Assembly: GCF_038396675.1 (NCBI RefSeq)
Contig: NC_088921.1
Span: 42,104,001-42,168,000, forward strand
DNA from: Hydra vulgaris
Lineage: Eukaryota > Cnidaria > Hydrozoa > Anthoathecata > Hydridae
Reading direction: 5' to 3'
Length of the DNA: 64,000 nt
Part shown: positions 1-64,000 of the stretch, piece by piece
Numbering within the stretch: position 1 is the first letter of the stretch
How the letters are laid out: every line of letters starts with the position of its first letter
The notes under the pieces: model-generated
Databases searched by the model: none
What the model was told of the DNA's origin: nothing
The model's input: only the letters and a program-made list of their open reading frames with translations
Made by a program: the position numbers and the translations under genes

Positions 1-275
1 TTTAAAAAAAAATTTCATTATTCATTGGAAAATAAATTCTTGAGAATAATTTTTTATTAATTTATAATAAACATTACCAATGCAAAATACAAAAATTAGC
101 TAATTTTTAATTTTATAGTATATGTATGCTCTACTCATATCTATTATAAAACTATTGGTAAAGCATTGTTTTATAGTAACTCTTTAAGGTATAGAAACAC
201 TAAAACCTGGGAAAGAAAAATCAAAATTTTAAGGAAAATAAAAGAATATATACATCTGAATACAATAATCAATAC

Positions 276-1346
276 CTTCTGTAAGACTTTTGCTAGAGCA
301 TTGTTTTAAAAGATCTTCGTTACATGTAGAACTACTTAAACTTTTGCTGGAACTTTGTTCTAATTGTTCCTTATTTGATGTAGAAGGACAAAATTCTATA
401 TAAAAAAAATAATGTTTTTAAAAAATCATTATTATTTACCGTATTTTTTTTAAAACATAAGACATAAAGTTAAAATTAAAATCAAAACATTGTTTGTTTA
501 AAATTAAAAACAATACCTTGTTTTTCAAAACTCTTGCTAGAACATTGTTCTAAAAAACTTTCTGTGTATGCAGAATCACTGATTTCTGAAAAATTGAATA
601 AAATATTTTCAGAGTATTTTTTATTCATTTACATTACAGGTACAACACATTGTCATTCATTTAAAATATCAATAAAATTAACTAATTTACTTCATTATTA
701 AATATTAATGACCTTTACTACATAAGCTCTTTTTTTCAATTACAAAATCAACTTTTTCTATGTTAGATTCATCAAAAAGTTTTAGTTTCTTACGTGCAGG
801 AACAACCAAATCTGTTTAAAAAAAAACTATCAAAAACAAAACTAAAACATAGCATTTCAAAATAACAAATGAGAGTATTACTAAAAATGATTTGATATAT
901 AAAAATAATTTTTACTTTGTCTATTTGTTCTTCTATTGACTCTATTAATTCTACTAATGTTAATTTTTCTTTGAGGGGAACTTAGTTTTTCAGTATCAAA
1001 GATTGAAGGAATTGAGTCTCGACGTTTTTCAAAAAGTTCTCTTTTACCTAAACAATTGTAAATATTGTGGTATAAAAAGTACTGATATTTGTATAAGTAT
1101 TTATCAAAATTTATTTAAGATGCAAAGTAAAAGTAACCCACCAGTAATAAAATGTGCCGAACAAACATAAACATTAGAAGACTTAGGAGACCACTGCTTC
1201 CTACATGCATTATTATCTGCAGCACGATTTATCGCATTTAGCCACTTTCTTCGAAGTACTTCATCTTGAGGAAGACTATAAAACTTAAGTTCATGATTTT
1301 TTTTAATACTGTTAGTGCAACCAACAATACAACAACTTTTTGGCAT
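276..1346 (-). CDS. THAP zinc-finger protein, five exons, 3' end outside window
   Basis: Exons on the minus strand: 1142-1346, 916-1047, 713-811, 517-585 and 276-395. Every junction has GT/AG ends and every intron is phase 1, so one open frame runs through all five. Residues 1-66 form a THAP (C2CH) DNA-binding domain: Cys6-x3-Cys10, the FYSLP segment, Trp35, then Cys62-x2-His65, followed after the first junction by KRELFEKRRDSIPSIF. THAP proteins bind DNA in the nucleus; no partner domain is visible. The tail is Ser/Lys rich and repeats a Gln-(Cys/Ser)-Ser-Ser-Lys-Ser motif three times over exons 4 and 5. The frame continues into an exon beyond the left edge. The start is the first ATG of the THAP domain (1346). 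It may be a host gene or a domesticated transposon-derived gene. Exon structure inferred by eye. Confidence 0.75.
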
Positions 1347-1445
1347 TTTTAAAAAAAAGTACTCAACAAACCGCTATGGATTTTTTAGTTTGTTTTCCCC
1401 CAAATAAAGATGGTTAATTTAAAAAAAAAAAATTTTTAAACGGTG

Positions 1446-1453
1446 TGACGTCA
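1446..1453. promoter_or_regulatory. CRE-like palindrome TGACGTCA
   Basis: A perfect 8-base TGACGTCA palindrome lies about 100 bases upstream of the THAP start codon on the minus strand. This is the consensus cAMP-response element bound by CREB/ATF factors. The location fits a proximal promoter, but function is inferred only from sequence and position. The rest of 1347-1736 is AT-rich and shows no gene. Confidence 0.35.
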
Positions 1454-1736
1454 CGCCGACTAGATGAATAAGTCGGATCTGTATAATTGCGGAAATATGA
1501 TATCGTAATTGCCTTTGTTTATAAATTAAATATAAATTACAAAACTTTTTAATCGTTTTTACAAAACGGATAGGAAGAAATCTTTCTGATACTCAAAGCC
1601 ATGCTAAAGCTGCTAAAAGTGCAGCAGCAAAAACAAACAATAGAGAGACTTTATAAAATATGGGATTTATAACTATAACAAAAACAAAAGAAAATGCCTT
1701 TTCTCTCAACAATTAATTAAGCTTTTTAATAAGTTA

Positions 1737-2281
1737 CAATGATATATTATATAAACTAGATGTTTAACTTCGATGCGAAAAGTGAAGCCGCTTTTTGCTC
1801 TTTTTACAAATGGCGTATTATATTTGTAAACTAATATTTTTAACTTTTCTTTTCTTAAATGAAGTAAATATATTTTAAATTTAAATACTATTTATGTAAA
1901 AATGTTAAGCGGAAATTAGAATACTTGTAAAATAATAATTTATTGTTCCTTAGTTTATTTTCGATTAAAAAAGGATTAAATTTTGAATTTGAAAAGTAAA
2001 ACGACAGAGGCTTTTGAAGCATTTTAATGAATTAAAATACTTTTTAATAAACATAGGCTCATAAAAAAAGTATTTTATAAATACTAAAACTTTTTTTTGA
2101 ATTATCTTTAATTTATAAGGAATTTTTGATTTGCATTTTTAACTTTTATTCCACACTTCGGCTTCAGCTTTTGCCCTTTTTATAAATGGCGGGCTATTGT
2201 TATAAGCAAAAAAAAGCGGCTTCATTTTTTTTCCAATAAAATCCCGCAAGTTAGACATCTATTTTATATAATATATCATTG
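1737..2281. mobile_element. Non-autonomous inverted-repeat element (MITE-like), 545 bp
   Basis: The two ends are inverted copies of about 34 bases starting CAATGATATATTATATAAA, with two or three differences. Inside, a second motif (around AAGCCGCTTTTTGC) occurs in both orientations near the ends. There is no open reading frame. The flanks are similar (AAGTTA on the left, GTAAGTTA on the right), but no clean target duplication abuts the ends. Superfamily not assigned. Confidence 0.6.
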
Positions 2282-2321
2282 GTAAGTTAACTTTTATCCG
2301 TTTTTTTCTTTCATCCAACAA

Positions 2322-2430
2322 CCCGGTGGGCACAGGACGTAAAAAAGACGTCTTTTAAACGTCTATTGAACGTTTTGGACGTTCTTTGAACGTTCAAAAG
2401 ACGTCTTATTTAGGTCCTGTGCCCACTGGG
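2322..2430. mobile_element. Foldback mini-element with CCCxGTGGGCACAGGAC termini, 109 bp
   Basis: The left end reads CCCGGTGGGCACAGGAC and the right end is its inverted copy (GTCCTGTGCCCACTGGG), so the segment folds into a hairpin. The interior is a string of ACGTC/ACGTT motifs, including GACGTC on both sides. It has no coding capacity. It looks like the smallest form of an inverted-repeat transposon. Confidence 0.6.
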
Positions 2431-2541
2431 AACCTTTGGTATTATAACCATGGTTGTTATTGCTAACTTTTTCCCTTTTTCAACAACTGAGCTACTCAAT
2501 TTAGGTTCAAATTTTGTACCAATGCAGAAAAAAATCCTTAT

Positions 2542-3165
2542 ATGGATATTATAACTAATATCGAAACTTGCGCTTTACAACTTGAAAAACTTAAAAAACC
2601 AACACAGGCAGAAACTCTACGACAAAACTGTTCACAAATTTTAATAAATTCACTAAAATTAAAATTAAAAGATAATATAACTAAGCAACAGCGTCTTTCC
2701 ATTAACAAATTAAAAAACAATTCTAATATTAAGATATACCCTTTCGATAAAGGCACAGGTTTCGCATTATTAAACCAAAATGATGCATCTCTCAAATTAG
2801 AAGAACAAATGAAAAATAGCAAAATTATTGATTATGATCCAACATTGTTAAAATTATTCAACCGACTCTGAACAAAAATAAAAGTAGACTTATGAATTCT
2901 AATAGTTTTGTAAATGAAGCTAAGCAATGGCTAAGCAATTGCTCTCAAAAACACCTTCAAAAAGAAATTGATTTTCTAATAGACATATTTGTTGAAAATG
3001 GCCACGACAAGAACATTCTAAATAATATTACTATAGACTATTTAAAAAACGGTTCAAAAAACACCACATGTCAACCATTAGATACCCAATCCTTTAAAAA
3101 ACTACCTTGGATACCAATACACGAGTTCAAGCGAACTTCTGCCATTATTAATATCGCGCATGAAA
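2542..3165 (+). pseudogene. Penelope-like element, 5' fragment (RT core deleted)
   Basis: Two adjacent open segments (2542-2871, 2892-3185) resemble Penelope-like reverse transcriptase proteins. The first ends with a FDKGTGFALLN motif like the DKG motif that opens the RT domain. The second resembles the region after RT (QKEIDFLIDIFVENGH). The catalytic RT motifs between them are absent, so the copy carries a large internal deletion. The frame is lost where the ISL2EU-like element begins; the matching GIY-YIG tail resumes beyond it at about 6840. Assigned by motif resemblance. Confidence 0.55.
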
Positions 3166-3234
3166 AAGTCCTGGAACGAATTTAGAAGGGTAAATATTTA
3201 TTTTGTCAGTTGCGAATTAGTAATAAAATATAAG

Positions 3235-4797
3235 ATGAAAGTTAACTGTGCTGTTATAGGATGTACCAATAGTTCCTATAAGCTAGAAAAGTTGAAAGAT
3301 AAAACGTGTTTTCAACACGAAGGGAAGATACTCTCCGAGAGTGGATGTGAGGCACCATTTCGAATGTATTGTTTCCCTAGTTTTAAAAGAAATAGCATAA
3401 AAAAAGAACAATGGATTAGTCAGCTTAGACGAGAAGGAAATAAAAAAGGAAGTGCATGGAAACCAGGAACTGCAGATAGAGTATGCTCTGATCATTTTGT
3501 TGATAAAATTCCAACTGTTATGAACCCTAATCCAACAATAAATATGGGTTTTTATCAACCTGAACAAAAAAAACCTAGAAGAACTTTAATGAAGCACCCA
3601 ATCACTTCTTTACCATGTTGTAGAACCTTTGTTGACTGAAAAAAGTATTGTCACAGAGTTTTCAAGTCTTAGTTTTAATGCTGATGTTTTATCACCTATA
3701 TTATCAGACCATACGTATTCATTGAGCTTACCACAACTTAACTATTGTACTTCATGTGAATACAAATCTTCACTTATCACCTCTTATGTTAGTAAGGTAA
3801 ATAGCCTTACTAATCAATTAAAAAAGTCAAAAATAAAACAAACAGTCAAGCTTAAACAAAAATTCTCTTGGAGATTAGTTAACAATGATAAAAGAATGAA
3901 CTTTTATACTGGTATATCTTCGATTGCTATTTTTAATGTTATTTTTGGTTTGTTAAAACCATTTTTACCCTCCATTCGTTATTGGAGAGGCCCAAAACAT
4001 TCACGTAGCAAAGTTAAACAACTAAAATCTATATCTAAATGTAAACTGTTATCACACAAAGAAGAATTTTTAATGACACTTATGAGGTTGCGCTTAGGTT
4101 TATTAAATGAAGATATTGCTGATCGTTTTGACATTTCAAAAGCTTTGTGTTTTAATATATTTACCACTTTTATTAGAATTATTGCTTATATTCTCGGAAA
4201 TGCTATTATTGTTTGGCTCCCAAGTGAAGTCATAAAAAAAACTTACCAGAGTCCTTTGTGAAAGCAAAGCATCACAAGTGTAGAGTGATTCTTGATTGTT
4301 TTGAAATATTTATTGAACGTCCAAAGTCCCTTTACAACCAAGCAGTGACTTGGTCTGATTACAAGCACCACAACACTGTCAAGGTATTAATTGGTATAGC
4401 ACCAAATGGGTACATAACGTTTCTATCTAAATGTTACGGTGGAAGAGCATCAGATAAATTTATTACAAGTGACAGTGGTTTTTACAATCTGTTGGAAAGA
4501 GGCGACGAGGTGATGGCAGACAGAGGATTTCAAATAAGAGAAGAACTATTATTCTGTTATTGCAGTTTATCAGTTCCACCAGGTGCAAGAGTAAAGAGTC
4601 AAATGACTGCAACTGAATGCAAGAAGACTACTGATGTTGCGAACTTAAGAATTCACATTGAAAGGGCCATAAACCGAATAAAAACTTTTCGAAGCTTAAA
4701 AAATGTATTACCCATTTCTATGCTTCATCATATGGATGATATTATTTTATCGTGTGCAGCTTTATGCAATTTAAAGCCTGCTTTAATAAAAAAATAA
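3235..4797 (+). pseudogene. THAP-DDE_Tnp_4 transposase of ISL2EU type, two frameshifts
   Basis: The product starts at MKVNCAVIGCTNSS, a THAP zinc finger (Cys-x4-Cys at the start, CSDHF at its end). A helix-turn-helix-like segment follows (LRLGLLNEDIADRFDIS, near 4090-4140), then a DDE nuclease domain. The catalytic candidates are Asp in VILDCFEIFIERP (4294), Asp in VMADRGF (about 4519) and Glu in RIHIERAINR (about 4660). The frame breaks twice, near 3620 and in an A-run near 4235, so three open pieces (3160-3639, 3629-4261, 4258-4797) make up one gene. It would cut and paste the element by acting on its terminal repeats. Confidence 0.8.
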
Positions 4798-4841
4798 TTC
4801 AAGCTTAAAAGTTTAAAACATAATTTTTAATTTAGTATTAG

Positions 4842-5322
4842 TCACGCGTGCTTAATACAAGGGGGTGGGGAAATTTTAGTCCAGATCTAATAAACAGGGG
4901 GATCTTAATTAAAGGTCAGATAGCAATTTTTTTGTTTTACACAACACATATGATTTTTTTATAGATTGACAATTTTTTAAATCTGATTACACTGAAAGTT
5001 TTATTTTTTATCTGTGAATGATATTATATTTTCCATTTTTTAAGGCCGGTTTACACTGAATATTTTTCTTATTTTTGACATTTCAACATTTTTGACATTT
5101 CAGCAAGTAAAAATTAATAAGATTTGTGGGTAGGAAAATTTTCTGAAAATTATTAAAAGCCCCTCTACAATAACTCTTGAGTCTTGATTGAGATTTTTGT
5201 TAAATTTTCCCATCCACTTTTTAATAAAACCCTCCAGTTTGTTAGATCTGGACTAAAATTCCCACCCACACTTTAATTCCCTCCCCTTGTATTAAGGACT
5301 CAATAGTAAGCACGTGAGAGTA
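4842..5322. mobile_element. Inverted-repeat MITE between the two convergent ISL2EU genes
   Basis: The left end (CACGCGTGCTTAATACAAGG, then AAATTTTAGTCCAGATCTAA) is repeated inverted at the right end, with spacers (CACGTGCTTA ... TTAATACAAGGGG ... TTTTAGTCCAGATCTAACAA). Arms are roughly 60-90 bases. The interior is AT-rich and non-coding. The position exactly between two convergent stop codons fits a later insertion. It could also be an internal foldback or shared terminator of the host element. Confidence 0.5.
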
Positions 5323-5604
5323 TTAAAATTGTAAATTTTTATAATTACTTGTAAGGGATGCCGGACACCACCGTGCACTTTTAATGAATATATATGTTTC
5401 ACACTACTACTGCTTTTTATTATTATAAATAGCTTGAATAACCATTTTGATTTTCAGTATTTTCTTTACCTAAATATTTGTACACCATTATTTGGATCTT
5501 ATAATAAGACAATAAGTTATTGTTTCTTTTTCTAAACTCAATAAAAATACCAATTTAAATATAAGAAGGATTTTATAATTAAAAAAAAAGATTTTACAAT
5601 TTTG

Positions 5605-6696
5605 TTCCAATCAGTTAATAGAAAAATCTACAAAGACAGTTTTTAAATAATGATCGTTGTAGTATTTAAAAAAATCAACTTTCATACTCAACCAACTAGC
5701 TTCATCAAATGCAACTTTATCAATTTTATACCCATGAGCTGTCCATACCATAAAATAACAATTGTTCATCTTAGCAGTTCCCATTTGAACCTGACATTGA
5801 GTATAATATCTATGTTTTTTATTAATGACAAACTTGTTATTTAAATTTTTTTTAACATAAGGAAGAGATATATTTGGATCTTGTGGTGTTGTATGGTTAA
5901 TTGAAAATGGGCATTTTATTTCTAAACAAGCTGGTGGGCAACACGAGCATCTGATTACTCTATCAGGGCTTCCACCTATATAGGGCATTTCAACATCTAA
6001 AAATAATCCGCATTCATTTACAGTTAAATTTTGATGAAGAGATTTCATCACTTCAAAAAACTGCTTTGCTGCTTCTATTTGCTCTCCCATACTTTAATGC
6101 AGGTATATCTGGGTTCACAAATGTTAGCCCTGAAATACTTTGGTGTAATGACCACATATCAACTTTAATGCCCATGTTAATTTTTTCAATTTTTTTTAGA
6201 ACATCATGAGCTTTTGAAGCAGTTATAACTCGCTTTCAAAAATTAAACCAAAGCTCATTTGTGCTTTGACCTACAGTCATATGCTCTATATCAGTAACAA
6301 TTATTTGAGTCATATTTGTTTTCATGTTTTCACTGAAGGAAAATTTATTGTCTGACATAACAATAATGGCTATTTCAGCAGAGTTAAATAATAAATAATT
6401 GTGTATATCAGGATATAATAATATTGGCCAACAAGTTAGGCCCTCGTCTTCTGATAACCAGCCATTACTGAGCTTAAAAGGATCAGGTAATTCAACACCG
6501 TTAATAAAAAGTTTTTTTTGTACTCAGTATTTATATCATGTTCTTCAGCTGTTTTAATAGGCATAACATTATTTTCCATTGCACAATATACTCGAGCTGC
6601 AAGAATTTCTTTCTTTCCAGATATCTTCAAGCCACGAAGACGTAAATAAGACTTCAATTCTTCAACTTTCATACTACATACTATATCATAATCCAT
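5605..6696 (-). pseudogene. SAP-domain / YqaJ-type nuclease gene of the ISL2EU element, frameshifted
   Basis: Read from 6696 down. Residues 1-45 hold a SAP DNA-binding motif (VEELKSYLRLRGLKISGKKE). After a frameshift comes a conserved linker (PDPFKLSNGWLSEDEG), then sequence up to PALKYG. A second frameshift near 6083 leads into a YqaJ/lambda-exonuclease-like domain with IGGSPDRV, CLEIKCPF and YYTQCQVQM. These supply the Asp, Glu-x-Lys and Gln residues expected of that fold. A Cys-rich zinc finger often found between SAP and YqaJ was not found. The role in transposition is unknown; such a nuclease could process DNA ends. Confidence 0.75.
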
Positions 6697-6839
6697 TTTG
6701 ATCTATATATGTTTTATATTTGTTTAAAAGATTATTGGCTTAGTTTATGTTGTTTGTTTATACTTCGTTTACTCAAGAATTAAAAGCTGACTTGATTTAT
6801 TTCCCTCATAAACTCGATCCAGTTTTTTTTTAAATTCTC

Positions 6840-7210
6840 CGTAACGCGGCTTGAATTGGTGTATTGATTGGTTGCACCCCAAAACATTATCTGTAGCACC
6901 AGAATATCGAACTCGGAAAATCAGAGAGTCACTCGAAATAAGCAAAGCTAGGGTTCGAGAGGAGTTGAGAAATGGTGATGTGGTTCTCAATCGGGATGAC
7001 GGTGATAACGTGACAATTATAACCTGGGGGCCATTTTTTAATAAAATCTGCTGACGTCAGTTATTTGAGAAAGTTTTTTGTATTATATTTTGGCTTTTTA
7101 GTGTTATCTTTTTACTATAACGATTTCTTTGTAACTATTTTATTTATTATACCTGATGACGCTGATCACGATAGATCAGCGAAATATCGAAATAAATATA
7201 TATTATTAAA
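6840..7210 (+). pseudogene. Penelope-like element, GIY-YIG tail and 3' region
   Basis: The segment 6860-7050 encodes WLHPKTLSVAPEYRTRKIRE and then LNRDDGDNV. This resembles the end of the GIY-YIG endonuclease domain and C terminus of Penelope-like proteins. Downstream comes an AT-rich 3' region with a short hairpin (CTGATCACGATAGATCAG near 7160). It shares orientation with the fragment at 2542-3165, so the two are read as one element split by the ISL2EU insertion. Confidence 0.55.
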
Positions 7211-8449
7211 AAAATATATATATATTTAAAAAAAAGTTTATACGCAGCCGTATTTATTGAATTCTACCCATACTTTAACGTATAACAAGGAAATTACTTT
7301 CAAAAATTATATAGTTATTGTATTCAATTAACTATAGTTGTTATATAAAATCATGTTTGGAGGTGAAACAACACTCGTGATGGAAAAAGTAAATGGAAAC
7401 TTTCTTGTCAGGTCTTGGTGGGATTGGTTGCTACAATTCCGTTATTGCATTTCACTTGGAAGATGTAAACCACTGTCAGCAAGAGGGCTCCAGAATAAGT
7501 GCCTATTATTTTTCTCTGTAGTCTCAAAATGAGTTCATTAGAGAATGTGGCGGTGTTAATTGAAGTGCAGCTATCGATGAAATCTAGAATTTATCTACTT
7601 CGGTCTCATCGTTGGTGGTACCCACTTCAATAATCTTGTTATTTATTTTGTTTCTCTATGAGAGAGAAACTAATTGCTGACAAACCAAAATAACGATTAT
7701 TGTGTCAAAGATTTTGAGAAGAATAAAAGAGTCGATATAGCGGAGCTTATCACTGATGTGATTGACAGACTAAATTTGAATATTCAAAACTGTCTGTTTT
7801 TTACATTTTTTTACATTTTTAATGACATAATATGTGATACCAGAATCTACTTTATGTTGAATTTTAACAAATTAACTTTGAAAAAAATAGCTTTTTGCGA
7901 TTACTTCAAAGTTTAAAAAAATGACTTAGGCCACTTTTGCTTTATGCTATTGAAACAGTAGGTTAGTTTCAAGGTAGATTAAAATTACCTGCAAACTAAA
8001 GAGTAACCTTAAAAAAGCATTAATTCTAATTTTTCAAAACAAAAATAAAAACAAAAAAGCAATAACAACAAGACTATAGAGTTGTTATACTACAGTATAA
8101 CATAATAATGAAACAATTAATAAATACACTGATAATAAGTTACTTTTGATTATTTGTTTATTTTATTTGAAAAAAAACTTTTGTATACTTATTAGACACT
8201 AAATAATCGGTATCGTTCAAGTCAAAATTGTGTGGTATCGTTTATATATTAATGTTGGTACCATCAGTATTGGTTCAATACCACACAAAATGTAAAATAA
8301 TAAAAAGAATGGTATGGTATCAAATGGTTGTATAATCTCAATGAGACAAAAAAAATAAAAATAATAAAAATAAGACTTTTTGAATTTATTATCAACAAAA
8401 TACAACTAATGCTGTTGAGAGGTTTAGTTAATGTTTGTTTAACCATCTA
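7211..8449. other. AT-rich stretch without a recognised gene
   Basis: Short open frames at 7338-7532 and 7674-7916 match nothing I recognise. A glycine-rich GLGGIG string near 7405 is out of context. A 10-base inverted pair (TGTGTGGTAT / ATACCACACA) lies at 8229-8287. Otherwise nothing is seen. Confidence 0.4.
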
Positions 8450-9300
8450 TGAAGCTTTGGCTATCGTCCATTCATTGGTTTTTCCTTTGTTGTACTTTTG
8501 TTGGTATTTGAGGATTTTCTTCTATAAATATTGTCAAAGTCTTTGGCAATATTTCACTTTCTGGTTGCATGGACCATTTTTTGACATAACTTGGTGACAA
8601 ATAATTTTTAAATAATTTAATCATCGACATAAAAAAGATGCACACAAAAAATGGATTAAGATAATGACCTAGAGCAACTATGAGTAGTTTACGGCCTTTG
8701 TCGGGGAATTTAGTTTTGATAGTAGAGAAAATCTTGAAGGACTTATGTCCTTCAAGATTGATTGCTTCCCTGAGTATGATGATTGTTTTTTTCTTTTTCA
8801 ATGAAGTTAATAGGTCCTGTCACTTCCACAGTGACATGTCAATTCGGATCTCTGTGTCAGACGATAAAAACTGTTAATTCTTGAACTGACTTTAGCACTG
8901 ATACAATAGCATCAAAAAGTAGAAACTGTTTATCTGTAGGTACGGTTTACTTCCAATCATTACCTACTGTGTCACATAAGTATATGAGTGGGACCTTCAG
9001 TTAAAGCAAACGTCCAACACATCATAATGACAGTTCCATTTCATGGTTACCGTGAAGGGTATTTTGAGGTAATTCACATCTAACGTGGAACAAGCATTTT
9101 TCAACAAGCACTGAAGTCTGTTGATTTTCAAAGTCTGGTAGTGAGTGAGCTGGCTTAACAAAAAGCATCTTTCAGTTCCTGAGTACCCTCAACTGTCCTT
9201 TTTAGTGTTGTGTTTGTGATCACTGAAAGTCATTTTCTTTAGTCATTAAAAACAAACTGTTATTTAGAGCACATGCCATACTTGATGCTTGATCAACAGA
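8450..9300 (-). pseudogene. hAT-type transposase relic
   Basis: Read in the minus direction through several frames, the segment shows hAT-like text: KWNCHYDVL, GNDWKQTVPTDKQFLLFDAI, then KFPDKGRKLLIVALGHYLNP. The last resembles the LDPRFK region of hAT transposases. Stops and frame changes are frequent. Terminal repeats were not found. Assignment is by pattern only. Confidence 0.4.
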
Positions 9301-9442
9301 ACGCAATTAATTATATATTTTTTTTAAAGTGTATTACATTTTGAATAGGCATACTTCCAAATATGAATTTCTTTTAAACAAAGTCTGAGATGTAATGTAA
9401 TGTCATGAGTATGTATCGCTCATTTGCCCTTTATGTCCAGTG

Positions 9443-9508
9443 GTTATGGTAACATGATTATGGTAGTTATAACATGATTATGTAGTTATGGTAACATGAT
9501 TATGGTCT
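9443..9508. repeat. Short tandem repeat, ~21-bp unit, three copies
   Basis: Three imperfect copies of GTTATGGTAACATGATTATG follow each other, separated by two or three bases. The surrounding 9301-9839 holds no recognisable gene. Confidence 0.7.
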
Positions 9509-9839
9509 ATGAGTTCTTTTTCGATAACTTCATGCATAACTCTCTTTAGTGTAAAGTTGAGAGTCTAATTTTTAAGAAAGTCATTAAATGTTTTATTGTG
9601 TCATTTGGTCATATTTTGTTCATAAACCTCATAAAATTTTAAGAATAAGCAAAACTGAATAGCAAGCACTCTGTAGTGATCAAGTTTTACACAGTCCAGA
9701 TTCTACTGAAAATACAAAATACAATTTAATAAAAAATTAAAAGTTTTTATTGTTTTTACTATAATTTTTATTTTATCTTTTATTAAAATCAACTATGAGC
9801 ATGGCCGCTCCAAACTCAATCGGAATCAGGGGCACTTAC

Positions 9840-10740
9840 ATCTAAAAAATGGACCATTACTTTTTCTTAGTTTTATTATTGATTTAAATGTTTCACTTAA
9901 ATTTTCTACTGCTTATCCTTTGCAGATGATACCAGTTTGCTCCTTATTAACAAATCGCTCAAAAAACTTAAAAAAAAAAAAATGAATCACAATCTAGCCA
10001 ATATTGCTCAATGGCTCTGCTCCAATAAATTATCTATGAACTCTGAAAAAAGGGAAATTATTAAATGTAAATCTGTTCAAACAAAAATTAATAGGCAATA
10101 AAATTTCAGGTTAAGTGGGCAGAAATCAAATATAGTTAACTCTATTAGGTATCTTGTAATCAAAATACATTTATCTTTTGCATTTCAAGTCGTCTTGAAG
10201 ACTTAGCACTGAAATTAGGCAGATTAAGCAGCGTGTTAGCGAAAATCCATTATTATGTTAATCATGAAACTTTGCTTATTATATATACAATATTTTTCAC
10301 TCTCATCTCACATATACTTGTCAAATTTGGAGACAATCAAAACAGCTTGATTTTTTTAGACCAACTCATCTCCAAAATAAAACACTAAAATTAATTTTTT
10401 TCCCACATATAAATTCATATTGTAACATACTCTTAAATCCTTAAATTGTGTGATCTTATTCAACCATCAAATTCAAATATCAAATTTGTGTGAACTAAAA
10501 TCATAGTAACCCACCTTGTACATTAATTAACTTTTTTTATGATAAGGAAAATTGTAATTATCTTACTACAATCTGCTTGCAACTTTAAGTTATCTGTACC
10601 TAAATATCAAACTGTTTATTATGGCTGTGATTTCATACAACATAAAAGCATAAAAACATGGAACAGTCTCTCTTCCCAGCTAAAATCTATTAAATCTTTC
10701 TCATAATTTAAAACTTCTCTCTTTAAATATTTTTTTATAT
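9840..10740 (+). pseudogene. LINE reverse transcriptase relic (3' half)
   Basis: Across shifting plus-strand frames the text contains the catalytic FADDTSLL box of a non-LTR reverse transcriptase (about 9915). It is followed by LANIAQWLCSNKLSMNSEK, a SIRYL motif and a thumb/C-terminal region ending near 10700. This is the arrangement of CR1/Jockey-type LINEs. It is a different family from the LINE copies further right. Many stops, no tail or target duplication identified. It lies just upstream of FERRY3 exon 1. Confidence 0.6.
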
Positions 10741-10896
10741 TTTTTTAGTTGTTATTGATGTTGTTGTTTTTGTTGTTGTTAATAAATGCTATTGGTTTGC
10801 AATTCTGTTTATTTGTTATAGTTATGTAATAGTTTTAAAATATAATTCATAAATAATTTTTAAAAATATATTTTATGTGCACATTTAAAAAAATTA

Positions 10897-10910
10897 TTTT
10901 TAAGTTTCAG
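10897..10910 (+). promoter_or_regulatory. Splice acceptor 50 bases upstream of the FERRY3 start codon
   Basis: A T-rich tract ending TTTTTAAGTTTCAG lies 51 bases before the ATG at 10962. It could be the end of a 5'UTR intron or a spliced-leader trans-splice acceptor, a process established in Hydra. No TATA box is obvious nearby. Confidence 0.4.
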
Positions 10911-10961
10911 ATAAAGGAGGTTTAAACATTAGTCAGTCATATAATTATCTTATAGTGAAAA

Positions 10962-11163
10962 ATGGATAATGAATTAAATTCACCATCTGAATTGGGAGAG
11001 AGTATTAGTTATCCATCAACTGAAGAGAAGTTTATATTTTTTTACAATTTTAATGGTTATCAAAATAAATTGATGGTTAATGTAAAAATACCTTTAAAAT
11101 CTGTTTACGAATTTGGATATCGTATTATTGAATCCCATTCTATACCCTGTTATTTAGAAGAAG
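10962..11163 (+). CDS. FERRY3: C12orf4/FERRY3 homolog, exon 1 (residues 1-67)
   Basis: First coding exon of a protein of the C12orf4/DUF2362 family. In mammals this is subunit 3 of FERRY, a Rab5 effector complex that links mRNA and ribosomes to early endosomes. An in-frame TGA (10956) directly precedes the ATG, fixing the start. The segment FIFFYNFNGYQNKLMVNVKI then SHSIPCYLEE aligns with the family's N-terminal region by recollection. The exon ends at a GTAAAG donor in phase 1 and joins exon 2 at 32565 in frame, giving ...CYLEEELIQSLDLF. The open frame continuing to 11372 is intron read-through into a hairpin, not coding. Intron 1 is 21.4 kb. Confidence 0.8.
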
Positions 11164-11256
11164 GTAAAGGTTTTGTAAATTACTATTTGTTTTGGTTTAT
11201 TAAAAATTTAAGTATTAAAAATTTAATCAAAAACTCTAAATTTTTTTTTACCCTAA

Positions 11257-11400
11257 ATGATAAAAATGAGTTTGTAAATAAGGTCAGTTGTTGTATCTGG
11301 ACCATGATTTTACAATGTGAGCATGAGGTTGAGGCTCACATTGTAAAATCATGGTCCAAATACAACAACTGACCTTATTTACAAACTTATTTTTATCACT
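11257..11400. repeat. Near-perfect inverted repeat, ~65-bp arms, 11-bp loop
   Basis: The segment from 11257 to 11322 is repeated inverted at 11334-11400 with about three differences. The loop is ATGAGGTTGAG. It starts 94 bases inside intron 1 of FERRY3, so the pre-mRNA would fold into a long hairpin. It may be a palindromic duplication or a small foldback element. Confidence 0.85.
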
Positions 11401-11975
11401 TAAAAAAAATTGATGGCTCTGGAGCAATCAACAGGTTATTTTACCATCTAAAAGATTTTTCATTTATAAAATATGCAAGCCTAAATTATATAATAATAAA
11501 ATTTAATGTTTTTAAATATTTCTAATTAAGGAAAAAGAAAAGAAAAGACTTTTAGTCCAGTTACCCCATGTAATTAAGGCATCTGGATTATGAGGGTCTC
11601 TGTTTCACACAAACTGTTGTTATTTGAGTTAAAGTAAATAGGCATATTGGCAAACAAACAACAAGTTGTTTAAACCATACAGAAGTCGAGTTATGACTGA
11701 TGTATGAGAACTCCTACACAATGTTTTGGAATATGAGAAATTAAATAGAAATACAAATTTTTTTGCCAATCTGGTTTTTTATGTGTCACAGCAAAACAAG
11801 ATTATCATATTTTAAAGTCATTTCAGGTTTTCCATCAAAATTTATCTTTGTTTTTTCCTAAAACTTCAAAGAAAGCCTTATCATTCTTAGCGTCTTTGAT
11901 GGCTTCTTCCAAATGTTTAAAGTAAAATATTAGAATTTCAACATGAATTATCTCTGATTTTGATGAAATTTGTTG
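11401..11975. other. Intronic AT-rich sequence, nothing recognised
   Basis: No gene or clear repeat is visible between the hairpin and the hAT target duplication. Confidence 0.5.
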
Positions 11976-11983
11976 GCTTAGTT

Positions 11984-14965
11984 CAGTGGTTGGCTAACTT
12001 TTTAGCAAAAGAGCTAAATATGAGCATTGCAACAATTAAAAAAAAAAAAAAGGGAGCCAAATCTGATTGTTAAGTAAACTTTTATTACACACTTCTATTA
12101 CATAAATTTCATTCTTAAAAATATTTATTAATGCGAACAATGTGCTTGCATTTTTATCATTGACAAATGCTAAAGTTGGTCTGCTGTTTTTAAATTCCTG
12201 AAACCTGCTGAGAAATGCTTCCCTCATTTAAAATTATTGTTTTAAAATAGTGTTTATCAATAGGGGAATTATTTTCTTGACAATGCTTCAGCAGGCTTGG
12301 AAAGTGAAACAATGTTTCCTTTTCAAAATCCTGGACAAAAATGGATAATTTGTTTTCGAATGTTATTACTTCTTCTAACATTGAAAAAATTAAGTTTCCT
12401 TTTCCTTGTAGTTTACGATTAAGCTGATTTAGATGAGACATAACGTCTACCATGAATTAAAAGTTTTGGATCCACTGTTTGTCTGTTAGTTCTGGAAATT
12501 GAATGCCCTTCTCAAGGAGAAATGCTTTAATTTCCAGAAAAAAAAACGCGAAATGTTTTAAAACGTTCCTTCTTGATAACCAATGTGTCTTTGTCATGAA
12601 GCAGAAGATCGGCATATTCATTTTCCATCTCAAATAAAAATTCTTTGAATTGGCGATGATTAAGAGCTTTGGCTAAAATTAAAATGGATTTAATAATTGT
12701 AATCACTAATTCCATAACTTTACAAATTTCATCCAAAAATGTTTGCGCACAATGCGCTTCTTGGTGAATGATACAATGGTAAACTAGTATCTCATGATTT
12801 ATTTTTTCTTTTAAAATAGCAACAAACCCTTTTCTTATGCCAGTCATACTTTTGGCCCCATCTGTCGAAATTGACACAATTTTATTGAGGGGAATATGAT
12901 GTTCATTCATACACTTAATTACAGCATTTGAGATGTCTTCTCTACATGTCTGACCATTGAGTAGCAATAATCCTAAAAGTTCTTCTTTAGGGCCCGAATG
13001 AGATATAAATCTTAAAAAAAGTGAAACTTGCGCTGTATCATTTATGTCACAAAACTCGTCAACTGCTATTGACAAAGCTGAAATCAATTTCAGATCTTCG
13101 ATATGCTGGGTGGTTATATTCTAACATATTTTAAATGTTCTATCTTTAATGGTTTTGGCAGACAATGGTACCACTTTAATTTTTTCAGAATATCTGCTTT
13201 GTTCTTAAATTTTCAAAATAGCTCTTCAGATGCATTTATAAAACAATTTTTTATGTATTCGCCATCTGTGTACAGTCTCTCTTAGCAATCTCATGGCTAA
13301 AAACAAAACTTTCCATATTAATATTGTCAGAAGATTGCATCCAGTTATTCAACACAGAAGTTGACAACTTTTGACTCTTCTAAAGTTCCTCAATTACTTT
13401 CTTCCTTGCATCACCGGTAGGGTATTTAGTGCTGCATGACACATGCTTTCTTGTAAAGTGTCTCTCTAAATTTGACTTCTTGTTATGCGCGAATTTCTCC
13501 TTACAAATAAAACATGTCGGAAGTCCATTAAAGTTTTGAATAAACGCAAAATTCTTGGTCCACTCAACTTTAAAGTCGCGGTTTTCATCTTCAGTTTTTC
13601 TTTGCTTTTTTTTTGGTAGCCATGTTAATTGGGGTGTCTATTAAAATAATATTATTTTGTTTACAAAATAATATTGCTTAAAATCACACAGTTATTTATA
13701 ACAGAAAAACTGTAAAAATGTACATTCAAGAAGAAAATTGAAATTGTAATGTGGTGTTTAACAATAAGTAGCAATGGTTATAGAAAAAATGTTTGAAATA
13801 TATTTGCGGGTAAATATCCAAATAAGTGTATTCTATGTAAGACGAACTATTCATTTAAAAAAAAAAAAAATAACAGAAGGTTGTATTCAAAGTTCACATA
13901 AGAAAAGGACAAAAGTTGTTCAGTTTTTAACAAAAGACATGGAATTTATTGTGTTACATTGAAGAATATCGCAGCTTCATTGATGAAGTGCAATATTTCG
14001 ATGTATCCTACAGTTGCAAATTTTTATGGAATTTCCCTCCATTTCTATTAAAATTTATTATAATAAATTTAGAAATTGCAAATCCAGTAATAAAGATTTT
14101 AAATTCTAACTATTTGTGACTTTATTTAAAATAAAATCATAGGATTACTGTGATTTTATAAATAATGCTTACTTTTAATATTCATCACACATAAAATGAA
14201 AAATGTGCATAAAACCCGCAAGATATTAGTTCAATTTTCTACAAATCAATATTATATCAAAAGATTATTGTCAATAAAGCTTTAAGTATTTATGATAACC
14301 ATTTCAGAAAAATATTGTCTAATAAGTGATAATTGTTTTGACAAATATTTTTTTTTAATTTTATAAAAAAGTTTCCACAGCGACCTATGATATCTCTATC
14401 CCTTTTTAACTAATTTATTGACATTTTTTATTTTAACAGTATACATAAGGCAATTGTACGTGCCTATGTCAAGACGTATGTATACTTGAAAATGAAAGAG
14501 CCCTGTATATAGCAGGTGTAATAAAATTGTACAAAATACCTGTAAGATGTACAGCTAGATTTAAAAATACAACAACTTTTTAATAAGAAAGGACAATGGT
14601 AGACATGGTAAATATGACAAAACTGTTCACACTGCAAATGCTGGTCTGCTTAAGGTACCTTTATATCACACAGGAGTATTCCGAAAACATACGAACAATT
14701 TCAGCCAGTAGCTCGTACATGGTTTGTGTTTACGTTTACAAAAACTAATAAAATTAAACTCAATGTTTTTTCCGTATTTTTACAACATAATGTCCTCAAT
14801 TTATAGAAGAATTTTAATTCATCAAAATAAGATGTAACTTTTTTCTTACCAAGTTTTTTTTAAATGAAAATATGATTACGCTTTCCGTGGATATTTGTGC
14901 GGGAGCTGCACTTAAGGAGCCAAAGAGCTGCATGCGGCTCCAGAGCTGCACTTTGCCGACCACTG
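11984..14965. mobile_element. hAT transposon, 2982 bp, perfect 8-bp TSD GCTTAGTT
   Basis: The left end CAGTGGTTGGC and the right end (inward CAGTGGTCGGC) are typical hAT termini. GCTTAGTT occurs immediately outside both ends (11976-11983 and 14966-14973), the 8-bp duplication expected of hAT insertion. The transposase gene is on the minus strand at 12010-13623. The remainder (13624-14880) is AT-rich with no recognisable gene. Sequences near the right end repeat GAGCTGCA/GCTGCATGCGGCTC motifs, possible transposase sub-terminal sites. Confidence 0.9.
12010..13623 (-). pseudogene. hAT transposase (GTF2IRD2/ZBED-like), decayed
   Basis: The start ATG is at 13623. A BED-like zinc finger follows a frameshift in an A9 run (CFICKEKFAHNKK, then RHFTRKH, near 13440-13510). 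The best-kept block, 12527-13087, has the hAT catalytic-core text SISTDGAKSMTGIRKGFVA and CIIHQEAHCAQTF. C-terminal pieces at 12190-12453 and 12036-12227 end with MREAFLSRFQEF. Several stops and frame changes make it non-functional. Related domesticated proteins exist in vertebrates (GTF2IRD2, ZBED, SCAND3 types). Confidence 0.8.
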
Positions 14966-15039
14966 GCTTAGTTAATATAAATAAGAAAAACAAAAACTGA
15001 ATATTTCACTTTTTTTTTTTTGCATCTGTTTGATGCCTA

Positions 15040-17258
15040 GGTCATACATCTCAGATTTTGCTGATTTTTATACAGTTGAGAGTGCTTAGTAGATTAAAAA
15101 TTCCGTGAAAATCTTTTTATTTCAGGATCATCTCCAAGATGATCCTAAAATATGACCATTTTACTTATTTTAGCAGGTATTGGCCTGGCCCCTCGTGTCC
15201 CCTCAGAATTGCAATATTTATTGAGAAGTTTCAAACCACATAACTTTAAAAAAATGCTGATTATTTTTTGACTAAAAATTTGTAAATGATTATTTTTGGG
15301 TGTGAGGAATCCAATAAAATGATCAAAAGTGTAAAAAATTACTATTAAGTACTGTAATTATAAATTTAAACAATTTTTATGTTTTGATGAACATGGATGT
15401 TAAAATTGTATCCAGGGCCTAAGATAGAGGAGGGGATTAGGACATGTGTCCTATATTTTTGTAGTAGAACTGTGCAATAGATTTTTTACTACCTTCCAGA
15501 CAAACTGGAGCTCTGAAACTTTCAGCATTTGTGTAGTCCTAATAAATGTTTGTTAAAATTGTTACCAGGGTAGATGACCAGAGGACCCATGGAGCTGGTG
15601 CACCGAGAGCCATGTCCCACTTATTTTCTTAAAAAAATTTTTTTTTCCATTTTTAACAAAATAAAAATAATTTTAATTTGTTAAAATTTTTTTTTGGCTT
15701 ATACTTCTATTTGGTTTTTGGTCATTCAATATTCAGTGATGATTTTGTTTTAAGAGGGTACAGTAAATTCTGGTTAACACTAAGCTCCAAGAGACCAAGG
15801 AAAACAATTTGTCTAAACAAATGTTCTACTAATGCAAAGTAAAACAATTGTTATTGCTATTAAGGGACTATAGAAAACAGTTCGAGTTAACCGGTGTTTA
15901 AATTATTAGGATTCAGCTGTACATATTAATATTAACATTTTAGAATTAGAAAATATTAATTGAAATAATTGATTTTAAAAGGTGATAAATTTCTTTTTTA
16001 TTGATGTATTTTTTTATGATTTATTTTTATTGAATGTTATGACAGGATGTTTTTTTTTTAATTGTTAATTTTAGTTAATTTAATAACTTGCTGTTAACAT
16101 TTTAATTCAAAAAGTTTTAAATTATACAATGTAAAATTCAGCTAAAATCATTATTTTAGATAGATGACTGTTTTTAATCCATATAAAATCAAAATTCTTA
16201 TAAACGTATGAATTAATTTTTTTATTTCTTAAGACATTAAGATCATTGAATATAGAATGATCAAAAACCAAATGAAACAAGTATAAACCAAAATAATTTT
16301 TGAAAACAATATTTTCAAAGTTATCTTTACTTTGTTAAAAATAAAAAAATCTAATTTTTTTTGCAAAAAATAAATGGGACATGGCCCCGGGTGCCCCAGC
16401 CCCATGGAACCATGTTTTGAAAACAGTTTTAACACATGTTCATTAGGACTACACAAATGCTGAAAGTTTCAGGGCTCCAGTTTGTTGGTAAGGTAATGAA
16501 AAATCTATTGCAAGATTCTACTACAAAAAGTGGGGCACATGCCCTAGCCCTCTTTCCTAGTGTTTTGGGCCCTGGATACAATTTAAACATGCATGTTCAT
16601 CAGTACTTCAGAAATGCTAAAAGTTTCAGAGCTCCAGCTAGTCTGGAAGGTAAAAAGTCAATATCAATATTCTGCTACAAAAAAGTGGGGACCATGCCCC
16701 ATTATCCATATATGGAAATCCATATACTTGTAGATCAAACTTCTTATATTTTCTGAAAGATCAATGAATATAGAATGATGTGTAGGTTTTTTTTTGATAT
16801 TAAGACTACATCAGTTTCTTGAGCATCCAAATCAAATTATACAAAAAATAAAACAAAAAACAGTCTATAAAAACAAAGTATACAAAAAATTACTTAAATT
16901 TATTTAAATTGATAATTACAAGTACTTAATAATAGTTTTTTTTATTTCTGATCATTTTATTGGATTCTTTACCCTAGAAGATAGTCAGATACAAATTATT
17001 AAGTAAAAAGACCAAAAATTGTGTGATCTAAAACTTCTAAATAATTGTTGTGATTCTGAGCGAACAAGAGGGGCCTGGCCAATATCTGCTAAAAGTAAAA
17101 TGGTCATATTTCAGGATCTTTTAGAGGGTAAAATTTTCAAGAAATTTATTTTTTACTACGTATTCTCAACTGTATAAAAATCAGCAAAATCTGATATATT
17201 TGCTGACATTTTAAACATTTTCTGGGTCAATTGACATGGAACTGCCCTAACTTATTTT
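15040..17258. repeat. Long foldback repeat, arms ~0.7 and ~1.0 kb
   Basis: The left arm (about 15040-15755) is found inverted at about 16228-17215, for example CAGATTTTGCTGATTTTTAT at both extremes and GGTATTGGCC / GGCCAATATC inside. The right arm is longer because a ~180-bp unit (ATGCTGAAAGTTTCAGGGCTCC) is present twice (near 16455 and 16615) but once on the left. The spacer 15756-16227 is AT-rich. There is no coding region. It is probably a foldback or MITE-type DNA element. Confidence 0.75.
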
Positions 17259-17454
17259 TCTTTTAACTAATTGCTGAAACATTTTTGATTACATTTTTAT
17301 AAATATTGATTAAATTTTTATAAACATTGTCAAATGACACCTGTTATGGTATAAAACAATAGCAGTTTCGTGTTTCTTGAACAAATAGCATATCATTCTT
17401 ATAATATAAAATTTATGCAATAAAATACAGTTACATCATTTCAATTGTATAGAA

Positions 17455-17860
17455 AAATTATTCCTTTGATATTTTGCCTGCATTAATCATACATTTTCTA
17501 AACTGAATTATTAGTTTCTATCAGCAATTGTAAAATTTCCTTTGCTACAACTCACTTGATAGAGGCTCCACCAAAAGCAGTCTTCTCGTGTAATGTTGTA
17601 AAAAATACCATTCTGCAGATACCTCATAATCTTGTTAATGGTAACATATGTTAGATATGTTTTATAATTTTATAATTTTTGTATTGTGAACCTGTGCCAT
17701 CAATGAACTGAGTTTGTATTGTGTTGCAGATGATCTGTGATGACACAAATACTTTTAGATGTTATCTAATTACTTTCCATAGAGTAAATAACAAAAGAAA
17801 GTGATGTTGCTTTACTTGTTCCAATCGAAATTTGGTGTTGTATCTTGAATTTAACTGTAA
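17455..17860 (-). pseudogene. Relic of the same transposase family as 28871-31460
   Basis: Minus-strand text such as ICVITDHLQHNTNSVH, FIDGTGSQYKNYK and HEKTAFGGAS lines up, in order, with the better copy at 28871-31460 (CVISDHLKHGTDAVH, FSDGAASQYKNYKN, HGKSPCDGVGG). Stops and substitutions are frequent. No terminal repeats were found for this fragment. Confidence 0.6.
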
Positions 17861-19224
17861 TTTCCATAAAATATTAAAATATGATTACATGGTAATTGTC
17901 ATTTTTATATGCTGCAAATTATTGCAGGTTTTTGACTATTGAGTGATGGTCTCTTATTTGATCTATTTGTTGACAAGCTTTTTAAATTAAATTATCCACT
18001 GGTAGAGAACTATATCATGTTTTTTGTTAACTTTTTGTCACTATTTTAATCTAGTTTTTTCAATGATGTGCTTATTAAGTAAAGTAATAACATGCTCTTT
18101 TAGTGTATTAGTACCAAGATAGTTATTGCAACTGCGCAGCGTGCAGTAAATTTTATTAAGACACAAAAAACTAATGTTAAGAGATCTTTATAGTCTAAAT
18201 AACTTGTATTTTTAGTGCTTTTATATCATGGTTTTTGTATTCTGAAATTTTAATGAACCGTAAGGAGTCACAATTGGAGGGGGGGGGGGGGAAGGGTGAA
18301 CATAAAACATAAACCCACAGTTGATGTATGTACACTCCAATGCAGCGATTCCTATTTTACTTAAATTGCAATTGAATTTTTAAATTGACTTAAATTTAGT
18401 AGACTGCACTGTGTCTACGGCCATTTCAGTCAATTATATAGTTGAAGCCGCAGTCTTTAACTATATCATCTAATAATATAATTATTAAATAAAAGTAATA
18501 GTATAATAGTTTTTTAACAACAAAAACGTAAACTTTGAAAAAAATATTATTCAACTCTGCACTGCGGATTTAACACTCATCACAGTTTTTGCATTAATAG
18601 TGATGTCTACAGCGTTAAATTAACTTGTTACTAACAGATTGATAAAAGTTATATATTTATCAAAAATTAAATATCTTTAAATGGTATTTATACATTTAGT
18701 CACTGTTAATTTCTACTATTTACATGGGATTATATGAGTGCAAAAAATAATATTAGATAGTAATTATTAAAATTTTTGTATTGAAGTTTATTACGAATGT
18801 ATTAAATTATAAAATGTGTTAAAATTTTTGTATTGAAATCTATTACTAAATTAAGTAAAAGCTTCTAAGAAAATTTAAAATATCATAACAATATAAAATA
18901 TTTTCAGAGAGGAATTATTAGAAAGGTTATGAGTTTTTTGCATAATTTTAGGGGGAAAAGGTCAGTAAAGTGTGAAGATTTGTTACTAGGGAGGTTGGGG
19001 GTAGGTGCAAAACTGTCAAAATTGCATAACAATTTATGTCGAACAATTTGTAAAATTCTTTTTTTTTAAAACTTTTTTGAAAAAGTATGAAAGTTTACTG
19101 TCATCCGAGGCTATTTGGATCTGAATTTGAGACATGTTTGATGTTTGTGGTTCTCTCCCATATCTATGTTAATGTAAAAAAACTTGTTGCTAATTCATAG
19201 GCTTAGGTATTAGTAATGATGTTT
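17861..19224. other. Intronic AT-rich sequence with a G13 run
   Basis: No gene is recognised. A run of 13 G (18279-18291) stands out in this AT-rich setting. Confidence 0.5.
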
Positions 19225-21015
19225 ATAGAGAAAAAAATGTCATCGATATTGTAAAAAAGAATGTCTGTTTTTTTTGGCAATTTCCTGTGATTTTTTGATG
19301 GCTTTATTGTAGAAACTATGGCACCAAAAGGTTTTTCCATCCTAACACTTACAATGCAATCAGGTTATAACTTTTTATCTTATTCTACTAGCACATACTC
19401 ATCAATGCTGATTTTTACCTCTTCTGTGTTGACCAAATCTGAACTTTTGTTTATGTTGTCATTAACAGATCATTTTCATTGCTATTACTACTTTTAATAG
19501 CATCATCTGCAACCAAATCAGTTCATTTTCACTATCTAAGCTGTCATTATTTTGTTCTGTAGTTAGATTGTTCTGTAGATTTGTTCTGTATTTTCAGCAA
19601 TTTTTTTGTTTTTTCCTCTTGGAGTAGCACTGATAGTTCCTGTAATTCTATTCTATTAGAATTTTATATCAGAAGATTGACCATATACTTTTTCCTGCTG
19701 TAACATTCAACTGTCTTCTCACACGCTTTGAAGTTGGAATATTAGCGCTTCTTGATCTTGTCAAAAAGTCAAGAAATGATTGATTGACATTCTCATTTGA
19801 TTTCCTTGGTGAAACAATCATTTTTGGAAACATTTTTAACGCTTCTTGTCAATTGCGTGGATATATCTCTGTCTTTCTAAAACCAGATATTATATTTTCT
19901 GCATAATTTGTTTGAATTGATTTATGAAGGTGACTTGATTGTTAGGGAAAGTGTCTTTGTTAAGCTTTCGTTGCACATTCCAGGACCCGCTTTCCATTTT
20001 AATGATATTTTTCTCCATAACATCTTTATTTGCCTGAAAAAGGCCACATCTAGTGGTTGGGTAAGATGTAGGGGTGCACTGATGCCTACTTAGTAAACAT
20101 TCATAGCAATTTGTACATTTTAAAAAATAAAAAGAAGAGGAATATATTGCAAAAAAAAGTTTTTTTTTACATTTCTTGATTTTAAACTTGTCTCTTTGTA
20201 TAGTTTAGATCTATAAGTCATATAATTGCCTTCCTAAATTATAAAAATACAGGGAGATCCTGATAAAAAAACAGTTCAAAAATTATTTAAAGGTTTAGTA
20301 TATATTATTTTTAGAGTGTCTATATATTATTATATTTAGGCTTATACATGCATTTTTGTTTATGAATGAATAATGCTTTCTCATACAATATAGAAACACA
20401 AAAATAAAAAAATTGATTTTTTAAAAAAAATTGGCATCGGTCAATGATTACCAAGACTGATGTCAATGCCAGTGCATTGGCTAAATGATCAATGCATCGG
20501 TACACCTCTAGTAAGATGTGTTGAATTTGGTGGTAACACAATAAAGCAAACATCATTGTCTTCACAAAATTTTAAAAGGTTGACATTAATGTGACAACTG
20601 AGATTATCGTTTATGATAACTTTTTGTTATGATTGCCTTTTTAGCCTTGGCATTAACAAAGCAATCTTGAGTTTCTTCAATTGATTTATTCTTGAACCAC
20701 CCACTTTTGGAGTGATTATACATTGTTTCAGGTGGGCCACCTTCTGTTTATGTGGTCTAAAGTGACTACTCCTTGTAGACTACATAAAGAGCCAGCAATT
20801 CTCCAGCTGCATTTCCACAGTAAATAAGCAAAATTGCCAATTTAGAACTATTGATAATTTTTTCCGGGTATTTTACTCCTTTTCAGGATAAGTTTTTTTT
20901 CCCAGCGTCTTCTGTTCTGCAGGTACATTTTCTGTTTCATTATCTAGATTATCAAAATATTCTGTCATTGTTTGTTGTGTTACAGCCCTGATCCTTTTGA
21001 GGTTTCCAGAAAATT
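19225..21015 (-). pseudogene. pogo/Tigger-like (DDE_1) transposase pseudogene, split by a MITE
   Basis: On the minus strand the text follows the DDE_1 domain of pogo/CENP-B-type transposases: NWQFCLFTVEMQLENCWL, GGPPETMYNHSKSGWF, KVIINDNLSCHINVNLLKFC and VLPPNSTHL. A 442-bp MITE interrupts it, and it resumes with DVAFFQANKDVMEKNI and a C-terminal tail to about 19225. Numerous stops and frameshifts show it is dead. The N-terminal DNA-binding part is not seen. Confidence 0.7.
20069..20510. mobile_element. hAT-type MITE, 442 bp, perfect 8-bp TSD GTAAGATG
   Basis: The ends are TAGGGGTGCACTGATGC and, inverted, TAGAGGTGTACCGATGC. GTAAGATG is directly duplicated at 20061-20068 and 20511-20518. The insertion falls inside the pogo-like pseudogene, whose reading resumes on the other side. 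The internal CATCGG/GATGCC motifs recall other hAT non-autonomous families. No coding frame. Confidence 0.85.
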
Positions 21016-21074
21016 TCACGGATAGCTGATGATGTCTTCTAAAAAAAGCTTTAGCTCATTTTACACCATGGAGA

Positions 21075-22055
21075 TTTTCATTGAAACATGGACTCCCCCC
21101 CCCCCTGCACGATTAGAAAGAAATGGTTTGATAATCTTAAAAACTTTCCTAGATACACTGTATGAGGCAACCTTATAATAGAGAACAGTATGCCAAATTC
21201 TTTCAAAAGCTTTAGGCATATCAAGAGCAATAGCCCTAGCTTTGCCGCATCCATTTAATGCACGATGAAGTCTTTCAGTCACAGCAGTTAGCAAGTCAGC
21301 GGTAGAATGATAAGACCAAAAACGGTTTTGATCGTATGACAATAAATTATTTAATGATGCTATTTTCCAGCAAGCAGGAAAAGATGCTATTTTCCAGCAA
21401 GCAGGAAAACAAGGTTTAGTCAAGCACATATTAAATACTTTAAATTGAAGAAAGTTCTGGAGAATGAGCTGTAGAAGAGTTTAATGGAGTAATGACTTTG
21501 GCAACAGAAGCTGGAGTGATTTGAATGTCTAAACAATGGGTTAACCTGTTTAACTGGAATGACAGGAAGTGCATGGCTATAAGATTCAAGAGTCTAATTA
21601 GAAAAAAGTTCTTTGCTAAATTTTGATTTATCCTTGGGAGAGGTAATAAGATCAGTCCCATGAATAAGAGGTGGAATATCAGACTTACCTTTATTAATGG
21701 GACTGTTGAAGATTTTCCAAAAGTCTCTAGAGCCTAACTTCTGAGATAAGATACAAGATTTAGTAAACTGGAAATAAAGAATCTCAGCATCAAACAACAC
21801 CTTTTTACATTGATTTTCTGGCATTAATAAATAGGCGTTTGCTGCCAAGAGTTGTTTTTTAAAGAACATGAAAATATGATTACGACTAGATATAGCAGCT
21901 GAACAAGAAGGTGAAAACCATGGAGTAGAGTAGATATAGCAGCTACGCAAGAAGATATTAAAGCTTCCATTTAAAATCCTAAAAGTTGCACCAAAACAAT
22001 TTTTCACTTTTAAAATTTTATAAATTGCACTGAAATATTTTTGCATCATCAAAAA
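21075..22055 (-). pseudogene. LINE (CR1/Jockey type) RT fragment
   Basis: The minus strand carries linker and RT text of the LINE family best seen at 58000-61065: KKLGSRDFWKIFNSPINKGK, then ACWKIAS, then AIALDMPKAFERIWHTV. A 30-base direct duplication repeats FPACWKIAS (21358-21418). Blocks between RT motifs are missing. The RT end stops near a C-rich run at 21095. Confidence 0.75.
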
Positions 22056-22900
22056 TATTAATAAGACTTGAAAATTTTTTTATTTCGATGTTACATTGAA
22101 ATATTTTTATGCTATTGAAATTCTGAAAATGCCACCAAAACAATTATTCCCTTTAGCAATTCTAAAATTTTCATTTAAACATTTTTTTTTATCATCTAAA
22201 TTCTTAAAATAGAACTAAAATGATTTTTTCTTTCAAAGCTCTTTAAGTAATATAAGTAATATATAATGTGTCTATTTTTTTGTTATCAAAGTTCTAAAAA
22301 TTGTAATAAAACAATTTTTTACTTTCAAATTTCTGAAAATTTTGAAATACTTTTTTTTATATTATTTATTCTACAAAACTGCATCTGAGTGTTAATTAAT
22401 ATTCTAAAAATTAGACCCCCTTTTTAAATATGCTCTTCAGAATGGATATGAATGGCAAGATTTAGTTTTGCTATTAAGTTTCTTTTTTTTTCCTTCAGTG
22501 TTTTTTTGTTAGAAATTTTTGTATCATCCTCACCTAAATTGCAAAAAGGCCAGAAAAATTCCAAAGAGGCAATCTTCTAATAATCTGCTTGTTTACTATA
22601 ACAATAGTGGTTTCATTTGTGCTTTGTTTTGCATCATAAATTTAAGATAAGTTTCTAAATTTAATTTCAGCACAAAAATTTATTTTGACTGCATTAAGTA
22701 TATCGTCAAAAACTGCCAATATTAGATTTTATGTATATATTTTATTAGTTTCCTGTTTTCTTGTTTTTCACAAGTTAAACGTTTATTTTTTCAGTTTTGC
22801 AGAAAACTTTGTTGCCTTTAATTACTTTATATTATTTTAATTTCATAACAAAACTGTCTTGCTGGGCTGATTTTCATCTTGTGTTCTTATAAAGAATTTT
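22056..22900. other. Intronic AT-rich sequence, nothing recognised
   Basis: No gene or clear repeat is seen between the two LINE copies. Confidence 0.4.
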
Positions 22901-22904
22901 CAAC

Positions 22905-25334
22905 CTGCCTGACCAGACTCGGTTATCCGTAGGCGAAATTTTGCCTATGAGTCATTTTAAATACAAATCCAATGTTGAAATTAAATGATTTTTATAAGAT
23001 AGGCAGAATCTTGGTTATTTTTGTAAGGTCAGTTTATCCTGCTACTGGTAATATGTAACCCAGTACAATCTGCTCCATGTCCTGCTGCCTTGCAGGATAA
23101 ACCTTTTTAGGCAAAGGCTAGGAGATGCCAACTCTGACTTAAAACACCCCCTGCCTTGGGGCTCTTGGTTGAGTAAAGGCTAAAGATGGTGTTTCAATAA
23201 AAATACTCATCTTGGTATTTTGAGGCCTCCTAGGCAAAGACTTAAGAGTTAAACAGATTCCATCTGTTAACCAGCCTTGCACCACTTCTATATCTATTAG
23301 GCTGGCGCAGATGTATTTTTAATACATTGTTTCCAGTTTAGGATGTTGAATGCTGGATCTTCTTGACTCAATGCATGGGTTTTGCTTGTGTCTCTATTTT
23401 TATGGCTAGGCAACTTATTCTATTATCTCCTAATGAGGGAACAGCTCTAAAACTTAGTTTTATGGTTCTGAGGCCAGCTGGTAATCAGGTTTCCTGAACT
23501 CTGGGGTTGCTCTCAGAGAGGCTGATTCCATCAACAGCTGAAAAATATCAAAGTATTAACAGTGCCATGTTTCGCATAGATGGTGTCCCTGTTTGTACTT
23601 TTGGTGTGCATTGCCAAAGCCACATTTGGAGCCCTTTGTTACTTTGCTTAGGGTTTATTAATAGTAATGAGGCAATTGCTTGGGCTATTAAACAGTGTAC
23701 TGAGTACTATCTATGCTTTGAGTCAAGTTCTTAAACTTAAAAAACAAATTTAAAAATGAATAAAGTACCAAAAACTATAAAACACAAAAAACCACCGTCA
23801 TCACCAAGTTCTCTAAACCTATCATTCATGCTCATCACACTGAATGGCTTGGCTCTAATGTCAGTGACTCTGCAGGCATTAAAGCCCACAACTTTTGCCT
23901 TTCTCAATCCCTAACTCAAATAGTCAACTTTCCAACTTGCTTTCCAGACAACCCGAATCATTTACCTTCTCTACTCAACTTATGCCTTGTTTCTGATCCT
24001 AGTCAGTGTTCAGTTTCTCCACATTCACCCTTAGGAGCTTCTGATCACAGTTTGATCTCTCTAAAACTATTACCTCATTCTTCTTCATCATCTGAATCCC
24101 CCTATCATCGTACCACTTACAACTACCTTAAAGCTGACTGGGACTCTTTCTGTGATTTTCTCCGTGATGGCCCTTGGGTAAAAATCTTTCGTCTTCCTGC
24201 TGACAAATGTGCTTCTTACATAACTTCGTGGATTCACGTAGGCATCGAATCTTTTATCCCTTCTTGACGATTCCAGGTCTAGCCTCACTCTTCTCCAAAG
24301 TTATCCTCACATTGTGCTGCTGCAATTGCCAATTGAAACTGTTACTTCCATATCTATCAGCAAAACAATTCTCAAGGTTCAATTTTTGGCCCTATACTCT
24401 TTTTAGTTTACATTAACGATCTTCCTGATGTTCTCACATCTAAGGTGGCATTGTTTGCTGATGATACTACTATTTATTCTTGTCATGATAAGTAGCCAAC
24501 ACTCTCTGATTTGAGCTTGAAGAGGATCTCACTTCTGCTACAGTATGGGGCTCACAGTGGTTGGTGAACTTTAATTCAGATAAAAGTTTTCAGCTCCTAT
24601 TGTTATCGCAATAATTTAGATCTTCCTATATTTATGAACGATAATGTACTCAATGAGTCATCTACCCTACATCTTCTTGGATTAACTCTTACTTCCGATC
24701 TTTCTTGGAAACCATATATCAAATCTGTTGCAAAATTAGCATCTGCTAAGGTTGCATCTCTTTATCGAGCTCGACACTTTCTTACTCTGGACTCTATTCT
24801 TTATCTCTTTAAATCTCAAACCCGCCCTTGTATGGAATATTGTTGCCATATCTGGGGCAGATCTTCTAATGATGCCCTTTCTCTTTTAGACAAAAAACAC
24901 ATTGTAAACATAGCTGGACCTGCTCTTACAGCCAACCTCCAACCATTATCACATCGTTATGTTGCATCGTCATTATGTTGCTTCTCTTTCTCTTTTCTAC
25001 AGGTTCTCTAATGGGCACTGCTCTAAAGAGCTAGCGTCCCTTGTGCCATCTACTAAAATTCATTCTTATGTTACTCGTCATTCAAATAAGTCTCATCCTT
25101 TTTCTGTGACTGTTCTTATGTGCTCCAAAAACTCTTATACCTCTAGTTTTTTTCTTCAAACATCAGTTCTTTGGAATTCGCTTTCTTTATCTTGCTTTCC
25201 TGATTCTTATAATTTGCAATCTTTTAAGTCGTCTGTCAATTGTTATCTTGCTCTACAATCTTCATCTTTTCTCTTCCAGTAACTTCCGACTCTAATTAGT
25301 GGTTGCTTGCAGCCTTCTTGGAAGCAAAGATCTT

Positions 25335-25336
<2 letters not shown>
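22905..25336 (+). pseudogene. LINE copy with internal deletion of the RT core
   Basis: 5' untranslated-like sequence (22905-23390) is followed by a short open frame (23397-23734; IDGVPVCTFGVHCQSHIWSP), the end of the endonuclease region (SPLGASDHSLISLKLLPHS, near 24035-24080) and an abrupt jump near 24373. The jump goes to the RT C-terminal half (FADDTTIYS, about 24455; thumb region to 25260). About 1 kb present in the 58000-61065 copy is missing here. The 3' end GCAGCCTTCTTGGAAGCAAAG runs into a (TA)n tract. Confidence 0.8.

Positions 25337-25337
<1 letters not shown>

Positions 25338-25403
<66 letters not shown>
25338..25403. repeat. (TA)n microsatellite at a LINE 3' end
   Basis: About 33 uninterrupted TA units directly follow the LINE 3' end. 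They may be the LINE tail or a pre-existing target. Confidence 0.95.
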
Positions 25404-25405
<2 letters not shown>

Positions 25406-26820
25406 CTATCTTGGTTAGGCTTGATGTTCTTGATCCTTGTGAATAGTTCTAAAAATTTAAAATTTGCAAAACAGATATATAGCAACATTTCTATAGAATT
25501 TTTCAATAATTCTCTGTTTTTTAGCAATTCTATAAACTATGAAGAAATTTTGCAAATTAAAAATAGGGGTTATGTTCTTAATAACTTTCTTCAGATCAAA
25601 ATCACTATGATAAAGATTTTCAAGTTAGTCTGCAAATATGAAAACTAAATTAATAATCATTAAATAATCACTGGATTACAACGGAGTTACATATAATACT
25701 ATGAATTACAATACACAGGATTACAACAGAAGTAATAAATCCATTTGTAAAATATGACCTTAGTATCAATCTTAATTAAAAATATTTATGAAAATGTAGT
25801 AAATTAAAAAATAGAAATTTTTTTATATAAATAACATCTAAATTACTTTTTCATGACTAACTTTGAAAAGTAATTTATATTTACAAGTAGCTTTTTTATC
25901 ATAATTATTTTTAATTGTAAAAATAAATTACTTTTATGAGTAAAAGTTAAGCATTTTTAAAATTAACTTTATGTAATAAAGTTTTAGATGTAATAGATGT
26001 AATTTTTTTAAAAATGATGTTACTTTTAAATGTAAATATATTTAATATTTTACATTTCAAAGTCATATTTTTACATTGAAATAAATGTAATTTAATCTGA
26101 GCCCATAAATGGATTTTGTGTAAATTAAAAATGTAAATTTTTTTTAGTAGGCATGTATTTTTTATGATAAATTAAACATTTTAAACTATTTTTCCATGTC
26201 TTTCTAAAAATCTTTAATTTAAGTCTTAAAAATTAAAATTCTATAATTTTTAAGACTTTTTTTTTAATACTTTGAATTATGAGTTTAACTAAAAGCTTCC
26301 CATTGCAATGGAATGATTTAATTGCTTTATTTTTTTTGTTTTTATTATTACAAAGAATTGTTTAATTTTTTTTTAAAACTTGACTAATGAAATGATCATC
26401 TTAAACTTGAAATTTAAAAATTACTATTTTAAAAAGATTATTATTAAAAAATTTTTTTTTTTTGTGACTTTTTCAAAAAAATGTTTATGCAATTTAAGAA
26501 TATTATATTTTTTCATTTCAATAATTTAGTTTTACTTTTTGAACAAATAACAGTTTCAATAAAATTTGTTCATTTATTCAATTATTAGAAGTAATTTGTA
26601 AAAGCGTTTTATGTAACTTTAATAAAAGGTTTCAAAAATAAATTTTGAAGTAATTTATTTCAACCGCAATTAAAAATGTAACAAAAAGTTAATTTCGCCT
26701 CAAGTTTGGGTTTTTTGAGTTTTATTTTAAAGCTTATATATTTTCTTTTTAGTGAGGAATTGTTATCTTTTTGAGTTTTTTAAATTTTTTTTATAGTTTT
26801 CAGACTTAAAAAAAAGACTT
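25404..26820. other. AT-rich intronic sequence, nothing recognised
   Basis: The stretch is about 80% A/T with homopolymer runs. No gene, terminal repeat or long repeat is seen. Confidence 0.5.
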
Positions 26821-26826
26821 AAAAGC

Positions 26827-26853
26827 GCTAAGCTAAACTGTTTAGCTTAGCGT
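26827..26853. repeat. Perfect 13-bp hairpin CGCTAAGCTAAAC/GTTTAGCTTAGCG
   Basis: The arms are perfect and separated by one base. A second small hairpin (TTCAGC/GCTGAA) follows within 25 bases. It lies beside the Tc1 relic and may belong to its end. Confidence 0.8.
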
Positions 26854-26929
26854 TTCTTTTTTCAGCGCATTGCTGAAATGTTTAAATTATCAAAACATGT
26901 AAACAGTCGTGATCAAGTTGTCAACAAAA

Positions 26930-27660
26930 AAAATCATTTGTGTGGTCAGTAATAGGGTTCGATCACACGTCATTCCTGTCTAAATCTGATAGTACCCCAA
27001 AACATCACATTTCCTCCTCCATGCTTACACTACCTCGCAAACAACTCAATTTATAAGTTTCTCCTTTTTTTTTTGCCATACTTTCTGGACTCCATCTAAT
27101 GAGACAAGATTGTATTTTGACTCATCTGACCCCCAAAATTTTTTACAATATATCAACATTTTTTCGTACTTCTTTTCAAACTCTAATCGACATTTCATTT
27201 GTTTTAAAGTTAAAAATGTTTTTTTTCAAACTACTCTATAACCTTGTTCTCTAATATGATTTCTGATTGTTTGAGGAGTCACTATGATGTTGAGGAGTCA
27301 CTATGATGTTGTGGAGTCACTATGATGTTGAGGAGTCACTATGATGTTGTAGAGTCGGTATGATGTTGTGGAGTCGCTATGATGTTGTGGAGTCGCTATG
27401 ATGTTGTGGTTTTCTTAAACTTTTAAAGCTTAGCTAACAAAACAAATTTTTCTTTATATTAATGATGACATTGTGATTAATTGGTGGTCTTGTTGTTGTC
27501 CTCTGCCAGGCACAATAGCGATGGTTCCAATCAGATCATGCTTCTTAACAATTGAGGACACTGTGTTAAAAAGAATTCCTGTTTCTTTTTGGATTTGGCA
27601 GTTGGATTTTCCTTGATTTTTTAAATCGACAATGAGTCTTTGTTAATGGAAAGACAAATG
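26930..27660 (-). pseudogene. Tc1-like transposase pseudogene with internal minisatellite
   Basis: Minus-strand text begins with helix-turn-helix-like sequence (TVSSIVKKHDLIGTIA, PGRGQ near 27500-27560). It continues after the repeat with SDESKYN-like and MAKKKEKLINWVVCEVV text, ending near the GGGN(x)MVWG-equivalent box (EEEMWCFGVL). This is the order of Tc1-family transposases. Frame changes and stops are many. Confidence 0.6.
27273..27409. repeat. 19-bp minisatellite, seven copies
   Basis: The unit GAGGAGTCACTATGATGTT is repeated seven times with few changes. It lies within the Tc1-like pseudogene. A 19-bp unit shifts the frame at each addition. Confidence 0.9.
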
Positions 27661-27901
27661 TTGTTTTCAAAACATCATTTTACTGAAAAACTATATATTA
27701 TTTCATTTCTAGAACAAAAGTGTATTAAAAAAATTATTATTTCCAATTTTATTTGCTAGTTTGATTGTTCATTTTGCTTGATTTATGTTAAAAAAATTAC
27801 CTATTTTGTTAGTGTACAATTTTTTTTTTGCAGTCAATTCTATGCATCATTGTGTAAAATTCAATAGGTTTGAAAAACAATTAATTCACCAACACACAAA
27901 T

Positions 27902-28634
27902 GGGTCATTCCATGCCAAGTGGTGCAAATTTTAATGAGGTCCCTCATGGACCATCTCAGATTTTATTGAAATTTTGTGATTTTGTACATATATATGTTAA
28001 AAGCATGTTTTGAAAATTTTAGATCAATATCTAATATGGTTCTTGAGAAAACGCTATTTAAGTAGTGGGCTATTTTGCATAAAATTTCACTCTACAAGAA
28101 AAAAGGGTTTTTTCATCATTTTTAACAGCCAATAACTTTTGAACAAGTTAGTTTTATACTTCAATTATTATAAGATAGCAAGTGTGCTGTGGATACTTTG
28201 AAAAAAGAAAAAAATATTATTTCTGGCATCTTAACTTTTTCCATAATGGCGGGCTAAAGTTGATTTTTTTGTTTTAAGAATAAGTTTTTTTGTGATTTTA
28301 AAGACCTTAATCTTAAAAACTAGTTACAAAGTTAATACAAATCAAAATGCCTGCTGATCTACATGTGGTGGATAAACATTTTTAAAAAAATCAGTTGATT
28401 AAAGAGCTGCATTCAAAAGTTATAGGTCTCCAAAATGAGTCAGATCGAGATTTTCGTAAAATTGATCTGTGATGCAAAGCATCTGTTACCTAAGATGGCA
28501 CTTTTTTTTTTTTATAAAATTTTTTATACGCATCAATTAAAGACTGTTAATTAATAAAAACCAAAAAAATTAATGGGCGCTTATTTATAACCCCCAAAAG
28601 GTAGTCTCTAAAAGTCAGGTAAATTTTCCATAAA
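27902..28634 (+). repeat. Left terminal inverted repeat of the Sola-like element
   Basis: About 733 bases, nearly identical in inverted orientation to 31587-32309. The high similarity of the arms suggests recent activity or gene conversion between arms. Confidence 0.9.
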
Positions 28635-28870
28635 ATTCTGAAATTGACATAATAAATAAATGCATTGAATTATATAATGTTATTTATTATGAAATATCAA
28701 TTAAAAAATATCAATGCTTAAAGTCTTTTAATCCCTTTAGATAAAGAACTTTTAAATCCCAATAGATAAAGTCCCCTCCCCTCTGTCCCCTCCCCTCTTT
28801 ATAATACAATAATTTTTTTAATGAAAAACAAACAAAATGTTTTTAAGAAAATAAACAAAAATAATAAAAT

Positions 28871-31460
28871 TTACAAAAAGTTAAATTTCTCAAATAATAA
28901 AATAATCTCATTGATTTCTTTTAAGTCAATACTATAAAATCTTCCAATGTTTGACTGGACTTTAAGAGATCGCACTTTGCATAAAATATGCATTAGAGGT
29001 ATCCAACAAAGATCATCTCTGCATGGCCACGTAAACTTGTTACATAAAGACTTTTTCATGAATTTCATATTAAGATCTTGATGCTCTTCTGAAATACTAA
29101 GAATATTTCCTAAATACCATTGAGCATCGTAAACGCAGGCCACATATTCTCCTGGTGAGTAACTGGAAATTTTATTAATATAAATTCTGCAAGTAGAAAA
29201 ATCCACATTAGTGCAAATAATATCAAATGAGACTCTTCTTATTTTTATTGAGGTAAGTGACATTGGGATAAAACTGTGGTGGTTTCGTGTCCCAGGTATT
29301 GTCGAACAAGAACGATATCTCTCTTCCAAATTGAAGTTTGTAGTATGTGTTTCTATTGAAACTTTGTCAACAAAAAAAAAGATATTCCTTTGACGTGTTG
29401 AACACACCAGCTGTACATTTTGCTTGGTGTGTCAATAGGATCGTTTAGTGATTGTAGACTGACTCATGCAACAAGACGTTTCACTGTTCCACCAACACCA
29501 TCACAAGGGCTTTTACCGTGCGATGTTGCAAAAAAGTGCCACTCTGCAGTCATGTCAAAATCGTGTTTATGGTAGCATAAGTTGATAAGATTTTTGTAAT
29601 TTTTATATTGTGATGCAGCTCCATCACTAAAATAGATAATGTGTTCAAATGTTTGTAATTGTTTAAGTTTATCAATAACATTACCGATAAAGCAATGAAC
29701 AGCATCTGTTCCATGTTTCAGATGATCTGATATAACACAATAACTTTGACTATCAAGTTTTCCATCTTTTATAAAATACGCAACAAAGGGGTGCACAGTT
29801 GCTTGGCTGTTATTCCAGTGAAAACCTTGCACTGCATCCTGTATTAGAAAACTATAGTTTTCTGCAAAGTCAAGAAGAACCAAAGCTTGATTTTCTTTTA
29901 AATTAGTTTTCAAATGTTGGTAGTAGGTGGCTTGACTTTTTAATATAAAATGATGCACTCGTAAACTATCTAACTGTTCATAAACCATTTCAATAAATTC
30001 ATCTAAAGGTAGAGTTGCTGGTACTAAAGTACATTGGTAATTTGATTTTTGCCATTGATAAAAGTTAACTTCACTAATTTCTTTTTCTAAGTGTCAATGT
30101 AGTCTAACAAAACCTTTTTAGCAGGACATTTATCGCAGCTATGCAGCATACAATCTCTATTTTCAATGCTACAAACCATTAATTTTAATAAGATTTTGTA
30201 ATCAGAAATTCCAGGAATTTTCTGTACAAGGAGCTTTACATTTTGATGGTACTGGCAAACACAAACTGCATGCAGACCAGAAGCACCACCCACAGGAATG
30301 CACCACTTGGGCCTTAGCTCACAAAATTTTGAAAATCCAACTTTAAGATAATTATATTTCTTTTTAAACTCAATATGTAGCTCTTTCATATTGACTAGTA
30401 GAAGGCGCTTTTGGATATGTTGCTTTTTACTATCTACTTTAACTGAAACAAACTCTTTTTTTCCTGGACAAACCCTTGAATATTCATCGCATTCGTAGAA
30501 ATGAACAACCTCTGTAATTACATCTTCGCTTAGTTTTCTACCCGATTTTGGAGAAGGTTTTGATAGTATTCCACTTTTTTTACTTAATTTTCTGGCTTGT
30601 ACTACAGATCTTTTTGAAGTAAAAAAAAACTTCTGAGTTTTCTCTATTGACCAACTGTCTGGAGTGAGTGTAAGAAGTGTGATTTTTTCAGAATTTGACA
30701 ATGTTTTTTCAAATTTTGACTTAATTTGAGTCATAATATTGTCTAAATCTGTGTTTGTTTTTTTCAAACATTTTTTTGAGGGTGATTCAATTCCACAAAG
30801 TGCAGCTATTTCTAAACCTAGCACATTGGCAACAGCCTTTTGTGTATGAGCTCTTACGCTATCAATTTTACGCTTTCCATATGCAACTCTTTTTTTGAAA
30901 CAAGTTTTAGAGGTGAGCATCCAAAACTTGCAATACTTGAATTAAGATCTTCTTTTAATGTATGGTTGTCAACATAAATTTCTTTTTCTTGGAGTTCATT
31001 TTCTTTTGTATTATGTTTGCAATTCAGAACTTTTCTGCAACTAGTGCAAATTTTTTGACCAGGTATTAAACCAAAATCTTTGGCATATGAAAGACTGATA
31101 ACTCTAAGAGAATCTAAAAAATAACGGAAATAATTATTAAATATTTTTTTTTTTATTTATTTAGTGTTATTAAGGTATTTTTATTAAATTAAGATATTAA
31201 ATATTGAAACTTACTTTTCACATTTTTTGCGTGCTTGTTCAACGGATTACAACAATACCTGCGATGTTCATTCTCATACCTCAACAAGTAAACTTTCTCG
31301 TGATAGCTACAAATAAAATCTATGGGATTTATTTTGCTTCTCAAAGAAATAAGCTCTTGGTTTAGTTTAGACAGTTCTTGGTAGCGTTTACTTTTATTAG
31401 ATAGATAGCACTGTTCATTTAATGCTTAACCAATACAGCAAGTAGAAAGCTCAGGCATAT
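28871..31460 (-). pseudogene. Transposase of the Sola-like element, one intron, several lesions
   Basis: Exon A (about 31460-31215) carries a His/Cys region (ICSYHEKVYLL, RYCCNPLNKH) and ends at a GTAAGT donor. Exon B starts near 31104 (ICTSCRKVLNCK) and runs to 28871. Main blocks: SVVQARKLSKKSGILSKPSP, IIYFSDGAASQYKNYKN, HFFATSHGKSPCDGVGGTVK, and a C-terminal SYSPGEYVACVYDAQWYLGN module reminiscent of Tudor/BAH-like folds. Lesions: frameshift near 30900 (A-run), frameshift near 30090, TGA near 29466, frameshift in a T9 run near 29380. Catalytic residues cannot be named with certainty. Confidence 0.7.
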
Positions 31461-31586
31461 TACTTATTATTAATTAGTTCTAAAATACAACAATTTATTT
31501 GGTTTTATTAGTACTTTTTAGATTGACATACTAGTAATATAGAATTAAATGAAACAATAACTAAACTTTTAAAAAGTAATAATTTT

Positions 31587-32309
31587 TTATGGAAAATTTA
31601 CCTGACTTTTAGAGACTACCTTTTGGGGGTTATAAATAAGCGCCCATTAATTTTTTTGGTTTTTATTAATTAACAGTCTTTAATTGATGCGTATAAAAAA
31701 TTTTATAAAAAAAAAAAAGTGCCATCTTAGGTAACAGATGCTTTGCATCACAGATCAATTTTACGAAAATCTCGATCTGACTCATTTTGGAGACCTATAA
31801 CTTTTGAATGCAGCTCTTTAATCAACTGATTTTTTTAAAAATGTTTATCCACCACATGTAGATCAGCAGGCATTTTGATTTGTATTAACTTTGTAACTAG
31901 TTTTTAAGATTAAGGTCTTTAAAATCACAAAAAAACTTATTCTTAAAACAAAAAAATCAACTTTAGCCCGCCATTATGGAAAAAGTTAAGATGCCAGAAA
32001 TAATATTTTTTTCTTTTTTCAAAGTATCCACAGCACACTTGCTATCTTATAATAATTGAAGTATAAAACTAACTTGTTCAAAAGTTATTGGCTGTTAAAA
32101 ATGATGAAAAAACCCTTTTTTCTTGTAGAGTGAAATTTTATGCAAAATAGCCCACTACTTAAATAGCGTTTTCTCAAGAACCATATTAGATATTGATCTA
32201 AAATTTTCAAAACATGCTTTTAACATATATATGTACAAAATCACAAAATTTCAATAAAATCTGAGATGGTCCATAAGGGACCTTTGCACCACTTGGCATG
32301 GAATGACCC
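31587..32309 (-). repeat. Right terminal inverted repeat of the Sola-like element
   Basis: Inverted copy of 27902-28634, ending GGCATGGAATGACCC at the AAAT target duplication. Confidence 0.9.
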
Positions 32310-32564
32310 AAATAGGTTCTTAAAACAATGCTTGATAAGATATCTAAAAAAAATTTCAAGTATTTTAACAGGCAACTCATTTTATGGTGCAATCTTTAAA
32401 ATTATGATTTTTTGTTATCTGTATCGATTAATTTTTTGTGTACCGTATATAACAAGTTACTAGTAAATAACTTCTTTAACATTCTTTCTTTTTTTTTTCT
32501 TCCTATTATTAGGTTACAATTTGTTTCTCTAGTTTTTCTACATAAAAAGTTAATTTAATTTTAG

Positions 32565-32880
32565 AACTCATCCAATCATTGGATTTATTTGTCCAACAAA
32601 AAACAAAAGATCTTTGGGATTCAACATTTTCAAAAATGATTTCAAATGTTCAAAATTCAGAAGAGCATTACAAATTAATTCAAGATTGGGTAAAAGTTTT
32701 TTTAAAAGTAAATGAAACAAATGAATGCGACGATTTGCAGTCATCGTGGGCTAGCGTTTATCATTCTTTAATTCATTCTCCAGCTTTAGAACAGCTTTTG
32801 CAGTTAGAGCATAACTTTGCTCTAGCAATTAAAGAGTTGAATAAACAAAAAGATTGTCAAATTGAAGATTTAAATGAAAG
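32565..32880 (+). CDS. FERRY3: C12orf4/FERRY3 homolog, exon 2 (residues 68-173)
   Basis: An acceptor TTTAATTTTAG precedes 32565 and a GTGAAC donor follows 32880. Phase 1 in and phase 2 out match exons 1 and 3. The text WASVYHSLIHSPALEQLL and LEHNFALAIKELN corresponds to the strongly conserved (V)YHDLIHSP...LEHN block of the family, after which a coiled-coil-like helix begins. The exon is free of stops although flanked by a 4.4-kb transposon and a LINE. Confidence 0.85.
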
Positions 32881-33674
32881 GTGAACTTATAATAAAACTC
32901 CCAAACGAGTTTTTTTATTAACATATTTGATGTCTAGTTTCTTGTTTCATGTACTAATGAAATTATTATTTTCTGTATTTTTTTTTTTTTTTGAGGACAT
33001 TTTAAATGTACTAATTACAAATTTGTCACAAATGCTTTTTGTTATCAAATTTTAGTTATTATAAAGTTATTATAATTTTTATTATCATTAGATATTATTA
33101 TTTTTTTTATTATTTGTTTTTATTACTTATTACAAGTTAAGCACTGTACTACCAGGGATACCATGGATACCGTGGAAATACAACTCAAAACTTTCTCGCT
33201 TATGACTCATCTACCACAATACCACTACAGCACCAATATCTTTATAAAAAAATATTTTTATAAGTAAAGCAAAGCTGAGTATTGCAAAAATTAAGAAACA
33301 AACAAGAAACATTTTACTCTGTTGTTAGGGTACATAGAAGATATTAAAAAAAAACTGTTTATAAAACTTGAAACACTTTTCTAAGAAACTGAAAACTATA
33401 TAGACTTTGACTTTATACACTAAAAGTATGTAGGAATATATAATGGTTGTAATAGTAATTGTTTTAAATAGTTTTACAAAAAGTAACAAACAAATAAATA
33501 ATATTTATTTGTCTGTTTTTATAATACTCAATAAATGCTGTTTTTATAATACTCAATACATGCTATCCTTTGATTAGATTTACATATTTGTATAGAAAGT
33601 TTTACTTCTTTAATTGCTATTATTATTTTTATATTTATTTTTTGTTTATATGCATTTTTAAAAAATAAAACTTG
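32881..33674. other. Intron 2, AT-rich part
   Basis: AT-rich, with one small direct duplication (TGCTGTTTTTATAATACTCA type, 33516-33560). Nothing else is recognised. Confidence 0.5.
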
Positions 33675-35065
33675 CTCTCTACAAGGCTTACAACAACCAC
33701 TAAGTTGGAAGTTAGTAAAAGTTTGAAGTTAACAGAAATAAAAATAGTTCAAGAGCATGAAAGCAGTTGGCAGAAGACAAAAAACTGCATATTTTATGAG
33801 TCAGGAAAACATGAAGATGGAAGAGAATTCCATAGTATTCATTATTGAAGAAATTTAAATAAAAGTGGTAAATAAAAAGATGAACGGTAAATTGAGAAGA
33901 CCTAAAGTAGAGGAATATTGAGAAGATAAATTGAGAAGTAGAGGAATATTGCAATAATTATTAACAATAAACAACTAAGATTTTTTTTTTAATTTACTGG
34001 AAGCCACTGGAAGCCCCAAATTCTCACAGAAAAAAGATAAACATTAAGATCTGCGGTCTATTCTAAACAATCAAAAAGTGGTTAATTTTTGTCGAGGCTG
34101 GAGTATATAGTTCATCAGCAAATAGAATCACTTTTTTTCAAGGCTGAAGTAGTTCATCAGCAAATAGAATAACTTTTTGTCAAGGCTGGAGTAGTTCATC
34201 AGCAAATAGACTTTAGAGACAATATTATCAGGAAGATTAATAATATAGATGAAGAATAACATCAGACCAAGAATGGAGTCTTGTGATATTCCAGAAGTTG
34301 CTGGAAATAAATAAGAATGCTGTCTATCAAGGACAACTTTAATACTACAGTTAGAAAGAAATGATTAAATAATTTAAAAACTTTTCCAGATACAACATAT
34401 AAAGTCCAGAAATATTTTTAAAGAATAGATTAAAGGATTTGATAGTAATGATGGCTTTTTTTGTTTTATATTTTTAGATATTTTTTTCATGTTTTTAATT
34501 AATAAAGAATCTAACTTAATAAATAAAATAAAACACTAAGCAATAAGCTATGCAATTGCTATATTTCTGGTAATCAACCCAAAGTTGTAACTAATTTCTT
34601 TTTATGTGACCTTGACAACACACACTAAAAGCACTAACATGGATACATTCCATTATGCAACATGGTACTGTTAATACAATATTACTTTACAACTTTTGAT
34701 GGAATCAGCCTTTAAAAGTGCTACCATAGAGTTATAAAAGAGTTTTATAGCCACTATCATAGTGGCAAACAAAAACCCATGAGTAGAATCAAGAAGATCT
34801 AATGTTCAATCATCCTAGGCAGAAAGCAATGTAATGCTGAGGTTCAGCTACCCCAATCTATTAGATGAAGAAGGGACGCGAGGTTGGTCAAAAGAAATTT
34901 TTTTGCTTACTCTTTAAAATCTTTGCCTTGGTAAAATTCTACAAAACAGTAGCCAAGTGTAGTTTATATCTGTTGATGGTGAGTATTTTATTAGGACACC
35001 ATCTAGCCTTTTCTTATTCAAGAGCCCCAAGGCAGGTTTCAAATCAGTTTCTTATATTTAAAATT
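33675..35065 (-). pseudogene. LINE copy in intron 2, internally deleted
   Basis: The 3' end (AAGGCTTACAACAACCACT) is at 33680 and 5' sequence (CCTGCCTTGGGGCTCTTG on the minus strand) at about 35030. RT text around 34250-34420 (for example LPDNIV near the FADD region) and ORF1-like text around 34650-34800 survive. The middle is missing. Same family as 58000-61065. Confidence 0.65.
34087..34210. repeat. ~42-bp tandem repeat, three copies, inside the LINE
   Basis: Three imperfect copies of a unit containing CAAGGCTGGAGTAGTTCATC and AGCAAATAGAAT. It is an expansion of the region next to the RT catalytic box. Confidence 0.8.
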
Positions 35066-35094
35066 TTATTTCACAAAAGATTGTTTTAATATAG

Positions 35095-35194
35095 GCATGT
35101 TGCTGAAATGGAACAAATGATCTCAAATGTTGGTAACACTCGAAATGATAGTGACGTAAATGATTTAGCTGCTAAACAGTTAGATGAATCACAG
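35095..35194 (+). CDS. FERRY3: C12orf4/FERRY3 homolog, exon 3 (residues 173-206)
   Basis: The acceptor TTTTAATATAG precedes 35095 and a CAG/GTTGTT donor follows 35194. The first base completes the Arg codon split from exon 2. The text HVAEMEQMISNVGNTRNDSD then VNDLAAKQLDESQ matches the family's helical segment (E-M-E-x-V, DVNxLAAxH-like). It ends in phase 0, as exon 4 needs. Intron 3 is 17.1 kb. Confidence 0.85.
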
Positions 35195-35422
35195 GTTGTT
35201 AAATTTTTAGTTAAGTTTAAAACATTTAATTTTTTATTATTATTTTTCTTTTCTATTTTTTTTTTTAATGTTATTTTTTTAAATTTGAATTTTTTATTTT
35301 TCATGGTTTGTTTAGTTTTTCATTCTTTACTTTTTTCCATGGTTTGTTTAGTTTTTCATGGTTTTGATTGCTTTTACATCTTTGTTACTCATAGTTTTTT
35401 ATGATTTATAATTACTAAGGTT

Positions 35423-35872
<450 letters not shown>

Positions 35873-35954
35873 GATCTATAGTTTGTTGGCTTTGGGAAGA
35901 GCGGAAGGAAAAAAGTGATTCTTACGCCAACACATACGTCACTTTTAATTACTT

Positions 35955-35998
35955 TTGACTTTCGTCCAACATTTTCGTGTTGGACGAAAGTCAAAACC
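35955..35998. repeat. Perfect 18-bp hairpin TTTTGACTTTCGTCCAAC
   Basis: Arms TTTTGACTTTCGTCCAAC and GTTGGACGAAAGTCAAAA flank an 8-base loop, between two (TA)n blocks. Possibly the terminus of a small foldback element. Confidence 0.85.
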
Positions 35999-36212
35999 AT
36001 TAATTTAATTACAAATTAATTGTTATATAAAAAAACCACAAAAACGCAAATTTAATTGACCAGAATGTTTTTAAAACATTCTGAATGTTTTTAACAATAT
36101 AAACAATATTTTTATTTTTTATTTTTTTTAATAAAATGTTTTTATTTTTATTTTTTTTAATAAAATGTTTTTATTTTAATTTTTTTTTACTGTAAATCAT
36201 GCGCGGAGTGTT

Positions 36213-36316
36213 GCTACATCGACTATCTTATAGCCTGACTCGCAAGGGAGTGGTGCTACATCGACTGACAAATAGCCTGACCCGCAAGGGAGTGGTGCTA
36301 CATCGACTGAGGGTTT
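36213..36316. repeat. 42-bp GC-richer tandem repeat, 2.4 copies
   Basis: Unit begins GCTACATCGACT and ends CGCAAGGGAGTGGT. Copies begin at 36213, 36255 and 36297. Just before it (36106-36180) an AT-rich ~23-bp repeat occurs about three times. Confidence 0.85.
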
Positions 36317-36431
36317 GGTTGGGGCAGGCAGTCTATCATTATTAAAAAAAAAAAATTCCGGTCTTGCATTTTAATTTTTACTTTTTGTCAACAAAATATG
36401 GAAAAAACTTTCGGACAACATCTAAGGGTTC

Positions 36432-36915
<484 letters not shown>

Positions 36916-37132
36916 TCATCTAAACATTACATGAATTTCAATCCAAGATGAAATATTTTTTTCATTTGTAGGTTTTTTCACAATTTAGGCAGCCCCAGGC
37001 CTGGCCCTGGCCCAGTCAAATATCAACCCCAGTCGCTTACTAGTTAAAGTGAAAACCCAAAAAAAACGCTTGTGTAATAAATTTTTTCATGGCACGATAT
37101 ACAACGCTCGTTATGTATATATTTTTGTAACA

Positions 37133-37136
37133 ATAT

Positions 37137-37169
<33 letters not shown>

Positions 37170-37172
37170 AAT

Positions 37173-37243
<71 letters not shown>

Positions 37244-37244
37244 A

Positions 37245-37327
<83 letters not shown>

Positions 37328-37357
37328 TATGTATATATATATACACACGCACACACA
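37133..37357. repeat. (TA)n with an (AC)n end, ~225 bp
   Basis: A (TATATAAA)-rich part (37133-37245), then pure TA, then a short CACACGCACACACA tail. A GC-rich patch (CAGGCCTGGCCCTGGCCC, near 36999) lies between this and the previous block. Confidence 0.95.
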
Positions 37358-38969
37358 ACAAATAATATCTATATCTAAGTATGCATTTTCCTAATATATT
37401 TTTTGCACTTTAATTTTTAAAATGTTCACTTTAAATCTTCAGAAAAGAACATGAGTTTTATGTGGTACTTTAATGTGTTTTAACTTATTAAAATTTTTTT
37501 ATGTTCTATATTTGACTTCCTTTATGTCTCCTTCCGAACCAAAATGCTCATATATTTTTTTGTTAGTTTAGAGGGAAATATAAGCACAGTTGTACAAAAT
37601 GAATTTTCAAATGATTGTTGCAAAACTGAACTGTGAAAACAATTTTTTTTGCTATATATCTTATTGAAATCATAGATTTTTAATAATTATTAAAATATAT
37701 TTTAAAATGACCTAAGTTTCCCAGCAATTTTGCAAAAATAGTTATTTCACTTTTGTATCAAAACATATTCACCTTTATTATTGAACAATTTTATCATTTA
37801 AGCAGTTGTAACAATCTATTTATAAAACTGATTGTTGTTTGTGATTAAGTAAAATTATTTTAAATAACATGATTTGTTTGAAATAACAAGTTAAATTAAT
37901 AGACATTTAAAAATGTAAATGAAGACAACCTATTGAGTAAAACAGTAAAAAAAAAGCAATTTAAAAAAAAATAAAGTTTGTTATAAATAATGTTTATTAA
38001 CAAACAAGTTAATCTTTAAAGAAATTTGTTCCTTTTAAAGTTAAAACAAATTTGAACTTTGAGTTTTATTTATTGCCTCAACAGAGGAAATATTTTTGAA
38101 CTTTTTTGCTCTGATAGAGACAATTACTGTTAAATGACTACTTTAAAAACAATTGCTGTTAAATGACAATGACTAAGGTAGTTACTTTGTGTGTTAAGGT
38201 GTTTTTTTTTAAGCTTTTTTTTTGGGTGTTAGATCAGTTTTTGATCTCATAAATTAAATAATGAAATTAAATAATAAAGTTATTAAAATTCGTAAAAATA
38301 TTATTTATAAAAATAAATTGATGATGCAGTTGATAGTTTTGCAATTAATATAAAAAACTAGATAATAAAATTATTAGCAACACAAGTTAGCGTGTTAAAG
38401 AAATTTTAAAAAAAGTTGTCTGCACTCCTGTAAATAATATAAAAATTGTTATAAATTGTTTTGTATAGGTCCGGCCCTAAAAATTCAAGTTTCAGCTTAA
38501 TAAAATAGTGTCACCTAAAAACAAAACAAGAAATGTTGCATATGCTAAAGATTAGATGGGGAAGATGATTGGATGCATTGGATGCAGCCAATCCTCTTTT
38601 CCACTGAACCTCTTGGTATTCCTGCATTAAATGCTGGGACAGGAGAGGCTTAGGATGTGGGAATAGGGGCATGAGAGGCTTGGGTTAAAAAAAGACCCTT
38701 ATTAGATGATAAGTTACTAAATAAAATTATGTAAATCTGTTTTGATGCAGCTGCATCAAACATCTGGCAAATGACAAGGAATTGATACCAGATTAGTTAC
38801 CAGGTTACTACCTCAACAATCTATTCTACTTCTTGCTTGTAGACCTAATGTGTGCAAAAGACAAGTGATCTACTTTTGGAAAAACTACTCCATTAGCAAA
38901 TCAACAGGTGCTGATATTTATTTATTTAAAAAGTCAGTATTGAATTTAACTAAGGTCATATTTTTTTAA
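37358..38969. other. Intron 3 AT-rich sequence, nothing recognised
   Basis: No coding or repeat signal is recognised. 38530-38720 is GC-richer and could be a decayed element, but nothing specific was matched. Confidence 0.4.
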
Positions 38970-38971
38970 AC

Positions 38972-39794
38972 TAGTTTACTTCCAACAAGGCTGCAAGCAA
39001 CCACTATTTAAGTTAGGAGTTACTGGGAAACAAAGAATGTTGAAAAAGAGCAAGAAAACAGTTGACAGAAGACTTAAAAACCTGTAAACTGTATAAGTCA
39101 AAAAAACATAAAGGCAGAGGAGAGTTACAAAGTATTGATGTGCAAGGAAAAAAAAATTAGACAAATTAAAGTTTTTTTAGAGCATAAAGAGACAAATTCA
39201 GTATAAGGATGCGACTTCTAAATGTGCCATGCCAAAATAAGTTTTGGTTGATGGAACAAGAGATAATAGTTTTTTGAGCAACAACTATGATAGTATTTGT
39301 AGAAAAGAGAAAGATGTGCAACCTTACAATGATGGGACAGTGGCTCAAGCTCTGCAGAGAAAGCAGTTCCAACTACGTTTATAATACCTTTTTGGATCTT
39401 GTCTAGAAGAGAAAGAACATCATTAGAGGAATAAGTCAAATGTGACAATAGTAATCCATAAAGAGATTTCTTGTAGAGGTAGACAATGGAATTGGGAGCA
39501 AGGAAACAGCACACAATAAAGAGAGGCATTCAGATGTTAACTTTGCAAGGGATTGTTTCCATGAGAACTAATGAATGATAATCTGAGAAGAAATAAAGTA
39601 GAAGTCTCAGTGAGAGTGTTGCCATTTATCAATATAGGAATATCAACAATAATTTTTTGCAGTAAATAATTGAGTTTTGGTAAAATTCACAAGCCCTTGC
39701 AAGCCGGAAGCTGTCACAGAAAAGAAATCAGATTCAAGTTTTACTGCCTGTTTTAAGCTATCACAAAATGATGACTTTTTGTCAATATTGGGCA
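38972..39794 (-). pseudogene. LINE 3' portion, left half of a copy split by the LTR element
   Basis: The 3' end (TTCCAACAAGGCTGCAAGCA on the plus strand) is at 38983. Minus-strand text includes SSNDVLSLLDKIQKGIINVV and HCKVAHLSLFYKYY, as in the other LINE copies. At 39794 it stops at the LTR element and the RT portion continues at 47738. Confidence 0.75.
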
Positions 39795-40222
39795 TGTTAC
39801 GAAGGTCTCAAACAAAACTACTCAAGCGGAACACTGAAGTTCAACGAAGCGTATAGCGTTTGGATAAACATTTGTTTATCAACCAAACTGTTTACTAACC
39901 GTAGCCGCGTCTAGCGTCTGCTGAAGATATAAAAACGCGAAGAAGATGAGATATGACGATGTATGTGAATATAGATATAGGGGATATACAAGGTCGGGGG
40001 TTGGAGCAGATGGTCAGTCAGAAGAGTTAGTGAAGCAATAACGGATTAATTAATTAAAAGACGAACTATTTAAGAGAATAATATAAATTGTATTTATATA
40101 CATATTTGATTTTTTATATTTAGGTAAATGAGACGTAGTTGCTTATTTAAATAAAGTCACTTTATAAACACTTTAGAGTAAACCTATAACGCATAACCAC
40201 GAGTGAAATCTATTGTGTAACA
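39795..40222 (+). repeat. 5' LTR, 428 bp
   Basis: Starts TGTTACGAAGGTCTC and ends GTGTAACA. It is about 97% identical to the 3' LTR by eye (around 14 differences, mostly transitions). It contains an AATAAA-like AAATAAAGTC signal near 40155. Confidence 0.95.
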
Positions 40223-40224
40223 TT

Positions 40225-40242
40225 TGGAGGCACTGCCCGGAT
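40225..40242 (+). promoter_or_regulatory. Probable primer-binding site
   Basis: TGGAGGCACTGCCCGGAT starts two bases after the 5' LTR. It begins with TGG, the complement of a tRNA CCA end. The primer tRNA was not identified. Confidence 0.5.
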
Positions 40243-40379
40243 ACAAGTGGATTCTATCTCTGCTTAGGCCGATCAATTTACCTACGTATATAAAGATTAA
40301 CTTTTGATTATCTCGTTATTGTTACTCACGCCAAATTACTCGAACAGAGCCGTAGCTATATTGACTTTGATGTTTACTT

Positions 40380-41945
40380 ATGAGCCGTTTACGCTCAGGG
40401 AAAATTTGTCCATTTACTGAAACAACTCGTTGCAGTGATACAGGCAATAATTCTCACACCTCTCTTAACGACTCCTCCTCTGATTCTAGCGACTCCTTAA
40501 AACTGTTAGACACCAACCCGTTTAAAACCGAAACCAGTCGTTCTCCAACGAATTCTGAAGTGAAGAATAGCATGTCACTTTTAGAACGTTTGGCATTAAA
40601 ACCGAGCCAAGAACTACATCCGAAAGTTTTCAGGGGTACAGAAGTGGAAGACATTACTGAATGGTTAGCCTGCTTTCGGCGTATTGCGTTGAACAATCAA
40701 TGGACAGAGGAAAGGAAATTACTAGCATTTCCACTTTATTTAGAAGGCAGCGCTCTAGTTTATTATGAGACACTTCCCGCACTTGCTAGAAACGATTACC
40801 ACGAACTCCAAGAGAAATTCTGGCAACATTACGATAATGCAAATATTGCATGGAACCGGAAAATGGAACTGTTTAGCTTGTCATAGGATACCGATCTCAC
40901 CTCCTACACCAACACCCTCGATAAACTTAGTCAGCAGTTAGGCATCGATGACGAGACAAAGTTAAACCCATTCATTAAAGGACTAAAACCCCACCTGCGG
41001 GATGCTCTTAAATTAAAGCAACCGTCTGATTATCAAGCCGCAGTAGCTTTTGCTAAGCTCTAAGACTCAATCGGATCGGATTCAGTTATATCTCGATTGG
41101 AAGCCAAGCTAGATGCACTTCTTAATCTACCAAAGCAAACAGTTGTGGCTTCTACCTACCGCGAACACCCAAACTTAAATCAGCGTATTGGTGAGCTACA
41201 GTCAGAAATAGACTCATTAAGGCGGAACAATAACCGTCTTGCCCAGCACGAAAGATTTCGTCCAGCTGGACGCAACTTACGTACCAGTGATGGGCAAGTA
41301 ATATGTAACCGATGCCTAAAGGTAGGACACACCCAAAGGTCGTGCTCTGACCAAACCTTCCGATTATCCGGGAAAAATCATTATCAACCTATATCGCCGC
41401 AACCTAACCGCTGGAACCATGATACACAAAACTCGACTTCATTTCGCAATACTCCTTCCCCGAATAGACAATTTCGAAATAATGAACCAAGAAACAGTCC
41501 GCAGTCGAATAGCCAAATTCCCCAGCGACACACCAACACACTCAAATTGGATCCAGAAGAGGACCCTGGTTCCGAAATCTGGGGTAAAGTATTCAAATTT
41601 AAAGTACTTATTCTTATGGACACAGGTGCTAGATGTAGTATATTGGACGAAACCATCTTCGAAAACATTAAGAATCAAGTTGCCAAACCGCTACCCTACT
41701 ATGGCACTCTGAGAACAGCTAATGGAGCGCCACTTCATGTCCTAGGAAAAACCTTATGCCCCATTAATATTGGAGGTAATATCTTTGAGCATGAAATGCT
41801 AATTGCTAAAGACTTAACCCATCCAGTAATTTTAGGGTATGACTTCATGAGCCAATTTAATGTCAGATTAGACTGTGGGAATCATCTGGTTACATTTGAA
41901 GGTAAATTTGTTATAAATATGATCAGTAAACCTATCAATGATTAA
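40380..41945 (+). pseudogene. gag and protease region of the LTR element
   Basis: Starts at ATG 40380. A retrotransposon-gag domain (ITEWLACFRRIALNNQWTEE, near 40660) is followed by in-frame stops at about 40884 and 41061. A second open segment from 41097 has a CCHC zinc knuckle (CNRCLKVGHTQRSC, 41304-41345) and an aspartic protease with the DTGA active site (41619-41630). It ends with the ILGYDFM motif near 41836. The product would package RNA and cleave the polyprotein. Confidence 0.85.
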
Positions 41946-44900
41946 TTTGCCACTGGAATAATTATTGATGATACGCCAATCCACCATAAAACACAAATTA
42001 ATGAACTTGTGGTTGAATATTCCCAAAACTTTATCGAGACGTAATTCGCTTATCGACCAACCCAATGTCAAGGCTGATAGCAAAACACAACGAGAGAATC
42101 TGACGCCGCAGTCCGATACGCCGCTTACACCAGATGAAGCTATAGTGTCCCAGCCGCTGCCCAATGACCGCTGCCAATACCCTATAGTCCCTGTAGGCCG
42201 CCTTGATAGAATCGATACACCCCAACCTAACTTGAATATTACGGATGAAGCGCTTTTTCAAGAGTTACCAAAAAAAACTACTGGAGAGTTTGTAATGACC
42301 ATGGTATGTGCCAAGAAGGAAATGAAAGCAATTCCCAAATGTGAAACTATCCTCACCATAGCACACGCCTTAAAAACTAAGGAGGACTGTCTTTTCGTGC
42401 CAGAGACAATTTTTTTTAAAGAACAAGGTGTCCATGTTTTTCCAACCATAACCCAATGGTGCGTCTAACCAAGTTAAGCATCATATGGTTAACCCCTCAC
42501 CGAAATATGTAACCATTGGTAAAAATCAAGTAATTGGGGTTATTATTCCATTACCCCCAAAATCTCTGACGAATACGGCGCTAGGTTGCCTGACGGGTTG
42601 ATAGATTTGTTGGAAGCAAAGACTAACGTCGCCGCGTTGGGTCCTGAAGAACGTCTCCAGCTATTGACCTTACTAAAGAATAACCAAGATGTTTTTGGTC
42701 AAGGTCTGCATGAAATTGGGCAGACTGATGTAATACAACACTGTATTGACTCTGGCGATTCTTAGCCGATTAGACAAAGAGCTTACCGTCTCGCTGAATC
42801 TCAAAAAAAATCCTTGGACAAGCACATTGAGGAGATGCTCGCAAATGATGTCATTGAACCAAGTGTCAGTCCCTGGTCCAGTCCGGTAGTCATGGTACCG
42901 AAGAAAGACGGAACTTTCAGAGTATGTATTGACTATCGTAAGCTAAATAACGTTACAAAGAAGGATACCTATCCACTCCCCCGAATAGATGAAAGTCTCG
43001 ACATGTTACATGGTGCAAAATATTTTTCTTCGTTGGATCTTTTAAGCGGATATTATCAGGTACAGCTCGACAACAAATCTAAAGAGAAAACCGCGTTTAT
43101 CTCGCACAAAGGATTGTATCAGTTTAAAGTTCTTCCCTTTGGTCTGTCTAATGCACCTTCAACGTTTCAACGGATGATGAATTACGTACTTCGTGACCAT
43201 CTATACAAAAATAGCATGCTCTATTTAGATGATATCTTGATATACTCAAAAACGTATAAAGAGCACCTCGAACATATAAATATGATAATTGAAGCTATAA
43301 GACAAGCAGGGTTAAAATTAAGCATACTGAAATGTACCTTCTGTACAAGCGAAGTAAAATTTTTAGGACATATTATTAATGCCGATGGTATCAAACCGGA
43401 CCCAGAAAATATCAAAGCAACAAAAGATTACCCGGTACCCAAAAATATAAAAGATGTAAGAGCATTCATTGGTTTGTGTAGTTACTTTAGAAGATTTATT
43501 AAAGGATTTTCGAACATTGCTTTGCCGTTAAATAATCTATTAAAAAAGGATGCCGGTTTCGAATGGCAGATCGAGCAGCAAAACAGCTTTGAACTCCTCA
43601 AACAATCCCTTACAACGTCACCCATTTTGGTTTTCCCCAACTTTAACAAACCGTTCATTATATACTCAGATGCAAGTGGCAAAGCGTTAGGGTATGTCTT
43701 ATCCCAATATCAAGGAGACCTTGAAAAGGTTATCCTCTATGGTGGACGGAATTTCACAAGCACTGAAAGTAAATATTCCACAACCGAACGCGAGGCTTTA
43801 GCTGTAGTTGTTGCGATACAGAAATGTAGACCTTATGTTTACGGACAAAAATTTAAAATAGTAACCGATCATAATTCATTAAAATGGTTAATGTCAATCA
43901 AAGATCCGACGGGTCGCTTAGCAAGATGGAGTTTGATACTACAAAGTTATAACTTTGAAATAGCGTACAGGTCAGGAAAAATACATGGGAACGCAGATGG
44001 GCTGTCAAGACGCAGCTACAACACAGTCGCAACAATGACAGTGCCAGGGAAATCTATTGACCATTTGGTAAAAGAACAACGAAACGATCCCTATTACGCC
44101 CGCCTAGTCACATATCTAACCAAGAGAGAACTACCAGACGACTTAAAAGAGGCGAAGAAGGTATTAGCAATGGAAGGTAGTTACCACTTAGATGAGAATG
44201 GGTTGCTATTCCATCATGAATCAAAAGTTTCGAGGAATCTCACCCAGTTGGTTGTACCGCTGTCCTTAAGATCAGAATTGATAACCTGGGCTCACGATGA
44301 ACCGTGCGGAGGCCACTTTGGAGTAACAAAGACGTTTGAAAAAATTAGGCGCAACTACTTTTGGGTAGGGATGTACAATGAAATACAAACTTGGGCCAAG
44401 TCCTGTATAACGTGTGCCCAACGAAAACGAAATCCAGCTCCTAGTAAAGCACCCTTATTACCAATTCCCGTTGAAGGCCCATGGGATATCATTGCTGCTG
44501 ATTGCCTGGGACCATTCCCGCCATCATTAAAAGGAAACCGCTATATAGTTGTTTTTGGTTGTTTATTCACAAAATATGTGGAGGTTTTTGCAGTACCCAC
44601 CATCGCGGCAACATCAATAGCAGAGTTATTCGTAAACAACATTGTGTTTAGACATGGAGCACCAAGACGATTTCTAACAGATAGAGGTAGCAATTTTACT
44701 AGCAAGTTGATAAAAGAGGTATGTGACATACTAAATGTAAAGAAGTCGTTTACAACGGCCTATCACCCTCAAACCGACGGGTTTGTGGAACGTATTAATG
44801 GAGTTTTGGCTCAGAATCTTTCGATGTATGTGGCCTCTAACCAATGAGATGGGGATGTTCACCTTCCCGCCGCAGTATATGCGTATAACACTAGTATCTC

Positions 44901-45272
44901 TGCTAGCACTGGAGAAACACCCTTTAGGTTGACATATGGCAGGGACGCTCTGCAACCCCATGATACTACTTTATTGCCGAGAAATGACCCCACAGATAAC
45001 ACTGAGTTACTTGTTCAACGACTCATATCTGACCTACGATTGTCACGTAACCTTGCCAAAGAAAATATCCAGAAAGCTCAGACCAAGATGAAGTTACACT
45101 ATGATCAAACGGCTAAAGAGTACCCATTTCAAGTAGGACATAAAGTGTGGATATATACACCGATTACGAAGAAAGGCTTAGTGAAAAAACTCACGAGCTT
45201 CTGGCACGGTCCGTTTTGTTTAATCGAAAAAAATGTCTCCTGTAACGTTCAAGGTAGAAAATATGAACAATA
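41946..45272 (+). pseudogene. pol: reverse transcriptase, RNase H, integrase
   Basis: A linker region (41946-42813) has several stops, one (TAG, near 42764) just before the conserved PIRQRAYR segment. From 42814 one frame holds RT (first Asp in FSSLDLLSGYYQV; YLDD at residues 137-140), RNase H (SDAS, REALA, TDHN) and integrase. Integrase has the HHCC finger (His494, His501, Cys531, Cys534) and Asp563, Asp623, Glu659. A TGA at 44845 splits integrase; its C-terminal part runs 44929-45225, where an A-run shifts the frame. Confidence 0.92.
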
Positions 45273-45685
45273 AAGAACTTACAACTCCAGTTCACGTGTC
45301 TCGCCTCAAACAATGGTTTGGTTTGGAAGAAAAACCCACAACGGAAATAACTTTAGACATTGAAGTTCTAAATGAGGCAACAGAGACAAGTGATGAATTT
45401 CGTTTTGAGGAAAGTAACCAGAAAGAAAAAAAACAAGTAACATTTGCAACCAATAAAAAAGAAATGGATAAAATACAACATAGCTTGCCGGAAAACGAAA
45501 TTGATGACTTAGATATATTTAAAATGGAGGAAATAATAAGTAAAAGGCAAAGGAAAGGTAGAACGCAATACCTAGTTAAATGGCAGGATTTTCCTTCGAC
45601 TCAAAATACGTGGGAACCAGAAGAAAACATCTTTGATAAACAAGTAGTGCAAAAATATTTAGAGAAGACAAAAAAAAGTCTACAT
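45233..45685 (+). pseudogene. Integrase C terminus with chromodomain
   Basis: After the frameshift, the frame has [12 protein letters not shown] (end of integrase) and then a chromodomain at about 45509-45668 ([20 protein letters not shown], then TWEPEENI). Chromodomains on integrases of chromoviruses steer insertion towards methylated histone tails. Confidence 0.85.
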
Positions 45686-45775
45686 GTTTCCGCAATAACA
45701 AGAGTATTTTCGATTAGACAACAAGATGACAAACAGACCAGAAATAGACTCTTGCCAATTTTCAATATAAACAGA

Positions 45776-46249
45776 TCATGGAATATAATGATTTCCATTA
45801 TTCTCTCATGCTTACTCGTAATACCTACATTGACCACAGGGTTATTTATCGGTGAAGTCTATGATTGTACAAAGGTGCAGCCTATCGGAGTTTATCAGCT
45901 AACTTCAATATTATCTTGTGCGCATAATATGCATTCCTTAAATGATTCTGTAAAGACATTCGTGGCAGATGTTTACGCCTACTGACCACAAACAACGACA
46001 GTAATCTTATATCATTGTTATGCCGAAAAGGTCACCCTCACATGCCAATCAAACTTCCTTAACCAAAAGTCAAGAGAGATAGATTCAAAAAAAGTAGCTG
46101 TAACGCAAGGAGAATGTCTCTCAGCCATGACCACCAAAATTTCACCATATGGAGCGCTGCAAGTAGCTGGCCCTAATGCATGGAGAACAGTAGTTTCAGA
46201 CGAATTCCATTGCTCATGGATGCGCACAAAAACAGCGGATAGAGACTAG
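45776..46249 (+). pseudogene. env-like glycoprotein segment, truncated
   Basis: In the same frame as the chromodomain, a hydrophobic leader-like stretch ([19 protein letters not shown]) is followed by a Cys-containing ectodomain-like segment with YDC, LSCAHN, LYHC and GEC motifs. One TGA (45983) interrupts it and a TAG ends it at 46247. Only about 155 residues remain before the minisatellite; no fusion or anchor region is seen. It resembles envelope proteins in layout only; the family is not identified. Confidence 0.45.
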
Positions 46250-46365
46250 AAGATTCCTTGTTAACGGTAGTAGCGGGAATTAGGGTTTCAATAATTCCCA
46301 GATGGAGATATGGAACGACTCCAACCACCATGAGTTGCATACAAAGTTGGTTAGATGATAGGTAG

Positions 46366-47255
46366 TTTATTCGAGTATTCTGCTGATTGTTCGAGATATT
46401 GTTGTTTTGCAGAGATTTTGCTTGTTCTGCCGTATATTCGAGACATTGTTGTTTGCAGTGGTTTATTGATTCTGCTGATTTTTCGAGATATTGTTGTTTG
46501 CAGAGATTTTAATTATTCTGCCGTTTATTCGAGATATTGTTGTTTGCAGTGATTTATTGATTCTGCTGATTTTTCGAGATGCTGTTGTTTGCAGAGATTT
46601 ACTGATTCTGCCGTTTATTCGAGATATTGTTGTTTGCAGTGGTTTATTGATTCTGCTGATTTTTCGAGATGCTGTTGTTTGTAGGGATTTACTGATTCTG
46701 CTGATTATTCGAGATATTGTTGTTTTGCAGGGATTTTACTTATTCTGCCGTTTATTCGAGATATTGTTGTTTTGCAGAGATTTTACTTATTCTGCCGTTT
46801 ATTCGAGATATTGTTGTTTACAGTAATTTATTGATTCTGCTGGTTTATTCGAGATATTGTTGTTTGCAGTGGTTTATTGATTCTGCTGATTTTTAGAGAT
46901 GCTGTTGTTTGCAGGGATTTACTGATTCTGCTGATTATTCGAGATATTGTTGTTTTGCGGGGATTTTACTTATTCTGCCGTTTATTCGAGATATTGTTGT
47001 TTACAGTAATTTATTGATTCTGCTGATTTTTCGAGATACTGTTGTCTGCAGAGATTTGCTGATTCTGCTGATTATTCGACATATTGTTGTTTTGCAGAGA
47101 TTTTACTTATTCTGCCGTTTATTCGAGATATTGTTGTTTGCAGTAATTTATTGATTCTGCTGATTAGTTGAGGTATTGTTGTTTGCAGATATTTATTGAT
47201 TCTACGGATTATTCGAGATTTTATTGTTTTACTGAGATTTTATAAGTTCTGATGT
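46366..47255. repeat. ~46-bp minisatellite, about 19 copies, within the LTR element
   Basis: Unit approximately TTCGAGATATTGTTGTTTGC followed by AG(A/T)GATTTATTGATTCTGC. Two or three variant types (45, 46, 47 bp) alternate, giving a higher-order pattern. Three open frames across it are a by-product. It occupies the space where the rest of env and the polypurine tract would be expected. Confidence 0.92.
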
Positions 47256-47307
47256 TTTGGTGATGCTTTTAAGTCCGAGGGCGGACTTTTTCTGTTTTGG
47301 TAAGTAA

Positions 47308-47737
47308 TGTTACGAAGGTCTCAAACAAAACTACTCAAGCGGAACACTGAAGTTCAACGAAGCGTATAGCGTTTGGATAAATATTTGTTTATCAACCAAA
47401 CTGTTTACTAACCGTAGCCGCGTCTAGCGTCTGCTGAAGATATAAAAACGCGAAGAAGACGAGATATGGCGGTGTATGTGAATATAGATATAGGGGATAT
47501 ACAAGGTCGGGGGTTGGAGCAGATAGTCAGTCAGAAGAGTTGGTGAAGCAATAACGGATTAATTAATTAAAAGACGAACTATTTAAGAGAATAATATAAA
47601 TTTTATTTATATATATATATTTGATTTTTTATATTTGGGTAAACGAGACGTAGTTGCTTATTTAAATAAAGTCACTTTATAAACACTTTGGAGTAAACCT
47701 ATAACGCATAACCACGAGTGAAAACTATTACGTAACA
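47308..47737 (+). repeat. 3' LTR, 430 bp
   Basis: Starts TGTTACGAAGG and ends ACGTAACA, followed by the duplicated GGCA. No canonical polypurine tract abuts its start; the nearest purine-rich bases are GAGGGCGGA near 47278. Confidence 0.95.
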
Positions 47738-48015
47738 GGCATATAGTTGAGTCATCAGCAAATAAAACCACTCTAGATGTAAGATTGTAGGAAAAATAAT
47801 ATAGATTAAAAACAATACACGACCAAGGATGGAACTTTTAGGTACCCCACAAGTTACTGGAAATGAAGAAGAGTGTTGGCCTTCAGTTATAATTTTAATA
47901 CTAATAATAATTTTAATCATCAAAATTTTTCCAGACCATCTGAAGTGAACTTATGGAGAAGACCAGCATGCTAGACTTTAAGACCTGAGATAAGTCATGA
48001 GCAAAAGCCCTGTAA
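47738..48015 (-). pseudogene. LINE RT portion, right half of the split copy
   Basis: Minus-strand text shows LFADDSTIC at the LTR boundary and, upstream, PTLFFISSNLWGT and YRAFAHDL-like RT text of the same LINE family. It continues the fragment at 38972-39794 across the LTR insertion. 48016-48500 holds nothing recognised. Confidence 0.7.
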
Positions 48016-48634
48016 ATATCAAGTCTATTTTTCTGATGAGTAAAAAGGGTACAAAAAGGAAAAAATAACAAAACTATTGCGTTTTTATTAGGGCCTGAAA
48101 AAAGTTCAATTGAGACTGAAATAGTTGAGAAAGATGTTATAGAAAATCCTAATTCTGAAGAGGAGGTACACCCTTTTTTTATAAGTCTGATTGCAAAACA
48201 GTTGCGGCATTTAATCCAGATATTAATACATAAAAAAAGTATATGAAATTACCTTTTAAATTTAAAAATGACTCTTAACTGAAGTTTTCTGTTTTCAATA
48301 AACTTTGATAATGATGATTTGTTGCAAGAAGTGAAGAAAGAAAAGAAGAAAGAAGCAAGAAGTTAAAAAAAGAATACATGAATATATTTCTCTTTACTAA
48401 TATTGTGAGTATAGATTGAAAATAAGCGATTTGTATTGAAACTCATGTGACAGGTATATTTCTGATCGGGCTGAAATAAATTTTACCTAAAAGCTAAAAC
48501 CCTAGGCTGCAAACATCAGTCCAGAATGATAGGACTTCCCATTTGAAAACCTTAAATGGGAAGTCTTGTCCCACCTGCAGTATTCACCAGACATTGCCCC
48601 CTCTGATTATGTTTTTTTCTGATTGATGACACAT

Positions 48635-51602
48635 TAGGGTGTTTCATTTCCGACAATTTTTTTAAAATGGTTACGTTACATGCATAACAGGGTAAATAAT
48701 GGGCCAAAAAAAAGTCTGTAAATTTTTCAAAGTTTTAAAATGTCATCTATCTTGAAAAAATAACGTTTTTAAACTTTTTTCAAGTTTAAATTTGAATAAC
48801 TTAAAAAATAATTAATTTTATGTTACGTTACTGGATGTATATATCAAAGGTTATTAGATGAACATTTGGTGAAATTTTCAGAAAAATTGGTTAATGTCTA
48901 AAGGTTGCCGTATTAAAATATAAAGCTACAAAACCTTTTATTTTTTTAAATCTTAAAAAATATATCATTAAAATTCAATAAGGCTATTTTTAGGATTAGG
49001 CTTTTTGTAAGAATAATAATTAATAAAGAAGATACTAGTAATATAAAAAATACTATAAAGTATTAATTAGTTATGATTTCGAATAGGATGGATTTTGCTT
49101 TCTGTGTTGTTCATCAACTTGCAAAATAAGTTATCGCTGTTCTTCATTTTGTGCACACTCGCAGAAATCATTTGCTACCTCTAATTGTTTAACAAAATTT
49201 TCTGTGGTTGGATAATCTTGGAAGAACTTCCACTCTTGTGGAATCATCTGGAGTCATTTCTGGTTGTTTATTATTCCTAATAAATAAAAAGAAGCCAAGA
49301 CCGTGGTCCAATTGAAAAATAAATAAGGGTTGAAGAATTTCATGTTGGAAATTTTGGTTTCCCAATTAAAAAAGTTTTTGGTCTTGGAATAGAAAAAAAG
49401 TCTCTTTGCTATTATTCTGGTAAATTCTGACAATTTTTCATTAAATAAAGATAAAATAACAAGCTCTTCTGTTGAATACCAAAGGTGACAGTTAAATGAC
49501 GAAATTATAGCGGTTGTGATATCTGAATCTTCTACTTGATACCAGTTTGTTGCAGCAAAAAATTTAAAGTCTGGAGCAAATATGGAAAATCCTCAAGCGA
49601 AGAAATTGCATTGAATAAAAAAGACATTTTTAAAATATATATAGAATGTGACATAAATCTTGCATTGTGAATTGCACTTGGTTTGTGAATTTTGAGTATT
49701 CTGTCCATTGATAGTTTTCCCCAAAGGTAGATAATAGTTAATTCAATTAACTCAAAATAATCTTCTCGCGGAAATATTTTCTCTTTGAGGCATTGGTAAG
49801 GCTATTTCAGAACTAAACTTGATTGATTAAATATTTTTGATTTGATGTCAGTAGGCCATTCAAAAAAATTAAAGTTTGAGTAATCAATATCAATTCTTGA
49901 AAATTCAAAAAAACGGAAATGTTTAAAAATGGGTTCATCTGGACTCTTGCTATCTCCTCGTAATGCGGTAAATGCATGTTTCATTATGATGATGGCGACA
50001 TGCTAGCCATAGAAGAGGTCTCTTTAACTCAATTTCAATTAAAGTTGCTGCTTCTTTTTTATTACCTGTGTTGCTTGCTGTTGTATCAAAGCATATACCA
50101 ACAATGTTTTCCAAAATATTCCAATCTTGCGCAAGTTTCACAGCTGTATCACATTGAATTTTACCTGTCGAACCTTTAATCAAAGGTACACCAATAAGTT
50201 TCGGCCTGCAAATATAAGTTAAGTGAGTTTCTTTGAAAACAAAAATAAAAAGTATACATAAGATTTATATAAATAAATAAGTACCCATTAAGAGATCCGC
50301 TAATAAGAACTGCTACACGTTCTTCATTATAAGCTATGTCTAAATCAAAAAACTTCGAATCCCGGTGCAAATGGCCTTTTTAGGTTTGTTTATCTACCAG
50401 TCAGCTTTAATGGACAGAACAGTATTCTCCCGTGCATATTGCCTTTGACGATGCACAGTTGATACTGACATGGACATATTATTAAGTTTGCCAGCACTTT
50501 TGCAGATGATAGCAGATTGAAATAGAAGCTGTTGGCGAACTGATAAACAGCATCAGTCTGCCACAGACGCTGTTACTTCTGAGAGCTTCTTTGCTGATAT
50601 TTACTAGATTTTTGATCTTTGGTTGACCTTTTCCAAAAAACCATGCTTAGTCTATCTTCTTAATGTTCTAAAATTTTTGAAACACCTAGATCGATGCTAC
50701 CTGTCATGTGATACTTTCTGCTACTCTTTTAATCCTCATAAAATGCCCAATCTTCTTTAAATTTTGGTCTATCTGATATTAATAACTTTTCATATGCATT
50801 TATTGCTGAAATGTTGCAAAGTTGCTCAAGTTCATTACAAAATCTGACAATTTTTTCTTTTCCAGGTTTAACATTTCGACTTGCTTGATCAAATTTTTTT
50901 ATTTTCATCTTTTCCTCCAACAATTTGGTAAGCAATAAAAGACAAGAGTTATCTGATCAAATTGGTACTCCATCTTGATTATTTTTTCTAAAGTTCATCG
51001 TTATAATAAAATATTTGTTTATCCAATAAACTAGTTTTAAAATTATTTTTAAAATTTCAATTTTGCTAACTGATATAACAGCCAACTTTTTAAAAATAAG
51101 TTTATGAAATTTATATACATAATATACATAAATATATACATAATTTACATACATACAGATGTTTATTTTGCTATTTAATCGCGCAACGATCTTAAGTGGT
51201 CAATTATGCTCAAAACTTAAATTTTGCATTTTATTTAAAGTATTAAGTTTTTTAAAGTATTTAAGGAATTTTTTAGCAAAAAAATATGTTAAAAAAATTA
51301 AACTTTATAATATGGCGACCTCTAGACATTAACCAATTTTTTTGAAAATTTGCCCAAATGTTCATCCAATAACCTTTATTACATACACTAAGTAACATAA
51401 CATGAAATTAATTATTTTTTTAAGTAATTTAAATTTAAAGTTAAAAAAAGGGTAAATAGCACTACTTTTTCATAACAGCAACTTCTAGATGATATTTTAA
51501 AATTTTGAAAAATTTACAGACTTTTTTTTGGCCCATTATTTAAATGGGCCAAAAAAAATAAATGGGCCATTTTTGAAAAATTGTCGGAAATGAAACACCC
51601 TA
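48635..51602. mobile_element. Unclassified DNA transposon, 2968 bp, 9-bp TSD ATGACACAT
   Basis: The ends are inverted copies starting TAGGGTGTTTCATTTCCGAC, with similarity continuing for roughly 300 bases. ATGACACAT is repeated exactly outside both ends (48626-48634 and 51603-51611). It carries a broken minus-strand gene. The insertion splits a mariner gene, so the boundaries are doubly supported. The long inverted repeats plus 9-bp duplication do not let me name the superfamily. Confidence 0.85.
49600..50935 (-). pseudogene. Putative transposase of the 9-bp-TSD element
   Basis: Minus-strand pieces contain KEKIVRFCNELEQLCN, VGICFDTTASNTG, LLWLACRHHH and later HKPSAIHNARFMSHSIYIL. I recall similar strings from many uncharacterised invertebrate proteins. 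Frame changes and stops are frequent. DDE residues cannot be assigned with confidence; the Asp of CFDTT is a candidate. Confidence 0.5.
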
Positions 51603-51760
51603 ATGACACATGGCCTGGTTGAGGAGCAATTTTCTTTTTATGACAATATCAAAAAATGAACCGATGATTATGTCTGCATGCTACCTAAAAGATGGGAGAA
51701 GGTCTTAGCTGTGGGAATTTTGAATCATCTGAGTCTTCTAAAAATATACTGTTGGTTTTT

Positions 51761-52244
51761 ATTAAACACTCATTTTCAATGCTCCCAATACATGACAGTA
51801 AAAAGCATAGAAGAATAACTTGTATATTTAAACCATGTTCTTTATTATTTGTTTTAAAGACAGAAGTTTTAAAGTTTAAATTTTAATACAGTTCAATATT
51901 AAAAGGGATTAAATTGATAATTGAAAAAATTAAAAAGAAAAAAAAATTGAATAAGTAAAAGCATATTAATATAGTCTAGTATTTATGTGTTTTTTTTTTT
52001 TTTTTTTAAGTATCTATGTGGTTTTTTTTTTTTAAATAACCTATTATTGTATAGCATATGTTTCATACTCTATTATATTTTAGTATGTGTTTTATTTAAT
52101 AAAAGTTTTTTAAACCAACTTTTTATTATTACAAAACCTTTGACTTAACAAAAAATTTCATATAAAAGTTTAAAATTAAAAACAAAATTTTTTAGTAAGG
52201 ATCTGAGTTTAAAAATTCTAATCATTAACCTTTTGTGTTTTTAG
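51761..52244. other. End of intron 3, AT-rich
   Basis: T- and A-runs (for example near 51990 and 52023) lead to the exon 4 acceptor TGTTTTTAG. Nothing else is recognised. Confidence 0.5.
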
Positions 52245-52455
52245 ATATTGGAGACGTTTTGGTCTAATGCTCTTTTAGAGCTAAAAGGGACCCAAAAGCA
52301 TGAATATAAGCACTGGGTGCAAACAGTTCATGATAACATTGTCAATGATAGACCATTGTCACGCACGCGAAGAATTTCTTCAGAAAGTTTAAATAATTTT
52401 GAATTACCTAATCAATCAGAAGTTCATATGGAAGAGAGTTTTACTATATATTTAG
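52245..52455 (+). CDS. FERRY3: C12orf4/FERRY3 homolog, exon 4 (residues 207-276)
   Basis: Enters in phase 0 after a TGTTTTTAG acceptor and leaves in phase 1 at G/GTTTTT. The text ILETFWSNALLELKGTQKHE then YKHWV and, at the end, MEESFTIYLG matches the family (WSNEL...QKQEYxxWV...ESFTIHLG). The remaining C-terminal half was not found before 64000, so intron 4 must be at least 11.5 kb or the gene is broken here. Confidence 0.85.
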
Positions 52456-54200
<1,745 letters not shown>

Positions 54201-55332
54201 TGATGTAGCGATCACACATTTTTGGCCGATGCCGATGTATTAACTAAATATTAAAATTTTTAAAAATATAAAATGATACAGTTTAAAATCATGTAAACTT
54301 TTCTATGGAATCAGAATTGGCAAACAAATACTTAAACCCAAATCAGAGCCAAACCCTTATTTTAAAAGATATTAGAAGCTCAGTTAAAATAATATACATT
54401 TTTTAGTTTTTTTAACTACGAAAATTTTCAAAAAATAAATACAATTTCAGAGGAATGCTTTTTATTTCAATTTAAAAAGAAAATGTTATTAAGATAAACA
54501 GTTTAGGATTTTAAACTCTTTATAAAAAACAAATAGAAAAAACATTTATAAATACATTTTTTCAAAATAAAATAAAAGACTTTAAAATCATACACCAAAA
54601 ACATTGTAATGTAAAAACATAAGCATTTCTTCTGTTTCTGGAGCCAACCTATTTCGTTGTGAAGAATAAATTTGTCCTCCACAATTGAACAACTCTTCAC
54701 TTTCAACAGAAGATGGAGGGTATGATGGGCATGATCTATTTCATCTGAGCTATTGGAACTAATTGCTTGAAGTTGTTTCTCTTTTTGCTCCCCACCACAC
54801 TATAGGAATTTCTTGTTGCATGATTATGTCTTGGCTCAAATACATTAAGACTTCAATTTTCAATTTTAGATGTTTGCTTTCTTTTTCTTGCAGAACTTCA
54901 GATGATGTGTTTTTGATTATAGTGTTTTTTTTTACAATAAAATTTTCAAAGCATTTAAAAAAATTGAAACCTAGATTTATTGTACTTGATGAAAAACTGA
55001 CCTTAGGTTGAAATTCCATATGATCTTTTTGTTGGAGACTTTTTGAGCAATCTACAAGCATGTTTTCAAAATAACTATCAGTTTCTTCATTTGGAAAAAA
55101 ATTAATTTTGTATCTTGGATCTTTAAATGTGGGTAAAATGAGATTTTCGTCATTAAGATATTTTTCTATATAATTTTTTATAGTAATTTTATTATAAAAT
55201 AAATAATTTAATTTTTTACATTCTTTTAAAGTTGTCCCTAATCCTAAAAACAAGGGAGACTTTTCAGCTTGAACCAACATGGTTTTTATAACTTTTTTAG
55301 TTGGAATTATAGCTGATGCAATTTTTTTTTAA

Positions 55333-56275
55333 TTCTGATTCACTCCCAACAAGACTGCAAGCAACCACTATTAAGTTGGGAGTTAGGACTAGAAAACAAG
55401 AATAGAGTTATAGATCAATGATTGACAGAAGACTTAAAAGTTGAAGGTTGTATGAGTCAGAAAAACATGAAGATGGGAGAGAGTTCCAAAGGATTGAAGT
55501 TCGGGGAAAAAAAACTAGATGAATTAAAGTTTTAAGAGCATGCAGGAGCAAATGCAGTTAAAGAATCAGACTTTGCTGAATGATGAGTCAAGCGAGAATG
55601 AGTTTTAGTTGATGGAACTAGAGATGATAGCTCCTTTGAGCAGCGACTATTATAGTATTTGTAGAAAAGAGAAAGAGATGCAACTTTACAACAATAGGAA
55701 AGAGGCTCAAGCTTAGCAGATAGAGCAGGTCCAACTACGTTTGCAATGCGTTTTTGGGCCTTGTCTGAAAGAGAAAGAGCATCATTAGAAGAACCAGCCC
55801 AAATAAGAAAACAGTATTCCATACAGGGATGAATAAGAGATTTGTAGAGGTAGAGAATGGAATCAGGAGAAAGAAAATGGCGAGCATGATAAAGAGAAGC
55901 AACCTTAGCAGATTCTAGTTTAGCAATTGATTGTATATACGGTTTCCAGGAAAGGTCAGTAGTAAACGGTAATCCAAGAAGATGTAAACAAGAAGAAGAA
56001 TTGAGAAGGTTGTCATTCATTAATAAAGGAATGTCGGCAGTATTGTGATAGTTGTTTGCAGTAAATAACTGGGTTTCGTTGGAGTTAAAATTTACAAGCC
56101 ACTGTGAGCTCAATCTGTTACAGAAGTGAGATCAGATTCAAGATTGGCTGCCTGTTCTAAGCAGTTGAAAAGAGAAGACTTTCTCTTTTCAACCACTTAG
56201 AACAGGCAGCCAATCTTGACAGGAGTATAAAGTTGTTAAGTATAAAGTTTAATCATCAGCAAAAAGAACTGCAAT
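55333..56275 (-). pseudogene. LINE 3' fragment inserted in the hAT transposase
   Basis: Starts near the FADD box (56255) and ends with the family 3' end (CCAACAAGACTGCAAGCAAC) near 55350. The open block 55532-56113 covers the RT thumb and C terminus (LHLLGLPFTTDLSWKPYIQS). A hairpin at 56140-56220 duplicates CAAGATTGGCTGCCTGTTCT in inverted form. Confidence 0.8.
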
Positions 56276-56442
56276 TGCTTTATGCTCACTTAACAAATTT
56301 GTTATATCATTAAACATTTTTAAAAATTGTAGTAATTTTTCTAAAATAATCCATTTATTGTTTTTCAGTGTCTTTAGTTTAGAGTTATCACTATAACAAC
56401 AAAATGGGATCAAAGTAGGATTCTGTTCAAAAATTCTTTCAA

Positions 56443-56558
56443 ACATAAAATATTCCATCTTGTTGAAATGTCTTGTTTGAACATAAAATATTCCATCTTG
56501 TTCAAACATAAAATATTCCATCTTGTTCAAATATAAAATATTCCATCTTGTTGAAATG
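56443..56558. repeat. 25-bp minisatellite, four copies, in the hAT gene
   Basis: Unit ACATAAAATATTCCATCTTG followed by TTCAA; the first copy carries an extra 13 bases. Confidence 0.85.
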
Positions 56559-57136
56559 TTTGAACTTTTCAGGCATTTAAAATGAGTTTAATGTTTTCAA
56601 TAAGCTTTAAAAGAAGATGGAGAATTATTAATTTGGGTTATTCAACACAAGTTGCAAAGTGTGTAAAAAACACAGCAAACTGTTGTAACCTGCCTCTCTT
56701 ATTCCAGCTATCATATTAGCTGCATTATCTCTAGCAACTAAATGTACCTTTGAAACTGGAATAAGAAAGTCATTCATAGAACTTTGAATTGCTTCACATA
56801 TATTTTTGGCAGTATGCGATACATTAAGTTGACAAACTTGAAAAATTGCAGATTTTTGATGGAATTCATTAGTTAACAAATGAGCTATCAAGCTAAGAAA
56901 TAAGCATTTACCTTTGGTAGATGCTTTGCTTAGATGATATGCTCCTTTGGTAGATTTGGTAGATACAACCATCAGTTGTAAACAAAATTTATGAAGCATC
57001 ATTTATTTCTTTTTAGATATTTAGTGTAGCTTTGTTATATACATTTTGAAAAACAGAGTTTTTAATGTATTTTCCATTTTGAATGCAATACTTAGGACAT
57101 ATATGATTATTATCTGTAGTAGAAGACATTGGATTT

Positions 57137-57246
57137 CAAAGATTGGTAAAATCTTTGAAATCTGATGTTTTGACAAAGATTGGTAAAATCTTTGAAATCT
57201 GATGTTTTGACAAAGATTGGTAAAATCTTTGAAATCTGATGTTTTC
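57137..57246. repeat. 37-bp minisatellite, three copies, each with a hairpin
   Basis: Unit CAAAGATTGGTAAAATCTTTG then AAATCTGATGTTTTGA. Each unit contains the inverted pair CAAAGATT/AATCTTTG. 57247-57999 is AT-rich; a hairpin at 57353-57400 (AAGTGTTTTTAACAAAGTTT inverted) is the only feature seen. Confidence 0.85.
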
Positions 57247-57999
57247 TACTATAGAAAAATGTTGAATATCAACAGCAATCATTTCTGCAATATAATTATT
57301 AATTAATTGAGACTTGAGATTTACATTAATACCCCAGGGCTTTTATTCTCTTAAGTGTTTTTAACAAAGTTTGTTAAGACAAACTTTGTTAGAAACACTT
57401 GATTTTCTTAAAAACATTTTATTCATTTTTTGCTCACCTTCTGTTTTCTTCTTTATTAAGTTTCAACTCTTTGGTTGCTATTTATTTATGTTTTGTATTA
57501 ATGACACAACATATTTATTGTGTTAAAAGACTTTTTTTATTTGTTACCTCTTGTAATCTTCAGTGTGCATGTACTACATATTGCAATTGAGGCATCTTCA
57601 AGAGAAATAGTAAAATATTTCCATACCCAACTACATGATTTTATCGGAATACCTTTTCCAAACAAAGCTGTTGCCATTCTGAATATAATTTTGATTCTGT
57701 AACTTTATTAATCTTTATTAATTGTTAATTTAGATATTTAAATTAACAATAATAGGTTTAACTGTAACTTTATTGTTAATTTATAGTAACATAGAAGAAT
57801 ACTTGAACACATATATATAGATAGCAATGCTTAAATAGGTTACTTATAATTATAACAATAGAACAACAAAAAATAACACTAAAAACAAATTTATAGTAAT
57901 ATAAGTATAAATACATTCAGCTGTTAAATTAAAAGTTATAAATATTATCTTAAGAATAAAAGATTTGCTTGTAAACAAAATCAATATTTTATTTTAATA

Positions 58000-60900
58000 T
58001 CTTTGCTTCCAACAAGGCTGCAAGCAACCACTATTAGAGTTGGAAGTTACTGGAAGAGAAAAGATGAAAATTGTAGAGCAAGATAACGATTGACAGATGA
58101 CTTAAAAGATTGCAAATTAAAAATTATATGGATCAGGAAAGCAAGATGAAGGAAGCAAATTCCAAAGAGCTGGTGTTCGAGGAAAAAAACTTGACGAATA
58201 AGCGTTTTTGGAGCACTTACGAACAGTCACAGAAAAAGGATGACACTTAATTGAATGACGAGTAACACGAGAATGAATTTTAGTAGATGGCACAAGAGAC
58301 GCTAGCTCTTTAGAGCAGTGCTCATTATAGTATTTGTAGAAAAGAGAAAGAGAAGCAACATTACGACCATGTAATAATGGTTGGAGTTTGGCTGCAAGAG
58401 CAGGTCCAACTATGTTTACAATGTGTTTTTTGTCTAAAAGAGAAAGGACATCATTAGAAGATCTGCTCCAGATATGGCAACAGTATTCAATACAAGGGCG
58501 GGTTTGAGATTTAAAGAGATAAAGAATAGAGTCCAGAGTAAGAAAGTGTAGAGCTCGATAAAGAGATGCAACCTTAGCAGATGCTAATTTTGCAACAGAT
58601 TTGATATAAGGTTTCCAAGAAAGATCGGAAGTAAGAGTTTATCCAAGAAGGTGAAGGGTAGATGACTCATTGAGTACATTATCGTTCATAAATATAGGAA
58701 GATCTAAATTATTGCGATAACAATAGGAGCTGAAAACTTTTATCTGAATTAAAGTTCACCAGTCACTATGAGCCCCATGCTGTAGCAAAAGTGAGATCCT
58801 CTTCAAGCTCAAATCCCCCCTCCAAGCAATCAGAGAGTGCTGGCTTCTTATCATGACAGGAATAAATGGTAGTATCATCAGCGAACAATATACCTTAGAT
58901 ATGAGAACATCTGGAAGATTGTTAATGTAAATTAAAAAGAGTATAGGGTCAAAAATTGAACCTTAAGGAATCCCTGAAGTTACAGTATATGAAGAAGAGT
59001 GCTGTCCATCGAGGACAACTTTTATACTACGATTGGAAAGGAAGGATTCAATAATCTTAAAGATGTTACCAGATACACCATACGAAGAAAGCTTATGGAG
59101 AAGACCAGCATGCCAAACTTTATCAAAAGCTTTAGAAATGTCAAGAGCGATAGCCTTAACCTCTCAACATTTGTCTAATGCGTGATAAAACCTATCGGTT
59201 ATTACTGTTAGCAAATCGGCTGTAGAATGAGAAGATCAAAATCCATATTGGTGATCAGAAAGTAAGTTATTAGATTCAAGATAAGAGATTAAGTGTTTGT
59301 TAATTAAAGATTCAAAATCCTTGCTTATAATAGGAAGAAGTCTAATGGGACGGTAGTTAGACAAATCAGATCGCTCTCCAGAATTTTCGAAAATAGGGAT
59401 AACAGATGCTGCTTTCCAGCAGGCTAGAAAACAAGACTCTGATATGCACTTGTTGAATAGTTTTAAAAGTATAGACGACAGCTCTGGAGAACACTTCTGC
59501 AAGACTATAATAGGTATGTTGTCCTGACCACAAGCTGTAGAAGAATCTAAGCAGGAAATCACTTTAGATACAGAAGCTGGAGTGATACGAAGGTCAAGCA
59601 ATGGGTCAACTTGTTTGTTGGCTAAATCAGGTAGAATGCAATTAGTGGAATTAATGGAATTAGTGGAAGAGTTAGAAGAGATGATATTGATGAAAAGTTC
59701 TTAGCAAGCAATTTAGCTTTGTCTTGTGAGGTGACAAAGTCTGAACCATGCAAGAGAGGTGTAATTGCAGATTTGACCTTATTATTGATACTGTTAAAGA
59801 TTCTCCAGAAGTCACGAGAGCCTAATTTTTTAGATGAGATACAAGATTTCATGACCTGAGAATAGTGGGCTTTGGCGTTAGACAAAATCTTTTTACAATG
59901 GTTTCTAGTAGTAATAAACAGACGTCTAGTTTTTTGGAGAATTGTTTTGCTGATAGATATGGAAGTAACGGTTTCGATTGGCAATTGCAGCAGCACAATG
60001 TGAGGATAACTTTGGAGAAGAGTGAGGCTAGACCTGGAATCGTCAAGAAGGGATAAAAGATTCGATGCCTACGTGAATCCACGAAGTTATGTAAGAAGCA
60101 CATTTGTCAGCAGGAAGACGAAAGATTTTTACCCAAGGGCCATCACGGAGAAAATCACAGAAAGAGTCCCAGTCAGCTTTAAGGTAGTTGTAAGTGGTAC
60201 GATGATAGGGGGATTCAGATGATGAAGAAGAATGAGGTAATAGTTTTAGAGAGATCAAACTGTGATCAGAAGCTCCTAAGGGTGAATGTGGAGAAACTGA
60301 ACACTGACTAGGATCAGAAACAAGGCATAAGTTGAGTAGAGAAGGTAAATGATTCGGGTTGTCTGGAAAGCAAGTTGGAAAGTTGACTATTTGAGTTAGG
60401 GATTGAGAAAGGCAAAAGTTGTGGGCTTTAATGCCTGCAGAGTCACTGACATTAGAGCCAAGCCATTCAGTGTGATGAGCATGAATGATAGGTTTAGAGA
60501 ACTTGGTGATGACGGTGGTTTTTTGTGTTTTATAGTTTTTGGTACTTTATTCATTTTTAAATTTGTTTTTTAAGTTTAAGAACTTGACTCAAAGCATAGA
60601 TAGTACTCAGTACACTGTTTAATAGCCCAAGCAATTGCCTCATTACTATTAATAAACCCTAAGCAAAGTAACAAAGGGCTCCAAATGTGGCTTTGGCAAT
60701 GCACACCAAAAGTACAAACAGGGACACCATCTATGCGCAACATGGCACTGTTAATACTTTGATATTTTTCAGCTGTTGATGGAATCAGCCTCCCTGAGAG
60801 CAACTTCAGAGTTCGGGAAACCTGACTACCAGCTGGCCTCAGAACCATAAAACTGAGTTTTAGAGCTGTTCCCTCATTAGGAGATAATAGAATAAGTTGC

Positions 60901-61065
60901 CTAGCCATAAAAATAGAGACACAAGCAAAACCCATGCATTGAGTCAAGAAGATCCAGCATTCAACATCCTAAACTGGAAACAATGTTTTAAAAATACATC
61001 TGCGCCAGCCAAATAGATGAAGAAGGGGTGCAAGGTCGGTCAACAAATAGAATCTGTTTACTCCT
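58000..61065 (-). pseudogene. Longest LINE copy (CR1/Jockey type), 5'-truncated
   Basis: Read from 61065 down. An ORF1-like frame (60576-60947; IDGVPVCTFGVHCQSHIWSP) is followed by the endonuclease end (SPLGASDHSLISLKLLPHS, about 60255), a linker (KKLGSRDFWRIFNSINNKVK), and RT with AIALDISKAFDKVWHAG (near 59145). The YxDD-type box is disrupted near 58885. The thumb and C terminus run to about 58030. The 3' end is GCCTTGTTGGAAGCAAAG at 58001. Most of the AP endonuclease N-terminal part is missing. Several stops are present. Best reference in this window for the family. Confidence 0.85.
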
Positions 61066-61301
61066 TAATCTAATTATCTCTATTAATCTATTAATCAAGA
61101 TTTCACTATCTGTCTGTATATAAACAATTTCTCAAAAAAATTTTAAGTAATGGATAAACTTTAGATTATTTATCATTTAATTATTATCATAATGCAGGAT
61201 AAAAGTAGTATAATGTCATCAGTCAGAAAATCGATATCGATTCTGATTGTGCAAAAAGTGATAGATTACGCTGATGCTGATGCCAATTAATCAGTACATC
61301 A

Positions 61302-61304
<3 letters not shown>

Positions 61305-61396
<92 letters not shown>
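61305..61396. repeat. (TA)n microsatellite, right flank of the hAT element
   Basis: About 46 TA units beginning directly at the right hAT terminus. Confidence 0.95.
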
Positions 61397-61398
<2 letters not shown>

Positions 61399-63449
61399 CT
61401 ACAAGCTTGTCTTATTTTAAATTAAATCTTTCTTTTTCAGCTTTTTTTCCACGTCCAATACTAACATCAACAGCCATAAATACTTAAGTTTTTTATAAAT
61501 TGTTTTTTATGAATTACAACAGCATATGCAAAAAGTGCATTTGCTTTCAATCATTGACTGAGTAAAGCAGATAACATATCAGTTTTTAGCTGATCTACAG
61601 TATAGTTTCTTATATTTTTCACAAGTTTTCTTAGAAACATCCATATCTTAGAATATCTCTTTGGAAGATGTATAAATTTCTTTTCCATTCCCTACAAGAT
61701 AACTCAATAAACAAAATATGTTTACCGAAGCTTTCTTTTTGGTCTGACAATGAAGTATTAATTACTTTTGAAAAAAAAATCATTGTCAATAACTAAATAA
61801 GTGAAATTAAAATCAAAATTGAAATATCACTGAACTAATAAATATGAAATAGCACTCAACTAATATCACTGAACTAATATTGCACTAACTATTTAATTTA
61901 AAAAAACTATTTAATAATAATAAAAAAACTAAAAAATTTACCATTTTGCTTGCACTAACTGATATCACTGAACTAATAAATATGAAATAGCACTGAACTA
62001 ATATCATTTTTAAAAGTATCACTTTTTTTAAAAAGTGACAAAGTTAAATTTTTTTCCTACTCTTTTTTCCAAATTTGAAAATATACATTTTAACAAAAAA
62101 TTTACTCACCCTATTGGTTTAGTGTTATTTTGTAACTTCACTTTTGGTATTTCATTAAAAGAATGGTGCCATCTCTGTTAAATGAAGCTTGATGCTTCTA
62201 TATAACTTTAAGTTAAATATAACTTTAAGTTAAATATAACTTTAGGAAGTTATATTTAAAGCTGTTATATTTAATGTTGTTTACATTTCTCTGCCAATAT
62301 CAACAAAGCCCAATGGTTAAAGTCTCAATTTAATGAAATAAAGTCTCAATTTAATTTGCAAAACTATAATAATTAAGATGCTTTTGATGATGATGGATTT
62401 TTACATAAAAACTTTTTAAAGACATTTATTTCTTTATGCATTTATTTTTATTTATTTGTTTATGCCTTTTAACTTTAACTGTCCTAGTAATTAAAAAAAC
62501 TATATTTTTCTAATTTTTAAAATTTTAGAATAGACAAATATTGCTCAACGTTTTCATAACTTAGAAATTATATATTTTTTTAAATTAGTTTTGTGAGAAA
62601 TCATATTTATTATTCAAATTTATTTTGATATTTATTATTCAAAATTTTAACTATTCTAATAGACCTGATTTTAGAAAATAAATATTTTTATTTTATTTAA
62701 TATGTTTTAGTTACTAAAACAATTAAAATGTGTAGTGATAATTGTCATCTTATGATCTGCCATTATTAAAACTCTGAAACTTTTTAAAAAACAAAATTAT
62801 GAACTTTTACTTTAAGAACTTAGATCTGCATGATATTAATATGTTATTTTAATATATATTTATATGCTTATTAGTTTTTTTTAATGTTATTCATAATAGG
62901 GCGGGGAAAAAAATTTAAAATTGAGAAGGTTGCAGTCTAAACTCAACTTTGAACTAGTAAATCAAAAAAAAATTCTTTTTTCAAATCCATGCTTTATGCA
63001 AGCAGAATTCTATTGGGCCTAGAAATTCTTTTTTTGTTATCTTTTGTAGAAGGAAAAATTACTGTTACGTTTTTAAATTTTTTTTTTATTAATTCAGTGT
63101 TCTTATGGGGAAATACAAATTAAATTTTTGTTAACTTAATTAACTTTTTTTGGTCAAATTTTTCCATTTCCTTGTAATGTCATCGAAAATGATTAAGTGT
63201 GCAAAATTTGAGCAAAATTGGTTGAGAAAAAAGCTTTCAAAAATTGATTTCAAATTTTGTGGCACACAAACATATATATATAGAAAGTAACCTTATATAA
63301 AGCATGGAAAAAATGCAAGGGAGGATTTAGTTAGGAAATGTGATTTTTACCCCACTGGGTACAAATTTTTTTAAAGCAATTAAGTATGGCTCTGGTTTTA
63401 CTTGTTCTACTACAAATAAAAAGTTATTTTTATTACAAAAAATTTTTCC
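61397..63449. other. AT-rich sequence, nothing recognised
   Basis: Local direct repeats (AATATCACTGAACTAATAAA type at 61830-62000; AACTTTAAGTTAAATAT at 62203-62245) occur. No gene or further FERRY3 exon was recognised. Confidence 0.4.
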
Positions 63450-63810
63450 AACTTTTCTACAGCTTGTAATCCAGACAACATCCCTGTCACAGTCTTACAC
63501 AAGTGTTCTCTTGAAGTGTTCTTAAAGTACTCTGAGTGTTCTCCAGAACTAAACAACCTGGAACTTTTTAAAAAGTGCTTAACTGAATGTTATTTTCTTG
63601 CCTACTTGAAAATAAATATGGATTTTTATCTCTTGTACAAATACTAACTTATTAACCATAATAACAGAATGGAACTTGCATTAGAAGTGGAAGTGGTGAG
63701 GTGGAAGTGGTGAGGTGGAAGTGGTGAAGTGGAAGTGGTGAGGCAAATGCTACTGCTCTTGCTATACAAAAATGTTTCAATAAAGTCTGACGTGCTTTTC
63801 CATAACTTTT
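63450..63810 (+). pseudogene. LINE RT fragment with a minisatellite
   Basis: Plus-strand text NPDNIPVTVLHKCS, ELFKKCLTECYFLAY and ANATALAIQKCFNKV follows the RT region seen at 59100-59560 in the longest copy (QDNIPIIVLQKCSPEL, KAIALDISKAFDKV). The copy is short and broken. Confidence 0.65.
63683..63743. repeat. 15-bp minisatellite, four copies, in the LINE fragment
   Basis: Unit GAAGTGGAAGTGGTGAGGTG-like, repeated with one or two changes. Confidence 0.85.
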
Positions 63811-64000
63811 AATTTAAAATTCTGAATTGAAAAAGCTATTAAACATTCTTTTCAAATCACAGTATTAAAATGTTGTTACCTGTCTAAACTAATGATTTTC
63901 TTGATAATTTTAAAATGGCTACAACTAAAAAATGATACAACTAAACTAATGCTTTGGAATTCTCTCACATCAACTGTTTCTTTTAACAAAAAAAAAAAAC

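Follow-up and report, generated by a model that had tools for sequence, protein, structure and literature searches.

The 64,000-nucleotide stretch of Hydra vulgaris DNA analyzed here (the window) carries, as we hold with very high confidence, the first four of the eleven coding exons of an intact FERRY3 (C12orf4) gene, which likely encodes a conserved FERRY complex subunit; its introns have probably been lengthened by mobile-element insertions. The four exons, of 100 to 316 nt and dispersed over 41 kb, had been correctly recovered from the DNA letters alone, so that the locus may serve as a benchmark for the recovery of split genes.

Four coding exons in the window join into a single open frame

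All four exons lie on the forward strand. Exon 1 (10962..11163) begins with the ATG at 10962 and encodes residues 1-67, which equal residues 1-67 of isoform X6 of the NCBI Hydra FERRY3 protein, plus the first base of codon 68; as the stop-to-stop frame starts at 10959, the second codon ahead of this ATG is a stop in the same frame. Exon 2 (32565..32880; residues 68-173, the codons at its ends being shared with the adjoining exons) and exon 4 (52245..52455; residues 207-276 and the first base of Gly277) both display 100% identity to X6, while exon 3 (35095..35194; residues 173-206) was located by tblastn to X6, the match stopping past residue 206 as a splice site would predict. GT follows each of the four exons and AG is found ahead of exons 2-4; the running phases are 1, 2, 0 and 1, and the joined exons form an open frame of 276 codons with an ATG start. 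The segments and phases proposed in the sequence-only reading were exact to the base, and its description of the four exons as intact holds, all of them being open in frame and identical to the database protein.

The small size of the segments, taken alone, would suit an origin as chance open frames that happen to join. Nevertheless, when segments of the same four lengths were drawn at random from the window and joined, 1 of 200,000 joins was open in frame, the product matches a Pfam family with an E value of 3.5e-43 and its 276 residues are identical to those of a database protein; we consider the chance reading refuted and its probability negligible. Segments filtered by the flanks required (ATG or splice sites) were open in the needed frame in 3 of 61 cases for the 202 nt length, 1 of 162 for 316 nt, 38 of 159 for 100 nt and 7 of 159 for 211 nt, and the positions listed for these segments include those of exons 1, 2 and 4. 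The donors past exons 3 and 4 are gttgtt and gttttt respectively, which we take to fit the usual consensus weakly.

The spliced product belongs to the FERRY3 family

The translated join was searched against protein databases and the DUF2362 profile, as the sequence-only reading had suggested, and matched both NCBI FERRY3 and Pfam Fy-3 (PF10154, formerly DUF2362; human FERRY3, C12orf4). The Fy-3 match of the 276-residue product reached 148.9 bits, far over the cut-off of 25.8, and spans profile positions 2-238 of 498. Moreover, the 276 joined residues coincide without a single difference with residues 1-276 of isoform X6 of the Hydra vulgaris protein that NCBI names "FERRY endosomal RAB5 effector complex subunit 3", and the assignment to a FERRY3/C12orf4-like gene of the DUF2362 family is thereby borne out. 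These comparisons support the identification of the spliced product as FERRY3/C12orf4, encoded by a single gene whose large introns contain mobile elements. The gene had also been called hidden, which it is not: Hydra FERRY3 is already annotated and its protein is in NCBI. Entries that NCBI labels "isoform X" are models made by computation, and the exon junctions proposed here are thus backed by a gene model obtained independently and by conservation of the protein.

To look for homologues we used a 500-residue query in which the unseen half was written as X, with region 1-276 under comparison. Out of some 5.8 billion database proteins, 1,076 candidates were scored and five of them, X6 included, matched at E <= 0.001. 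In the profile search 7,992 candidates were scored, of which 699 matched at E <= 0.001; the best 120 of these 699 are chiefly from invertebrates where the species is named. Hydra vulgaris isoform X1 is 95% identical to the product across residues 1-276, and it shows 35-58% identity to the 118 family members that remain among the best 120 of the 699 matches once both Hydra entries are left out.

Fifty of these best 120 proteins were aligned. Within residues 1-276, 34 of the 35 columns that are highly conserved (in 90% or more of the 49 remaining rows) are kept in the Hydra product, and the part encoded in the window has, exon by exon, a mean identity of 32-40% to the 48 non-Hydra members of the alignment.

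Eleven coding exons at one locus

When X6 was compared with the Hydra genome (911.5 Mb, 15 contigs), all 10 matches fell in order at one locus, C2:42114962-42194654, on the contig where the window occupies C2:42104001-42168000; locus counts from this search are lower bounds. The gene consists of 11 coding exons over 79.7 kb, 2% of which is coding, and exons 5-11 lie past the window end. With the window numbering continued downstream on the same strand, they occupy 64951-65035 (exon 5), 65144-65265 (exon 6), 80932-81087 (exon 7, a cassette of 156 nt), 89692-89894 (exon 8), 90163-90220 (exon 9), 90398-90465 (exon 10) and 90568-90657 (exon 11). Introns 1 to 10 measure 21,401, 2,214, 17,050, 12,495, 108, 15,666, 8,604, 268, 177 and 102 nt, in agreement with the two introns of 21.4 and 17.1 kb described earlier. 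The sequence-only reading was right in proposing a single gene, but its extent, given as 41 kb and four exons, was undercounted because the window ends before exon 5, which begins at the 951st base past that end; intron 4, of which 52456..64000 falls in the window, is thus cut by it.

Consistently, when full FERRY3 proteins were compared with the entire window by tblastn, no exon besides exons 1-4 emerged, and no Pfam family was detected in the three forward frames of 52456-62357 (stops written as X). The C-terminal half sits downstream, in exons 5-11. All 11 exons are open and together give a full protein of 536 residues when exon 7 is kept; isoform X6 (484 aa) equals this gene without exon 7, with no sequence difference. 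Isoform X1 (536 aa) agrees with the 11-exon product in length and order and differs from it by 17 substitutions; it probably comes from another Hydra strain or assembly.

The exons sit amid many insertions and two of the donors are weak, as would be expected if the segments were remnants of a decaying FERRY3 pseudogene split by transposons, with a working copy elsewhere. However, the 11 open exons join to a full protein, a single locus was found in the animal's own genome, the highly conserved positions of the part coded in the window are retained with one exception, and the NCBI protein is identical to the locus without exon 7. The pseudogene reading is largely refuted, and we regard it as very improbable.

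Mobile elements in and around the introns

For an intact FERRY3 gene, the primary transcript would span about 80 kb and splicing would remove the introns together with their insertions, so that these would be tolerated. Intron 1 (11164..32564) contains LINE pieces, a DNA element bounded by long inverted ends (27937-28635 and 31585-32283) and, presumably, a hAT-like fragment; one LINE piece lies at 23242-25345, and 1,132 nt of it recur in intron 4, at 59937-61068, as an inverted copy with 98% identity. Intron 2 occupies 32881..35094, and intron 3 (35195..52244) holds AT microsatellites and an LTR element (39794-47737) whose repeats, 39794-40222 and 47307-47737, are 96.3% identical. This element encloses matches to protease, reverse transcriptase (RT), RNaseH, integrase and chromodomain. 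All mobile frames nearby had been described as broken, which does not apply to 42766-44847, a single open frame of 693 codons with the RT, RNaseH and integrase domains; the protease and chromodomain pieces are in other open stretches.

Repeat cover was measured against a library made of the gene region itself and 200 kb of sampled genome (15 kb of it masked as N), leaving out hits of less than 80 nt and AT-dinucleotide hits. Introns 1-4 are repeated over at least 29%, 27%, 20% and 36% of their length respectively, and all introns together over at least 25% (19,311 of 78,085 nt), while the cover of the 11 exons is 0%; as just 200 kb out of 911 Mb were sampled, the intron covers are lower bounds. 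The introns had been taken to be nearly all transposon, a claim that goes beyond the 20-29% or more recorded for introns 1-3; intron 3 becomes about half mobile once the whole LTR element is counted together with LINE pieces. When only the sampled stretches serve as library, introns 1-4 are covered over 5%, 0%, 3% and 15%, and 8 of the 20 sampled stretches given the same test showed 0-14%; the repeat figures fail to show that introns 1-4 contain more repeats than Hydra DNA in general.

It follows that the stretching of the introns by mobile-element insertions, probable as it is, is borne out in part only by the share of intron length that is repeated. The same figures, and the long AT microsatellites of intron 3, would also suit a gene as described here in which intron length had another cause, such as simple-repeat growth or ancient unique DNA, with mobile elements a minority. 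Against this stand the small size of the library, the LTR element and LINE pieces that make up about half of intron 3, and the share of mobile elements in the genome of the AEP Hydra, given as 65.3% (596 Mb) in PMC12220107; we judge this other origin of the intron length rather unlikely. Apart from its long introns the gene is unremarkable; it offers an example of a conserved gene of 80 kb, nearly all of it noncoding, with many insertions in its introns, which fits the mobile-element load published for Hydra.

Further domains were detected upstream of exon 1: THAP, HTH_Tnp_4 and DDE_Tnp_4, each in its own frame, within 3082-4794, and a YqaJ nuclease domain on the reverse strand at 5614-6093. 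Rfam gave no matches at gathering scores.

Predicted structure and the FERRY complex

The AlphaFold model of Hydra FERRY3 has a C-terminal macro-like fold, and such a fold is proposed for the family in PMC6500376. According to the model, exons 1-4 would encode the N-terminal half, in which a small beta-beta-alpha module is accompanied by long helices, and the downstream exons the macro-like domain. A sequence search of the PDB with the 276-residue query returned a single row, an amyloid-like-protein at E 0.065, which is unconvincing, and comparing the PDB with the Fy-3 family profile gave no matches up to E 10. By Foldseek the N-terminal module weakly resembles the SNF5/INI1 repeat (5l7a_D; probability 0.93, E 1.7, TM by target 0.65, rmsd 2.4, 62 columns). 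We do not claim kinship with SNF5/INI1, since the 50 matches listed for the X6 model include no SNF5 chain and the VIA rows were taken up by the macro domain.

The mammalian PPP1R21 is bound by FERRY3 and by TBCK, and it is proposed that the FERRY complex carries mRNAs and attaches to Rab5 on early endosomes (PMC11928052 and PMC12154601). By analogy with mammals, Hydra FERRY3 is predicted to be a subunit of an mRNA transport complex at endosomes; membership would entail assembly with TBCK, PPP1R21, CRYZL1 and GATD1 as well as Rab5 binding. A search for the backbone subunit PPP1R21 with the KLRAQ profile (PF10205) gave no matches in the Hydra genome, and none of the 14 control genomes matched either; our literature search retrieved nothing on the FERRY complex in connection with Hydra or with SNF5.

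Exon 7 and the FERRY3 isoforms

Exon 7 is in phase 1 at both ends and its skipping therefore preserves the frame; when it is left out, the product is exactly X6. Seven of its positions are conserved in 90% or more of the 49 rows aligned besides X6, and the segment is missing from none of these 49 rows, the lowest occupancy being 45 of 53 columns. The AlphaFold pTM falls from 0.65 for X1 to 0.48 for X6, whose model is without two helices that in X1 lie between strands 326-333 and 400-404, yet the X6 model still matches macro domains; the models thus leave the folding of X6 undecided.

Exon 7 is flanked by introns of 15.7 and 8.6 kb, and one could suppose that these, swollen by mobile elements, cause Hydra AEP to skip it, giving a second FERRY3 (X6) as a strain-specific variant born of intron growth. 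We find this proposal doubtful and quite unlikely; if true, X6 would have a macro domain without a segment of 52 residues that includes the seven highly conserved ones.

Mobile elements in and around the first introns of FERRY3

Intron 3 carries an LTR element with a chromodomain (39794-47737), which we take from its domain order to be of the Ty3/Gypsy type. Its LTRs are 96.3% identical, and the reverse transcriptase, RNaseH and integrase are encoded in a single open frame of 693 codons, the remaining pieces lying in separate open stretches. GC content is ~40% across 40001-46000, inside this element, against ~30% for the window, and a tandem array of ~19 copies of a 45-nt unit (46377-47229) stands directly ahead of the 3' LTR. 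Long AT microsatellites, located nearer the 5' end of the intron (35404-36929), form large inverted arms.

Two LINE copies in opposite orientations, one in intron 1 (23242-25345) and the other in intron 4 (57986-61068), share 98% identity across 1,132 nt, which argues that at least one of them is probably recent. Minus-strand pieces at 54762-57002, presumably hAT-like by their appearance, had no match in Pfam; a LINE 3' piece (~55321-56162) sits between them, an arrangement that probably represents a nested insertion.

Intron 1 also holds a DNA element (27901-32310) with inverted ends of ~700 nt each, 98.6% identical to each other over 735 columns, whose 3' boundary is ~255 nt upstream of exon 2; its three minus-strand frames (186-284 aa) matched no Pfam family at E 0.01. 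Upstream of exon 1, plus-strand THAP, HTH_Tnp_4 and DDE_Tnp_4 pieces and a minus-strand YqaJ nuclease piece, all within 2491-6093 and with split frames, resemble an ISL2EU-type DNA transposon.

Cassette exon and 5' flank of FERRY3

Exon 7 (genome contig C2:42184932-42185087, downstream of the window) is a frame-keeping cassette of 156 nt, with a 15.7-kb intron before it and an 8.6-kb intron after it; it is intact in this genome and missing from NCBI isoform X6.

Trans-splicing occurs in Hydra. Immediately 5' of the start codon (10900-10961) there are two AG sites, each preceded by T-rich sequence, and either could be a spliced-leader or 5' UTR acceptor.
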